Shown here one piece after another: positions 1 through 35,062 of a stretch of DNA of 35,062 nt; within the stretch, counting starts at the first letter, position 1, and each line of letters starts with the position of its first letter. The position numbers were made by a program, and so were the translations under genes. The stretch spans positions 1 to 35,062 of the forward strand of contig JBBFLE010000026.1 in the NCBI GenBank assembly GCA_037481695.1. Reading direction: 5' to 3'. Below the pieces are notes generated by a model, which worked only from the letters and a program-made list of their open reading frames with translations, ran no database searches and was not told the origin of the DNA. Source of the DNA: a bacterium. Its GTDB lineage: Bacteria; Desulfobacterota; Desulfocorpusculales; Desulfocorpusculum.

Positions 1-907
<907 letters not shown>

Positions 908-982
908 CACAAATCTTACACGTTGGTGTTATTCCAACATTGTGAGGCCCGAACCAGGTTCTGTTGTCGGAGGATATCAGAG

Positions 983-1104
983 TTTCCCGGTGGCCATAGC
1001 GGAGGGGAAACACCTGTTCCCATCCCGAACACAGAAGTTAAGCCCTCCAGCGCCGATGGTACTGCTCTGGTAACGGAGTGGGAGAGTAGGTCGCTGCCGG
1101 GAAA
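983..1104 (+). rRNA. rrf: 5S ribosomal RNA
   Basis: A 5S rRNA gene follows the 23S gene after about 75 bases with no tRNA between. The terminal stem pairs TTTCCCGG at the start with CCGGGAAA at the end. Internal 5S landmarks are CCCATCCCGAACACAGAAGTTAAG (two stretches near 1019-1042) and GCGCCGATGGTACTG near 1051. The ends are set by the terminal helix and may be off by one or two bases. Confidence 0.95.
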
Positions 1105-1111
1105 CTTTTTT

Positions 1112-1159
1112 AGCCCGTCGCCTTTCGAGACAGAATTGACGCCGGGCTTTTTTTTTTTT
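1112..1159 (+). terminator. Rho-independent terminator of the rRNA operon
   Basis: Just after 5S rRNA, AGCCCG pairs with CGGGCT (with some further imperfect pairing inside) and is followed by an uninterrupted run of twelve T. It ends the rRNA operon, which converges with glyQ. Confidence 0.85.
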
Positions 1160-1295
1160 GCGGCGTGCACCCGCTTTAGCCCGCATTGTTTTCAAGAACT
1201 GGATAACTTGGAGTGGCTTTACAATATCCTTGGGTGGACGGATTCATTAAATCTTGATCATTTGAATTCCAGCCGGAGTTCAATCCAATTGGTTC

Positions 1296-2174
1296 TCAGG
1301 CAGATTTCTTCGCAAGAAGAGGAAAGCCCATGGACTCCCTTTGCTTTAGATATGCCTGGGCACAGGCTCTGGCCAACTTCCTCACCCTCAGGATGTAACG
1401 GGTCCTTTCGGCCACACTCAGAGCCCCGCGAGCGTCCAAGAGATTGAAAGTATGAGAGCATTTAAGACAGTGATCATAGGCAGGTAAGACAAGCCCTTTG
1501 TCCACCAGTCGAACACACTCGGCCTCGTGCATCTGGAAAAGCTTCAAGATGGCCTCCACATCGGCTTCTTGGAAATTATACTTGGAAAACTCCACCTCGC
1601 TTTGATGGTGCACGTCCCCATAGGTTATGCCATGAGCCCACTCCAGCTCAAAGACATTGTCAACTCCCTGCAGATACATGGCAATGCGTTCTATTCCATA
1701 GGTGATCTCTACAGAAACAGGCTGCAGGTCTATCCCACCGGCTTGTTGGAAGTAGGTAAACTGGGTTATCTCCATGCCGTCCAGCCACACTTCCCATCCC
1801 AGTCCCCAAGCCCCCAAGGTGGGAGATTCCCAATCATCCTCCACAAACCGAATATCATGAAGCAGAGGATCCACTCCAAAATGGCGCAGGCTGTCCAGAT
1901 AAAGCTCCTGAATGTCCAGGGGAGAAGGCTTCATTATTACCTGGAACTGGTAATAATGTTGCAACCTGTTGGGATTCTCTCCATAACGCCCGTCAGTAGG
2001 TCTCCTCGAGGGCTCCACATAGGCTGCATTCCAGGGCTCCGGGCCAAGCACCCTCAGAAAGGTTGCTGGATGAAATGTGCCTGCTCCCACCTCAGTATCG
2101 TAAGGCTGATGTAAAATGCATCCACGGCTGGCCCAGTAATTCTCCAGCGCCAGGATAAGCTCTTGAAAGTTCAT
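1296..2174 (-). CDS. glyQ: Glycyl-tRNA synthetase alpha subunit
   Basis: GlyQ is the catalytic alpha subunit of the bacterial alpha2-beta2 glycyl-tRNA synthetase, which charges tRNA-Gly in the cytoplasm. The protein (292 residues from the chosen start, normal for the family) begins [19 protein letters not shown] and carries the class II hallmarks [36 protein letters not shown] and a [11 protein letters not shown] motif 3. I chose the ATG at 2174 because MNFQEL is the usual family start; an upstream GTG at 2204 would add ten residues. recO lies upstream on the same strand. The odd point is downstream: glyS, the beta subunit normally adjacent, is absent and the next thing is the 3' end of a convergent rRNA operon. 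Confidence 0.96.
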
Positions 2175-2266
2175 CTGCCAGTCCCCCCTGCCTGGATCAT
2201 TCACCGAAAAGATGAAACTATATTATCCGTTTTGGCCGATTTGTCCACTGCAGGCTGGTATTTCCT

Positions 2267-3016
2267 CTATTTTCCCATGCTCTCCAGGAATTCGGTTGAC
2301 CTGAGTGTTCGGCCTGCGTGATACACGAAAAAGGCACGAAGCAGACCCTTGGACTCCTTCAATGCCAGGGACGAGAAAGCCACCCTGTGAAGCCTCTCCA
2401 ATGGAAGGGATCTGGCCTCCTGAAGTAGCCTAAGGGTCCCTCTGCTTATGCTGAACCCCTCTGCGCCCTGGCAATTGCGGCACAAGGCGCCACCTTGTGA
2501 GATTCCGATTCTAATAGATAACCCCTGCTCCAAGAGGGCCCCACAGCTAACACAGGCATCCAACTTCAGACCGTAACCAGCCAGGTCAAGTGCCCTGAGT
2601 TCGAACAACCGCAGTACAGCCTCTCCTGCGCCTGTTTTGCCCAGAGATCTGAGGGTCCAAAGCAAAAGGGGCAAAAGGCCCTTAACAGGCTCCCCCTCTG
2701 GAGCGCATGCCTCAGCCCATTCGGCCACATAGCAGGCCCTGGCAAAGCCCGTCAGGTCTGCCCTGACAGATTCGAAATGCTCCAAGAGATCCGCCCCTTC
2801 CAATCTTACCAAGGAACTCCCAGGCCTTTCGAAACCGTGGATTCTCACATGTGTCAGAAGGTCCAGATTGGCTCCGAAACGTCTTCGACTGGCCTTGGCC
2901 CCTTTTGCTATGCCTGTGAGTTTTCCTTTTTGGTCCCCGTAAAAGGTAACCAGAAGGTCCCTCTCTTGAAAATCCATTACCTTCAATATCACGGACTCTG
3001 TGACAAAAGGAGGCAT
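2267..3016 (-). CDS. recO: DNA repair protein RecO
   Basis: RecO works with RecF and RecR to load RecA on SSB-coated gaps. The 249-residue protein has the N-terminal OB-fold pattern (ESVILKVMDFQERDLLVTFY, then GKLTGIAKGAKASRRRFG) and a C-terminal helical domain with a zinc-finger pair: CVSCG around residue 155 and CRNC around residue 180. Length fits the family. The start at 3016 (MPPFVTES) is preferred over a GTG three codons upstream because it leaves normal spacing from an AGAGGGGG ribosome-binding site. It sits upstream of glyQ in the same direction, a recO-glyQ order common in Deltaproteobacteria. Confidence 0.93.
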   Translation of the reverse strand: MPPFVTESVILKVMDFQERDLLVTFYGDQKGKLTGIAKGAKASRRRFGANLDLLTHVRIHGFERPGSSLVRLEGADLLEHFESVRADLTGFARACYVAEWAEACAPEGEPVKGLLPLLLWTLRSLGKTGAGEAVLRLFELRALDLAGYGLKLDACVSCGALLEQGLSIRIGISQGGALCRNCQGAEGFSISRGTLRLLQEARSLPLERLHRVAFSSLALKESKGLLRAFFVYHAGRTLRSTEFLESMGK

Positions 3017-3359
3017 GGGCCTCACCCCCTCTTCTGAGCAAGAACCCTCAAGGGCTCATTTTAGCCGCATCTTTCACAAAGGGGAGATGATGCAATCTTA
3101 GCCATCAAAATTTCAATTGGAACATGCATGTCCCAAAAACACAATGGAACCTTTGAGCCCCAAAAAAGCTTTGACAGGCCTGATCCCATGGGGCAGGGTC
3201 CAAAACCGAGAACCTAACAAATGTAACAGGGGGTGTACCTCTAAGCCAGCCCATCTTGGCTCATGATCCTAATTGGGTTAGGATGGAATCCAGGCAGTAA
3301 TACAAAAAAGCTGGGCCTTAGATTCAAAGCCACGCAAAGGGGAGGGAACCCTGAGTAGA
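3017..3359. other. Divergent intergenic region recO/ispH
   Basis: No convincing gene or RNA is visible. It must hold the promoters for recO (minus) and ispH (plus). The only clear structure is the inverted repeat at 3266-3284 inside a possible ispH promoter, listed separately. Confidence 0.6.
3256..3284 (+). promoter_or_regulatory. Possible ispH promoter with overlapping inverted repeat
   Basis: TTGGCT (3256-3261) and TAGGAT (3279-3284) are 17 bases apart and each match four of six consensus positions. The right element coincides with a 7-base inverted repeat, ATCCTAA-TTGGG-TTAGGAT (3266-3284), which could be an operator. This is pattern matching only. Confidence 0.3.
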
Positions 3360-4316
3360 GTGAGCATTCCCCACAGAATCCTTCTGGCCAATCCCAGAGG
3401 GTTTTGTGCAGGTGTGAAAAGAGCCATAGAAACCGTAGAGACAGCCCTGCGAAAGACCGGAGCCCCGGTATATGTTTTTCATGAGATCGTGCATAACACC
3501 CATGTGGTCAAGGAGCTGGGAGACAGGGGAGCGCTTTTCGTGGATCGGGTGGATCAGGTTCCTCCTGGCAGCCTTCTGATTTTTTCTGCCCACGGTGTTT
3601 CCCCCAAGGAAAGGCAATTGGCAAAGCACAGAGGTCTCAAGGTGGTTGACGCCACCTGTCCCCTGGTCACCAAAGTCCACATGGAAGCCAGGCGCTTCGC
3701 CAAAGAGGGTAGGACCATTTTGCTTGTGGGGCACGAGGGCCATGAGGAGGTGGTAGGCACCATGGGCGAGGCACCGGAACATATCCGGTTGGTGATATCA
3801 GTGAGGGATGTAGAGAATGTGCGAGTAGAGGATCCTGGAAAGGTGGCTGTTATAACCCAGACCACCCTCTCCCTGGATGAAACAAAAGAGGTGATGGAAG
3901 CCGTAAGGGCCAGATTTCCCAAAGCTGTGACTCCTACCAAGAAAGACATATGCTATGCTACCACCAACCGCCAGACGGCAGTAAAAGAACTGGCCCCGCG
4001 GTGTGATATGATCTTGGTGATAGGCTCTCGTAATTCCTCCAATTCCAGAAGGCTGGCTGAGGTGGCCGAGTCGTACAAGACAAAGGCCCATCTCATAGAT
4101 GATGTGGGAGGCATAGAGATGGGCTGGCTAGAGGGGGTGGAAACCCTGGGTATAACAGCCGGAGCCAGTGCACCGGAGCATCTTGTGACGGAACTGGTAG
4201 ATTTCTTCAAACGCATGGGTACAAGAAAGATTCAAGAATGGGAATCAGGAGAGCGAGAAAAGGTGCGCTTCGGCCTCCCCTCAGAGCTCAGACATCTGAA
4301 GGGCTCTGTGCAATAG
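3360..4316 (+). CDS. ispH: 4-hydroxy-3-methylbut-2-enyl diphosphate reductase
   Basis: IspH (LytB) makes IPP and DMAPP from HMBPP in the last step of the MEP isoprenoid pathway, using an oxygen-sensitive Fe-S cluster. The 318-residue protein shows the three conserved cluster cysteines in context: NPRGFCAGVKRAIE near residue 15, VDATCPLVTKVH near residue 99 and DICYATTNRQTAV near residue 198. It also shows the substrate-binding SSNSRRL segment and the terminal GASAPE motif. The start is GTG at 3360, the only one that keeps the usual short N-terminus; the purine-rich GGGGAGGG lies rather far upstream, so the start is less sure than the identity. Its 3' end overlaps the convergent DUF1232 gene by 29 bases. 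Confidence 0.96.
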   Translation: MSIPHRILLANPRGFCAGVKRAIETVETALRKTGAPVYVFHEIVHNTHVVKELGDRGALFVDRVDQVPPGSLLIFSAHGVSPKERQLAKHRGLKVVDATCPLVTKVHMEARRFAKEGRTILLVGHEGHEEVVGTMGEAPEHIRLVISVRDVENVRVEDPGKVAVITQTTLSLDETKEVMEAVRARFPKAVTPTKKDICYATTNRQTAVKELAPRCDMILVIGSRNSSNSRRLAEVAESYKTKAHLIDDVGGIEMGWLEGVETLGITAGASAPEHLVTELVDFFKRMGTRKIQEWESGEREKVRFGLPSELRHLKGSVQ

Positions 4317-4599
4317 ACCCCTCCTTGGGCTCCAATCGTTCCCTGTGTTCTCGATAGAGCTCTTGAGGTACCATCCAAAAAGCAATAACAACCAAAGCTG
4401 GCACCACAATCAGATCGTCCAGGTGCCCCAGGACAGGTATGAAATCTGGTATCAGATCTATGGGGGAAAGCACATAGGCAAGGGCAAGCCCCAAGAGCCA
4501 GCGGGCAATTCTGGGGGTACGGGGATCCAAATAAACTGCCTTTACCACTGCCAGTTCCATTCTTAACACTCGGATCGAAGCCTTGAGAGACAATCTCAT
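4288..4599 (-). CDS. DUF1232 (YkvA-like) small membrane protein
   Basis: A 103-residue protein with the DUF1232 signature: residues 33-62 contain WLLGLALAYVLSPIDLIPDF followed by IPVLGHLDDL, then a second hydrophobic segment (LIVVPALVVIAFWMV). Members are predicted inner-membrane proteins of unknown function. It converges on ispH with a 29-base overlap of the coding ends and lies 99 bases downstream of tonB, so it may share readthrough from the B12-uptake operon. Function cannot be assigned. Confidence 0.85.
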   Translation of the reverse strand: MRLSLKASIRVLRMELAVVKAVYLDPRTPRIARWLLGLALAYVLSPIDLIPDFIPVLGHLDDLIVVPALVVIAFWMVPQELYREHRERLEPKEGSIAQSPSDV

Positions 4600-4647
4600 C
4601 GCTTAACCTTCAAGGAGCAAAAGGCCATAGCCTACCCTCGGGTCAAT

Positions 4648-4688
4648 GAGGAGCCTCCCTTGGGGCAAGACAGCCAAAATGGCTCCTC
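4648..4688 (-). terminator. Hairpin downstream of tonB
   Basis: GAGGAGCC (4648-4655) and GGCTCCTC (4681-4688) form an 8-base inverted repeat just after the tonB stop. There is no T-run behind it on the minus strand, so it is a transcript-end or stability hairpin at best. Confidence 0.3.
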
Positions 4689-4698
4689 AAGAGGCTCA

Positions 4699-5505
4699 TC
4701 ATCGTTCAAGCCTGAAGAGTATGGGCACCTCTACCTCCATTTCCACCGGCTCATGCCCCAAAAACCCAGGCACGAACTCCCAATGCTCCACCGCTTCCCT
4801 GGCCGCATCATCCAAGATCTTGTATCCGCTTGGTTGGGTCACCCGTACAAGGCCGGGACTGCCGTCTTTTAGCACTACCACCGAAAGGATCACCGTGCCT
4901 TCATAGCCTCTTTTTCTGGCAATCTCAGGATAAGGAGGTTTGGGATTTCTCCCATAGCGTGGGAAGGCTTTCTGGAGTTGGGCCTTGGGTGGCTTTCCTT
5001 CCCCTGAGGGTTCCAGCTGGGGCAAGGCTGATGAGATTTCTTGCTTTCCTGCTGTAAATAGGGACTCCTGGCCTCTGCTCTGAGAACCTCCAGTCACAGA
5101 GGCCCCATCATCCTGCTCCAGGGGATCTCTCATGTCCTGCATCTTGGGAGATGAAGTTGTCTTTGGCTTGGTTTGCTGCTTTTTCAACTCAGGCCGCGGT
5201 TTTACCTTGGGGCTTGCGGACTGGACAGCGGGCAGGGGATCTTGCTGGGCAATCAAGGAAGGCTCAGAAGACTGGTGGCTTGGGGTGGAATACTCATGCT
5301 GCTCTTTGGGCGAAGCGGGCTCACTGCCAGTAGATGGTCTCTTGGGTAGCTCTTTTGCAGGAAAAGGAGTCTCAAGGGATATCTCTAGGCTGGGCCTGGG
5401 TATCCAGGGGATCTCTTTCTTGGGCATGAGAGTCCATGGTGACAGAAAGGCGGCCAAGTGCAGGCTAGTAGAGACCAGAAAACCCAGAACCAGCTCCTGT
5501 CTCAT
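4699..5505 (-). CDS. tonB: TonB-family energy transducer
   Basis: TonB transmits proton-motive force from ExbB-ExbD to outer-membrane receptors. The 268-residue protein has a short N-terminal membrane anchor (residues 5-25), a long low-complexity linker rich in Pro, Ser, Lys and Gln (about 30-180), and a C-terminal TonB domain with YPEIARKRGYEGTVILSVVV and the closing segment around ALEHWEF-like AVEHWEFVPG. Its start overlaps the exbD stop by four bases (ATGA), so it is translationally coupled. Being last in the riboswitch-controlled btuFCD-exbBD-tonB run, it is most likely dedicated to corrinoid uptake. No outer-membrane BtuB receptor is present in the window. Confidence 0.92.
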   Translation of the reverse strand: MRQELVLGFLVSTSLHLAAFLSPWTLMPKKEIPWIPRPSLEISLETPFPAKELPKRPSTGSEPASPKEQHEYSTPSHQSSEPSLIAQQDPLPAVQSASPKVKPRPELKKQQTKPKTTSSPKMQDMRDPLEQDDGASVTGGSQSRGQESLFTAGKQEISSALPQLEPSGEGKPPKAQLQKAFPRYGRNPKPPYPEIARKRGYEGTVILSVVVLKDGSPGLVRVTQPSGYKILDDAAREAVEHWEFVPGFLGHEPVEMEVEVPILFRLER

Positions 5506-5912
5506 TTGCTTCCTCTGGGTTGGGCTTCCAGAAAGACCCTATTTAGACCTGAAGAACGTATTGTGTCCAAAACCTCTATGATTCTTTGGTATGAAACGGC
5601 TTGATCTCCCCTTAGTATGACCTTGTCTACTTCTCCAGAACCTGCCTTGGCCTGGATTCTTTGTGCCAGCAATTCCAGGCTAATATGTTCTCCCTCCAGA
5701 AATATCTCTCCCTGGGCATCCAGGCTTACCTCCATAGCCTGGGTGTTATCCTGGGTGAGCATGTCCGCCTTAGGAAGACTAAGAGGGATACCCTTTTGGA
5801 GGGCCATGAAAAGGGAAACGTAAATGAAGAATGAGAGCAGTTGAAATGTCACGTCTATCAGAGGGATCATCTCCATGCGAACCTTTTTCCGTTCCGTTCT
5901 GTGGATCTTCAC
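5502..5912 (-). CDS. exbD: ExbD/TolR-type biopolymer transport protein
   Basis: This 136-residue protein is the ExbD partner of the ExbB-ExbD-TonB motor. Residues 14-38 form one membrane helix that starts with the hallmark MIPLIDVTFQLL, whose Asp is the proton-translocating residue of the family. A periplasmic domain follows, including VSLDAQGEIFLEGE and KVILRGDQAVSYQRIIEVLD. It overlaps exbB upstream and tonB downstream by four bases each, an indication of a tightly coupled translational unit. Confidence 0.93.
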   Translation of the reverse strand: MKIHRTERKKVRMEMIPLIDVTFQLLSFFIYVSLFMALQKGIPLSLPKADMLTQDNTQAMEVSLDAQGEIFLEGEHISLELLAQRIQAKAGSGEVDKVILRGDQAVSYQRIIEVLDTIRSSGLNRVFLEAQPRGSK

Positions 5913-6571
5913 GGCACCCTCTGCGGCTCGGTCCCTGGGTGGACATGGAAAAGGCCGGTGCTGTTTCCCTGATGACGATTCTTGCTGTGGACTATTTCCA
6001 GGGAGGTCCCATAGGTCTCCATCTCGTTGGCTGCCTGTTCGGCACGTTTCTGGAAGTAGTTATAAGAAATCACACAGGGCACTGCTATCACCAGGCCGGC
6101 CACGGTAGTTATCAAAGCCTCTGCAACCCCGATGGTAACCACTCTAGGATCCTGGAATCCCGAACTGCCCAGTAGATCAAAGGCTTTTATCAAGCCTGTG
6201 ACCGTGCCCAAGATGCCCAACATGGGGGCCACGGTCACCAGTGTGTCCAAAACGGCCAACCCCCTCCTCATTCTCTCCATCTGCTCCTTGGCCGCCACCT
6301 CCATGGCCGCAGAGAGGGAAAACTCCCTATGCACAATGCCGCTAACCAACACCCGCACCACGTAATCACGGCTTCCGCGCACCTTTTCCCTTATCTCGTC
6401 ATATGCCTCCCGCTCGGCCAGGGAAAGCACCTCCTCCACCAGGCGCCTGTTTCTCCTGGCGGTCTCCCTTACCCAGAAGATGGCCCTGTCTATGGTCACT
6501 GCCAGAGCTACCAGCGAACACCCCAGCAATGGCCACATCACAGGCCCCCCTCTTTGAAACAGATCCATCAT
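5909..6571 (-). CDS. exbB: ExbB/TolQ/MotA-type proton channel protein
   Basis: The 220-residue protein has three membrane helices in the ExbB arrangement: residues 10-30, then a large cytoplasmic loop, then about 109-130 and 148-170. The typical family stretch APMLGILGTVTGLIKAF precedes EALITTVAGLVIAVPCVI. Together with ExbD it forms the inner-membrane motor that energises TonB. The start ATG overlaps the btuD stop (ATGA). Start codon choice is supported by an AGAAGGGG ribosome-binding site. Confidence 0.93.
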   Translation of the reverse strand: MMDLFQRGGPVMWPLLGCSLVALAVTIDRAIFWVRETARRNRRLVEEVLSLAEREAYDEIREKVRGSRDYVVRVLVSGIVHREFSLSAAMEVAAKEQMERMRRGLAVLDTLVTVAPMLGILGTVTGLIKAFDLLGSSGFQDPRVVTIGVAEALITTVAGLVIAVPCVISYNYFQKRAEQAANEMETYGTSLEIVHSKNRHQGNSTGLFHVHPGTEPQRVP

Positions 6572-7386
6572 GCTGTTTTCCCCTTCTCCCCCCGCGCCCC
6601 CAAGCCATCCAGATAAGGGGTGATCCTGGGAGCTCCAGTCACGGGATCCATGTCCACATAAACCCGAGCCCCATATACATCCAGAATGGTTTGCTGCGTG
6701 ATTACCTCTTGGGGAGGGCCCAAGGCTCGAACCTTCCCCTCTTTTAAGAGCAGAAGTCTGTGGCAGACAACAGAGGCCAAGTTGAGATCATGGGAAACCC
6801 AAACCACTGTCAGGCCTTCTTGGCTGTGGAGCCTTCCCAGCAGTTCCACAAGCTCCATTTGATGTTTGAGATCCAGGTACGCCGTGGGCTCGTCCAGGAG
6901 AAAAACCCTGGGCTGCTGAGTCAAAGCCCTAGCCACCAATACCCTCTGCCTCTCTCCTCCGCTAAGCTCGTTGACGTCTCTTTGTGCCAGGTGGGAACAG
7001 CCTGCCTTCTCTAGGCTGGCCCAGGCGATAGCCCTGTCTTCATCCCCTTCGAAGCCCATCATGCTCAGGTGTGGATGCCTGCCCATGAGGGCCATTTCCA
7101 GGACTGTAAAAGACTGTGTCAAGATGGTCTCCTGGGGCACCACTGCCAGAGTCTTGGCCACTTTTTTCCTTGACATGGTTTGGATATCCTGACCCTCCAG
7201 GAGGACCCTTCCCCTTTCAGGTTTGAGGATACCCTGCAGCACTCCCAGCAGTGTTGTCTTGCCAGAAGCATTGGGTCCCAAGATGCCCAGTATCTCCCCC
7301 CTGGCCACCTGAACAGACACGTCCTGTAGTACCCATTCTTTACGATAACGAAACCACACGCCATTTGCCATTAAGAGGGGTTCCAC
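6568..7386 (-). CDS. btuD: ABC transporter ATPase for corrinoids (BtuD/FecE family)
   Basis: ATPase subunit of a class II importer. Walker A is GPNASGKTT (residues 37-45 from the chosen start), the signature is ELSGGERQRVLVARAL, Walker B is VFLLDEPTAYLDL and the switch His is in WVSHDLNLAS. I chose the GTG at 7386, giving 272 residues: it has an AAGGGGGG ribosome-binding site five bases upstream. An in-frame extension to 7839 would overlap the permease gene by more than 450 bases and is not protein-like. The ATG five codons later is an alternative. It overlaps the btuC 3' end by 16 bases and lies downstream of a cobalamin riboswitch, which fixes the likely substrate as B12 or cobinamide rather than iron siderophore. 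Confidence 0.9.
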   Translation of the reverse strand: MEPLLMANGVWFRYRKEWVLQDVSVQVARGEILGILGPNASGKTTLLGVLQGILKPERGRVLLEGQDIQTMSRKKVAKTLAVVPQETILTQSFTVLEMALMGRHPHLSMMGFEGDEDRAIAWASLEKAGCSHLAQRDVNELSGGERQRVLVARALTQQPRVFLLDEPTAYLDLKHQMELVELLGRLHSQEGLTVVWVSHDLNLASVVCHRLLLLKEGKVRALGPPQEVITQQTILDVYGARVYVDMDPVTGAPRITPYLDGLGARGEKGKTA

Positions 7387-8417
7387 CTGGCCCCCCTTGT
7401 GCGAAGTAGAAGGATGAAAAATGGAGCCCCTAGGGCTGCAGTGATCACACCCACCGGCACCTCGGCAGGAGACATGAGGGTTCTGGCCAGGACATCCGCC
7501 AATATGAGGAAAACCGCTCCACCCAAGGCTCCCATTGGTAGAAGGAGCCTGTGGTCTGGACCCAGCAGCATGCGCATAAGGTGGGGCACTATGAGCCCCA
7601 CAAATCCTATCAGACCGCTGACGCTCACCACCAAGCCTGTGAGCAAGGCCGTGACGATGAGAAGCAGAAATTTGCTTCTTTCCACCTGAACTCCCAACTG
7701 CAAAGCCGTCCGCTCCCCCAGGCCCAGAAGGTTCAGGCTGCGGGCCTGACTCCAAAGGATGACCAGAGCCCCCAAGGCCCACGGGCCCACAATACCTGCT
7801 TGGGAGTACTTGGCTCCGCTCAGGTCCCCATAAAGCCAAAACATCATGGAGTGAAGCTGTTCGGCCCGGCTCAGGCTCAATACCAGCATTATCAGGGAAG
7901 TGAAAAAGGCATTTACTATCACTCCGGTCAGCAGCACCCTGGTCATCTCCAGTCTTCCCATCCCTCCCGCAATGCCCAGCACCAAAGCCATTGTGCCCAT
8001 GGCTCCCAGGAAGGCCGCCAGAGGTGTGGTCAAGGAAAGAAATCCTGTTGCGAGAGCCATGGAACTAAGGGCTCCGAGGGCAGCACCGCTGGAGATTCCC
8101 AGTACAAAAGGTTCAGCCAAAGGGTTGCGAAGCAGGGATTGGAGCACCACTCCGGAAACCGCAAGTCCCATGCCAACGATTCCAGTGAGAAGCACCCTGG
8201 GAAGGCGGATCTCCAGAAGTATAGACCTTTCTGTGGAATCCAAAGACCAGCCTGGCAGCCCCACCCCAAGAATCTCCCCCAAGACCCCTTTCCAGGCAAG
8301 CGGAGTGGGTCCGGTGCCCAGAGCCAGGATCCCGGCCAGGGCCACCGCCACTGTACCCAAGAGAGTCCAGAATATGATCCCCTTCAAGGTTACCGGGCCT
8401 GGCCTCACAAAAGACAT
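7371..8417 (-). CDS. btuC: BtuC/FecCD-type permease of the corrinoid importer
   Basis: A 348-residue polytopic inner-membrane protein with about ten hydrophobic helices, of the FecCD/BtuC fold. Family markers include RLPRVLLTGIVGMGLAVSG, the glycine-rich NPLAEPFVLGISSGAALGAL and GLIGFVGLIVPHLMRMLLG, followed by LGAPFFILLLRT at the C-terminus. It forms the transmembrane pore for corrinoid handed over by BtuF. It lies 22 bases downstream of btuF and overlaps btuD. Confidence 0.92.
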   Translation of the reverse strand: MSFVRPGPVTLKGIIFWTLLGTVAVALAGILALGTGPTPLAWKGVLGEILGVGLPGWSLDSTERSILLEIRLPRVLLTGIVGMGLAVSGVVLQSLLRNPLAEPFVLGISSGAALGALSSMALATGFLSLTTPLAAFLGAMGTMALVLGIAGGMGRLEMTRVLLTGVIVNAFFTSLIMLVLSLSRAEQLHSMMFWLYGDLSGAKYSQAGIVGPWALGALVILWSQARSLNLLGLGERTALQLGVQVERSKFLLLIVTALLTGLVVSVSGLIGFVGLIVPHLMRMLLGPDHRLLLPMGALGGAVFLILADVLARTLMSPAEVPVGVITAALGAPFFILLLRTRGARWNPS

Positions 8418-8439
8418 CTCTTCTTTGCCCTCGAAGGCT

Positions 8440-9360
8440 TCAGTTTCTTGAGCCCACCTCAGCCCAAAGCTCCGGGTGGATGATCAAAGCCATTTTTTCC
8501 AGACCCTCTATTATCCTCGGAGAGGGCCTGTCTATGAGATCCCCATCCATCACATGGATGCGGCCGTTTTTTACCGCAGGTATGTCTTTCCACCTTTTCC
8601 ACCTTTTCTTTTCTCCCTCCGCAGCTCTTGTATCGGCCATGGAGGAGATGATTATCACCTGGGGCGCAAGGGTCATTACCCTCTCCCAGCTCAACATGAG
8701 ATACCCACGACCCAGACTGCTGGCCACATTTTCTCCTCCAGCAAGCCCGATGAGGTGGTCTTGGAGGGTGTCAGAGCCAGCCACTACGAGGGGCTGGGCT
8801 CCCACCTGGAGAAGCACCCGGGGTCTTGGCCTGGTTCCAATCCTTTGTCTTACCCCCTCCATCTTCTCCCGCATGCGCGACACCAGATCTGCCGCCTCTT
8901 CCCGGCGCCCGAACAACTCTCCCAGGCTCAACAATGTACTGAAAAGACCTTCCAGAGATCTGGGATCCAACACAAATACCGTGAGCCCCAATTCTTCAAG
9001 CCTCCTGATCTGCTCCCTGGGGTTTCCATCACGGGTGGCCAATACCAGATCTGGTTTCAAGGCCACTATGGCCTCAAGCTGCAGGTGCACGTAAGAGCCC
9101 ACTTTGGGCCTGGAGGCTGCTTGGGGTGGGAAATTCGTATGCTCTGTTACACCCACTACCTCCTGATCCAGACCAAGGGCGAAGAGGCACTCGGTAATAC
9201 TGGGGGCAAGGGCCACGATTCTCCTCGGGAGCATGGATATTTGCACCCTTCGGCCGGCCTCGTCCCTGAGCTCCAAAGAAAAGCCGTATACGGGCTCTGC
9301 TGTAGATAAAAAGGTAAAGATTAATCCCAAGATGGCTGCTTTGGCAGAAGACCCCAACAA
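8440..9360 (-). CDS. btuF: Periplasmic corrinoid-binding protein (BtuF family)
   Basis: The 306-residue protein starts with a signal peptide (hydrophobic residues about 7-26) and has the BtuF/FepB fold: RRIVALAPSITECLFALGL, then VGVTEHTNFP and KVGSYVHLQLEAIVALKPDLVLA, a long connecting helix, and a C-terminal lobe with IPAVKNGRIHVMDGD. It captures B12 in the periplasm for BtuCD. The start is TTG at 9360, eight bases after a GGGAGG ribosome-binding site; no ATG is available in the leader. The gene is the first behind a cobalamin riboswitch and a terminator-like hairpin, so expression should fall when cytoplasmic B12 is high. Confidence 0.9.
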   Translation of the reverse strand: MLGSSAKAAILGLIFTFLSTAEPVYGFSLELRDEAGRRVQISMLPRRIVALAPSITECLFALGLDQEVVGVTEHTNFPPQAASRPKVGSYVHLQLEAIVALKPDLVLATRDGNPREQIRRLEELGLTVFVLDPRSLEGLFSTLLSLGELFGRREEAADLVSRMREKMEGVRQRIGTRPRPRVLLQVGAQPLVVAGSDTLQDHLIGLAGGENVASSLGRGYLMLSWERVMTLAPQVIIISSMADTRAAEGEKKRWKRWKDIPAVKNGRIHVMDGDLIDRPSPRIIEGLEKMALIIHPELWAEVGSRN

Positions 9361-9371
9361 TTTGGCCTCCC

Positions 9372-9408
9372 AAAACCAACGGCCCCGACCTCAAGGAAGT
9401 CGGGGCCG
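9372..9408 (-). terminator. Terminator-like hairpin between riboswitch and btuF
   Basis: On the minus strand CGGCCCCGAC pairs with GTCGGGGCCG (9380-9408; ten base pairs, nine-base loop) and is followed by TTGGTTTT. It sits 50 bases after the riboswitch and just ahead of the btuF ribosome-binding site. This is the expected place for a B12-dependent transcription terminator. The T-run is interrupted by two G, so efficiency is uncertain. Confidence 0.7.
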
Positions 9409-9460
9409 CTTTGCTCAGAAATCTGCCGCCTTCCCCTCGAAAGGTCGCTCAGATGGGTCC

Positions 9461-9650
9461 GGCTGGGTGTACTGGCTTACGGCGACCTACTCTCCACGCC
9501 TTCCCATCCCTCGCAAAGGGACAGTGGCCTTCCGTCCGAGCATATGAGCTTGCGGCCGTGTGGATTTCGTTCCGATCACAGTTGCGGGGCAGCGATGGCC
9601 TCTCACCATCTTCCCCATGGGTCCGCCTGGGCGGCCCCCCGGAACCATAG
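9461..9650 (-). promoter_or_regulatory. Cobalamin (adenosylcobalamin-type) riboswitch
   Basis: Read on the minus strand, the conserved core appears in order: GGTTCC near 9641-9647, then GGGGAAGATGGTGAGAG, the core GCTGCCCCGCAACTGTGATC (about 9573-9592), GAAGGCCACTG (about 9522-9532) and the B12-box-like GTAAGCCAGTACACC at the 3' end (about 9466-9480). An extra GC-rich hairpin (GGGCCGCCCAGGCGGACCC, near 9615-9635) sits in the first arm. Spacing and order fit the class. It lies between a sigma70-like promoter and the btuFCD-exbBD-tonB operon, whose function it confirms. Confidence 0.93.
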
Positions 9651-9669
9651 TCCTTCGTATGACAGGATC

Positions 9670-9698
9670 ATGATATGAAGAGCTTATCGCGGTGTCAA
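9670..9698 (-). promoter_or_regulatory. Sigma70-type promoter of the B12-uptake operon
   Basis: On the minus strand a perfect -35 TTGACA (9693-9698) and a -10 TATCAT (9670-9675) are separated by exactly 17 bases. Transcription would begin near 9662, about 15 bases before the riboswitch. Confidence 0.8.
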
Positions 9699-10217
9699 CG
9701 TAACCTTTGACGCCATATGATTTTGTGGATTAGACAAAGTAGGTCAATGAGACATTAGGCTCTCATGAATCGGGCTGTGCCCGGAAAAAGGACACCTTAA
9801 GCACCCATGGGAGCCTGAAGTAATGGGTCTTCCAAGTCATCTTTCTTGGCGAACAATTGGCCTCCATTTTTCATGAACACTGAAAACTGGGGGGCTAACC
9901 AGGAGATTCTGTGATGAATTGATTTGTGCTGGAATGGAGCCCGATTCTCCCCATCGGGTCCTTCCCAGGTCAAAGCCTGGAAATGGGTAAAGAGAACAAG
10001 GGCTGGAAGAGTACCCCCCAAAGCTCACCGATCCTGGGGGATCAATTAGGTCAGGTACGGGCTGACTTTTTTCCCCGAGTGGTTAAGGAACCTGGGAAAT
10101 GGTATTATCCCAAAAGATTTCCCATGACTATCCACAGGATGCCGAGGTCTGAGAGGCCCACAGTCCTCCGGCAAACTTGGAAAGAACCATAGATCCGGCG
10201 GTGATGGGAGGCTTGCC
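9699..10217. other. Intergenic region between btuF promoter and the trxB-like gene
   Basis: About 520 bases without a gene I can support. Short open frames exist on both strands (for example 9797-10021, minus, 74 codons from TTG) but none has a ribosome-binding site or recognisable sequence. No tRNA cloverleaf or repeat was seen. The promoter of the plus-strand cluster starting at 10218 should lie here. Confidence 0.6.
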
Positions 10218-11153
10218 ATGGACATTGCCTATGAGCTTATTATCTTGGGTGCCGGTCCTGCCGGGCTCACGGCGGGGATCTTTGCTGCCAGGGCAAGGAT
10301 CAAGACCCTGATCCTGGGGGCCAGGCCAGGAGGTAAGCCCCTCATGTACGACCAGATCGGGAACTATCCTGGATTTCCGGGTGGGGTGACCGGAGCCCAG
10401 TTGATGACCGGCATGCTGCAGCAGGTGAGCGACCTGGATGTTGACCGAGTATGGGAGGATGCCACAGCCTTGGAAATGGGAAGGGATTTTAAAGCAGTTC
10501 TGGTTGGGAAACAGAAGCACCTCTCCAGGGCATTGATCGTGGCCACGGGATCCGAGCCCATTCCCTTGGAAGTTCCTGGTGCAGCCGAATATGAAGGCAG
10601 AGGCATCTATTACTGTGCCCATTGTGATGCGCCTGTTTTCAGAGCAATGGAGAAGTCCAAGGCTGTTGTGGTGGGAGGGGGGGATTCGGCCCTTTACACG
10701 GCCCTCTATTTGACCAAACATGCTAAGGAGATCACAGTGGTGCACAGAGGCTCAAGGCTCAGGGCCAGCAAAGCGGCTCAGGACTCTGCCCTTTCCCACC
10801 CGGGCATCCGCCTAGTCCTCAACAGGGAAGTAGTGGAAGTAAAGGGAGACAGCAGGCACATCAATGGGTTGATACTCCGGGATCCAGCAACTGGAGGCAC
10901 AAGCCTTCTTAGTGCTGACGGGGTCTTTGTAGGGATTGGTCAAAGGCCTAACTCAAAAATAGTGGAAGGCATTCTCCAACTGGATTCAGAGGGATTTATT
11001 GTGGTGAATAGCCGGATGCACACATCTGCCCCCGGTGTCTTTGCTGCGGGTGATGTAATCCAGAAATCCCTGAGACAAATAGTGACAGCAGCAAGTGACG
11101 GAGCCGTGGCTGCGGATTCTGCCACCAGATTCTTACAAGGGATGATGGTATGA
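10218..11153 (+). CDS. Thioredoxin reductase-like flavoprotein
   Basis: A 311-residue FAD/NAD(P)H oxidoreductase of the TrxB family. The FAD-binding GAGPAGLTAG is at residues 11-20, the redox-active Cys pair CAHC at 133-136, the NAD(P)H-binding VVVGGGDSALY at 150-160 and the C-terminal FAD motif GVFAAGDV near 280. It would reduce a thioredoxin or small disulfide protein with NAD(P)H. The ATG follows a GGGAGG site. It overlaps the first corrinoid adenosyltransferase by four bases (ATGA), so a role in reducing the partner of corrinoid adenosylation, or the many small thiol proteins encoded on the other strand, is plausible but inferred. Confidence 0.9.
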   Translation: MDIAYELIILGAGPAGLTAGIFAARARIKTLILGARPGGKPLMYDQIGNYPGFPGGVTGAQLMTGMLQQVSDLDVDRVWEDATALEMGRDFKAVLVGKQKHLSRALIVATGSEPIPLEVPGAAEYEGRGIYYCAHCDAPVFRAMEKSKAVVVGGGDSALYTALYLTKHAKEITVVHRGSRLRASKAAQDSALSHPGIRLVLNREVVEVKGDSRHINGLILRDPATGGTSLLSADGVFVGIGQRPNSKIVEGILQLDSEGFIVVNSRMHTSAPGVFAAGDVIQKSLRQIVTAASDGAVAADSATRFLQGMMV

Positions 11154-11740
11154 CAGGGGTTGCTTTGGATCAGGAAAAGGGCACAGGAATTCAAAAAGGC
11201 TACAGAGGTCTCTTACGAGTATACACAGGGGAGGGCAAAGGAAAGACCACGGCTGCTCTGGGTCAGGCCATCAGGGCAGCCTCTCAGGGCAAACGTGTGC
11301 TCTTCATACAGTTTATGAAAGGACAGGAAACAGGAGAACTCAAGGCCATACTGAGAAGCGGCCTGCCTATAGACATAGAAAGATTTGGCAGACCCGTTTT
11401 CCTTCAAGCACCCCTTCACAGCCCACCCAGTAGAACAGGTGAATCCCTGGACATGCTTCTGGCTCATCAGGGACTGGAGGCCTTGGAAAGAGCCATGAAA
11501 AAGGGCCTTTACCAGCTAATTATCCTCGACGAGATAAACATGGCAATGGATTTTGGTCTCTTGGAAGTGCGGGAGGTAATGAGGGTGATCAAAGAGAAAC
11601 CTGAGGGACTTTGCCTCATCTTGACCGGCCGAAACGCCCCCAAAGAAGTGATGGAGGCCGCCGACTCGGTGACAGTATTGCTGGAGCTCAAGCACCATTA
11701 TAGATCTGGGGAAAAACCCAAAAAAGGTATTGAATTCTAG
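11150..11740 (+). CDS. cobO: Corrinoid adenosyltransferase, copy 1 (CobO/BtuR type)
   Basis: Transfers the 5'-deoxyadenosyl group of ATP to cob(I)alamin or cob(I)yrinic acid diamide. The 196-residue protein has the CobA/CobO P-loop GEGKGKTT at 27-34, then the diagnostic VLFIQFMKG, the Walker-B-like LIILDEINMAMDFGLL and the C-terminal LILTGRNAP and HHYRSGEK segments. It is coupled to the upstream thioredoxin-reductase-like gene through an ATGA overlap. A paralogue lies 320 bases downstream. The role fits the B12-import operon transcribed divergently from the same region. Confidence 0.94.
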   Translation: MTGVALDQEKGTGIQKGYRGLLRVYTGEGKGKTTAALGQAIRAASQGKRVLFIQFMKGQETGELKAILRSGLPIDIERFGRPVFLQAPLHSPPSRTGESLDMLLAHQGLEALERAMKKGLYQLIILDEINMAMDFGLLEVREVMRVIKEKPEGLCLILTGRNAPKEVMEAADSVTVLLELKHHYRSGEKPKKGIEF

Positions 11741-12060
11741 CCTGTTGGCCTAGACGCTTCCCCCATCAGAGCAAGAAGAATGCAGAAGGATTGGGCCTTA
11801 ATCCTTCAAGAAGGCCCCCGCTGTGTGAACTGGTGCTTTGAACGGCAGGCAGGCTGGATCCGCCTGGGAAAAAACCTGGCGGCTCTTGGGGCTGGCAGCA
11901 GATCTCTTGACTCGGTTATCTCCAAGCATGCTTTTGGCTTGGGACCACTTCCTAGGGATTCTAAAGTCTGTGAGTGGAGCCATCATGGAAATGTCCCTTG
12001 TTTCTTGCTCCACGGAGATCTTTGGAATATTCTTTAGGCAGTTGAAGGCGGAGCTCACAA
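11741..12060 (+). other. Spacer between the two adenosyltransferase genes
   Basis: No supported gene in these 320 bases. A perfect hairpin, GAAGGATT (11785-11792) with AATCCTTC (11800-11807), stands 45 bases after the first copy but has no T-run. An open frame at 11780-12037 lacks a ribosome-binding site. The stretch could be a decayed gene lost after duplication; I could not identify a parent. Confidence 0.5.
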
Positions 12061-12648
12061 GTGGTGCGTTCAATGGCTGATGAGAGATTTGAGGCGACAG
12101 CTGGGGCGAGAAGAGGGCTGGTTTGGGTGTACACAGGGGCTGGCAAGGGCAAGACCACGGCTGCCCTGGGACAGGTCCTTAGGGCTGCCATGCAGGGCAA
12201 AAGAGTCCTTTTCATCCAGTTCATGAAAGGACAGCAGACCGGAGAGCTGAATGCAATCTCCCAGATGGGTCTTCCCATAGAGGTGCAACGGTTCGGCCGG
12301 GCGGCCTTCCTGCGAAGAAGCCCTGGTCAATCCACCAGTAAAGCCTGCGAACCTCTGGATATTCTCTTGGCTTACAGGGGGCTTCAGGCCCTGGAAACAG
12401 CCATGTTCAGCGGATCCTATGTCCTTATAGCCTTGGACGAGATCAATGTGGCCATGGACTTCGGGCTCTTGAAGACAGAGAGTGTATTGGAGCTGATTCG
12501 AAGGAAACCACCATGGGTCGAGTTGATCCTGACGGGTAGGAACGCCCCGGTGGAATTGCTGGAAATGGCCGATGTGGTCACAGAGATGAGGGAGGTGAAA
12601 CATCACTACCGAAGGGGAGACAGAATGAGAAGGGGGATAGAATTTTGA
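12061..12648 (+). CDS. cobO: Corrinoid adenosyltransferase, copy 2 (CobO/BtuR type)
   Basis: Second CobA/CobO-family ATP:corrinoid adenosyltransferase (195 residues). P-loop GAGKGKTT at 26-33, then VLFIQFMKGQQTGELNAI, LIALDEINVAMDFGLL and LILTGRNAPVELLEMAD, collinear with copy 1 throughout. The two differ in the middle and at the N-terminus, so the duplication is not very recent. GTG at 12061 has a GGAG site seven bases upstream; an ATG at 12073 is an alternative start. Two copies may serve different corrinoids or differ in regulation; the sequence does not decide. Confidence 0.93.
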   Translation: MVRSMADERFEATAGARRGLVWVYTGAGKGKTTAALGQVLRAAMQGKRVLFIQFMKGQQTGELNAISQMGLPIEVQRFGRAAFLRRSPGQSTSKACEPLDILLAYRGLQALETAMFSGSYVLIALDEINVAMDFGLLKTESVLELIRRKPPWVELILTGRNAPVELLEMADVVTEMREVKHHYRRGDRMRRGIEF

Positions 12649-12701
12649 TCTTCTCAACAGCGATTGTGTCTGCGTGATCCGTCAGGAAAGGATTTTGTGA
12701 A

Positions 12702-13070
12702 ATGAGAGAGACTGTTTGGTTGGGTAATTTGGGAAGCTGCCCTTACCAACAGGTGAGTCCTCCCGAACCCATGTACAAGGCTTTATCCGAGGTGCTTGGT
12801 ATCATCAAGGAGGTTATCGAGGAAAAAGGGCTAAGTCCCCTGGGTCATTTCAGAACCCTCGAAAGCGGGGTTTTCGAAGAGCACGTGGTATTCTTAAAAG
12901 CGCCTCATTCCAAGAAGCTCTTGTTTAGGATGTGGCCTCTTTTGTTTACTCACCAAAGACGCCTGGAGTATAAGATTTACAGAGACGGCGAGCCTCTGCG
13001 CCAGGAGATAATGCCCTACCTTGAAGCATACGCCCAGATCAACCGGGCCGAGTTGATCCCGAAGGCCTGA
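12702..13070 (+). CDS. Uncharacterised 122-residue protein
   Basis: I do not recognise this protein. It starts at an ATG about ten bases after AGGAAAGG and follows copy 2 of the adenosyltransferase by 53 bases. It has a predicted helix (residues 22-45), then a basic, aromatic-rich stretch with beta character (HVVFLKAPHSKKLLFRMWPL, then RRLEYKIYRDGEPL) and no membrane segment or signal peptide. Codon use and amino-acid composition look like a real cytoplasmic protein. Position suggests a link with corrinoid metabolism, but this is guilt by association only. Confidence 0.6.
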   Translation: MRETVWLGNLGSCPYQQVSPPEPMYKALSEVLGIIKEVIEEKGLSPLGHFRTLESGVFEEHVVFLKAPHSKKLLFRMWPLLFTHQRRLEYKIYRDGEPLRQEIMPYLEAYAQINRAELIPKA

Positions 13071-13079
13071 ACTGATCTT

Positions 13080-13330
13080 GGGTGCTTGGACAATGTACAT
13101 GAGTTTGATCCCAGGCCTCCAAGATCTTTCCCCATGTGCTGTGTGGGCAAGCTCCGAGAGCTCCTGGGCTTTTGGGGGCCTGGAGAGGAGCAACACCCCT
13201 CGCATCTGAACCGACACCTGGAATAAGGTCTCGGGTCGAAGACCATTGTCTCGGTTTCAACCAACTTGGCCTCAACAGTCCCCAGCTCCAAAGCCTTCTC
13301 TGCTGGGACTCTGGTACCATTGTTGACAAG
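13080..13330 (-). pseudogene. Remnant of a DUF2284 gene
   Basis: On the minus strand about 40 codons (roughly 13180-13305) encode EKALELGTVEAKLVETETMV then FDPRPYSRCRFRCEG, which aligns with the intact DUF2284 protein at 14620-15126 (KAIGLGASEAKLIDTAQVVF, DPRSFLKCRFGC). After the second Cys the reading frame breaks up: no WxCPP motif and no C-terminal CxxCxxCAYP cluster remain in any one frame, and there is no start codon upstream in frame. It looks like a truncated, frameshifted third copy. It lies tail to tail with the unknown gene at 12702 and just downstream of the MtaA-like gene. Confidence 0.7.
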
Positions 13331-13396
13331 GCTTGGCTCAGAGCCAGGTCCCTTTAAAAGGGGGGGTTAGGGCCACTGGTCTTTGATTTGGTGCCC

Positions 13397-14452
13397 TCAG
13401 CTCAACCTTCCCACCGCCGGGCTGGGCCTTCGGCCATAGTCGCGAACAGTCGCAACAATGGCCCTCATGTTCTCCTCTTTAATGTCTGGCCACAGATCAC
13501 AGCCAGGCCAAACCGCATCAACTCCCCCATCAATGTTTTTCTTGATGCCTGCTATTGCCTGCTCGACAGTGGTTTCCTCCTTGCATGGAAGGGCAAACAC
13601 ATCAAAATTCCCAAAGAGAAGAACATCGTTTCCTAGTTTCTTTCGGGACTCACTTAGGTTGTTCTTGATATCGACACTTATTGCGTCTGCCCCACAATCG
13701 TTCATCATCTCGATGATGAGGTCCGTTGCCCCGCATATATGAAGGATCTTGGGCGATTTCCAAGAAGAGAGTATCCTTTGCATCCTAGGCTGGATAATGG
13801 CCTTCCATGTCCTAGGACTAAGAAGATCTGTCCCGGTGCCCATCTCCCTTAGAGTGATATAATCAGCTCCTGCGGCCTGCAGGGCCTGCCCAATCTTTAT
13901 GCACATGTCCGTCAGTTTATCTAAGACTGCCTCCACCTTTTCCTTCTCCTTGAATACGCCTTTGAGAAGGATGTCCAACTCCAATACTTGTCCGGCCTGT
14001 GTGAAAGGACCTAGCTGCCAGGCACCCACAGGATACTCTGGGGCCTCTTGCTTCACGATCTTTATGGCCTCAGGGATTACTGTGATCGGCCACTTTTGCG
14101 CTATGTCCTCTGGGATTTCTACTTCTTCCATGGTCTTCCAGCGTTTCTCAGGGATAGTTGGGTAGAGTATATCTTCGGAGTCCTCATAGAGGCTAATATT
14201 GTTACCCAATGCTTGTGATTCCCAGCACATGTCGAAAGGGACCACCACCGAGTCAAAACCGAACATCTTGCTGGAAAGGATCGCAGATCGGGCCAGCTTC
14301 ACCGGGTCTCGGTGGATCTGAGGGAAGCGGTAACCCAGTTGTTTGATGGCAGGCATCAGTACCATTCCCATACCACTGAAAAAAGGCATTGTGTCCAGGG
14401 GTTCTTTGCGGAAGAGTCTATCCAATCTTTCTCTGGGGGTCATCTCTGGCAT
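13397..14452 (-). CDS. MtaA/CmuA-family corrinoid methyltransferase, copy 1
   Basis: UroD-fold zinc methyltransferase of the MtaA/MtbA/CmuA group, which moves methyl groups between a methyl-corrinoid protein and a thiol or tetrahydrofolate-like acceptor. Zinc ligands are visible: His238-x-Cys240 in KILHICGATD and Cys318 in VWPGCDLWPD. The protein has 351 residues; the start follows an AAAGGAG site. It aligns without gaps over nearly its whole length to the protein at 31546-32604, about three quarters identical by eye, and both end in RPSPAVGRLS followed by UGA. The neighbours are a DUF2284 protein upstream and a DUF2284 remnant downstream. Which acceptor it uses is unknown. Confidence 0.9.
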   Translation of the reverse strand: MPEMTPRERLDRLFRKEPLDTMPFFSGMGMVLMPAIKQLGYRFPQIHRDPVKLARSAILSSKMFGFDSVVVPFDMCWESQALGNNISLYEDSEDILYPTIPEKRWKTMEEVEIPEDIAQKWPITVIPEAIKIVKQEAPEYPVGAWQLGPFTQAGQVLELDILLKGVFKEKEKVEAVLDKLTDMCIKIGQALQAAGADYITLREMGTGTDLLSPRTWKAIIQPRMQRILSSWKSPKILHICGATDLIIEMMNDCGADAISVDIKNNLSESRKKLGNDVLLFGNFDVFALPCKEETTVEQAIAGIKKNIDGGVDAVWPGCDLWPDIKEENMRAIVATVRDYGRRPSPAVGRLS

Positions 14453-14619
14453 ACGTCTACTCCTTTCTGTGGCAAAACAGCTGAGTTATATCTAAAAATT
14501 ACACGTAAGAACCCCCCAAGGGAATCATCCCAGAGACGATTTTTGGGAGAGTCATGGATGATTTTGTGCAAACAAGATCGCCAATCAAAGAGACCTAGAA
14601 TCTCTGCTTTGGAACAATC

Positions 14620-15126
14620 TCACTCTAGCAGCACCATTACATACCAAGCAGGCAGTAGTCTTCCATCAGGAGCGAACTCCACCTTGAACCCCAAGGGTTC
14701 GAGCGTCTTTGCTATATCCATCCCCAAGGCATCCATAGACGGACGGGCCAGATGGGGAAACCGACAAGGCTCCGGATACGCACAAGATTCGCACTGCACA
14801 CAAAGGGCCAGCGCGAAGGCAAACCCGGCGCCAAAGGAAAGCATGGCCTCCTTCTCGATGGCCAAGGCCACATCCTGCCCCACCTTCGGATCTGTTGCCT
14901 TTATCACCAACGCCTTCCTGTACCTTGCAAAGGCATCCATGAACATCTCGGGGGATAGACCCAGATGGGGTGGGCAGGTCCAGTACCTCCCCCAACGGCT
15001 GCAGCCGAAACGGCATTTCAGGAAAGAACGCGGATCGAAAACCACCTGCGCTGTATCAATCAGTTTAGCCTCAGATGCACCCAGCCCTATGGCCTTCCCA
15101 ACCAAGGATTCGTAATCCCACTTCAT
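14620..15126 (-). CDS. DUF2284 putative metal/Fe-S binding protein, copy 1
   Basis: A 168-residue cysteine-rich protein of the DUF2284 family of predicted metal-binding proteins. Cys38 and Cys42 lie in FLKCRFGCSRWGRYW, Cys51 in WTCPPHLG, and a second cluster holds Cys109, Cys112, Cys115 and Cys121 in CVQCESCAYPEPCRFP, looking like ligands of an iron-sulfur cluster. The function is unknown; family members are frequent near corrinoid methyltransferase genes of anaerobes. A second intact copy is at 27571-28164 and a broken copy at 13080-13330. The UGA at the end coincides with the end of the paralogue and is taken as a true stop. Confidence 0.88.
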   Translation of the reverse strand: MKWDYESLVGKAIGLGASEAKLIDTAQVVFDPRSFLKCRFGCSRWGRYWTCPPHLGLSPEMFMDAFARYRKALVIKATDPKVGQDVALAIEKEAMLSFGAGFAFALALCVQCESCAYPEPCRFPHLARPSMDALGMDIAKTLEPLGFKVEFAPDGRLLPAWYVMVLLE

Positions 15127-15249
15127 TTGCTAGCACCTTTCATTGCGCAGAGAAACTTTCAAATCCTTGTTTGCCATTGTGGACAAACTTTAATGAGAAA
15201 TGCCTCAATGGAACAGAAGACCCCTGCTTTGAAATGGGGAGGACCCAAG

Positions 15250-16035
15250 TCAGCACGACATAATGCTTTGTCTCAGGCTCTTTTTTAGCTTCAAGAATTC
15301 TTGGCTTTCTGAATCGCGCGGTCTCGGCAGCTCCACCTTGACATGCCCTTTGATGCGTCCTGGGTCCTTCTCAAACAAGAGTATTGAATCTGCCAGGATG
15401 ATTGATTCCTCTACGTCATGGGTCACAAAAATGATGCTCTGGGAAAGTTCCTGCCAGATCTTCAAGAGGAGTTTGTGCATTTCTTGCCTTGTTTGAACAT
15501 CAAGTGAAGCAAAAGGCTCATCCATGAGCAAAATCCGTGGTTTCATAATCAGGACTCTAGCAAGGGCCACCCTCTGTTTCATCCCCAAAGAGATCTCTCG
15601 AGGTAGGTAATTGCCAAAATTCTCCAGACCAACCAGGGAAAGGAAGTGATTGACCTCGCTCCTTAAGGCCCTGCCATCCTTTCTATTGCGCCTGATTCCA
15701 AATGCCACGTTTTCCCACACTGTAAGCCAAGGAAACAGGGCGTCCTCCTGAAAGATGACACATCTGTCAGGACCAGGGCCGCTTAGCGGCTCCCCGCCCA
15801 TGCGTATTGCCCCCCTGGAAGGCGAATCGAAACCAGCAATGAGCCTCATGAGAGTTGTCTTTCCGCAGCCACTCGGCCCCAAGATGCAGATAAGCTCGCC
15901 TTCCAAGCAGCAGAAGCTTATATCCTCCAAAACAGTGGACCTGGTGTTATTTACTACAAACACCTTTCCAACTGCATCGACTTCCAGAAGAGGCATTGGG
16001 CAGTCTGGAGATCTCACCTCATTAGCAGAGTTCAT
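15250..16035 (-). CDS. ABC transporter ATPase, SsuB/TauB/NrtD type
   Basis: ATPase of a nitrate/sulfonate/taurine-type importer (261 residues). Walker A GPSGCGKTT is at 53-61, the Q-loop in CVIFQEDALFPWLTVWENV, the signature in REISLGMKQRVALARVL and Walker B in RILLMDEPFASLD, with the switch His in FVTHDVEESI. Its ATG overlaps the stop of the permease gene (ATGA). Substrate is not set by the ATPase sequence. Confidence 0.92.
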   Translation of the reverse strand: MNSANEVRSPDCPMPLLEVDAVGKVFVVNNTRSTVLEDISFCCLEGELICILGPSGCGKTTLMRLIAGFDSPSRGAIRMGGEPLSGPGPDRCVIFQEDALFPWLTVWENVAFGIRRNRKDGRALRSEVNHFLSLVGLENFGNYLPREISLGMKQRVALARVLIMKPRILLMDEPFASLDVQTRQEMHKLLLKIWQELSQSIIFVTHDVEESIILADSILLFEKDPGRIKGHVKVELPRPRDSESQEFLKLKKSLRQSIMSC

Positions 16036-16847
16036 CCCGCCACCTTGATCCTTCTGACACTTTTCATACCAAAGCTAAGAGTCTTGACAAGAAGCAAGTC
16101 GCTGGCCCTTCCCACCAGGGCGATCATTATCATCCCCACGATTATCACATCTACCTGACCTAGCATCCGCGCGTCCATGATCACCGCCCCCAGTCCATCT
16201 GGCACGCCGGTAAGTTCCCCCAACACCAGATAAGCCCAAGCAACACCCAAGCCCAGCCTCAACCCTGCGAGTATGTGGGGCATGGTTGCTGGGATAAGGA
16301 TTCTAAAGACCAGGCCAAGCCCTTTCACTCCCATCATCCCAGCGGCCTGGATGAACATGGGATTAACCTGAGCAGCGCCCGCTGCAGTATTGAGGTATAT
16401 TGGGAAAAAGGCTGCCAGGGCTACCAGAAACACGGTTGTCTTGGTACCTATCCCAAACCATATCATGGCAAGAGGAAGCCACGTAATCCCAGGGATAGCC
16501 CTCATTCCATTCACCGTGAGACTCAAGGAACTGTGGACCCACCACAAACGACCGGACATGAGCCCCAGAGGAAGCCCCATCAGCACAGCACAGGTGAACC
16601 CCAACCCCACCCTGGAGACGCTAGCCAAAGTGTCGCTCAGAAAACGACCCGCGAACCGCGCCGAGCCTGCAGGCTGCAATACGTACGCATCCATGGTCTT
16701 CAGGATCTCGGAGGGAGACGGTAGCAGATACGGCGGCACCATCCCGTCATAGGTCACCAGCGTCCAAGCCACCAACAAAAAGCAGGGCATGATGAATGCA
16801 ATGATATAGTTCGAATAGGGTTTGCCGGGGCCATTGAACACAGACAA
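16032..16847 (-). CDS. ABC transporter permease, SsuC/TauC type
   Basis: A 271-residue inner-membrane permease with six or so helices. The family loop is visible at GLVFRILIPATMPHILAGLR, the EAA-like motif, followed by LGLGVAWAYLVLGELTG. The first helix begins near residue 15, and VPPYLLPSPSEILKTM is the usual SsuC segment after it. The start is TTG at 16847, five bases after GAGGTGA; a GTG two codons in is possible. It sits ten bases downstream of the binding-protein gene and is coupled to the ATPase gene. Confidence 0.91.
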   Translation of the reverse strand: MSVFNGPGKPYSNYIIAFIMPCFLLVAWTLVTYDGMVPPYLLPSPSEILKTMDAYVLQPAGSARFAGRFLSDTLASVSRVGLGFTCAVLMGLPLGLMSGRLWWVHSSLSLTVNGMRAIPGITWLPLAMIWFGIGTKTTVFLVALAAFFPIYLNTAAGAAQVNPMFIQAAGMMGVKGLGLVFRILIPATMPHILAGLRLGLGVAWAYLVLGELTGVPDGLGAVIMDARMLGQVDVIIVGMIMIALVGRASDLLLVKTLSFGMKSVRRIKVAG

Positions 16848-16856
16848 TTGTCACCT

Positions 16857-17825
16857 CTACTGTGTAGTGGATTTGATTTGCCGTACAAAGTTTAGGTCGA
16901 AGAGTTCCTCATAATTGGGCTGACGATCTATCAGGCCAAGGGTTTTCATCCTCTCCCCCAAGGCCATGGCCCTCTTGATATAGGATTCGTCCATCTTCCA
17001 TTCCAGCTCCATATTGGAGGAGGCCTGCTCGAGTACTTTGAGTGGGGTCCCAAATTCAGAGGCTTTGAGCAACCACTCTTGGGGATTTTTCTTAAGATAT
17101 TCAGTGGCCCTTGCATGGGCTGTGATCAACCTCAGGACAAGGTTGGGATTTTTCTCTATTGTCTCTCGACGCACAATCATGCCCGCATTGATAGCCCCGA
17201 TACTGTCATCATAGTAGGGATAACTCAGGATTCTGCCGTAACCTTCTACAACGGCAATGCTAGGAAAGGGCTCTCCTGACAGGAAGGCGTCGATGCTGCC
17301 CCTGGCCAGGGCTGTTCCCATGTCAAAGAAATCAACACGGGTCAATGTTACCTCCTTACTGGGGTTGAGACCCGCACGGGTTAAAGTCTCTCTTAGCAGG
17401 ACCTCGTGCATGGTGCCAGGCACGTAGCCTATTTTCTTGCCTCGAAGGTCACTGGTCGTCCTTATATCGGCATGTTTCCCCACTACCAAGGCAGAGCACT
17501 TGTTACACAGGGACGCCACTACCACTAAAGGCTCGCCACGGGATGCAGCCTGTATGGCATAAGGTATGGTTGTGCCGCACATCTCCAGGCTGCCGGCAGT
17601 CAAGGCGATTTTCATATCCGCGGGATTCGTGAAGGGGAAGATCATAACTTTCACCCCTGCGTCCATAAACTTCTCATAGAAAAAGGGCGCAATAGTCTGG
17701 GCGGTCTTCCACGTTCCTATCCTGAGTTCATCCCCTAAGGCCGCTGAGATCGCAGCAACCAGAACCCAAACAAAGATGACGGCAATCCAGAAAAACCGCC
17801 TTATCAATGAGGTAATTGACCCCAT
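16857..17825 (-). CDS. Periplasmic substrate-binding protein, SsuA/TauA/NMT1-like
   Basis: The 322-residue protein has an N-terminal signal (RRFFWIAVIFVWVLVAAISA, residues 9-28) and the two-lobed NMT1/SsuA fold: ELRIGTWKTAQTIAPFFYEK, ADMKIALTAGSLEMCGTTIP, DLRGKKIGYVPGTMHEVLLR and ARGSIDAFLSGEPFPSIAVV. It begins after a strong GAGGAGG site. It has an unusual CNKC (residues near 107-110) inside an otherwise standard lobe. The gene stands between an UroD-family protein and the permease. The pathway context suggests a small methylated or sulfonated compound, but the ligand cannot be read from sequence. Confidence 0.88.
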   Translation of the reverse strand: MGSITSLIRRFFWIAVIFVWVLVAAISAALGDELRIGTWKTAQTIAPFFYEKFMDAGVKVMIFPFTNPADMKIALTAGSLEMCGTTIPYAIQAASRGEPLVVVASLCNKCSALVVGKHADIRTTSDLRGKKIGYVPGTMHEVLLRETLTRAGLNPSKEVTLTRVDFFDMGTALARGSIDAFLSGEPFPSIAVVEGYGRILSYPYYDDSIGAINAGMIVRRETIEKNPNLVLRLITAHARATEYLKKNPQEWLLKASEFGTPLKVLEQASSNMELEWKMDESYIKRAMALGERMKTLGLIDRQPNYEELFDLNFVRQIKSTTQ

Positions 17826-17849
17826 AATCGGTCCTCCTCTTGACTAATC

Positions 17850-18941
17850 TTAAACACTTGCTGACCAGGCAGAAATGCTCTCATAATCCCCAAATTCACG
17901 CGCCGCTTGCACCATGGCCTCTATATGGCCCAGGGGATCCCCGCGATGGATCGAGCAGGTGGCCATAAAGACGTAACCACCCCCAGGGGCAGCATGGCTA
18001 ATGCATCTTCGGGTCTCCTCCCGAATTCGCTCTTGTGGTCCAGGGTGTAGCACATGGGGTATGTCTATTCCGCCAAGGATCGCACTCCTGTCACCCCACA
18101 GGCGTTTTGCCACTCTCAGGTCGCAATTTTCAGCAAACTGAAATCCCACAATGCCGGTTTCAAGCGCGGCATCTACCAAGGGCCGATACCTTTCTAACGT
18201 GAAGTTGCCATGGGGATGAAAAACGACCCCCAAGCCGAGTTCGCTTGAGGCCGTGACTATTCTTCTCAGGTTTGGGATTGTGTAAGTCAGGTAAAACTCA
18301 GGCCTGATGAAAACCGGGCCGTCTGTTGCAGAGGCCAAGAAGACGAAATCTACACCCACCTTAGAAAGATGTCGCAAATGGCTGATCGCTATCTCAGTGG
18401 AGAAGGCTATCAAGTCTGTAGCAAATTTGGGATCTTTGACGAAGTCTCTGGCCAAGTTGTGTGTCCCGCGAAGGAGACAAGCCCTTGTCACAGGACCTTC
18501 AAGATTGGCGGCAATGGCGACCTTAGCCCCTATGCGTCGCTTGACAAGTTCATAAGCCTTTAGCACTCCGGGCAGTCTTCCGTCTTTGTCCATCTGTGGG
18601 ACCTTCGCACGGAGAAGCCTGTTTTTTTGCTCCAAAGGATGTCTTACAACTGTGGGTATGCCTTGGGAAGGAAAGGCGGTTTTGCCTCCAAGTGCATCTG
18701 CATCCAGTCCAAGATCATGGATGCTTCCCACGACGCAATCTTGTCCAAACCGACGCCAGCTCATAATCACAGCATGTGCGGATTTTTCGGCATGATAACC
18801 TCCGTTGGGGCCACCAGCACAGACCTCCCAAGTGGTAAATCCGGCCACCTCCATCCCCAAAGTCAAGTCCCGCAGGAAAATCGGGACTCGGTCGGGCTGT
18901 CTCCCCGCAAGCGCGGTCATAATCCGATCTCTGCTATTCAC
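17850..18941 (-). CDS. UroD-family methyltransferase-like protein, divergent
   Basis: A 363-residue member of the uroporphyrinogen decarboxylase/MtaA superfamily. It starts NSRDRIMTALAGRQPDRVPI, the classic N-terminus, and ends with GGGYVFMATCSIHRGDPLGH and IEAMVQAAREFG, equivalent to the C-terminal zinc-Cys segment (Cys329). The motif that is HxCG in MtaA is His242-Pro-His244-Gly, so ligands would be His, His and Cys. Start is GTG at 18941, overlapping the stop of the 70-residue gene (GTGA); a longer frame to 19100 lacks a ribosome-binding site and covers that gene. It is followed by the ABC transporter operon, so it may act on the imported compound. Confidence 0.82.
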   Translation of the reverse strand: MNSRDRIMTALAGRQPDRVPIFLRDLTLGMEVAGFTTWEVCAGGPNGGYHAEKSAHAVIMSWRRFGQDCVVGSIHDLGLDADALGGKTAFPSQGIPTVVRHPLEQKNRLLRAKVPQMDKDGRLPGVLKAYELVKRRIGAKVAIAANLEGPVTRACLLRGTHNLARDFVKDPKFATDLIAFSTEIAISHLRHLSKVGVDFVFLASATDGPVFIRPEFYLTYTIPNLRRIVTASSELGLGVVFHPHGNFTLERYRPLVDAALETGIVGFQFAENCDLRVAKRLWGDRSAILGGIDIPHVLHPGPQERIREETRRCISHAAPGGGYVFMATCSIHRGDPLGHIEAMVQAAREFGDYESISAWSASV

Positions 18942-19150
18942 GCTGACCTGCCTGATATTTGTGGGCTCCCAGGATCCGAGTCTTGGGGTGGCGCAAACTG
19001 GCGGGCCTCTTCTTCGGTGTAACCCATGTGGCGGATTGCAACTTGGAATCCTCTTCCGTTGAAGATATATTGCACCAGTTGGGTCAGGTAATCGAAGCAA
19101 GAAAAGGGAGGCCCGGTCCCCATGACTCGCATCTCATGCTCTTTGAGCAT
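18938..19150 (-). CDS. Small 70-residue protein coupled to the UroD-family gene
   Basis: An unrecognised protein that starts MLKEHEMRVMGTGPPFSCFD at an ATG eight bases after AAGGAGG, the best ribosome-binding site in this stretch. Its stop overlaps the GTG start of the UroD-family gene, typical of coupled partners. Residues 18-45 (DYLTQLVQYIFNGRGFQVAI) look folded; the last 15 residues are polar. It has one cysteine and no signal peptide. It may be a small partner or leader protein of the methyltransferase-like enzyme. Confidence 0.65.
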   Translation of the reverse strand: MLKEHEMRVMGTGPPFSCFDYLTQLVQYIFNGRGFQVAIRHMGYTEEEARQFAPPQDSDPGSPQISGRSA

Positions 19151-19183
19151 GGCAACCCCCTCCTTAAATGGAAATCAGATCGG

Positions 19184-19432
19184 TCATCCTTTCAAGAGGG
19201 TGATTATTTGCTCTGTCTTGTAGACCCTCCCTTGGGCCACAAGGACCCCGTTTATTGCGAGAGCAGGGCTTAGGGGCAGACCATATTTCTCACGGACTTC
19301 TTCAGATAGGACCCATCTTTTTACCACCTCTGCTTGGACACCGGACGCTGCAACTGCCTCCTTGGCGTTTTCCAAAAGCTCATTGCATTTCTCACATGGT
19401 GGTTCAAGGCCTATAATCTCTATCAGGAACAT
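19184..19432 (-). CDS. Small thioredoxin-fold protein with CEKC motif
   Basis: An 82-residue protein with a thioredoxin-like layout: a first strand FLIEIIGL, the redox pair CEKC at 13-16, helix, and a cis-Pro-type segment LSPALAINGVLVAQGRVYK. Glutaredoxin-like/thioredoxin_3 proteins of this size act as small disulfide carriers. The ATG follows an AAAGGAGG site. It lies between the CobW gene at 19494 and the 70-residue gene. It is one of six small thioredoxin-fold proteins in the window. Confidence 0.8.
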   Translation of the reverse strand: MFLIEIIGLEPPCEKCNELLENAKEAVAASGVQAEVVKRWVLSEEVREKYGLPLSPALAINGVLVAQGRVYKTEQIITLLKG

Positions 19433-19493
19433 GCCTGCCCTCCTTTGGTGACGCCTTCTTTTTCACAGAAGGAAAAAGGCTTGGCAAAGGGCC

Positions 19494-20639
19494 CTATGCA
19501 ATAGTCTCCCGTAGGAGATATGGCGGTTGCGGATACGCAGGGCTGAAACACTGAAGTTCCAGGATCTCGGCGATGAGGCCGGCCCTTTCTGTCTCCGCAT
19601 GCAGCCTCTCCCTTACTAGCCCTTCTAAGTCTTCTGGGGGCATCCTTACCCTCGCATTGATGATAAGGCTTCCCGTAGGTACCTCTCCTAGAACTTCCCC
19701 TCCCAGGGAAACCGCCGCTGCCAGATGTGTTATGTTGGCCCATATGGCCTTACCCGAACTCGTTAGGACAAACTTCAGATGCCCAATTTCTGCGTTTCTT
19801 CTCTTGAATTCCTCTTTCAGACCCTCGGCCAATGACCGCAGGAAACAGGTGGGGTCAAACGACCTATCTGAAGCGAGTTTGACCGCTGCATTTAGCCAGC
19901 CAAGGACAGCCTCGGCAGTGGCGTAACGGTCGTAGTCGAGCTCTCGAAGGACCTTGTTGGCCCCTGGGATGCCTGAAAGAAGGAGGTCCAACCACTCATC
20001 TACCCCATCGCCTTGTTTGGCAGAGATGGCCACTGATCTTGTATGTGCGAACCTTTCCTGAATGGCATCTTTGAGCCTCGTGGCCTCTCGCTCCGCAATA
20101 AGGTCCACCTTGTTGAGCACGATGACATCTGCCTCCTCCAGCTGTTTGCGAAACAGGTAGGCCACCTCTTCAGGAAATAGGCTATCCGTTTCTCCCAGCA
20201 GCAACTCCCTGAGCCTTTCAGGGTCAACCATGATGGAGAAGGGGGCGAACTTGAAGGTGTCTCTGTAATGGATCTTGATGGGATTGGCCACAGCGGCCAC
20301 AAAATCGGTGCAACTGCCCACCGGCTCGCCCATGATCACGTCAGGATCGTGGGCCAATACCTTCTCCACGCCTTCTATGAGTTCGTCGAACTTGCAACAA
20401 AAGCAACCCTTCACCACCTCCTCCACAGGCACTCCCATACCTCTGAGCATCTCCGTGACGATGGCCGTGTCCACGAGGTTCTCGGTCTGGTCATTGGTGA
20501 TTATCCCCACGCGATGGCCTCTTTGGATGAGGCGCTTGGCAAGGCCTGCCAGGGCCGTGGTCTTCCCAGAGCCCAGGAAGCCTCCGGCGAATATGAGCTT
20601 CACGGGTTTTGTGGATGTGATCTTCTTGGGAGATTCCAT
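19494..20639 (-). CDS. CobW/COG0523-family GTPase, copy 1
   Basis: A 381-residue G3E GTPase. Walker A GGFLGSGKTT is at 19-28, the metal motif GCFCC (CxCC) at 78-82 and the base-recognition NKVD in VIVLNKVDLIAER. Family members are metal chaperones that load zinc or cobalt into client proteins. The C-terminal 150 residues are not the usual CobW_C domain, and the region after Walker A is unlike copies 2 and 3, so it is a separate subfamily. It starts two bases after the PadR regulator stop, with an AGGAGG site inside that gene, and is presumably co-regulated with it. Confidence 0.87.
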   Translation of the reverse strand: MESPKKITSTKPVKLIFAGGFLGSGKTTALAGLAKRLIQRGHRVGIITNDQTENLVDTAIVTEMLRGMGVPVEEVVKGCFCCKFDELIEGVEKVLAHDPDVIMGEPVGSCTDFVAAVANPIKIHYRDTFKFAPFSIMVDPERLRELLLGETDSLFPEEVAYLFRKQLEEADVIVLNKVDLIAEREATRLKDAIQERFAHTRSVAISAKQGDGVDEWLDLLLSGIPGANKVLRELDYDRYATAEAVLGWLNAAVKLASDRSFDPTCFLRSLAEGLKEEFKRRNAEIGHLKFVLTSSGKAIWANITHLAAAVSLGGEVLGEVPTGSLIINARVRMPPEDLEGLVRERLHAETERAGLIAEILELQCFSPAYPQPPYLLRETIA

Positions 20640-20640
20640 C

Positions 20641-21051
20641 TCAGGACCTCCTGGGATCAGTTTCCTGGGTCTTGGCCTTGATCCAAAACACGCTCCTTGC
20701 GTCTTGGAAGAATCGCCCCATCCACTTGGCCTGGAGTCTCAGGGTCTGGAGCCAGTAGGCCAGGCACTGCCTGCCATCCTGTGTGAGATAGTATCTCCTC
20801 CTGGCAGGGCCGGGGTCTCTAGTGTCCCACTGTGTTCGCAAGATCCCCCGATTCTCCATGCTCTTCAAGTGGCGATAGATCCCGGCTATGTTCAAAGAGA
20901 GGTCCAGATCCTGGAAACGAGTCTGGAGGATCTTGTTGATCTCGTATCCGTATACACCCTCCTGCTTGTAGACTGTCAGGAGTATCCATGGTGCCACATT
21001 GCGCCTCATGGCCTTGCCTGAGCAGGGACAGTCCTGGAAGCGTATGCCCAT
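20641..21051 (-). CDS. PadR-family transcriptional regulator with N-terminal CPC motif
   Basis: A 136-residue winged-helix regulator. The PadR core is visible: APWILLTVYKQEGVYGYEIN, then IAGIYRHLKSMENRGIL and the wing ARRRYYLTQDGRQCL. Before it lies a Cys-Pro-Cys (residues 8-10), a possible metal- or redox-sensing site. The ATG at 21051 has GAGGAG five bases upstream and is preferred over an in-frame ATG eight codons earlier. It is followed immediately by a CobW GTPase gene. A palindrome overlapping its promoter suggests autoregulation. Confidence 0.85.
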   Translation of the reverse strand: MGIRFQDCPCSGKAMRRNVAPWILLTVYKQEGVYGYEINKILQTRFQDLDLSLNIAGIYRHLKSMENRGILRTQWDTRDPGPARRRYYLTQDGRQCLAYWLQTLRLQAKWMGRFFQDARSVFWIKAKTQETDPRRS

Positions 21052-21074
21052 ATGTGCTCCTCTACATCGTCTCA

Positions 21075-21104
21075 TATTCTACAAGGTAGAATAGAACCGC
21101 CCAA
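21075..21104 (-). promoter_or_regulatory. PadR promoter overlapped by a palindrome (candidate operator)
   Basis: On the minus strand TTGGGC (21099-21104) and TAGAAT (21076-21081) are 17 bases apart. The perfect inverted repeat TATTCTAC-CTT-GTAGAATA (21075-21093) covers the -10 element and half the spacer. A dimeric regulator bound there would block the promoter, fitting autoregulation by the PadR protein. Confidence 0.55.
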
Positions 21105-21115
21105 AACTTAGCGCC

Positions 21116-21132
21116 ATCGTCCAAAGGACGAT
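21116..21132. repeat. Second inverted repeat upstream of the PadR gene
   Basis: ATCGTCC-AAA-GGACGAT is a perfect 7-base inverted repeat with centre 40 bases from the centre of the first palindrome, close to four helical turns. It has no T-run on either side. It may be an activator or second operator site; its sequence differs from the first. Confidence 0.4.
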
Positions 21133-21182
21133 TTCTCAAAAACAAACAGATGATTTTTTCACCAAGGGGCCATCCCAGCGTA

Positions 21183-21206
21183 CCACGCCCCCTGTAATTG
21201 GCGTGG
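21183..21206. repeat. Inverted repeat downstream of the second CobW gene
   Basis: CCACGCC (21183-21189) and GGCGTGG (21200-21206) form a hairpin about 40 bases after the CobW stop. No T-run follows on the minus strand; it may mark the 3' end of the long operon that comes from the right. Confidence 0.35.
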
Positions 21207-21247
21207 CCGCAAGGGGGAAGACAACTTCCATAGAACCAAGTTCTGCA

Positions 21248-22282
21248 TCAGGTAGTTTCCTGCATGGGATCCCAGACGGATTCCTTGGACAAAGCGGGGA
21301 ATCGATCTGTCAGGGCTTCCAGTTGTGGCATCACATCCGGCGGGGCGATGAAGACCAATCGATTGAGAAGATAAAGGCGCTCGGGCGGCAGCTGACGCTC
21401 CTGGATCTCCCACTTGCCCATCACAAGGCTGAAGAGATAAGTCCCTTGCCCCTGTGCCAGGAAACCCTTGGCCCTGACCACGGTCTTGGGCAGGTGGAGG
21501 GCCACTTCCCGGAAGGCTTCCAGGCTTTGGCCTTCCCATTTGTAGATTGCGGACACCAACAGGTCAGGGGGGGTCACTTCCCTGTTGGGGTCAGCCAGGA
21601 GTTCATCTATGGCCAGCTCCAATTCCTGGGCGGAGAGCATAACCCCTTTGGTGCCATCATCTGGGATGGGAGCCTGAGCTCTGGTGGATAGCCCCCCAAA
21701 GAATATCTCCAGGGGGATGTCAGCATAGGTTGTCTCGAAGAACCTGGGACTGGGGTTGTGTCTGGAGATGAGTTCCTTGATGCGATCAACCTGCCCAGGC
21801 GAGGCGAGATCAATCTTATTTATTATGAACGCGGTAGATGAAGCTATCTGTTTTTCCACCGAGGAAAAGGTCTCGTAGGCCTCTTGGAAATTGGCCGCAT
21901 CCACGATACAGAACTGCTCCAACAGGTGAAAACGGTCCTGGAAGAAGGGGAGCTTGAGGTCTCGCTTCAGATCAGTTGGATTGGCCACACCAGTGGACTC
22001 GATGAGAAGCACGTCCGGTTGGATCTTCTGAGCGATCTCGTGCATCCCCTTGATGAAGTCCGTCTTCACGCAAACACAGAATATGGACCCCTTGCTGATC
22101 TCTAGAATGTCCAGGTCCTCACCTTCTATGAGGGTGCCGTCGATGCCCACCTCACCGAATTCGTTCATCAGGATCATCAGCTTGCGGTCTCTGGGAAAGG
22201 ACGCTATGACGCGATTGAGAAAGGTGGTCTTACCGCTTCCCAAAAAGCCTGTAATTAGGAAAACATCTGTATTTTGACCCAT
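21248..22282 (-). CDS. CobW/COG0523-family GTPase, copy 2 (altered metal motif)
   Basis: A 344-residue G3E GTPase. Walker A GFLGSGKTT is at 12-20, followed by MILMNEFGEVGIDGTLIEGE, and NKID occurs in TAFIINKIDLASPG. At the place of the usual GCxCC metal motif it reads GSIFCVCV (residues 65-72), so only two of the cysteines remain, in a shifted CxC. The start ATG at 22282 follows GGCGGAG; the in-frame extension to 22378 is not protein-like. It directly follows the small disulfide protein. The long operon from the right appears to end here. It may serve the same proteins as the CobW at 26621, with another metal or none. Confidence 0.87.
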   Translation of the reverse strand: MGQNTDVFLITGFLGSGKTTFLNRVIASFPRDRKLMILMNEFGEVGIDGTLIEGEDLDILEISKGSIFCVCVKTDFIKGMHEIAQKIQPDVLLIESTGVANPTDLKRDLKLPFFQDRFHLLEQFCIVDAANFQEAYETFSSVEKQIASSTAFIINKIDLASPGQVDRIKELISRHNPSPRFFETTYADIPLEIFFGGLSTRAQAPIPDDGTKGVMLSAQELELAIDELLADPNREVTPPDLLVSAIYKWEGQSLEAFREVALHLPKTVVRAKGFLAQGQGTYLFSLVMGKWEIQERQLPPERLYLLNRLVFIAPPDVMPQLEALTDRFPALSKESVWDPMQETT

Positions 22283-22295
22283 GACAGCACTCCGC

Positions 22296-22553
22296 CTAAC
22301 CTGGCACCATGCCCTTGGCCTTGAGCATTTCGAAGATCTGTTCCGGTGAGAGGACTCTGGCCGTACAAACAACCTCACCGTCTATAACAAGACCCGGAGT
22401 AGCAAAAACGCCCATCTTCAGGAAGTATTGAGGCTCTTTGATCTTTTCCACCTGAACCAAGTCCTTGGAACCCGCCATTTCCAAGGCCTTGATCACATTT
22501 TGATATAAGACCTCACAATTCCTGCAACCTGGGCCAAGGACCTGGATCTTCAT
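22296..22553 (-). CDS. Small redox-active disulfide protein (thioredoxin_3 family)
   Basis: An 85-residue protein starting MKIQVLGPGCRNCEVLYQNV, the signature of the glutaredoxin-like 'redox-active disulfide protein 2' family, with the pair CRNC at 10-13 and a cis-Pro segment FATPGLVIDGEVV. The ATG at 22553 follows GGGAGG; a longer in-frame reading is not supported. Members reduce disulfides, with electrons from a thioredoxin-reductase-type protein; the flavoprotein at 10218 could fill that role. Confidence 0.9.
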   Translation of the reverse strand: MKIQVLGPGCRNCEVLYQNVIKALEMAGSKDLVQVEKIKEPQYFLKMGVFATPGLVIDGEVVCTARVLSPEQIFEMLKAKGMVPG

Positions 22554-22594
22554 CCTTTTCCTCCCATCTATCCCTGATTTTCCTGGGTCAGCAT

Positions 22595-22879
22595 TCAAAG
22601 ATCCCCATCTAGGCCCACAGCCTTTTTCCCCCGCTCCATACGAAGCAAGTGGCGGCAGAACTTGCAAAGAACCAGTTCCCCTTGCTTTGCGAACTCCTCC
22701 CACGCCTGGGTGTATTCATCAGAAGCAGGATCCAATTCAGAGGGTTGCTCCAGTCTGTAAATTCGATCCGTCTTGCCGCAGTAAGGGCAGGTGACTCCGA
22801 AAAAAGCTGTTTCATGTCTTGGAAGGCCCATCTCCATTACCAGTAGTCTGAGACGTTCTATGCGTTCCCAAAGATCCAT
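22595..22879 (-). CDS. Small zinc-ribbon protein
   Basis: A 94-residue protein with two Cys pairs, CPYC (residues 31-34) and CKFC (residues 72-75), that would hold a zinc ribbon around a mostly helical middle. It is not a family I can name. The start overlaps nothing but follows the SMC-like gene by ten bases with GAGG eight bases upstream. It may be a small adaptor of the SMC-like ATPase, an inference from adjacency. Confidence 0.7.
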   Translation of the reverse strand: MDLWERIERLRLLVMEMGLPRHETAFFGVTCPYCGKTDRIYRLEQPSELDPASDEYTQAWEEFAKQGELVLCKFCRHLLRMERGKKAVGLDGDL

Positions 22880-22889
22880 GAGCAGGCCC

Positions 22890-23870
22890 TCAGCAGCACT
22901 TGTAAAGCCGCAGCAATCTCTCGTCCATAACGAAATAGAATTTCATGAAAGATGAGCCGTCTATCCTGGTCCTAACTCCGTGCACCGTGTTGGCCAATTC
23001 GATGGTGCTGCGCAGATGGGTGATCATTATGAGCTGCCTTTTCTGAGCCAGCATTTTTAGGAGCGTTTGCATGGATTTGTGGTTTGTGTAGTCAAGGGAA
23101 GGCTCCACCTCGTCCAGGAGGTAAAGGGGAGCTTCCAGTTGCTCGAAAAGTGCGAGCTTCAAGGCCAGGCTGGTGACAGCCTTTTGCCCGCCGGAGAGCT
23201 GATGAGCCTTCCGGGCCGACTCTTTCCTAAGGGACAGCTCGATCTCCAAAGCTGGCTTGCCGTTCTCTTCATGGATGAGGATCTCAGCCTCTGCCTCTGG
23301 AAGGAGAAAAGAAAGATAATCCTGGAAAAGTGGGCTGACCTGATTTTCAACACATCGGATCGTGTCTTCCAACTTGGGAAAGCCAAGAAGCTCGTGGATC
23401 CAAGAAAACCGTTGGGGCTGCTCCAAGTAGATCATATCGTTGATCTGTTCTTGCCGCACAATGGTCTTCAAGGAGTTTCCCAGGCCCAAACGAACCGATT
23501 CTTTCTCGTATTCAGGCCGCTCGGCATCTTCTTTGTTTATCCAGTAATGCTCCGATCCATCCTTGCTTCTTTCCCTGGCCAGGACAGTAGCAGAAGATGT
23601 TTTTTCAGTTCCCGATTTGAATTTAAGCTCCACCTTGAGCCTTGATGCCGGTGGGTAGCTCCTGCTACCTGAGAAGAATAGATCTTCTTCTTTTTGGCAC
23701 CTCAATTTGCTCAGATCATCCTCTCCCATGGCCCAAACAATGGCATCCAGGATATTGGATTTCCCCACCCCATTGTTCCCAATGATCACCCCAATGCCGG
23801 GTTCGAAACCCATGCTTGTGGGCTCAGAGAAAGACTTGAAACCTTCTACCCTTAATCCTTCCAAGTACAT
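22890..23870 (-). CDS. Coil-less SMC/RecF-like ATPase
   Basis: A 326-residue ATPase with a complete SMC-type head. It begins YLEGLRVEGFKSFSEPTSM, with Walker A GNNGVGKSN at 31-39, as in SMC proteins. The ABC signature LSGGQKAVTSLALKLAL is at 225-241, Walker B LYLLDEVEPSLD at 249-260 and the switch His in MITHLRSTIELA. Between the lobes only about 70 residues (roughly 150-220) replace the several hundred residues of coiled coil and hinge found in SMC. It ends in Cys-Cys. It starts nine bases after the Sec-thioredoxin gene and belongs to the same transcription unit. Its role in a methyl-transfer cluster is unknown; it could be a conformational ATPase or a nucleic-acid-binding partner. Confidence 0.85.
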   Translation of the reverse strand: MYLEGLRVEGFKSFSEPTSMGFEPGIGVIIGNNGVGKSNILDAIVWAMGEDDLSKLRCQKEEDLFFSGSRSYPPASRLKVELKFKSGTEKTSSATVLARERSKDGSEHYWINKEDAERPEYEKESVRLGLGNSLKTIVRQEQINDMIYLEQPQRFSWIHELLGFPKLEDTIRCVENQVSPLFQDYLSFLLPEAEAEILIHEENGKPALEIELSLRKESARKAHQLSGGQKAVTSLALKLALFEQLEAPLYLLDEVEPSLDYTNHKSMQTLLKMLAQKRQLIMITHLRSTIELANTVHGVRTRIDGSSFMKFYFVMDERLLRLYKCC

Positions 23871-23879
23871 CTGGGAGCC

Positions 23880-24179
23880 TCACGAAATATCCCTGTTTTT
23901 CTTTTCATGACGGGCCAGTATTTCCTTGATTAACTCCTCCTGGCCTGGAATGATGGCCTCGAAAACCAACTCTTGGTCCAAGGCCAAACTGGGCAAAGAT
24001 CTAGCTTTCAACTCCCTGGAGCGCTGAAAACCCTCCAGAGTCCGCATGTCCCACTGCCGGACTTCTATGATTTCCTGTATTTCCCTCGGTAAGGACCTTA
24101 CCGACTCCGCCATGTACACACACGCAATTCATTGACGGAAATCGGTAAGAAGCACATCCACTAAGACTTTTCTATCCAT
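23880..24179 (-). CDS. Selenocysteine-containing thioredoxin-fold protein 1 (UxxC)
   Basis: A 99-residue protein if UGA at 24129-24131 is read as selenocysteine (residue 17). The N-terminal part is MDRKVLVDVLLTDFRQ-Sec-IACVYMAES. It aligns nearly gap-free with the Cys protein at 24994-25398 (IDVLTLDSVQ-Cys-AACGYMMES), and the match continues on both sides of the UGA, through a cis-Pro strand (LPSLALDQELVFEAII) to the last helix. Thus Sec replaces the attacking Cys of a CxxC motif. A hairpin at 24086-24104 is a fitting SECIS. Standard calling would start at a GTG after the UGA. Its stop is also UGA, nine bases before the SMC-like gene. Confidence 0.88.
24086..24104 (-). promoter_or_regulatory. 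Candidate bacterial SECIS element of Sec-thioredoxin 1
   Basis: Reading the mRNA, TCGGTAAG-GTC-CTTACCGA forms eight perfect base pairs with a three-base loop beginning with G. The loop starts 33 bases after the UGA, within the range usual for bacterial SECIS hairpins (about 16-37). Confidence 0.7.
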
Positions 24180-24214
24180 GGGCAACCAACTACCTCTTGT
24201 GCAGGCCTGCGGCC

Positions 24215-24502
24215 TCAATCATTGAGGAGCCTATCCAGATACTTCCTCAATTCTTCTATGCTAGGTATGTATTCGAACGCGAGCATTCCGTTGATGAAGA
24301 TGGACGGCACTCTAGCCGGACGACCGAGTTCTTTGGAGAGCTCCATACATCTTGTAGCTCCACTCAACTCCTTGGTAATAACCTTCTCCCAGCGGAGGGC
24401 TTGACCATAATCAGGCGCCACAGACTCGACCACCCGGGTCATGTATGCGCAAGGGATTCAGTGTTCCCCCTCGTGTAATATCTCAAGGTGAACTTGTCTC
24501 AT
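24215..24502 (-). CDS. Selenocysteine-containing thioredoxin-fold protein 2 (UxxC)
   Basis: A 95-residue protein if UGA at 24458-24460 encodes Sec (residue 15): MRQVHLEILHEGEH-Sec-IPCAYMTRV. It aligns with its immediate upstream neighbour at 24499-24885 (YKADY-Cys-LPCYYMDEA) on both sides of the UGA, including the closing cis-Pro segment VPSIFINGMLAFEYIPS. Its ATG overlaps the stop of that gene (ATGA), which supports translation from 24502 and hence through the UGA. A weak hairpin follows at SECIS distance. Conventional calling gives only a fragment from the ATG at 24442. Confidence 0.87.
24427..24441 (-). promoter_or_regulatory. Weak candidate SECIS element of Sec-thioredoxin 2
   Basis: GACC-CGGGT-GGTC plus one U-G pair forms a short stem with a G-rich five-base loop; the loop starts 22 bases after the UGA. 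Position fits a bacterial SECIS, but the stem is only four to five pairs. Confidence 0.4.
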
Positions 24503-24885
24503 TTCCGGTCTCCCTGACCCCATGCTAGGGCAAGCCTCTCAAGGGCCTCTTCGATGGCTTCCTCCAGTTCGTCTCTTGTGGGAATCATGTCAAAGACCAA
24601 TTCCCCTTGGATGAACAGGGAGGGAACCGGCGCCAGCCGCATATGCTTGAGCACCCCTTCATCCCCATAGAGGGACTTGGAGAGCTCTAGGAAACGTTTC
24701 CCCCCCTCCCTGGTCATGAAGTGAACTCTCCTGTAGTCTATTTTTTCCCCATACTGCGGCAATACTTCTCTAACAGCCTCGTCCATGTAATAACAGGGCA
24801 AGCAATAGTCTGCCTTGTACATGACCTCTATGAGGAGTTTTTCTCCCTCTGGAAGAGCCCAAAAGGCTTCTCCTGTTGCAGGCAT
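24499..24885 (-). CDS. Thioredoxin-fold protein with CLPC motif (Cys homologue)
   Basis: A 128-residue protein with the pair CLPC at 28-31 in YKADYCLPCYYMDEAV, a cis-Pro strand VPSLFIQGELVFDMIPT and a closing acidic helix. It is the Cys-containing counterpart of the Sec protein just downstream, with an extra insertion near residues 83-88. The start follows GGGGAGG nine bases upstream. Its stop overlaps the start of the Sec gene. It has no signal peptide, so it should be cytoplasmic. Confidence 0.85.
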   Translation of the reverse strand: MPATGEAFWALPEGEKLLIEVMYKADYCLPCYYMDEAVREVLPQYGEKIDYRRVHFMTREGGKRFLELSKSLYGDEGVLKHMRLAPVPSLFIQGELVFDMIPTRDELEEAIEEALERLALAWGQGDRK

Positions 24886-24993
24886 CCTGGATTCCTCCCC
24901 TTCAGATGAGAGGATTTTCCCAGCATGGAGGCCGGGATGGGGCCATATATCTCATAGACCCCATCCCGACATTCTTCCCAGAGACCCCGGGAT

Positions 24994-25398
24994 TCACACG
25001 ATGCTGGAGTCTGATCTTGTGAACCGGCCGGCACCTGCTCTTTGCAGGTTTTCCTGAATCTTGTCAAATTCGAACCCCTTTTCCCTCAGGGACAAGATCT
25101 TGTCCCTCATGGTGGGTGTTGGGGCCCTCTTGGCCATCTCATCGATGAGCTCCTCGTATTGGGGAATGATGCTCTCGAAGACGAGATCCCGCTCAATGCA
25201 GATGGTGGGAAGCACCCTTCCTTTCAACTCCAGGAATTTCCCGATCCCGTCCTTGTTCTTGATGGACCATTCCCTGTACTCGATCATGTCCTGGACTTCA
25301 GTGGGCATGGCGGCGATGGATTCCATCATGTAACCGCAAGCTGCGCACTGCACGCTGTCCAAGGTGAGCACATCGATATGGATCTTTTCCTCAGACAT
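24994..25398 (-). CDS. Thioredoxin-fold protein with CAAC motif (Cys homologue)
   Basis: A 134-residue protein with CAAC at 18-21 in LDSVQCAACGYMMESI, a cis-Pro strand LPTICIERDLVFESII, and a 40-residue C-terminal extension (MRDKILSLREKGFEFDKIQE and beyond) that the Sec homologue at 23880 lacks. The ATG at 25398 stands six bases after AAGGAGG; a GTG two codons earlier overlaps that site. It starts 24 bases after the read-through stop of the Sec-methyltransferase, tight spacing that fits the longer reading of that gene. Confidence 0.86.
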   Translation of the reverse strand: MSEEKIHIDVLTLDSVQCAACGYMMESIAAMPTEVQDMIEYREWSIKNKDGIGKFLELKGRVLPTICIERDLVFESIIPQYEELIDEMAKRAPTPTMRDKILSLREKGFEFDKIQENLQRAGAGRFTRSDSSIV

Positions 25399-25422
25399 TT
25401 GCACCCTCCTTGTCAGACGTGT

Positions 25423-26457
25423 TCACCAGGACTCTGGGTACTTGGTGTAATACTGGTAATACCAATCTCTCGCCTCATAAGCCTGATCCATATGTTCCAC
25501 CGGAACATCGTAGGGCATGTCTCACCCAGGGGCAAAAGTGAACCCGGTGTTGCCACCGGCAGCCAGGCTCACTATGGCATCCTCCCTAGGTGAAAGAAGT
25601 CCCAAGCTTAGGGCCAGGGTAAGTTTAAGATTCCCGCCGAACCCCACCTTGTACTTCATGGCCATGTCCCTTACGAACAACATGTTAAGCTGTTCGTCAA
25701 TGGCAAAGCCGTGAGTTCCCACCTTGCAGACCTCCTCTAGGACCTTGGTGCAGTCTCCGCAGATGAAGAAAGAGGAAGTCTTTCCAGCCTCATGAATGGC
25801 CTTTATGGCAGGCTGGGAATTAGGGGTCACGTACTCCCTGAAGGTCTCTGGTTTTATCTGGGAAGCCACCGGATCCACCACACAGATGATGTCGCATCCC
25901 ATCTCGGCGTAGAACCTAGCAGAGCAGGCCCCAACCTCTCCGGCAAACTTGATCACCTCGTGGGCAAAATCCTTTTTCTTGTAAACATCCGTAAATATCC
26001 TGACACCTGCCAGGTGGGAAGCCAGGGTCAGGGGACCGCACAGCAATCCCATCATCACGCAATCCAGCTCGTCCAACTGCGGCTTGGCGATCCTGGCTGC
26101 CTCAAAAATGACCGGCCATCTACCTGATTCCTTGGTGGGGAGCTTCAGCCCGGCCTCTGAGGGTGTCTTGTCCGAGCATGGATGAGTCACCACCGAAGGC
26201 ACATTGTCCCCCCACCACTTGAGCTCGCAGCCCACTGCATTGGCTTCCACTGAGAGGTCGAAAAGCAACGGGATCCCGTCGGCATGGTAACGCTTGGCCG
26301 CATTGACTACCCCTTTGGCCAGCAGCTGAGGATCCTTCAAAAACTTGTCAGCGGGCTCGTTGATCAGAAAGGCACTGTGGACCCCCGAATAGGGGACCCA
26401 GGGGGGAATGTCGGTCCTTTTTCCCCTATAAGCATCTATCAACCTCTGTTTGGCCAT
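25423..26457 (-). CDS. Selenocysteine-containing UroD/MtaA-family methyltransferase
   Basis: A 344-residue protein if UGA at 25522-25524 is Sec312. Up to the UGA it is a normal UroD/MtaA-fold protein; the usual family end is PGC(D/G)-x-P followed by a helix. Here it reads TFAPG-Sec-DMPYDVPVEHMDQ and continues for 32 residues to a UGA stop at 25423. So Sec takes the place of the C-terminal zinc-ligand Cys. The other site is FIC233GDC236 in place of HxCG, so His is lost and a second Cys gained. The ATG follows AAGGAGG. A perfect hairpin sits at SECIS distance. The four thioredoxin-fold genes follow directly. Its substrate is unknown; methyl transfer to or from a corrinoid is the family role. 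Confidence 0.88.
25492..25508 (-). promoter_or_regulatory. Candidate bacterial SECIS element of the Sec-methyltransferase
   Basis: In the mRNA ATGTTCC-GGT-GGAACAT forms seven perfect pairs with a GGU triloop. The loop starts 21 bases after the UGA, in the bacterial SECIS range, and GGU resembles the loop bases that SelB contacts in E. coli fdhF. Confidence 0.75.
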
Positions 26458-26606
26458 GTGATACCTCCTTGTTTACACGTAAGGCCTTAATCAACATGAG
26501 CCATCCCATCTCTGTGATCCGTAAGAATACACCACCTCCTTTCTTTCAAATGCCTAACCATCCGTGTGCACTTGATTCGCGAGAGTCTAGGCTAGGCCTG
26601 TGCTCA

Positions 26607-26630
26607 CTGCGCCTTGATTCCTAGGCGCAG
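26607..26630 (-). repeat. Hairpin spanning the CobW copy 3 stop codon
   Basis: CTGCGCC and GGCGCAG (26607-26613 and 26624-26630) pair around the TAG stop. There is no T-run. It could be a processing or attenuation site between the two halves of the operon; about 150 gene-free bases follow before the Sec-methyltransferase, including an isolated AAGGAGG at 26535-26541 with no good start codon. Confidence 0.35.
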
Positions 26631-27559
26631 AGACATTCTTTGAGCCGTTCAATGATTTTGGTCTGCTCCACTCTCCATCCCACGAAGGCCAGTCGGGTCT
26701 GGCCAGATCCTTGCAGGCTTACCCATTCGGTCTTACCTCCCACATGATTGATGAAGCAAAGCCCATTTTCCAAAAGAGCAAAGCCTTTCACCCGGTAGAG
26801 CTCATAGGGAAGCTGGCTCAGAAATTTCCTGAAGCACTCCTCTCGCAGGGGGACATCTCCTTGGAAGGCAAAGCTCACAAAGCCCATGCCGTGAGCATCT
26901 TCATGGCTTTCGTGCTCATGGAGCCCCTGCAGCCTAGATTCCAACAGATGATCCTCAGATACGCTCCAGAGAACTTGAGGATCAACTTTGCAATGGTGTG
27001 TGGGAACCACTGCTGTGCCAGGATTGTTTTCTTGGATTTCACGCAAGAAAACGGGTATTTTCTCAGGCGACAAAAGATCCACCTTGTTTAGGAGCACCAG
27101 ATCAGCCGCGCGTATTTGGTTGAAAAAAAGCGGACCTAGATGCTCCCGATTTTCCCAAAAGTCTGCATCCACAACGGTAATGACTTTCTGCACAAACAGG
27201 GATCCAGATGGTTCTTCGTTTTTCAGCACGTCCAGGATTTCCACAGGATCTGCCACTCCCGTGGCTTCTATGAGTAAACGCCTGGGGTCGAAAGTCTTGA
27301 TTATTTCTCTGAGGCTCCTCAAGAGATCTCCCTGGATAGTGCAGCATATGCATCCGTTGGTAAGCTCCACCACGGGTGTGCCACCATTTTTGAGCAGCTC
27401 TCCGTCAATACCTATCTGTCCGAACTCGTTTACCAAGACAGCTGTGGAAGAAAGGTCCCCTGGCCAGCTTAGAATGTGGCGAAGGAGCGTGGTTTTTCCT
27501 GCTCCCAAAAACCCACCTATGAGGGTCACTGCGCATGGAGCCGAATTCTTCCCAGACAT
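26621..27559 (-). CDS. CobW/COG0523-family GTPase, copy 3
   Basis: A 312-residue G3E GTPase with all classic motifs: Walker A GGFLGAGKTT (15-24), NEFGQIGIDGELL, the metal motif GCICC (69-73), LIEATGVADP, NKVD in LVLLNKVDLL and a histidine-rich loop HEHESHEDAHG (214-224). The C-terminal CobW_C domain ends in CLCA. It most resembles the YjiA/YeiR-type zinc chaperones. The ATG at 27559 lies eleven bases after the DUF2284 stop; the in-frame extension to 27718 is a shadow of that gene. As the gene before the Sec-methyltransferase, it is a candidate to load its metal. Confidence 0.92.
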   Translation of the reverse strand: MSGKNSAPCAVTLIGGFLGAGKTTLLRHILSWPGDLSSTAVLVNEFGQIGIDGELLKNGGTPVVELTNGCICCTIQGDLLRSLREIIKTFDPRRLLIEATGVADPVEILDVLKNEEPSGSLFVQKVITVVDADFWENREHLGPLFFNQIRAADLVLLNKVDLLSPEKIPVFLREIQENNPGTAVVPTHHCKVDPQVLWSVSEDHLLESRLQGLHEHESHEDAHGMGFVSFAFQGDVPLREECFRKFLSQLPYELYRVKGFALLENGLCFINHVGGKTEWVSLQGSGQTRLAFVGWRVEQTKIIERLKECLCA

Positions 27560-27570
27560 CACAGATCTTT

Positions 27571-28164
27571 TCACTCCACCAGAATGATTCCGTAATAATG
27601 GAAAAGGTCGCGCCTTTTTTGGGCCAGCCTGGGTCTGATGCCCAAGTTCTGCAAGGTGCCCAACAGGTCTATGGAGAAAGACTCCACTGAGGGCCTTTTC
27701 TCCTGGGGGAAACGGCAATCACCCGGGTATGCGCATTCTTTACACAGCCCGCAGGTTTCCCCCACCAACCCAAAAGCCTTGTAGTAGCCTTCCAAGAAAA
27801 GGGATCTCTCCAGGCTCACCGTGCCCTTCCAGCATCGCACTTGCTTGGCACGCTTGCGGGCATTGTCCAAATAGAAATCCGGACAATCCTGAGTTCCCAC
27901 AAGCAGAAGGGCTTCCCGGAATTCCCCCAATATGGACCTTGCAGTTTCAACCCCGGGTGTGGCAGGCGGACAACACCAGTTGGTGTTGTACTTCTTACAT
28001 CCATAACGGCATTTCAGATGTACCCACTGGCTTACCAGGATCTTTTCAGCCGGAAACGGAACCAGCAGCTCCAGACCGTAGCGTCTGGCGTTCTGGGTCA
28101 GACATCTCAATAGCTTCCTAGGAATTCCCTTGTGCTCCAAAGGGATGACTTTTCCATTTCTCAT
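27571..28164 (-). CDS. DUF2284 putative metal/Fe-S binding protein, copy 2
   Basis: A 197-residue paralogue of the protein at 14620-15126. Cysteines are at 52 and 56 (HLKCRYGCKKYN), 64-65 (NWCCPPATP) and 138, 141, 144 and 150 (CGLCKECAYPGDCRFP). The C-terminus YYGIILVE matches the other copy's VMVLLE, so the ends are homologous. It lies between the small cysteine-rich protein and CobW copy 3. Function is unknown; repeated pairing with corrinoid methyl-transfer genes suggests electron transfer or metal handling for them. Confidence 0.9.
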   Translation of the reverse strand: MRNGKVIPLEHKGIPRKLLRCLTQNARRYGLELLVPFPAEKILVSQWVHLKCRYGCKKYNTNWCCPPATPGVETARSILGEFREALLLVGTQDCPDFYLDNARKRAKQVRCWKGTVSLERSLFLEGYYKAFGLVGETCGLCKECAYPGDCRFPQEKRPSVESFSIDLLGTLQNLGIRPRLAQKRRDLFHYYGIILVE

Positions 28165-28199
28165 GGCTCAGCTTGGGTCCTTTCCAAGGCTGAGTGCCT

Positions 28200-28535
28200 T
28201 CAGCCTCTTTGACCGGCCAGATCAAACAGAATTCTCACATCCCGAGCAACCGCCATGTCCATGGCCACCTCTGCTGCTTTTATCACAGCCAAAGGTACGG
28301 GGCAGGAAGCATGGCAACCAGCACTTTCAGCTGCCCGGTAGACCGGGTTGCTGGTGATAGGGGCAAAGAGCCCTTTCATGGCTATGGTAGTGAGCCGTTG
28401 TCCCATACTTTTTATGTGCTTGCACTCAGATCTAATCTCCAACCCAACGGACCACCTACCTTCTCTCCTGGCGCAAACATCACACAAGAAACCGCAGACA
28501 CCAGGCTCCACGGTTACCCTAATAGGATCTCCCAT
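28200..28535 (-). CDS. Small cysteine-rich protein (probably DUF6951-like)
   Basis: A 111-residue protein beginning MGDPIRVTVEPGVCGFLCDV and containing SECKHIKSMG and a C-terminal CHASCPVPLAVIKAAEVAMD. The mix resembles a family of small proteins seen next to corrinoid activation genes of anaerobes, which I believe is DUF6951, but the name is from memory. Cysteines (Cys14, 18, 21, then 42, 77 and 81) may bind a metal or cluster. I chose the ATG at 28535; a longer frame overlaps the end of the RACo gene. It lies 36 bases before the DUF2284 gene. Confidence 0.75.
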   Translation of the reverse strand: MGDPIRVTVEPGVCGFLCDVCARREGRWSVGLEIRSECKHIKSMGQRLTTIAMKGLFAPITSNPVYRAAESAGCHASCPVPLAVIKAAEVAMDMAVARDVRILFDLAGQRG

Positions 28536-28579
28536 CTCACAAAGGCCCTTGAGAGAAGCCTCTCCTCCCTGCGTGTTTC

Positions 28580-30637
28580 TTACTTCTGATGCAGTATCTC
28601 TGGCCTTACTATCCCCTCCAGATGGGGATACTTGTCTTTCATGTGAGGGATCTGCATACACTCCATGAACTGTTGTTGGAAGTCTTTCTCCACGGTGAGT
28701 TCTATGTATTCCACGTTTCTGGCTACCCAGTTGGCCTCAACCCTCTTCTCCCTGTTGAGAAGACACGCCCTGGCTCCGTCCCCTGCGGCGTTGCCTACAG
28801 AGATTATCCTGTCAATCTCGCAATCCGGGAAAAGCCCCATTACCAAGGCCTTGGTTCTGTCCACGTGGGTCCCAAAAGCACCGGCGATCTTCACCGAATC
28901 CACATGTTCCACTCCCATTCGCCTCATCATAAGTTTGCATCCAGCATGAAGAGCCCCTTTGGCCAGCTGGATTTGGCGCACATCCCTTTGAGTAATGACT
29001 ATGTCCTTACCTATACTTGTCTCTTCAGCCCAGGCCAGAACGAACTCGGGCTGATTGTTCTCGGGATTTCTCCTGAAACGAGGGGATTTCTGCTCCTTGT
29101 TGAAGACGCCGCTCTTGGTGATTACCCCGGCCGCATACAACTCCGCCAAAACATCCAAAATGCCCGAGCCGCAGATCCCTTTGGCCTTCATCTCTTTGGG
29201 CTCTGAGTAACTTCTCCAAGCGTCCCGGCCTATGACCTTGTAGTCCACTTCATGAGTGTCTGGGTCTATTTTGATGCGTTCAATGGCCCCAGGGGCCGCA
29301 CGCATGCCAAACAGTATCTGCGCCCCTTCCAAAGCCGGGCCTGTGGCGCAAGAAGAAGAGATCATCTTGTGTTTATTGCCCAGCACCAGTTCTCCATTGG
29401 TGCCTATGTCTATTATCAGAGCCATTTCATCCTTCTTGTACGGCTCTTCTGCCACCAGCACCCCCACGTTGTCTGCTCCTACAAATCCCGCCTCATTGGG
29501 AAGCACATGCACATAAGCCGAGGGGTTCACCTTGAGGCCCAGATCCCTGGCCTTGATATCCAGGCTATGGTGGATAACAGGAGGAAATGGTGCCAGTCCC
29601 ACGAACTGGGGATCCAGCTGGAGAAGAATGTGGTGCATGGCGGTGTTTCCCACTATGGTCACATCCTCCACATCTTCCCTAGAGAGCCTCAGGTAAGTCC
29701 TGCCTTCCTCAGGGACCTCCACCCACTCCTCCTGGGCATCGGCCCCCTTGCCTTTCTTGAGTTTCTTCTTAGGGGGGTGAGTGCCCTGCACGGCCTGATC
29801 AATGACCCAGTTGAGCCCTTCCACAATATCCTCACTCATGCGTTTGAGGCCATCTTCGGTGGTCATGTGGAAGGTTATCCGAGACATCACGTCTTCCCCG
29901 TACTTGCACTGGGGGTTCATGAGGGAAACCGTGTCCAGCACCTCCATGGTGTCCAGATTGCAGAAATAGCCGGCCACGGTTGTGGTGCCGATGTCTATGG
30001 CGATACCATAATGGGCCTCGCACCTGCCAGGCCTGACGCGTATTATCTCCTTGTCCATCCATATGCTCACCGTGACCTTCCACTCACCCTGCCTCAGAGC
30101 CCCCGGGAGCTGCCTCAATGTCAGAAAGTCGATCCCCAGATTGGTCAAGCCGTACAACCTCTCCAGCTCTCTGCAAACTCTCTCGAAATCCGCTGTTGGC
30201 TCCTCGAAAGTAGGAGGCTCCACCTCCACGTAGTAGGTCTTCACGGCCGGATTATGTTGTATTTCAATGGCCCTGGCAGCCTTGCTGACCACTTGTTTGC
30301 CTGCCCGGGACTCCTCTGGCACAAACACCAGAAGGTCCCCTTGCACCTTGGCGCAACAGGCCAGCCTGTAGCCAGCCCCCTTTTCCTCTGCGTTTATGAA
30401 CTTCTCTTCTTCCTCCTGCCAAGGGCTTGCGTTATCCATGCTGGAATGAATGCCAAATTTCTGGAAAAAACCTTCCTCAATGCGGACCTTGCACTTCCCG
30501 CACACCTTCTTTTCCCCGCAAAGGGTCTCTATGTCTACCCCAAGGACTCTCGAGGCCTCTATGAGGGTTGAATCCTTCTTAACAGGGCCTCTTCGTCCTG
30601 AAGGCTGAAATATGACCATGGCCTTGGCTTCGTCCAT
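28580..30637 (-). CDS. Reductive activator of corrinoid proteins (RACo/RamA-like, DUF4445)
   Basis: ATP-dependent reductase that returns inactive cob(II)alamin on corrinoid proteins to cob(I)alamin. The 685-residue protein has an N-terminal 2Fe-2S ferredoxin domain (Cys40, Cys46, Cys49 and Cys94 or 95), a linker, and a C-terminal ASKHA ATPase domain with GIAIDIGTTTVAGYF, VTIVGNTAMHHILL, LIIDIGTNGELVLGN and KIAGAFGTHVD. The ATG at 30637 is six bases after GGGGAGG; a GTG two codons earlier is an alternative. It follows the corrinoid protein and MtaA genes, its probable targets. The gene end has no overlap with the small Cys-rich gene. Confidence 0.94.
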   Translation of the reverse strand: MDEAKAMVIFQPSGRRGPVKKDSTLIEASRVLGVDIETLCGEKKVCGKCKVRIEEGFFQKFGIHSSMDNASPWQEEEEKFINAEEKGAGYRLACCAKVQGDLLVFVPEESRAGKQVVSKAARAIEIQHNPAVKTYYVEVEPPTFEEPTADFERVCRELERLYGLTNLGIDFLTLRQLPGALRQGEWKVTVSIWMDKEIIRVRPGRCEAHYGIAIDIGTTTVAGYFCNLDTMEVLDTVSLMNPQCKYGEDVMSRITFHMTTEDGLKRMSEDIVEGLNWVIDQAVQGTHPPKKKLKKGKGADAQEEWVEVPEEGRTYLRLSREDVEDVTIVGNTAMHHILLQLDPQFVGLAPFPPVIHHSLDIKARDLGLKVNPSAYVHVLPNEAGFVGADNVGVLVAEEPYKKDEMALIIDIGTNGELVLGNKHKMISSSCATGPALEGAQILFGMRAAPGAIERIKIDPDTHEVDYKVIGRDAWRSYSEPKEMKAKGICGSGILDVLAELYAAGVITKSGVFNKEQKSPRFRRNPENNQPEFVLAWAEETSIGKDIVITQRDVRQIQLAKGALHAGCKLMMRRMGVEHVDSVKIAGAFGTHVDRTKALVMGLFPDCEIDRIISVGNAAGDGARACLLNREKRVEANWVARNVEYIELTVEKDFQQQFMECMQIPHMKDKYPHLEGIVRPEILHQK

Positions 30638-30771
30638 CCCCACCTCCCCTTGAACCCAGGATTACATTGGCCGCTTCTTCAAGATCCAGCCCCTGGCAGA
30701 TCTTGCTCTGCAGTCTGAGGGTGGCTTGAGCTCTAATGCATTGGCAAGAGCACCTCTGTTAAAAGCCTTAT

Positions 30772-31443
30772 CTACACCTGACCTGCTGCCCTCATCTCTC
30801 TGAGCCTTCCTATCATCTTTATGGCTTCCTCCACGGCATTTCCTGCAGATTCGGCGTATCCGTCGGCTCCAAAGAGCTTGGCCACATCCTTGGTCACTGG
30901 AGCCCCGCCCAACATGATGGCCACGTTGGGGTTTTTTTCTTTGATCATCTGAATGACCTTGCGCATCCCCAACATGGTGGTGGTCATCATGGCGGACATG
31001 GCCACGATTTCCGCATCTGTTCTGAGCTGCTCTTTGACAAAGTTCTCCAGGGGCACGTCCCTGCCTAAGTCGTGCACTGTGAATCCAGCCACGTCGAACA
31101 TCATCTTGACCAGGTTCTTCCCTATGTCGTGCACGTCCCCCTGAACCGAGCCTATTACCACTTGAGCCTTGGACTCGCCCTCTTTCTTGGGTACATGCGG
31201 CCTGAGAATTCCCAGACCAGCATACAGAGCATCCGCGCACATTAAGACCTCGGGCACAAAGTACTCATTGCGTTCATAAAGCCCACCCACTATTTCCATA
31301 CCGTGGGCCAGTCCGTCCATGATGGCTTCCAAGGGGTCGTAGCCGTTGTCCACCACTGCTTGGGCCGCTTCTTTGACCTGATCCTCGTTGTAATTCACAA
31401 CCCCATCGCTCAATGCCTTGAGCAGCTCTTCCTTGTTTGCCAT
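30772..31443 (-). CDS. B12-binding corrinoid protein (MtaC/MtbC family)
   Basis: Methyl-carrying corrinoid protein of 223 residues. An N-terminal helical cap (residues 1-90) includes DPLEAIMDGLAHGMEIVGGL and YFVPEVLMCADALYAGL. The Rossmann B12 domain follows with the base-off motif DVHDIG (103-108), His105 being the lower cobalt ligand, then MMFDVAGFTVHDLGRDVP, MLGGAPVT and FGADGYAESAGNAVEEA. It would accept a methyl group from a substrate-specific methyltransferase and pass it to MtaA. The start follows AAGGAGG. It ends with TAG where the family normally ends. Confidence 0.95.
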   Translation of the reverse strand: MANKEELLKALSDGVVNYNEDQVKEAAQAVVDNGYDPLEAIMDGLAHGMEIVGGLYERNEYFVPEVLMCADALYAGLGILRPHVPKKEGESKAQVVIGSVQGDVHDIGKNLVKMMFDVAGFTVHDLGRDVPLENFVKEQLRTDAEIVAMSAMMTTTMLGMRKVIQMIKEKNPNVAIMLGGAPVTKDVAKLFGADGYAESAGNAVEEAIKMIGRLREMRAAGQV

Positions 31444-31545
31444 GTTTCCTCCCCTCCTTAGTCTGGTTTGTAAGACTTCTTCTCTCTTGCAGATGGCCGC
31501 GGCCCTAGGAGTCCTTTACCAGTTGCGAAACATAGGTCTGTGTGC

Positions 31546-32604
31546 TCAGCTCAGACGGCCTACAGCAGGACTCGGCCTTGCTCCGCCATATTCCCTGGTG
31601 GTTTTCACTATGGCCAGCATGTTTTCCTCTTTTATGTCCGGCCAAAGGTCGCATCCCGGCATAACCGCATCCACCCCAGAGTCTATATTGACTTTTATGG
31701 CAGCCACCGCCTCTTGTACGGTGGTCTCAGCCTTGCAAGGCAGGGCGAAGACGTCGAAGTTGCCGAACAACAAGACATGGTTGCCGAGCTTCTTCCGCGT
31801 CTCCACCAGGTTATTTTTTATGTCCACACTGATGGCATCGGCTCCGCACTCGTTCATCATCTCCACCAGGGGATCCGTCTGCCCGCAGATGTGAAGAATT
31901 TTGGGTGATTTCCAGGCAGCCAATATCCTGGTCAATCGAGGCTTTATCATCTCACGAAAGGTCTTAGGACTAAGTAGATCAGCGGCTACTCCGGGCTCCC
32001 TCAGCGTGATATAGTCCGCACCTGCAGCCTGAAGGGCCTGCCCGATCTTGATGATCATTTCTGTGAGCTTGTCCAGGAGTTGCTCCACCTTGTCTCTTTG
32101 CTTGAACACGGCCTTCAGAATCATGTCCAGCTCCAGGATCTGCCCTGCCTGGGTGAAAGGTCCCAACTGCCACGCCCCTACCGGGTATTCAGGGGCTTGC
32201 TCCTTGATGATCTTTATGGCCTGGGGAATCAGGGGCATCCTGCCCAGTTCCATGATGTTCTCTGGGATTTCCACCTCATCCATGCTTTTCCATCTCTTCT
32301 CGGGTATTGTGGGATAAAGAATGTCCTCCGAATCCTCATAAAGGCTTATCTTGTTTCCCATGGCTTCAGACTCCCAGCACATGTCATAGGGCACCACAAT
32401 GGAGTCGAATCCCATGAGCTTGCTGGACCAGATGGCTGACTGAGCCAGGCGGTTGGCATCGGTGTGGACTTGGGCGAAATGGTATCCCAGCTTCTTTATG
32501 GCAGGCATCACCACCATCCCCATTCCACTGAAAAAGGGCATGGTGTCCAGAGGTTCCCTCTTGAAAAGCCTCATGATTCTCTCTTTGGGGGTGAACTGGG
32601 TCAT
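31546..32604 (-). CDS. MtaA/CmuA-family corrinoid methyltransferase, copy 2
   Basis: A 352-residue UroD-fold zinc methyltransferase with His238-x-Cys240 (KILHICGQTD) and Cys318 (VMPGCDLWPD). It aligns with the copy at 13397-14452 from residue 1 with hardly a gap, which also fixes the start at 32604, 10 bases after AAAGGAG, rather than at 32703. It sits directly upstream of the corrinoid-protein gene and is its likely partner. Both copies carry the same C-terminal tail RPSPAVGRLS. No substrate-specific MT1 such as MtaB, MttB or MtmB is in the window, so it may itself act on the methyl donor, as the CmuA-like fusion proteins do. Confidence 0.92.
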   Translation of the reverse strand: MTQFTPKERIMRLFKREPLDTMPFFSGMGMVVMPAIKKLGYHFAQVHTDANRLAQSAIWSSKLMGFDSIVVPYDMCWESEAMGNKISLYEDSEDILYPTIPEKRWKSMDEVEIPENIMELGRMPLIPQAIKIIKEQAPEYPVGAWQLGPFTQAGQILELDMILKAVFKQRDKVEQLLDKLTEMIIKIGQALQAAGADYITLREPGVAADLLSPKTFREMIKPRLTRILAAWKSPKILHICGQTDPLVEMMNECGADAISVDIKNNLVETRKKLGNHVLLFGNFDVFALPCKAETTVQEAVAAIKVNIDSGVDAVMPGCDLWPDIKEENMLAIVKTTREYGGARPSPAVGRLS

Positions 32605-32788
32605 CAAAGGACTCCTTTCTGTTGGGAGTTTCAGGTTTTGAACCCTTGTACCAAGAGCCGATCCCTGGTCTGCAACTGCTGTGCAAAGCCCAAAGCCTTC
32701 CAAAACAGCAAATTGGCTGGCTGCAAAGTTCTGATCCAGCTCAAGAAGATCCTTTTCCCAGCCTTGCTGTTCTCGTCCTTTTCAAAAC

Positions 32789-34750
32789 TCACAGGGCCAC
32801 AGTGGCCACGTAATAGCATCTAAGGCATCTTTCGGCCTCGGCCACGGCCTCCTGGACCCCCAAAACAGACTCTACCTCAACCCAAGAGCTGCGGCGCACC
32901 TCTGGAGGGAGTTTGGACGGCTCTCTGCGCTGCTGCTGTTCAACCCTTGGAATCACCTCTTGGGGGTCATAAACCCCTATGGTCTTGAAAAGCCTTTCAA
33001 AACCGGCATCTTCTGATTGCTGCAATGCCTGGCTGTTTAACATTCGGTCAATGCTCAGGGCCGCTTGCCTGCCCCCAGCACAAGCCGCCACAAGGGTATC
33101 TGGCCCTGTCTGACAGTCCCCTGCGGCAAAAACCTTGGGACGGCCTGTGCGATATGTTGATTCATCCACTCTCACGGTTTGCTGTGGTGTGAAAAGTTCC
33201 TCGAGTCCTGCCAGGGCCGATGAATCCACAACCTGTCCCACTGCAAAAACCGCTATGTCGCACTCGATTACAAACTCCGATCCCGGGATGGGAATTGGGC
33301 GTGCTCTTCCCCTTTCGTCAGGCTCTCCCAATTTCATCTCAATGCACTTGAGTCCCACAACTCTGCCATTCTTGGCCAAGATCTTCACAGGCGAACTCAG
33401 GTATTTGAAGACCACCCCCTCCTGCTCTGCATCGTGGAGTTCCTCCGGGTCTGCGGGCATTTCCTTGGGAGTTCTCCTATACACCACGCAAACATGTTCT
33501 TTACCGGCTCTCAAACTGGAGCGCGCGCAGTCAATGGCAACATTGCCTCCTCCGATGACCGCTACGTTGTTGCCCTCCGGGTACGGATCCTTCCCTTGGT
33601 TGATCTCACGGAGGTAATCCAGTCCTTGGAATACTCCTCTGTACCCCTCGGTCTCTCCATGGATTTTCATGGGGATGCTCTTGTGGGCTCCTATGGCCAG
33701 AAAAACAGCATCGAATTCCTGCTCAAGCTGCCATAGGGTGATATCCTCTCCAATGCTTCTGTTGTATTGGAATTGAACCCCCAGTTTTTCAAGGCCCTCC
33801 AGTTCCTGGGGAAGGATTTGGCGAGGAAGCCTGTACGGAGGGATGCCTATGACCCCCATGCCTCCCGGTTCAGCCAGCCTTTCAAAAACCGTAACTCGAT
33901 GCCCTTTCCTGGCCAGCTGATAAGCGCAGGCAATGCCTGCAGGGCCGGCGCCCACCACGGCCACCTTCCCTGTCTTGGGGGAGGGCACTATTTCCCATTC
34001 AATTCTGCTCCCAAGCTCCAGGGCCTGGTCAGCCACAAAACGTTTCAAAGCTTTTATGGCAATAGGTTTGTCCACATTGGCCCTTCTGCAGTGGCTTTCA
34101 CAGGGTCGAAAACAGACCCTTCCCAGAACGCCCGGCAAGGGCAGCCTTTCTGCAATCACGCCCAGGGATTCGGCAAACTTGGCCTCCTTTATCTTTTCCA
34201 CGTACCTGGGCACGTCCAGATGGATAGGGCAGGCTTGCATGCAAGGGGCCGTGAGCCGGGAACAGTAATTTGCTTGACTTACTTTTTTTTCACCCCTTAG
34301 AACCTTCAAAAAATCCTCTCTAAAAAACCTGAGGGCATGCAATAGAGGGATCGGGCCTGTCTTGCCTATGCTGCATTTGCCCGCCTCGCGGATAGCCTCT
34401 GCTGCTGATTCCAAGAACTCCAGGTCTTCTTCGCTGGCATCCCCGTTGAGTAGGTCCTGGAAAACATCCAAGAGTTCGTTGTATCCCGTGCTACAGTAAT
34501 TGCACTTGTCACACTTCTTGGATTCCTCCCTCACAGCCTCCAGATGAGCCCGACATAGATCAACAATGTCTACCCCTTCAGATCTGATCACCAAGCCTTT
34601 CCATCCGGCCAGGGCCTTGATTTCCTGTGTCTCGGAAAAAGATTGGGCAAACTCGAGTCCTACGGCCGGTTCGTACTCTTGCGGCCCCTTACCTCGGTTG
34701 TCCACCACAGATCCGGCCCAAGAACTGAAAAGCACTGCTGAGGAGCTCAT
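32789..34750 (-). CDS. GltD-like NAD(P)H oxidoreductase fused to NuoF-type Fe-S region
   Basis: A 653-residue flavoprotein. Residues 75-130 hold a NuoF-type 4Fe-4S region with Cys80, Cys83, Cys86 and Cys126 (KKCDKCNYCSTG, GKCSIGKTGP). Residues 160-240 form a GltD-type double 4Fe-4S domain (CSRLTAPCMQACPIH, GRVCFRPCESHCRRAN). From residue 262 on come the FAD and NAD(P)H folds (KVAVVGAGPAGIACAYQLA, NNVAVIGGGNVAIDCARSSL, KVFAAGDCQTGPDTLVAA). It moves electrons between NAD(P)H and Fe-S carriers. As the gene before the MtaA, corrinoid and RACo genes, it could supply the electrons for corrinoid reduction; this is inference. Confidence 0.92.
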   Translation of the reverse strand: MSSSAVLFSSWAGSVVDNRGKGPQEYEPAVGLEFAQSFSETQEIKALAGWKGLVIRSEGVDIVDLCRAHLEAVREESKKCDKCNYCSTGYNELLDVFQDLLNGDASEEDLEFLESAAEAIREAGKCSIGKTGPIPLLHALRFFREDFLKVLRGEKKVSQANYCSRLTAPCMQACPIHLDVPRYVEKIKEAKFAESLGVIAERLPLPGVLGRVCFRPCESHCRRANVDKPIAIKALKRFVADQALELGSRIEWEIVPSPKTGKVAVVGAGPAGIACAYQLARKGHRVTVFERLAEPGGMGVIGIPPYRLPRQILPQELEGLEKLGVQFQYNRSIGEDITLWQLEQEFDAVFLAIGAHKSIPMKIHGETEGYRGVFQGLDYLREINQGKDPYPEGNNVAVIGGGNVAIDCARSSLRAGKEHVCVVYRRTPKEMPADPEELHDAEQEGVVFKYLSSPVKILAKNGRVVGLKCIEMKLGEPDERGRARPIPIPGSEFVIECDIAVFAVGQVVDSSALAGLEELFTPQQTVRVDESTYRTGRPKVFAAGDCQTGPDTLVAACAGGRQAALSIDRMLNSQALQQSEDAGFERLFKTIGVYDPQEVIPRVEQQQRREPSKLPPEVRRSSWVEVESVLGVQEAVAEAERCLRCYYVATVAL

Positions 34751-34752
34751 AT

Positions 34753-34944
34753 CTAACGCTCCACCTTCTTGAGCTCAGCAGCCTTGTCCCAGCGAACCCT
34801 TAGCTGTTCTGCGAAATCCGGCCAGAGTTTGAAGAGGGGATGTGTAGGCTCCTTGGGCAGCTCCTTGGTCTCATCAAAGACCGCAGAGGCCAGGAAGGCA
34901 TCAGCCGCTGCGACAGCCGGAATCACACGGGGGGCTCCGGCCAT
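34753..34944 (-). CDS. Uncharacterised ORF at the right edge, 5' end unresolved
   Basis: A frame of at least 63 codons ends in TAG at 34753, three bases before the GltD-like start, so it is probably part of the same operon. From the ATG at 34944 it reads MAGAPRVIPAVAAADAFLAS and continues to THPLFKLWPDFAEQLRVRW. Upstream the frame stays open and protein-like (CDQILAAFFFHDLVFTGP) to an in-frame TAG at 35011-35013 and a TGA at 35026-35028. No start codon with a ribosome-binding site lies in between. It is either truncated, frameshifted or starts at an unusual codon. I do not recognise the family. Confidence 0.45.
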   Translation of the reverse strand: MAGAPRVIPAVAAADAFLASAVFDETKELPKEPTHPLFKLWPDFAEQLRVRWDKAAELKKVER

Positions 34945-35062
34945 GGGCCCCGTGAAAACCAGATCGTGGAAGAAAAAAGCGGCCAGTATCTGATCACAGG
35001 GTCGTAGATGCTAGTTGAAGAATTTTCATTCAAGGGTTTGTTTTTCTGGCATTTTATGGGTT

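Follow-up and report, generated by a model that had tools for sequence, protein, structure and literature searches.

What joins the genes that fill most of one strand of this contig, and which reaction do they serve? The window, that is, the whole stretch of DNA analysed here (35062 bp), is a complete contig of a 4.1-Mb genome assembled in 52 contigs. Every gene recognised from 34750 down to 13397 lies on the minus strand with intergenic gaps of less than 200 bp, and Pfam and NCBIfam scans assigned about 25 neighbouring genes to this region, among them genes for four UroD-family proteins (g3, g27, g10, and g22) and six thioredoxin-like proteins. The scans confirmed all the parts that a first-pass annotation, made from the letters alone, had listed on this strand, and also bore out its statement that no recognised substrate methyltransferase (MT1) is present, as no Pfam or NCBIfam match to an MtaB, MttB, MtmB, or MtbB type was found among the window proteins scanned. 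Beyond that list, we found an MtrH fragment, an SMC-like ATPase (g15), the full set of six thioredoxin-like proteins, a DUF6951 protein, a Zn-ribbon-like protein, and a selenocysteine (Sec) at a zinc-ligand position. A promoter and terminator scan performed no better than shuffles.

Two parts expected of a corrinoid methyl-transfer system are present. g4 (30772..31443; minus strand, as are all genes of the region) is a corrinoid protein with B12-binding and B12-binding_2 domains (pyl_corrinoid, 203 bits), and g6 (28580..30637) is RACo, the ATP-dependent reductive activator of corrinoid protein (RACo_C_ter, 6.6e-96, with Raco_middle, RACo_linker, and Fer2). The FAD/Fe-S NAD(P)H oxidoreductase g2 (32789..34750; Pyr_redox_2, Fer4_20, and NADH_4Fe-4S) is likely the electron donor for RACo. 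g3 (31546..32604) is an MtaA-like UroD methyltransferase (URO-D, 6.6e-59; MtaA 4ay7, 3e-47) in which the His-Cys-Cys site, read on the alignment, is intact. The same site is intact in the second MtaA-like UroD, g27 (13397..14452; 2.1e-56), which is 75% identical to g3. The divergent UroD-family protein g22 (17850..18941; URO-D, 4.9e-46) reads His-His-Cys at this site and has a small ORF (18938-19150) just upstream. On the other strand and outside this region, a thioredoxin-reductase-like protein and two CobO adenosyltransferases are encoded at 10218-12648 (plus strand); the reductases of related clusters are 28–37% identical to the former. A cobalamin riboswitch (9444-9658, minus strand) precedes genes that resemble, by eye, a B12-type ABC importer (6568-9360, minus strand).

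At its upstream end the region is cut by the end of the contig. g1 (34753..35062) is a C-terminal fragment of MtrH, of the methyl-H4F/H4MPT:corrinoid methyltransferase family; a Pfam search with this short fragment alone gave no match, and by eye it shares C-terminal motifs with the MtrH of three related loci (L040, L048, and L075). The sole MtrH of the genome, an N-terminal part, runs off the end of another contig (C20); ahead of it lie genes assigned by eye to a PAS-type sensor and a LuxR-type response regulator, similar to those of relatives. Since no exact overlap was found between the last bases of C20 and of the window contig (C26), the join is a presumed one. The operon probably runs on across the contig break into MtrH, which would connect methyl transfer with a carrier of the folate type. 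A carrier methyltransferase of the MtrH/MeTr type is thus represented here, split between C20 and C26 by this presumed join, as well as in 15 of 31 related loci of the main type. An acetyl-CoA synthase family gene was also found in the genome. The other contig end is an assembly break too, at a repeat, because the first letters of the contig belong to a partial 23S rRNA gene, which is followed by 5S rRNA (1-1102, plus strand).

g10 (25423..26457) encodes a UroD/MtaA-fold protein (URO-D, 3.9e-46) with an in-frame UGA (25524-25522) at residue 312, the residue that corresponds in the alignment to the third zinc ligand of MtaA. When 38 related loci were queried by tblastn, 37 reached this position, and UGA was found in all of these except one, L067, which has Cys. 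The mean identity of relatives to the window was 76% for the body of the protein and 72% for the tail beyond the UGA. A SECIS-like hairpin with conserved pairing, AUGUUCC GGU GGAACAU (25492..25508), follows the UGA; 97% of the cells compared were paired, versus 17–54% when the hairpin was slid, and synonymous codon difference was 13% in the hairpin codons versus 57% in the body. An Rfam search gave no match within 23800-26500. tRNA-Sec (anticodon TCA) and SelA were found in the genome. We rejected the UGA as a true stop because both the tail and the hairpin are conserved. g10 thus has a conserved UGA with a Cys homologue and a hairpin close downstream, as expected of a selenoprotein, and Sec at residue 312 is strongly supported by these comparisons. 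The families PF01208 and TIGR01463 are absent from a selenoprotein review (PMC13188914), against which novelty was judged; the Sec-bearing UroD is a selenoprotein family without an entry in the selenoprotein lists examined, chiefly that review. Annotation pipelines that read the UGA as a stop would lose the C-terminal tail of g10.

The AlphaFold model of g10 (pLDDT 91.5) has MtaA as its closest solved fold (4ay8; Z 39.0, rmsd 2.2, 324 residues aligned), indicating a UroD/MtaA fold, and the score of g10 against NCBIfam mtaA_cmuA was 141.9 bits, below the curated score of 235.4. The zinc ligands of MtaA are H237, C239, and C316 in the 4AY8 numbering. By analogy, Cys233 and Sec312 of g10 fall at two of these three positions and would be close to each other. 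In a tree of 75 UroD sequences, 46 proteins including g10 formed one clade with a support of 1.0. The His of the first ligand position is replaced by Phe in 45 members of this clade and by Leu in the remaining one, the Cys of the second position is retained, and the site matching residue 148 of g10 has His in place of the MtaA Asp. Outside the clade, His-Cys-Cys is retained in all sequences but g22 and one row that is gapped there. As a result of the loss of the first-ligand His to Phe, the site in g10 reads Phe-Cys-Sec instead of His-Cys-Cys, and zinc may be absent altogether.

The thioredoxin-like proteins encoded around g10 include a partner and two further selenoproteins. The CAAC protein g11 (24994..25398) follows g10 in the same orientation in 30 of the 31 main-type loci; by sequence, it is Cys-bearing and has no hairpin of the g14 type. 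In two genomes (G305 and G016), a Cys form of the UroD is fused to a CAAC thioredoxin domain and adjoins a CobW gene, and genes for an MtmB-like, a corrinoid, and an MtaA-like protein lie alongside the fusion in G016. Synteny and fusions point to g11 as the partner of g10. A PDB sequence search with g11 gave nothing meaningful; the TALE rows look spurious. The HUIPC protein g13 (24218..24502; UGA at 24460-24458) scored 143.9 bits against NF047660 (cut-off 105), and the CLPC protein g12 (24499..24885; 84 bits) and the UIAC protein g14 (23880..24179; UGA at 24131-24129; 44 bits) were below this cut-off. The UGA of g14 is kept in 14 homologues and its hairpin is 94% paired. The hairpin after the UGA of g13 rests on the slid control, because only eight sequences were available and shuffles were not exceeded. 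With tRNA-Sec, SelA, conserved UGAs, and hairpins following them, the three selenoproteins proposed in the first-pass annotation are well supported. The remaining two are Thioredoxin_3 proteins, g17 (22296..22553; 6.7e-19), which belongs to the MTH895/ArsE family (TIGR00412, 71 bits; cut-off 62), and g21 (19184..19432; 6.1e-15). A TSCPD-domain protein is encoded near the thioredoxin-like genes in four loci (L055, L058, L061, and L077).

Three CobW-family or related GTPases are encoded in the region: g9 (26621..27559; cobW, 1.5e-48, with CobW_C), g18 (21248..22282; cobW, 1.6e-39), and g20 (19494..20639; 1.6e-24). g18 is the CobW most tied to g10, being found in 25 of the 31 main-type loci, and subfamily 13 of COG0523 (CobW) is a known neighbour of corrinoid methyltransferases (PMC2770081). 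The DUF6951 protein g7 (28200..28538; 9.3e-30) has the conserved residues C15, C39, C75-H76, and C79. Its AlphaFold model (pLDDT 90) weakly matched IscU, which filled the 13 top rows with a best Z of 5.8; an IscU/SufU-like fold, weakly suggested by this model, would agree with a role in Fe-S handling next to RACo and the DUF2284 metal-binding protein g8 (27571..28164; 3.4e-41). A second DUF2284 protein, g26 (14620..15126; 1.4e-28), is encoded further downstream, and the remnant of a third DUF2284 gene (13202-13297, minus strand) is 56% identical to g26 over 32 residues and degenerate beyond. PDB sequence searches with DUF6951 and DUF2284 gave nothing meaningful. g15 (22890..23870) is an accessory SMC-head ATPase of 326 residues (SMC_N, 4.7e-47 over 326 aa) without a long coiled coil, and its homologues are conserved in several loci including those of Bacillota. 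The small Zn-ribbon-like protein g16 (22595..22879) has CxxC pairs and occurs in 15 of the 31 main-type loci, and g19 (20641..21051; 4.2e-13) is a PadR-family regulator.

Whether these genes form one system was addressed by synteny. The 38 related loci, from Desulfobacterota and Bacillota, retain large blocks in the order of the window and comprise 31 main-type and seven divergent loci. Among the 31 main-type loci, RACo and DUF6951 were each found in 22, the corrinoid protein and DUF2284 in 20, MtrH, MtaA, Zn-ribbon, and Trx_3 proteins in 15, and thioredoxin reductase in 13; these counts are lower bounds because many loci end at contig breaks, and they are conditional on g10 because g10 was the route to the loci. 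In most loci (the exceptions are L041, L050, L061, and L066), agreement of gene order with the window greatly exceeded that of shuffles, and many genomes have blocks joined to one another. The corrinoid protein, RACo, the MtaA-like UroDs, MtrH, and g10 belong together across genomes. The first-pass annotation had taken the region for one candidate system, to be refuted by synteny broken between every sub-cluster; no such pattern appeared over the 38 loci, and the view that the region is a single system is supported. A gap of about 200 bp before the PadR gene, and the few loci in which the PadR/CobW/ABC part accompanies the rest, would suit several unrelated operons that share one strand by chance. 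However, order is kept across phyla, g20/g21 co-occur with g10 in five loci (L042, L044, L046, L047, and L055), and homologues of g27 and g3 adjoin in L064 and L066, which makes a chance arrangement highly improbable overall and largely refutes it for g3–g18. At E <= 1e-60, a g10 homologue is rare, occurring in 9 of 395 sampled genomes of the phylum including this one, and that of the ninth genome is only 36% identical. Since homologues occur in the cultured sulfate reducers Desulfospira joergensenii DSM 10085 and Desulfofundulus thermobenzoicus DSM 14055, the g10 system is testable.

In the seven divergent loci, genes for a corrinoid protein, an MtmB-family MT1, and a g10 homologue stand in a row, without MtrH. 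Pyrrolysine was ruled out for this MtmB-family gene, which is an open ORF without TAG. Such loci raise the alternative of a methylamine or quaternary amine pathway, in which g10 would be the MT2 that takes the methyl group from a corrinoid charged by an MtmB-type MT1 encoded elsewhere in the genome. A non-pyrrolysine MtmB homolog, MtqB, demethylates tetramethylammonium (PMC13044021), and an MttB-like ORF was recognised by eye in L072. No MtmB was found beside any of the 31 main-type loci, where MtrH occurs instead, and we regard an amine pathway as unlikely here. The exchange of partners bears on g10 itself: as the carrier-side partners change (MtrH in 15 of the 31 main-type loci, or MtmB-family MT1 in the seven divergent ones), while g10 is retained, usually together with g11 and CobW, g10 is likelier to serve a constant methyl partner than one specific substrate. 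It is thus probably the constant enzyme on the acceptor/donor side. The first-pass annotation had suggested that the UroD-family proteins may be the substrate-specific ones; this is less likely for g10, and g3 and g27 with their His-Cys-Cys sites remain candidates.

From these gene contents and alignments, we give about an even chance to the region being a conserved corrinoid methyl-transfer system with a Cys-Sec UroD methyltransferase. In such a system, g10 would carry out methyl transfer between the cobalt of the corrinoid and a partner with a soft atom (S, Se, or a metalloid), with the Sec selenolate acting as a metal ligand or a nucleophile. Both the softness of the Cys-Sec pair and the presence of thioredoxins suggest sulfur, selenium, metalloid, or redox chemistry; we know of no role for coenzyme M in these bacteria. 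The CAAC protein and the other thioredoxin-like proteins may hold the Cys-Sec pair reduced, the UroD enzymes may receive their metal, probably zinc, from the CobW GTPases, and MtrH would exchange the methyl group with a folate-type carrier and hence with the Wood–Ljungdahl pathway. This explanation is weakened because no more than about half of the loci have MtrH, which here is divided between two contigs, because the lost His ligand may mean that zinc is absent, and because the module is separable and the counts are conditional on g10; in L041, L053, and L077, g10 is found with thioredoxin-like and CobW genes and no RACo upstream. If the corrinoid methyl-transfer explanation is true, Sec would have a new use, as a metal-ligand residue of a corrinoid methyltransferase, which raises the question of what chemistry needs it, and anoxic sediments may hold a methyl route that has so far gone unrecognised. 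It is also possible, though we lean against it, that the Phe-Cys-Sec clade consists of redox methyltransferases and not of zinc S-methyltransferases. The methyl group would then pass between corrinoid and Sec, and a Cys-Sec selenosulfide would be reduced by the dedicated thioredoxins. If true, this would be a new kind of corrinoid chemistry.

A partner of metalloid type deserves separate consideration. In the metabolism of methylated arsenic or a similar metalloid, the Cys-Sec site would bind the soft metalloid and the importer or an aquaporin would transport it. The importer g23–g25 (15250..17825; substrate-binding protein, permease, and ATPase with NMT1, BPD_transp_1, and ABC_tran) is SsuABC/Sao-like, and the best-scoring models for DUF2284 are those of ArsM-fusion selenoproteins. 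For g17 and g21 the nearest family is ArsE/MTH895, and aquaporin-family genes occur in L055, L058, and L096. ArsM and a second ArsM-like methyltransferase are encoded on the same strand in the cluster of G214; this cluster (L089, contig C153) also encodes a GcvH-related protein and DGC-motif proteins, as read by eye. However, ArsM was found in this one genome only, neither ArsR nor an arsenite pump was seen in the window, and every Sao match was below its NCBIfam cut-off: the permease scored best against SaoP (144 bits; cut-off 295) and the ATPase against SaoA (242.8; 360), with 76.4 bits against SaoX (300), so that the importer does not qualify as that of the SAO system. The hints from ArsM and the aquaporins are thin, and a metalloid role appears improbable. 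The importer had been called dedicated, for which synteny gives weak support: importer genes were found in L047 and L091, with substrate-binding protein and permease 23–36% identical to those of the window.

Known systems share several parts with this locus. The type 1 mlp gene clusters of Kountz and Balskus (PMC10418091) have in common the link to selenium, and the salvage of methyl-selenium or methyl-sulfur compounds proposed for them is a further explanation, in which the UroDs would demethylate methyl-selenols or sulfides for Se/S reuse. In favour of this explanation, the region combines a corrinoid protein and activator with several Mlp-like UroDs, g3 and g27 have His-Cys-Cys sites, three selenoproteins are nearby, and ClMlp2 demethylates methylcobalamin using selenide (PMC10418091). 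In contrast, the described clusters have no H4folate methylase (PMC10418091), whereas MtrH is conserved in the relatives and, by the presumed join, present here; their Mlps nearly always have His-Cys-Cys, which g10 does not; and MtrH, the Sec UroD, many thioredoxin-like proteins, CobW, DUF2284, and DUF6951 distinguish the present locus. Salvage is conceivable but doubtful. The methanol methyltransferase operon of Desulfofundulus kuznetsovii/salinus has corrinoid, UroD, MtrH-type, ferredoxin-domain, and P47K (CobW) genes, as here, but has MtaB as MT1, and the parts of its account seen describe no Sec UroD or thioredoxin-like set (PMC11206085). g13 is by score a member of the HUIPC thioredoxin-like selenoproteins (NF047660; PMC13188914), of which g11, g12, and g14 fall below the cut-off; a corrinoid context is not described in those portions of the published accounts that were examined. 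The Sec-assisted organometallic (SAO) system is a multi-selenoprotein operon too, with a resembling importer, and the portions of its accounts examined do not name a corrinoid system. MtqB (PMC13044021) resembles the MtmB-family MT1 of the divergent loci, which likewise has no in-frame stop and is not encoded in the window. A Sec-bearing UroD is absent from the descriptions, as far as seen, of the mlp clusters, the Desulfofundulus operon, MtqB, and the HUIPC selenoproteins. The methylcobamide:coenzyme M methyltransferase MtaA of Methanosarcina mazei (4ay7/4ay8) is the nearest solved relative of g3; g10 has the same fold and keeps Cys239, but differs from MtaA in carrying Phe at the first zinc ligand and Sec at the third.

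Follow-up and report, generated by a model that had tools for sequence, protein, structure and literature searches.

A selenocysteine-containing relative of MtaA and its likely thioredoxin-fold partner in a conserved five-gene array of Desulfocorpusculum

The locus studied here raises the question why a UroD-type methyltransferase with an in-frame UGA codon is followed by four small thioredoxin-fold proteins, two of which carry such a codon as well, and whether these proteins act together. It lies in a window of 35,062 nt, i.e. the whole stretch of DNA that was analysed. The array is genuine and conserved, its five genes lying on the minus strand between positions 23880 and 26457 in the order given by the initial annotation, namely Sec-MT, CAAC, CLPC, UIPC and UIAC (Table 1). 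The coupled starts that it also described apply to CLPC and UIPC, whose ATGA overlap points to translational coupling, but not to the other genes, which are separated by 24, 108 and 35 nt. For comparison, 96 related loci were found and 80 of them kept for counts; many end at contig ends, and all neighbour counts are lower bounds.

Table 1. Coordinates of the array, the hairpin and neighbouring genes in the window.
Feature	Position	Strand	Evidence
Sec-MT, UroD/MtaA-like methyltransferase, 344 aa	25423..26457	-	UGA 25524-25522 = Sec312; PF01208 E 3.9e-46
SECIS-like hairpin after Sec-MT UGA	25480..25524	-	stem AUGUUCC / loop GGU / GGAACAU
CAAC, likely thioredoxin-fold partner, 134 aa	24994..25398	-	MT neighbour, natural fusions, thioredoxin fold
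CLPC, thioredoxin-like protein, 128 aa	24499..24885	-	NF047660 83.7 bits, below cut-off 105; matches in 30/80 loci
UIPC (HUIPC), thioredoxin-like selenoprotein, 95 aa	24215..24502	-	UGA 24460-24458; NF047660 143.8 bits, cut-off 105
UIAC, thioredoxin-like selenoprotein, 99 aa	23880..24179	-	UGA 24131-24129; sister type of CAAC
SMC-like ATPase	22890..23870	-	9 nt after UIAC; PF02463 E 4.7e-47; matches in 8/80 loci
Zinc-ribbon-like small protein	22593..22879	-	weak Pfam matches only; matches in 27/80 loci
MTH895/ArsE-type thioredoxin-like protein	22296..22553	-	TIGR00412 71 bits, cut-off 62; 33/80 loci
CobW-family GTPase (CobW_B)	21248..22279	-	PF02492; matches in 59/80 loci
CobW-family GTPase (CobW_A)	26621..27562	-	PF02492 + PF07683
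DUF2284 metal-binding protein	27571..28164	-	PF10050; matches in 35/80 loci
DUF6951 protein	28200..28661	-	PF22263 102.2 bits; matches in 35/80 loci
RACo-type corrinoid reductive activase	28580..30643	-	PF14574, PF17651, PF17650
Corrinoid protein (MtxC)	30772..31443	-	PF02310, PF02607
UroD3 methyltransferase, His-x-Cys...Cys site	31546..32610	-	alignment
UroD1 methyltransferase, His-x-Cys...Cys site	13397..14452	-	PF01208; alignment

Across the 80 loci, codon 312 of Sec-MT is UGA in 75 and Cys in the other five, and the protein is conserved downstream of it. A downstream stem of at least 6 bp accompanies 69 of the 75 UGA codons versus none of the five Cys codons, and the same genome encodes SelB (370.4 bits, cut-off 242.25) and a tRNA-Sec with UCA anticodon. 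Codon conservation, stems, SelB and tRNA-Sec together rule out a chance or stop-codon artefact, and hence the UGAs of the array are not accidental. That they are ordinary stops in truncated or decayed genes, a reading in whose favour one could cite that the Sec-MT hairpin of the window lacks significance when taken by itself (z -0.98, p 0.165), is already contradicted by these observations and practically untenable. UIAC has matches in 26 of the 80 loci, 25 of them with an in-frame stop.

Judged from its sequence, Sec-MT is related to the methyltransferases MtaA and MtbA of methanogens. Its best PDB match is MtaA (4ay7/4ay8), with a common UroD fold and a TM-score of 0.81, and it stays below the NCBIfam cut-offs of TIGR01463 (141.9 vs 235.4 bits) and NF040654 (119.2 vs 400 bits). 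As in MtaA/MtbA (e.g. M. mazei MtaA, PDB 4ay7), the HxC-motif cysteine and the C-terminal metal-ligand position are retained; Cys233, Glu255 and Sec or Cys at 312 are each found in all 80 loci. In the alignment, Sec312 falls on the C-terminal cysteine of MtaA, which we take to be a zinc ligand. Unlike MtaA/MtbA, Sec-MT thus has Sec for this cysteine and, furthermore, Phe, Leu or Tyr for the ligand His in 80/80 loci (His in 0/80; Phe-x-Cys...Sec in the window), an apparently dedicated thioredoxin-like partner, and bacteria as its named hosts. Cultured carriers are Desulfospira joergensenii and Desulfofundulus thermobenzoicus. The geometry of the Sec site cannot be read from the predicted model, whose pLDDT is below 50 at residues 277-318. 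A Sec form of this methyltransferase was not encountered in the literature searched, which did not include the primary paper on the HUIPC family.

Which of the small proteins belongs to Sec-MT? A CAAC-type gene lies at most 500 nt downstream of the methyltransferase in 74 of the 80 loci, a match to CAAC itself stands beside it in 73, and among 395 genomes of the same phylum, searched with models built largely from matches in that same set, the UGA-type Sec-MT and close CAAC homologues occur in an identical set of seven genomes and are always adjacent. Moreover, six genomes encode both as a single fused protein, one of which passes the Pfam cut-offs of both URO-D and Thioredoxin_3. The initial annotation would have been refuted had the methyltransferase and the small proteins never occurred together elsewhere; this is not the case, as co-occurrence is near-universal and there are natural fusions. 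A CAAC-like gene is present at 72 of 75 UGA-type loci versus two of five Cys-type loci (Fisher p 0.002, relatedness of the loci being ignored); three UGA-type methyltransferases have no CAAC (L090, L095 and L097), and the neighbour of a further one lacks CxxC (L091). CAAC is predicted to fold as a thioredoxin (mean pLDDT 88.7; VIA Z 9.0, rmsd 2.4, 88 aligned to 1v98), with a Foldseek E-value of only 0.018. Its motif is Cys-Cys in 81 of 81 rows, and such an invariant pair fits redox or two-thiol chemistry. As the methyltransferase part of the fusions has Cys instead of Sec, CAAC is not needed for selenium alone. Altogether, CAAC most likely serves a methyltransferase of the corrinoid pathway as its dedicated thiol partner.

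The other small proteins are more variable. After five of 184 matches below 40 bits had been dropped, 179 homologue rows remained, in which four contigs, judged from their length and the place of the genes, appear twice (L023/L100, L024/L098, L030/L088 and L031/L101). The cis-Pro strand noted earlier is supported by a proline in the corresponding column of 178 rows, the remaining row having a gap, and the [C/U]xxC-x-Y-M signature is indeed present in all four proteins of the array. In a quick tree of 173 rows, identical sequences having been merged, a 99% split separates CAAC and UIAC from CLPC and UIPC, in agreement with the two ancestral types that had been proposed. The further claim that each type comes in a Cys and a Sec form is true of CAAC/UIAC, where UIAC has Sec first in all 34 rows with an aligned motif (one further row is unaligned there), but describes no more than a tendency in CLPC/UIPC: the UIPC motif begins with Sec in 13 and with Cys in 10 of 23 rows, and the CLPC motif is Cys-Cys in 25, Sec-Cys in two and otherwise composed in 13 of 40 rows. 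Because CLPC-type proteins often lose a motif cysteine and six of 35 UIAC rows retain Sec while losing the second Cys, plain disulfide exchange does not fit such members. The proposed role as selenol/thiol relay or carriers is plausible.

The system was also thought not to have been described. That view must be limited, as UIPC already belongs to a named selenoprotein family, NF047660 (HUIPC); CAAC, CLPC, UIAC and Sec-MT stay below all NCBIfam cut-offs. CLPC and, at 44.0 and 34.2 bits, UIAC and CAAC are detectable relatives of this family under its cut-off. The primary paper on HUIPC and Tso is Haft and Tolstoy (2025), and that on the Sec-assisted organometallic (SAO) system is Haft and Gwadz (2023). 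According to the review PMC13188914, SAO resembles the present locus in that its cluster combines an ABC transporter with multiple selenoproteins and a Sec-containing thioredoxin-like protein, and the three-selenoprotein operon Tso, tabulated there with HUIPC, in being a multi-selenoprotein neighbourhood. The ABC transporter of the window (15250-17825) does not belong to SAO by its scores (SaoA 242.8 vs 360, SaoP 144 vs 295, SaoX 76.4 vs 300 bits), and the small proteins of the array do not match the SaoT model. A Tso operon was rejected for this genome, where TsoA is absent; it is present in three of 10 genomes tested. A literature search on methyl-sulfide degradation by sulfate reducers gave no paper that contains all the terms sought.

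The neighbourhood speaks for a role of the array in corrinoid methyl transfer, with corrinoid protein matches in 52 and RACo in 47 of the 80 loci. MtrH occurs in 26 loci; on the 35-kb contig no MtrH/tetrahydrofolate methylase was found, and an MtrH lies at the end of another contig of the genome. We thus propose, with moderate confidence, that Sec-MT and CAAC act in corrinoid methyl transfer, with the CAAC dithiol keeping Cys233/Sec312 reduced. Adjacency, natural fusion and operon context suggest that both form one functional unit of this pathway in anaerobes. The Cys233/Sec312 site may hold or activate a soft atom, namely Zn2+ together with a methyl substrate or acceptor such as a thiol or selenol; CAAC would dock on Sec-MT, and its CxxC dithiol (Cys18 and Cys21) would keep the two residues reduced or return them to that state. 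CLPC, UIPC, UIAC and ArsE-type thioredoxins, together with thioredoxin reductase where present, could form a supporting thiol/selenol chain. The CobW family functions in metal supply, and the CobW GTPases would provide the metal here. Methyl groups would pass via the RACo-activated corrinoid protein and, in many relatives, on to a tetrahydrofolate through an MtrH-type methyltransferase.

Alternatively, CAAC, and perhaps the Sec proteins too, might itself accept or donate the methyl group, standing in for coenzyme M in protein-borne form, with Sec-MT transferring methyl groups between the corrinoid protein and the carrier thiol or selenol. We regard this as possible, yet clearly less probable than the proposed reductive role. 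The closest PDB relative of Sec-MT is a coenzyme M methyltransferase, and the Sec-only UIAC paralogues without resolving Cys (six rows) resemble carriers. Furthermore, the methyltransferase stands beside amine methyltransferases of the MtmB or MttB type in 11 of the 80 loci, none with MtrH nearby, and in these Sec-MT could therefore act as the second methyltransferase. However, the missing MtrH is a weak argument because contig ends truncate some of the loci, and MtrH together with a UroD1/UroD3-type enzyme also occurs in 25 of the 80 loci. One fusion operon has MtmB and a separate HxC UroD, which may mean that an acceptor enzyme of the conventional kind is in place already, and the two invariant cysteines of CAAC exceed the need of a one-thiol carrier. 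That bacteria have here a protein-borne counterpart of coenzyme M, with Sec in both the metal site of the enzyme and the carriers, is a more doubtful idea still.

A role in handling organometals or metalloids is unlikely; in that case, species of arsenic, mercury or selenium would be bound by the Cys/Sec site and by the CxxC/UxxC proteins during demethylation by the corrinoid system. The DUF2284 protein (a predicted metal-binding protein in Pfam), the ArsE-type thioredoxins, the CobW proteins and MIP channels in six of the 80 loci would suit such a role, but no arsenic or mercury genes were found among the conserved neighbour families with scanned representatives, and the SaoA, SaoP and SaoX scores below their curated cut-offs also argue against it.

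It is quite improbable that the locus is a modified type 1 mlp gene cluster that serves to salvage methylated selenium or sulfur compounds. As described by Kountz and Balskus (PMC10418091), these clusters occur in anaerobes that mostly make selenoproteins and combine several MtaA-like proteins, a corrinoid protein and a reductive activase. The window has such an operon, including the corrinoid protein and the Ram/RACE protein, UroD1 and UroD3 keep His-Cys-Cys, and the genome has Sec machinery. By the definition given there, however, type 1 clusters have no folate methylase within 20 kb, which is at odds with the MtrH-type folate methyltransferase of many related loci. Here, moreover, the methyltransferase contains Sec, lacks the His ligand, is followed by a thioredoxin-like array and is also found beside amine-type methyltransferases.

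In summary, Sec-MT seems to represent a selenoprotein family not listed so far: a methyltransferase of the corrinoid pathway that has Sec in place of the metal-ligand cysteine and is distributed among sulfate reducers and related Bacillota. Natural gene fusion reveals what is most likely its dedicated thioredoxin-like partner. This finding could make testable how these anaerobes transfer methyl groups from compounds that lack known bacterial methyl-transfer enzymes, and why selenium repays its cost there.

All five genes predicted by the initial annotation were found, in the proposed order and on the minus strand (see table): a UroD/MtaA-like methyltransferase with an in-frame UGA (Sec-MT), then four small thioredoxin-fold proteins named by their motifs (U, selenocysteine). 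The coupled starts that had also been proposed exist only between CLPC and UIPC, which overlap by 4 nt (ATGA), whereas the other junctions are gaps of 24 nt (Sec-MT/CAAC), 108 nt (CAAC/CLPC) and 35 nt (UIPC/UIAC).

Genes of the selenoprotein array and the adjoining ATPase gene
Feature	Position	Strand	Remarks
Sec-MT	26457-25423	minus	Pfam URO-D, E 3.9e-46; UGA at 25524-25522, residue 312 of 344
CAAC	25398-24994	minus	
CLPC	24885-24499	minus	
UIPC	24502-24215	minus	UGA, residue 15
UIAC	24179-23880	minus	UGA, residue 17
SMC-like ATPase, 326 aa	22890-23870	minus	start 9 nt past UIAC

The UGA codons of the array encode selenocysteine. GTDB r220 contigs were scanned with an alignment of seven Sec-MTs, and among the best 80 of 96 relatives, which were kept, codon 312 is TGA in 75, TGC in three and TGT in two. 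Short-looped stems of 6 or more base pairs lie 3' of the codon in 69 of the 75 UGA loci versus none of the five Cys loci (mean folding z past the codon, -1.38 versus 0.07); the hairpin of the window's own Sec-MT is not significant by folding (z -0.98, p 0.165). In the small-protein genes, the mean length of the best stem is 6.58 bp past 48 Sec codons as against 4.96 bp past 115 Cys codons, a comparison among kin sequences whose p-value is therefore overstated. The window's genome also encodes SelB (370.4 bits, cut-off 242.25) and a tRNA-Sec with UCA anticodon.

Sec312 aligns with the cysteine of 'APGC' in MtaA 4ay7, which we take to be the zinc ligand Cys316, and Cys233 aligns with the cysteine of its 'HIC' motif, presumably Cys239. 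The histidine of this motif, presumably His237, is replaced by phenylalanine in the window's Sec-MT. Among the best 80 of 96 loci, this column holds Phe 76 times, Leu three times and Tyr once, while Cys233 and Glu255 are present in 80/80 and position 312 is Sec in 75 and Cys in five. By alignment, UroD1 and UroD3, two other methyltransferases of the window, retain His-x-Cys and the C-terminal cysteine. The Sec-MT model, with pLDDT under 50 across the Sec region, has M. mazei MtaA as its top match (4ay8; E 1.6e-17, TM 0.81).

Among the small proteins, UIPC belongs to NCBIfam NF047660, 'HUIPC motif thioredoxin-like (seleno)protein' (143.8 bits, cut-off 105); CLPC (83.7 bits), UIAC (44.0) and CAAC (34.2) fall below the cut-off and are relatives. 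The predicted structure of CAAC (pLDDT 88.7) matches thioredoxins, most closely 1v98 (Z 9.0; rmsd 2.4 across 88 residues), with a Foldseek E of only 0.018. A quick maximum-likelihood tree of 173 different sequences supports the two ancestral types suggested earlier, separating CLPC and UIPC types (61 rows) from CAAC and UIAC types (112 rows) with 99% support; 76 CAAC rows form one group (100%). Across 179 rows, the motif is Cys-Cys in 81/81 CAAC, Sec-Cys in 28, Sec-Gly in six and not aligned in one of 35 UIAC, and Sec-Cys in 13, Cys-Cys in eight and Cys-Tyr in two of 23 UIPC, while the 40 CLPC comprise 25 Cys-Cys, two Sec-Cys and 13 that lost one or both cysteines. By these counts, CAAC is fixed as a dithiol and UIAC as a selenol, and CLPC is degenerating in several lineages. 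A second UIAC-type protein with Sec and without the resolving cysteine occurs in six loci (L070, L072, L075, L081, L082 and L085; UASG in at least four). A CMLC-type relative lies at 9524-9796 of locus L029, with a TsoA match, itself weak, some 3.5 kb away and no Sec-MT match on the 19.9 kb covered of its contig (C195 of genome G141).

A CAAC- or UIAC-type match starts at most 500 nt downstream of the methyltransferase in 74 of the 80 loci, many of which are truncated where their contigs stop; over the whole locus, CAAC is matched in 73, CLPC in 30, UIPC in 22 (in-frame stop in 12) and UIAC in 26 (in 25). A CAAC-like neighbour accompanies 72/75 UGA-type versus 2/5 Cys-type methyltransferases (Fisher p 0.002, relatedness ignored). 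Among 395 same-phylum genomes, NF047660 is matched in eight, and CAAC homologues of at least 169 bits occur in seven, the same seven that hold one-TGA methyltransferases, adjacent every time; under independence, this 7/7 overlap has a chance of ~4e-15, with the reservation that both models were built largely from those same matches. Three more of these genomes (G305, G016 and G329) have methyltransferases without TGA, and the same search found no CAAC in G329.

In six genomes, a single open reading frame joins a Cys-type methyltransferase to a CAAC-type domain downstream of it. The fusion of G305 (L032, 454 aa) clears the thresholds of URO-D (161.2 bits) and of Thioredoxin_3 (31.0 bits against 24.8); that of G016 (L147/L150, 449 aa) passes URO-D, with Thioredoxin_3 at 17.2 below cut-off; the other four genomes hold one each (L151, L152, L153 and L154, the last with a CPPC motif). 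Within the order of G016, 15 of 242 genomes have matches, five being full-length fusions. The fusions are the strongest evidence that the methyltransferase and the CAAC-type protein work together. The N-terminal portion of L152 contains an in-frame TGA, at a site remote from the customary Sec codon. L155 is not counted as a fusion, a TAG lying between its two genes.

The window's operon further encodes a corrinoid protein, a RACo-type (corrinoid reductive) activase, DUF6951, DUF2284, CobW GTPases, ArsE-type thioredoxins and more UroD methyltransferases. Across the 80 loci, the corrinoid protein is matched in 52, RACo in 47, the GTPase CobW_B in 59, UroD1 or UroD3 in 34, DUF6951 in 35, MtrH-type methyltransferase in 26 and MtmB/MttB-type in 11, with MtrH in 0/11 of the latter. 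The SMC-like ATPase is matched in 8/80. CobW_B (21251-22279) reads FCVC where CobW_A has CICC, and CobW relatives adjoining fused genes read FCSC. A MIP-family channel gene directly follows CLPC in three Desulfotomaculum/Desulfofundulus loci (L070, L072 and L081). The right end of contig C20 of the window's genome carries a histidine kinase, a response regulator and a cut-off MtrH (L149, 5750-9355), the order found upstream of the operon in relatives; from this gene order, C20 may adjoin the window's right end. In L111, from position 1948 on, an in-frame-TAG trimethylamine methyltransferase gene (pyrrolysine-type MttB) clusters with Sec-MT and a UTPC selenoprotein, so that the 21st and the 22nd amino acid both seem to be in use at this one locus. 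Co-occurrence with His-Cys-Cys UroD, amine-type methyltransferases and this one MttB argues against one dedicated methyl compound for the system.

UIPC is already known as a named family, listed among predicted selenoprotein families in a 2026 review (PMC13188914), in the text of which 'UroD', 'MtaA', 'cobamide' and 'methylcobalamin' do not occur. Literature searches and look-ups in PMC12013277, PMC5029168, PMC2398784 and PMC9312934 yielded no Sec form of an MtaA-like methyltransferase, the primary HUIPC paper lying outside the comparison; within this literature, the Sec form appears to be new.

Altogether, a conserved MtaA-type selenocysteine enzyme and a dedicated thioredoxin-like partner are encoded in a corrinoid methyl-transfer operon. 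The main rival reading of the partner is that CAAC itself would carry the methyl group. On the reading preferred here, CAAC would maintain or reset the site of Cys233 and Sec312, while thiol or selenol electrons would come from the other small proteins and metal from CobW.

Follow-up and report, generated by a model that had tools for sequence, protein, structure and literature searches.

A selenocysteine HUIPC thioredoxin-like protein and its cysteine paralogue as probable partners of a seleno-MtaA corrinoid methyltransferase system

Introduction

The MtaA/MtbA methylcobamide:CoM methyltransferases belong to the UroD superfamily and are represented by the solved structures 4ay7 and 4ay8; in MtaA we take HICG to supply two zinc ligands, its His and its Cys, and APGC the third, its Cys. 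The available text of a preprint by Kountz and Balskus (PMC10418091) describes UroD-superfamily S-methyltransferases as binding zinc via His-Cys-Cys, and Type 1 mlp gene clusters of anaerobes in which MtaA-like methyltransferases occur with a corrinoid protein, a reductive activase and a link to selenium. Another precedent is the SAO selenoprotein operon, credited to Haft and Gwadz 2023, which, in the available portions of PMC13188914 and PMC10418091, combines several selenoproteins, one of them thioredoxin-like. Thioredoxin-like proteins with a HUIPC motif are a named family, which the accessible part of the 2026 review PMC13188914 lists in its Table 1 and credits to Haft and Tolstoy 2025, mSystems.

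Here we describe a locus in a window of 35,062 nucleotides (the whole stretch of DNA analysed) that shares features with each of these systems. Its HUIPC protein has the motif, length and fold of the NCBIfam family NF047660, and taken on its own it is a fresh member of that family, with nothing differing at the protein level. Its methyltransferase, in turn, resembles MtaA/MtbA in fold (TM 0.88 between its model and 4ay8), in the Cys of ICG, in an APG-x-D motif and in an operon shared with a corrinoid protein and an activase. Unlike MtaA/MtbA, by alignment it has Phe for the zinc-ligand His and Sec for the third-ligand Cys, and it appears to have a dedicated thioredoxin-fold partner that is sometimes fused to its Cys relatives. 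The Type 1 mlp clusters, as described in the available text of PMC10418091, likewise differ in having His-Cys-Cys zinc sites rather than Sec; the word 'thioredoxin' appears there a single time, within the title of a reference, and 'CobW' never. The SAO operon differs as well: we rejected an identity with SaoT since its model, NF040730 (cut-off 65), matches neither HUIPC nor UxAC, a second thioredoxin-like selenoprotein of the operon, and gives 11.9 for the Cys paralogue CLPC.

Among the models scanned, none was curated for the Sec methyltransferase or for UxAC. The available texts of three papers contain no occurrences of MtaA, UroD or uroporphyrinogen (review PMC13188914), of methyltransferase (deep-Sep paper PMC12013277) or of MtaA (dual-code paper PMC8318568). 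No published seleno-MtaA or UxAC was found in the literature covered, to which Haft and Tolstoy 2025 and Haft and Gwadz 2023 do not belong. Provisionally, then, what is new here is the whole system, a neighbourhood of seleno-MtaA, UxAC and HUIPC, the HUIPC family itself being known.

Results

The HUIPC gene is coupled to a Cys paralogue

24215..24502, minus strand: predicted HUIPC thioredoxin-like selenoprotein, 95 aa, UGA(Sec) at 24460-24458, called from NF047660, orthologues and predicted fold
24499..24885, minus strand: CLPC, thioredoxin-like Cys paralogue, overlapping the HUIPC start (ATGA), in 13/15 HUIPC loci

A first-pass annotation had proposed a UxxC thioredoxin-fold selenoprotein at 24215-24502, translationally coupled to a Cys paralogue, and the gene structure bears this out. 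Read on the minus strand from 24502 to 24215, the frame runs MRQVHLEILHEGEH-TGA-IPCAYMTRV and onward to a second TGA, which is its terminus; the internal UGA is codon 15, in the context HEGEH-U-IPC, and the HUIPC active-site motif is present. The ATG (24502-24500) shares bases with the CLPC stop codon, giving ATGA (24502-24499), as had been noted. The proposed match to the active site of this upstream gene was also recovered, as HUIPC aligns to YKADYCLPCYYMDEA of CLPC with U over C at 36% identity, and CLPC lies in the same fetched locus as Sec-HUIPC in 13 of 15 cases.

The HUIPC protein passes the NF047660 model 'HUIPC motif thioredoxin-like (seleno)protein' with 143.8 bits against a cut-off of 105; CLPC (83.7) and two other thioredoxin-like proteins of the operon, UxAC (43.9) and CAAC (34.2), do not reach this cut-off, nor that of any other NCBIfam model in the scan of window proteins. 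HUIPC scores under the gathering threshold of Pfam PF13192 Thioredoxin_3 (17.3 versus 24.8). Its predicted structure is a compact thioredoxin fold (pLDDT 96.4), for which Foldseek returns thioredoxins as the nearest solved structures (E about 1e-4). P66 is invariant and is presumably the cis-Pro position of the thioredoxin family; in the model, Sec15 would be the N-terminal, nucleophilic residue of the UxxC site, facing the cis-Pro loop (VPS). Two points go beyond the first-pass annotation, namely that HUIPC already has a curated NCBIfam model and that the methyltransferase of the operon is itself a predicted selenoprotein.

The UGA is conserved and the genome encodes selenocysteine machinery

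Persistence of the UGA in related genomes had been proposed as a check. Among 17 HUIPC orthologues, counted above 70 bits after the flanks of methyltransferase loci had been fetched (the UILC, CMLC and RVHCVMYDY paralogues and the partial L130 score below 70 bits and are left out), the column holds TGA in 15, TGT in one and TGC in one, the two Cys forms being distant. Five orthologues from a scan of named species genomes, at 54-65% identity, all have TGA. A profile search of 395 genomes of the phylum matched eight, among them G048, which has the TGA form, and G214 and G336, where EGPHC(I/V)PCEY, a Cys form, adjoins the same activase and DUF2284 genes. The Cys orthologue in L044 also clears NF047660 (108.3 bits, cut-off 105). 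Two other genomes of the window's family have neither HUIPC nor a seleno-MtaA gene. The class-level samples for the window's own class and for that of G048 were small, with three and five genomes, respectively.

Components for reading UGA as Sec, whose absence would have counted against the proposal, are all encoded in the genome: SelA (595 bits), SelB (370 bits), tRNA-Sec(UCA) (74.6 bits) and SelD (381 bits). The selD gene (L067, G000:C3:67670-68590, minus strand) carries one in-frame TGA of its own and SelD is therefore probably a selenoprotein itself. Outside the window, a second tRNA (L011, G000:C16:63349-63441, minus strand) exceeds the Rfam tRNA-Sec cut-off (50.0 versus 47 bits), although its anticodon is GCA (Cys), and its variable arm is long; by eye its neighbours resemble a YedE-type membrane protein and a TusA-like protein, and similar second matches occur in G001 (58.6 bits) and G002 (61.5 bits).

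Could the UGA at 24460-24458 instead be a true stop, with the downstream 75-aa frame from ATG 24442 alone expressed, or the gene decayed? Translation table 11 does terminate there, that ORF does exist, and a decayed copy occurs in L024, a locus found mainly through its CLPC paralogue, where the column is TCA (Ser) and a frameshift follows. However, over the nine codons 5′ of the UGA the orthologues keep their amino acids (identity 0.76) while synonymous codons vary (0.43), the upstream conservation that the first-pass annotation had asked about; the column is UGA or Cys throughout the 17 orthologues, in a genome with Sec machinery, and termination at the UGA would remove the second active-site Cys from the product. 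We therefore regard a true stop as highly improbable. Genome-wide reassignment of UGA (for example to Trp) and sequencing error are more improbable still, and we reject both: the HUIPC, UxAC and methyltransferase genes all terminate with TGA, tRNA-Sec is present, and the non-UGA sites are Cys in 13 of 13 counted (two HUIPC, three MtaA orthologues, eight fused MtaA) and never Trp, the decayed L024 copy having Ser. The UGA also recurs across many separately assembled genomes, which agrees with the earlier judgement that chance or error was unlikely. HUIPC is thus almost certainly a selenoprotein.

Two further selenoproteins are predicted in the operon

25423..26457, minus strand: MtaA/UroD-type methyltransferase, predicted selenoprotein, 344 aa, UGA(Sec) at 25524-25522, third zinc-ligand position
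24994..25404, minus strand: CAAC, thioredoxin-like Cys protein, directly after the methyltransferase, in 51/64 loci
23880..24179, minus strand: UxAC, predicted thioredoxin-like selenoprotein, 99 aa, UGA(Sec) at 24131-24129, motif DFRQ-U-IAC

The first six-frame UGA scan of the window was swamped by antisense noise; under a stricter filter, three coherent coding-strand sites remain. The first-pass annotation had counted two UGA sites in this operon. Both are conserved, with TGA in 16 of 16 UxAC orthologues in addition to the HUIPC column above, and the count itself rises to three conserved Sec sites with the methyltransferase gene (26457-25423).

Under table 11 the methyltransferase stops at the TGA at 25522; reading on gives APG-U-DMPYDVPVEHMDQAYEARDWYYQYYTKYPESW and then a second TGA, with the first UGA in the context APG-U-DMP. 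In the first ten relatives the frame runs past this codon every time, with nine TGA and one TGC. The MtaA profile matches nine of the 395 phylum genomes, seven with TGA and two without, and 54 of 389 genomes sampled at class level around G396, with UGA in 47 of the 389. The 60 matching rows of the latter sample comprise 50 with one TGA, two full-length without a stop (G646, G727), one partial row short of the site and seven weaker matches in 455-500-aa frames. Of 59 orthologous sites across the fetched loci, 56 have TGA and three have TGC or TGT (Cys); the 56 sites are not 56 genomes, as G715, G746 and G520 give two each.

In the alignment with 4ay7, U312 falls opposite the Cys of LAPGCGI, and the putative zinc site would be Phe-Cys-Sec in place of the His-Cys-Cys pattern. 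Scores are below the cut-offs of TIGR01463 (MtaA/CmuA; 141.8 versus 235.4) and NF040654 (119.1 versus 400). On these sequence comparisons, the methyltransferase is predicted to be a selenoprotein with Sec at the third zinc-ligand position. In a tree for which the program flags long branches, the fusions of MtaA with a thioredoxin domain described below group together (99/93) as the sister of the Sec clade. The Cys form of G329 branches at the base of the Sec rows, and those of G646 and G727 fall within them, a placement that agrees with a single gain of Sec and a single reversion.

We infer that each Sec thioredoxin-like protein is paired with a Cys paralogue, HUIPC with CLPC and UxAC with CAAC. 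A further Sec paralogue, GWPN-U-ILCQLAMEAL, is found in G214 and G336 (L044 9192 and L046 12906, reverse strand), and the L046 copy reaches only 56.7 bits with NF047660. In the CLPC homologues of L048 (9499-9795, minus strand) and L134 the first active-site Cys is Tyr or Ser, and the L048 homologue is without the second as well; this loss suggests a non-redox role for such homologues in some genomes.

Synonymous sites are constrained 3′ of the UGAs

24427..24441, minus strand: candidate bSECIS hairpin, HUIPC gene, TGACC-CGGGT-GGTCG, loop beginning 21 nt past the UGA
25492..25508, minus strand: candidate bSECIS hairpin, methyltransferase gene, ATGTTCC-GGT-GGAACAT, loop beginning 20 nt past the UGA
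24086..24104, minus strand: candidate bSECIS hairpin, UxAC gene, TCGGTAAG-GTC-CTTACCGA, loop beginning 32 nt past the UGA

Constraint was measured as codon identity between sequences sharing the same amino acid. From an earlier run of this test with fewer sequences, the partial L049 (UxAC) and L044:103 (CAAC) were removed; L153 (the region of L064) and L050 (a second contig, G048 UxAC) were removed from the constraint, hairpin and codon-state counts and from the tree. Over the 13 codons after the UGA, synonymous-codon identity was 0.60 versus 0.37 elsewhere for HUIPC (n=15, p=0.0002), 0.71 versus 0.47 for UxAC (n=16, p=0.00005) and 0.73 versus 0.44 for the seleno-methyltransferase (n=56; 0/20000 permutations as high). 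None of the Cys controls showed such constraint: CAAC (0.42 versus 0.45, n=53, p=0.76), CLPC (0.47 versus 0.43, n=19, p=0.27), the fused MtaA (0.54 versus 0.56, n=8, p=0.63) and the Cys orthologues of the seleno-methyltransferase (0.33 versus 0.39, n=3, p=0.70).

Hairpins with a G in the first two loop bases and a stem of at least 6 bp were found in 54/56 methyltransferase, 15/16 UxAC and 7/15 HUIPC sequences, compared with 13/53 CAAC, 1/19 CLPC and 3/8 fusion controls; the HUIPC hairpin is short, with a median stem of 5 bp over 15 sequences. Against 60 synonymous shuffles, none was as low in energy for the seleno-methyltransferase, and the energies for HUIPC (6/60 as low) and UxAC (20/60) are not clearly below the shuffles. 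Two-sided pair changes are sparse (one cell, two and none for methyltransferase, UxAC and HUIPC, respectively), and an Rfam scan of the window gave no SECIS match. Since only the methyltransferase stands out in the energy test and covariation is sparse, the RNA case for HUIPC rests on the synonymous constraint.

The thioredoxin-like genes lie in a corrinoid methyltransferase operon

30772..31443, minus strand: methyltransferase cognate corrinoid protein, TIGR02370 203.3 bits, just below the cut-off of 215.3
28580..30643, minus strand: RACo-type corrinoid-protein activase
28661-28200, minus strand: DUF6951 protein
27571..28164, minus strand: DUF2284 predicted metal-binding protein
27718-26621, minus strand: CobW GTPase
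22890-23870, minus strand: SMC-type ATPase (SMC/RecF-like), 326 aa, between the UxAC and zinc-ribbon genes
22879-22595, minus strand: zinc-ribbon-like protein
22296..22703, minus strand: MTH895/ArsE-type thioredoxin-like protein, TIGR00412 69.1 bits (cut-off 62), in 33/64 loci
21248..22378, minus strand: second CobW-type GTPase; CobW in 47/64 loci
31546..32703, minus strand: second MtaA-type methyltransferase, Cys form, HICG...PGCD
10218-11153, plus strand: thioredoxin-reductase-like gene, named by eye
9444-9658, minus strand: cobalamin riboswitch, 77.3 bits

On the minus strand the order is corrinoid protein, activase, DUF6951, DUF2284, CobW, methyltransferase, CAAC, CLPC, HUIPC and UxAC, followed by the SMC-type ATPase, the zinc-ribbon-like protein, the ArsE-type thioredoxin and the second CobW. 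Homologues of the ATPase lie beside UxAC in G048 (59%), L116 and L126. Elsewhere in the window, the riboswitch is upstream of genes that by eye resemble a cobalamin-type ABC uptake cluster (9360-6568).

The seven genomes first found through HUIPC (G000, G048 and G395-G399) all carry a UGA-containing MtaA as well, and by this computation the Sec thioredoxin-fold HUIPC is co-inherited with a Sec-containing MtaA-type methyltransferase. The reverse link is weaker, with a full-length Sec HUIPC in 8 of the 46 loci L100-L145, many of which end at contig ends, plus one partial copy. Since most MtaA loci are without HUIPC in the fetched flanks, HUIPC is accessory rather than core.

A Cys-form MtaA and a CxxC thioredoxin domain occupy one ORF in eight copies from six genomes (G305 and five class-level genomes); the fusion was read out for L052 and L151, and for the other six it was judged by how long the frame is and where the thioredoxin match falls. 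The fused domain is CAAC-like, not HUIPC. By eye, the L151 fusion has a corrinoid protein on one side and a RACo-like activase on the other, with CobW and a DUF1638-like gene coming next.

Discussion

In the explanation that we favour, the in-frame UGA of HUIPC would be read as Sec by SelB and tRNA-Sec, aided by the hairpin just 3′ of it, for which the support is computational. HUIPC and CLPC, the Cys paralogue to which it is translationally coupled, would then act together within a corrinoid methyltransferase system made up of a corrinoid protein, a RACo-type activase, a CobW GTPase and an MtaA-type methyltransferase with Sec as third zinc ligand. Because of the synteny and the natural MtaA-Trx fusions, we infer that the methyltransferase has the thioredoxin-like proteins as its dedicated thiol/selenol partners. 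That HUIPC works in this system we hold to be very probable, and the statement as a whole, Sec HUIPC with CLPC as dedicated partners of a seleno-MtaA system, reasonably probable. The chemical step is more tentative: on the same synteny and fusions, the thioredoxin-like proteins might keep the Cys/Sec metal site of the methyltransferase and its sulfur or selenium substrate reduced, or alternatively might hold that substrate. The soft Cys/Sec site suggests that the substrate is a sulfur, selenium or metalloid compound. A bolder version, which we think distinctly unlikely, is that the selenols and thiols of HUIPC/CLPC and UxAC/CAAC carry the methyl or methyl-S/Se group themselves, as a protein-borne 'coenzyme M', with Sec as metal ligand in the methyltransferase; if true, three selenoproteins would take part in the methyl-transfer chain.

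HUIPC might instead be a general antioxidant or disulfide-reducing selenothioredoxin that is in the operon by chance and does not serve the methyltransferase. Its predicted UxxC thioredoxin fold would suit such a role, as would the thioredoxin-reductase-like gene in the window and the distance between HUIPC/CLPC and the UGA-containing MtaA in G399. Yet every genome found through HUIPC has a seleno-MtaA, even though the MtaA profile matched so few of the 395 phylum genomes, the adjacency recurs and MtaA-Trx fusions exist, and we consider this explanation unlikely. About equally unlikely is that the operon is a module for detoxification or methylation of a metal or metalloid (organometal), in which the Trx-like (seleno)proteins bind or reduce a metalloid such as As, Hg or Se and the corrinoid methyltransferase (de)methylates it, a proposal that overlaps the favoured one. 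It draws on the company of an ArsE-type thioredoxin, CobW GTPases and DUF2284, a domain also found in NF041536, the model for an arsenite methyltransferase/DUF2284 selenoprotein (62.9 bits, well under the cut-off of 575), and on the tie between related MtaA-like clusters and methyl-selenide metabolism in the available text of PMC10418091. However, the window genes scanned, a subset of the ORFs, include no ArsM, MerB or metal efflux gene, and HUIPC, as noted, is not matched by the SaoT model.

If HUIPC is a partner of the seleno-MtaA system, as we favour, its neighbourhood offers a family of unknown role a testable function, that of corrinoid methyltransferase partner. With its UGA conserved at a zinc-ligand position, this methyl-transfer enzyme would use Sec in an unusual way, namely as a zinc-type metal ligand. 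The seleno-methyltransferase is frequent among the class-level genomes sampled around G396, and its gene would be cut short by standard annotation. The MtaA-Trx fusions suggest that the methyl-transfer chemistry requires a thioredoxin-fold partner, and such thioredoxin-dependent methyl transfer may be relevant to the methylation of sulfur, selenium or metalloids by anaerobes.

Follow-up and report, generated by a model that had tools for sequence, protein, structure and literature searches.

A UroD-superfamily selenoprotein family with predicted selenocysteine at the zinc-ligand column of MtaA

In a 35,062-nucleotide stretch of a Desulfocorpusculum genome (contig JBBFLE010000026.1, hereafter the window) we identified a gene in which an in-frame UGA codon falls at the column of a zinc-ligand cysteine of MtaA. 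Its product, here called Sec-UroD, belongs to a selenoprotein family that is new within a known superfamily and whose active site is altered. The selenocysteine (Sec) decoding signature, the fold, the ligand column and a thioredoxin-like partner were established in silico (features in Table 1). Our overall model, to which we assign a probability of about 0.6, is that of a true selenoprotein acting as an MtaA/MtbA-type second methyltransferase with a soft Cys/Sec site and a dedicated thioredoxin.

Table 1. Positions of Sec-UroD, its associated elements and neighbouring genes (window coordinates unless a locus is named)
Feature	Position	Strand	Remarks
Sec-containing UroD/MtaA-like protein (Sec-UroD)	25423..26457	-	ATG 26457-26455, stop TGA 25425-25423, 344 aa with predicted Sec312
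UGA codon (predicted Sec)	25522..25524	-	Codon 312; column of C-terminal Zn-ligand Cys of MtaA
F231-I232-C233 codons	25759..25767	-	Remaining Cys ligand; His of HxC is Phe
bSECIS-like hairpin AUGUUCC-GGU-GGAACAU	25492..25508	-	14-30 nt after UGA; 7-bp stem, GGU loop
Thioredoxin-like partner, motif LDSVQCAACGYM	24994..25398	-	Fused to Cys-form UroD relatives
Second thioredoxin-like protein, DYCLPCYYM	24499..24885	-	NF047660 83.7 bits, cut-off 105
HUIPC thioredoxin-like selenoprotein	24215..24502	-	Sec codon 24460-24458; NF047660 143.8 bits, above the cut-off of 105
Thioredoxin-like candidate selenoprotein FRQUIACVYM	23880..24179	-	Sec codon 24131-24129; UGA kept in several other loci
MTH895/ArsE-family thioredoxin-like protein	22296..22703	-	
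CobW/COG0523 GTPase (metal chaperone family)	26621..27718	-	Upstream of Sec-UroD
DUF2284 metal-binding protein	27571..28164	-	
DUF6951 protein	28200..28661	-	
RACo/AcsV-like corrinoid reductive activase	28580..30643	-	
Methyltransferase cognate corrinoid protein	30772..31443	-	
MtaA-like paralogue with His-x-Cys ... Cys	31546..32703	-	
Cys-form UroD + CAACTYM thioredoxin-like fusion	L069:1126-2484	-	
Cys-form UroD + CAACTYM thioredoxin-like fusion	L070:1126-2469	-	
Cys-form UroD + CAACTYM thioredoxin-like fusion	L077:119-1492	+	25.8-kb Subdoligranulum plasmid record

Reading through the in-frame UGA

A single in-frame TGA breaks the reading frame, which, read with Sec, encodes 311 residues, Sec and 32 more. 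A preliminary description of this DNA had placed the UGA in the context TFAPG-UGA-DMPYDVP and had proposed that the 32 further residues end 24 nt ahead of the next gene and its ribosome-binding site. Both points were confirmed, with the gene on the minus strand, the residues TFAPG-U-DMPYDVP around Sec312, and the ATG of the next gene at 25398, preceded by AAGGAGG. The Sec-read protein matched PF01208 over residues 2-330 with 158.1 bits (Pfam gathering score 23.9) and thus qualifies as a member of the UroD superfamily. Its top NCBIfam model was mtaA_cmuA, which scored 141.9 bits for the full-length and 133.7 bits for the truncated form, indicating that the extension past the UGA adds real family sequence. 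The score stays below the curated cut-off of the MtaA/CmuA subfamily (TIGR01463, 235.4 bits), membership of which is not supported, and no equivalog cut-off was exceeded in the NCBIfam profile search.

A scan of 84,980 species genomes yielded 38 orthologous loci at 67-85% identity. The codon at column 312 is TGA in 36 of the 37 orthologues covering it and TGC in the remaining one (L051), which was placed inside the UGA group on the tree, as fits a Sec-to-Cys replacement. Sampling of 395 genomes of the phylum contributed six loci with TGA (L062-L067), one with TGT (L068) and two distant relatives with TGC; as L062 and L050, each 22,312 bases long, are apparently one contig, we counted five further UGA genomes. 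Cysteine occupies the column in L051, L068, the relatives L069, L070 and L077, MtaA and the paralogues, including the two window copies (WPGCDLWPD and MPGCDLWPD) that the preliminary description had matched to it, and the alignment of UGA with Cys expected of a selenoprotein is therefore met. Orthologues ending at this codon, or homologues without a Cys/Sec column, would have refuted the Sec reading; the orthologues continue past the UGA and the column is Cys or Sec in all homologues. Codon diversity among orthologues after the UGA was 0.17, 0.16 and 0.38 at positions 1, 2 and 3, a protein-like periodicity that, together with the 36 TGA codons out of 37, rules out a chance column. Carriers are mostly sulfate-reducing bacteria and comprise Desulfobacterota-type bacteria, among them Desulfospira joergensenii and an Olavius symbiont, and Bacillota (Desulfofundulus, Desulfovirgula). 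No relatives were found in a search of viral contigs, and a plasmid search returned one informative Cys fusion (L077).

The source genome (52 contigs, 4.1 Mb) was checked for the Sec machinery, as had been suggested, and all four genes are present: selA (595 bits), selB (370 bits), selD (381 bits, itself with one in-frame TGA) and selC (74.6 bits, called tRNA-SeC by ARAGORN). SelB exceeded its family cut-off in 26 of 29 genomes with relatives of Sec-UroD.

A SECIS hairpin just downstream of the UGA, as required of a bacterial selenoprotein gene, is supported by codon conservation and compensatory changes. Among UGA genes, GTT (V318) is kept in 36/36 and CCG (P319) in 37/37; among the 88 near-invariant degenerate-codon columns (median top-codon share 0.52) these two rank highest in conservation, and the gene-wide peak of third-position conservation falls exactly on them. 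In L055 and L065, ACTCC pairs with GGAGC, a compensatory change from U-A to C-G. Sliding the partner columns out of register lowered pairing from 96.5% to 17-54%, and L051, the TGC orthologue, lacks the stem. When single sequences were folded, the RNA showed no significant stability (z -0.05 and -1.07; window sequence alone, z -1.07), so the case for a SECIS element rests on comparison. In the L064/L066 pair a shifted-register hairpin could re-form (ACGUUC-CGGUCGA-GAACGU), with GAG-AAC replacing GAA-CAT.

The default meaning of UGA is stop, and annotation pipelines would end the gene there, as would befit an ordinary terminator or a recent nonsense mutation with a product of 311 aa. We give this reading next to no weight, since it is already refuted comparatively: 42 distinct family members (66-100% identity) retain the UGA, both the frame and the hairpin beyond it are conserved, and the 311-aa form would lack the last helix of the barrel in the AlphaFold2 model. 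Insertion of another amino acid, by near-cognate suppression or a code change, would by itself account for the conserved downstream frame, but is scarcely credible: UGA also terminates genes in these genomes (TGA closes 5 of the 38 family genes), the genome holds a full Sec system, the only alternates at the column are Cys, and the hairpin tracks the UGA. Given the Sec genes, the UGA/Cys column, the conserved hairpin that is missing from the TGC orthologue and the compensatory change, decoding past the UGA appears close to certain from sequence, though it has not been shown biochemically. We have very little doubt that the gene encodes a selenoprotein, in the absence of protein or 75Se data.

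Fold and ligand residues

The AlphaFold2 model of the full-length chain reached a pLDDT of 92, and a helix beyond the UGA (320-336) completes the barrel. Its top PDB match was MtaA (4ay8; TM 0.85, Z 38.5, rmsd 2.2 over 323 residues), with UroD at Z 33. In a HMMER alignment with M. mazei MtaA (4ay7), HIC corresponds to F231-I-C233 and PGC to PG-U312, which bears out the earlier proposal that the UGA stands at the C-terminal zinc-ligand Cys of the PGC motif. Residues F231, C233, D254 and E255 and column 312 are invariant across 38 sequences, and the two window paralogues have HICG where Sec-UroD has FICG. The preliminary description had also read the other ligand site as changed from HxC to FxCGDC. 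The replacement of His by Phe and the invariant C233 hold, but the second Cys does not: C236 is Cys in 20 and Ala in 18 of the 38 sequences and was rejected as a new ligand. Distant Cys relatives share the Phe, the Cys, the DE pair and PGC; the His-to-Phe change is consequently not tied to Sec.

S-methyltransferases of the UroD superfamily hold zinc by His-Cys-Cys, and O-methyltransferases substitute carboxylates (PMC10418091). With Phe231-Cys233-Sec312, Sec-UroD does not meet the His-Cys-Cys pattern of that report. Zinc binding is not assured, given the invariant Phe in place of the zinc-ligand His, and the metal site may have changed or disappeared. Whether Sec312 is a metal ligand is, in our judgement, an even call, zinc binding being inferred without data from purified protein.

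At the ligand columns of a third MtaA-like paralogue in the window (17850-19100, minus strand) stand HPHG and ATC (H-x-H ... C); this paralogue adjoins an SsuA/SaoX-like ABC transporter.

Thioredoxin-like partner and genomic neighbourhood

A 130-aa protein with the motif LDSVQCAACGYM is encoded immediately downstream of Sec-UroD in 35 of 38 loci; the three loci without an adjacent thioredoxin all belong to one subclade. CAAC is invariant among 25 aligned copies, which also carry a thioredoxin-type LP[TS] motif. The partner model is thioredoxin-like by topology, and its Foldseek matches were all weak (best E 0.016) and mostly to thioredoxins. In three Cys-form relatives (L069, L070 and L077) this domain follows the UroD domain as a C-terminal fusion, and in L069 and L077 Pfam assigns it to Thioredoxin_3. 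Adjacency and fusion of this partner constitute the strongest functional link for Sec-UroD. Radical SAM genes lie beside the Cys fusion of L077 (1559-2566, plus strand) and beside Sec-UroD in L061 (7790-8809, plus strand), in different Bacillota, and might encode a further partner.

Additional thioredoxin-like genes lie further downstream in the window, two of them (HUIPC and FRQUIACVYM) with an in-frame UGA; the preliminary description had overlooked these two as well as the partner. The FRQUIACVYM protein (UxxC) is related to HUIPC, scored below the cut-off of any model and is perhaps a further unlisted selenoprotein family. An all-frame read-through screen gave candidates that were mostly antisense noise; among those listed, only the UroD, HUIPC and FRQU genes align UGA with Cys in many homologues. 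In a CobW-like GTPase (21248-22378, minus strand) GSIFCVC stands where GCxCC is the usual metal motif, and comparable variants (GSIFCAC, GQVFCSC) occur close to relatives in L051 and L070. A near-tandem pair of similar cobO-like genes (corrinoid adenosyltransferase), named by eye only, lies at 11150-11740 and 12061-12648 (both plus strand).

In the window, the genes upstream of Sec-UroD encode the CobW GTPase, the DUF2284 and DUF6951 proteins, the RACo/AcsV-like activase, the corrinoid protein and an MtaA-like paralogue. In the clusters of other loci MtrH-like genes are common. One subclade has an MtmB-family gene and a corrinoid protein directly upstream of Sec-UroD, and in L072 a distant fusion is accompanied by genes for MtmB, a corrinoid protein and an activase. 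In methanogens MtmB works in this manner with a corrinoid protein and MtbA, and a similar cluster exists in D. acetoxidans (PMC2933860); the MtmB-bearing clusters found here have the same gene set (mtmB, corrinoid protein, mtbA). A MIP/aquaporin-family channel near Sec-UroD in L043 (7758-8615, plus strand; by eye also in L028) might let a small uncharged substrate through.

Possible function and relation to known systems

In the model we prefer, SelB and tRNA-Sec would decode the UGA (25524-25522) as Sec, aided by the hairpin just downstream, to give a full-length UroD-fold TIM barrel. The protein would then act as an MtaA/MtbA-type second methyltransferase, exchanging methyl between a corrinoid protein and a thiol or selenol, an assignment that rests on the fold and the gene neighbourhood. 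Where MtaA holds zinc with His-Cys-Cys, the Cys233-Sec312 pair is inferred to form a soft site, most likely a metal site whose coordination a conserved carboxylate (D254/E255) or a substrate thiolate would complete, or alternatively a Cys/Sec dyad. The adjacent CxxC thioredoxin-like protein would serve as dedicated partner, either as a thiol methyl acceptor replacing coenzyme M or as a reductant of Sec. That Sec-UroD is a methyltransferase working with a corrinoid protein seems probable to us; the metal, the methyl transfer, its direction and the substrate are all inferred. We only tentatively suggest a methyltransferase active site of a new class, with the Cys/Sec pair standing in for the His-Cys-Cys zinc site and with methyl passing to or from the redox thiol of the thioredoxin, a protein cysteine acting as coenzyme M does in methanogens.

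Two other functions have to be considered for the selenoprotein. Cys233 and Sec312 could instead form a redox or soft-element site (a selenenylsulfide, or a site binding As, Se or Hg) that is recycled by the thioredoxin-like partners and has no part in zinc-dependent methyl transfer. Such a site would suit the loss of the zinc His, with Phe invariant in 38/38 and also in Cys relatives, as well as the several CxxC/UxxC thioredoxin-like genes, the ArsE-family thioredoxin and DUF2284 nearby and, in some loci, the aquaporin-family channel. However, a corrinoid protein, its activase and MtmB/MtrH/MtaA-type genes are neighbours too, and the fold matches MtaA above UroD; we regard a purely redox or soft-element role as unlikely. 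Sec-UroD might also act as the first methyltransferase (MT1): it would take the methyl group from a methylated compound of sulfur, selenium or a metalloid and load it onto the corrinoid protein, and MtrH would move it on to tetrahydrofolate. The MtrH-like genes in many clusters and the related C. ljungdahlii Mlp2, which acts on methylcobalamin and selenide (PMC10418091), speak for this possibility, which remains doubtful, as one subclade and a distant fusion already have an MtmB-type MT1 with a corrinoid protein.

In agreement with the preliminary description, which knew of no Sec metal-ligand methyltransferase of the corrinoid type, none was found in the sources searched. No UroD, MtaA or corrinoid:thiol methyltransferase family is in the 119-family prokaryotic selenoprotein inventory of 2026 (PMC13188914), NCBIfam (June 2026) has no model for the Sec-UroD family, and our literature search found no description of it, although a passing mention in key selenoprotein papers outside that search is possible. 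If our reading is true, selenium, whose usual places are redox and Ni/Mo sites, would have a new use at the zinc-ligand column of an enzyme of methyl transfer. Sec-UroD would also point to a corrinoid methyl pathway that has not been characterised, occurs mostly in sulfate reducers and may do without coenzyme M. Genes of this family are likely called truncated and misannotated. The isolates Desulfospira joergensenii and Desulfofundulus thermobenzoicus, which have the UGA form, make Sec-UroD testable.

The closest known systems are MtaA and MtbA (methylcobalamin:coenzyme M methyltransferase, PDB 4ay7/4ay8), which share the UroD TIM barrel, the PGC column and the position of the HxC strand, and are likewise encoded beside a corrinoid protein and an activase. 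Sec-UroD is 25-26% identical to them and differs in having Sec in place of the C-terminal Cys ligand, Phe in place of the His ligand, a dedicated thioredoxin partner and a distribution mainly in sulfate reducers. Type I MGC Mlps (PMC10418091) are similarly MtaA-like, belong to anaerobes, are encoded in clusters together with a corrinoid protein and an activase, and are linked to selenium metabolism; they are reported to have His-Cys-Cys without Sec in the enzyme, in contrast to Phe-Cys-Sec with thioredoxins in Sec-UroD. The HUIPC thioredoxin-like selenoprotein family (NF047660) has a true member three genes downstream, which is a neighbour and not Sec-UroD itself; we found no literature link between it and a UroD selenoprotein. 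That family was reportedly described by Haft and Tolstoy in 2025. The selenoproteins HgcA and arsenite methyltransferase place Sec in methyl-group or corrinoid chemistry of soft elements, as proposed here, but their folds are unrelated to UroD and their Sec is not at the UroD zinc site. Finally, Sec takes the place of a Cys metal ligand in [NiFeSe] hydrogenase and Sec formate dehydrogenase, as we propose for Sec-UroD, although at Ni and Mo/W redox centres rather than at a putative zinc/thiol methyl-transfer site.
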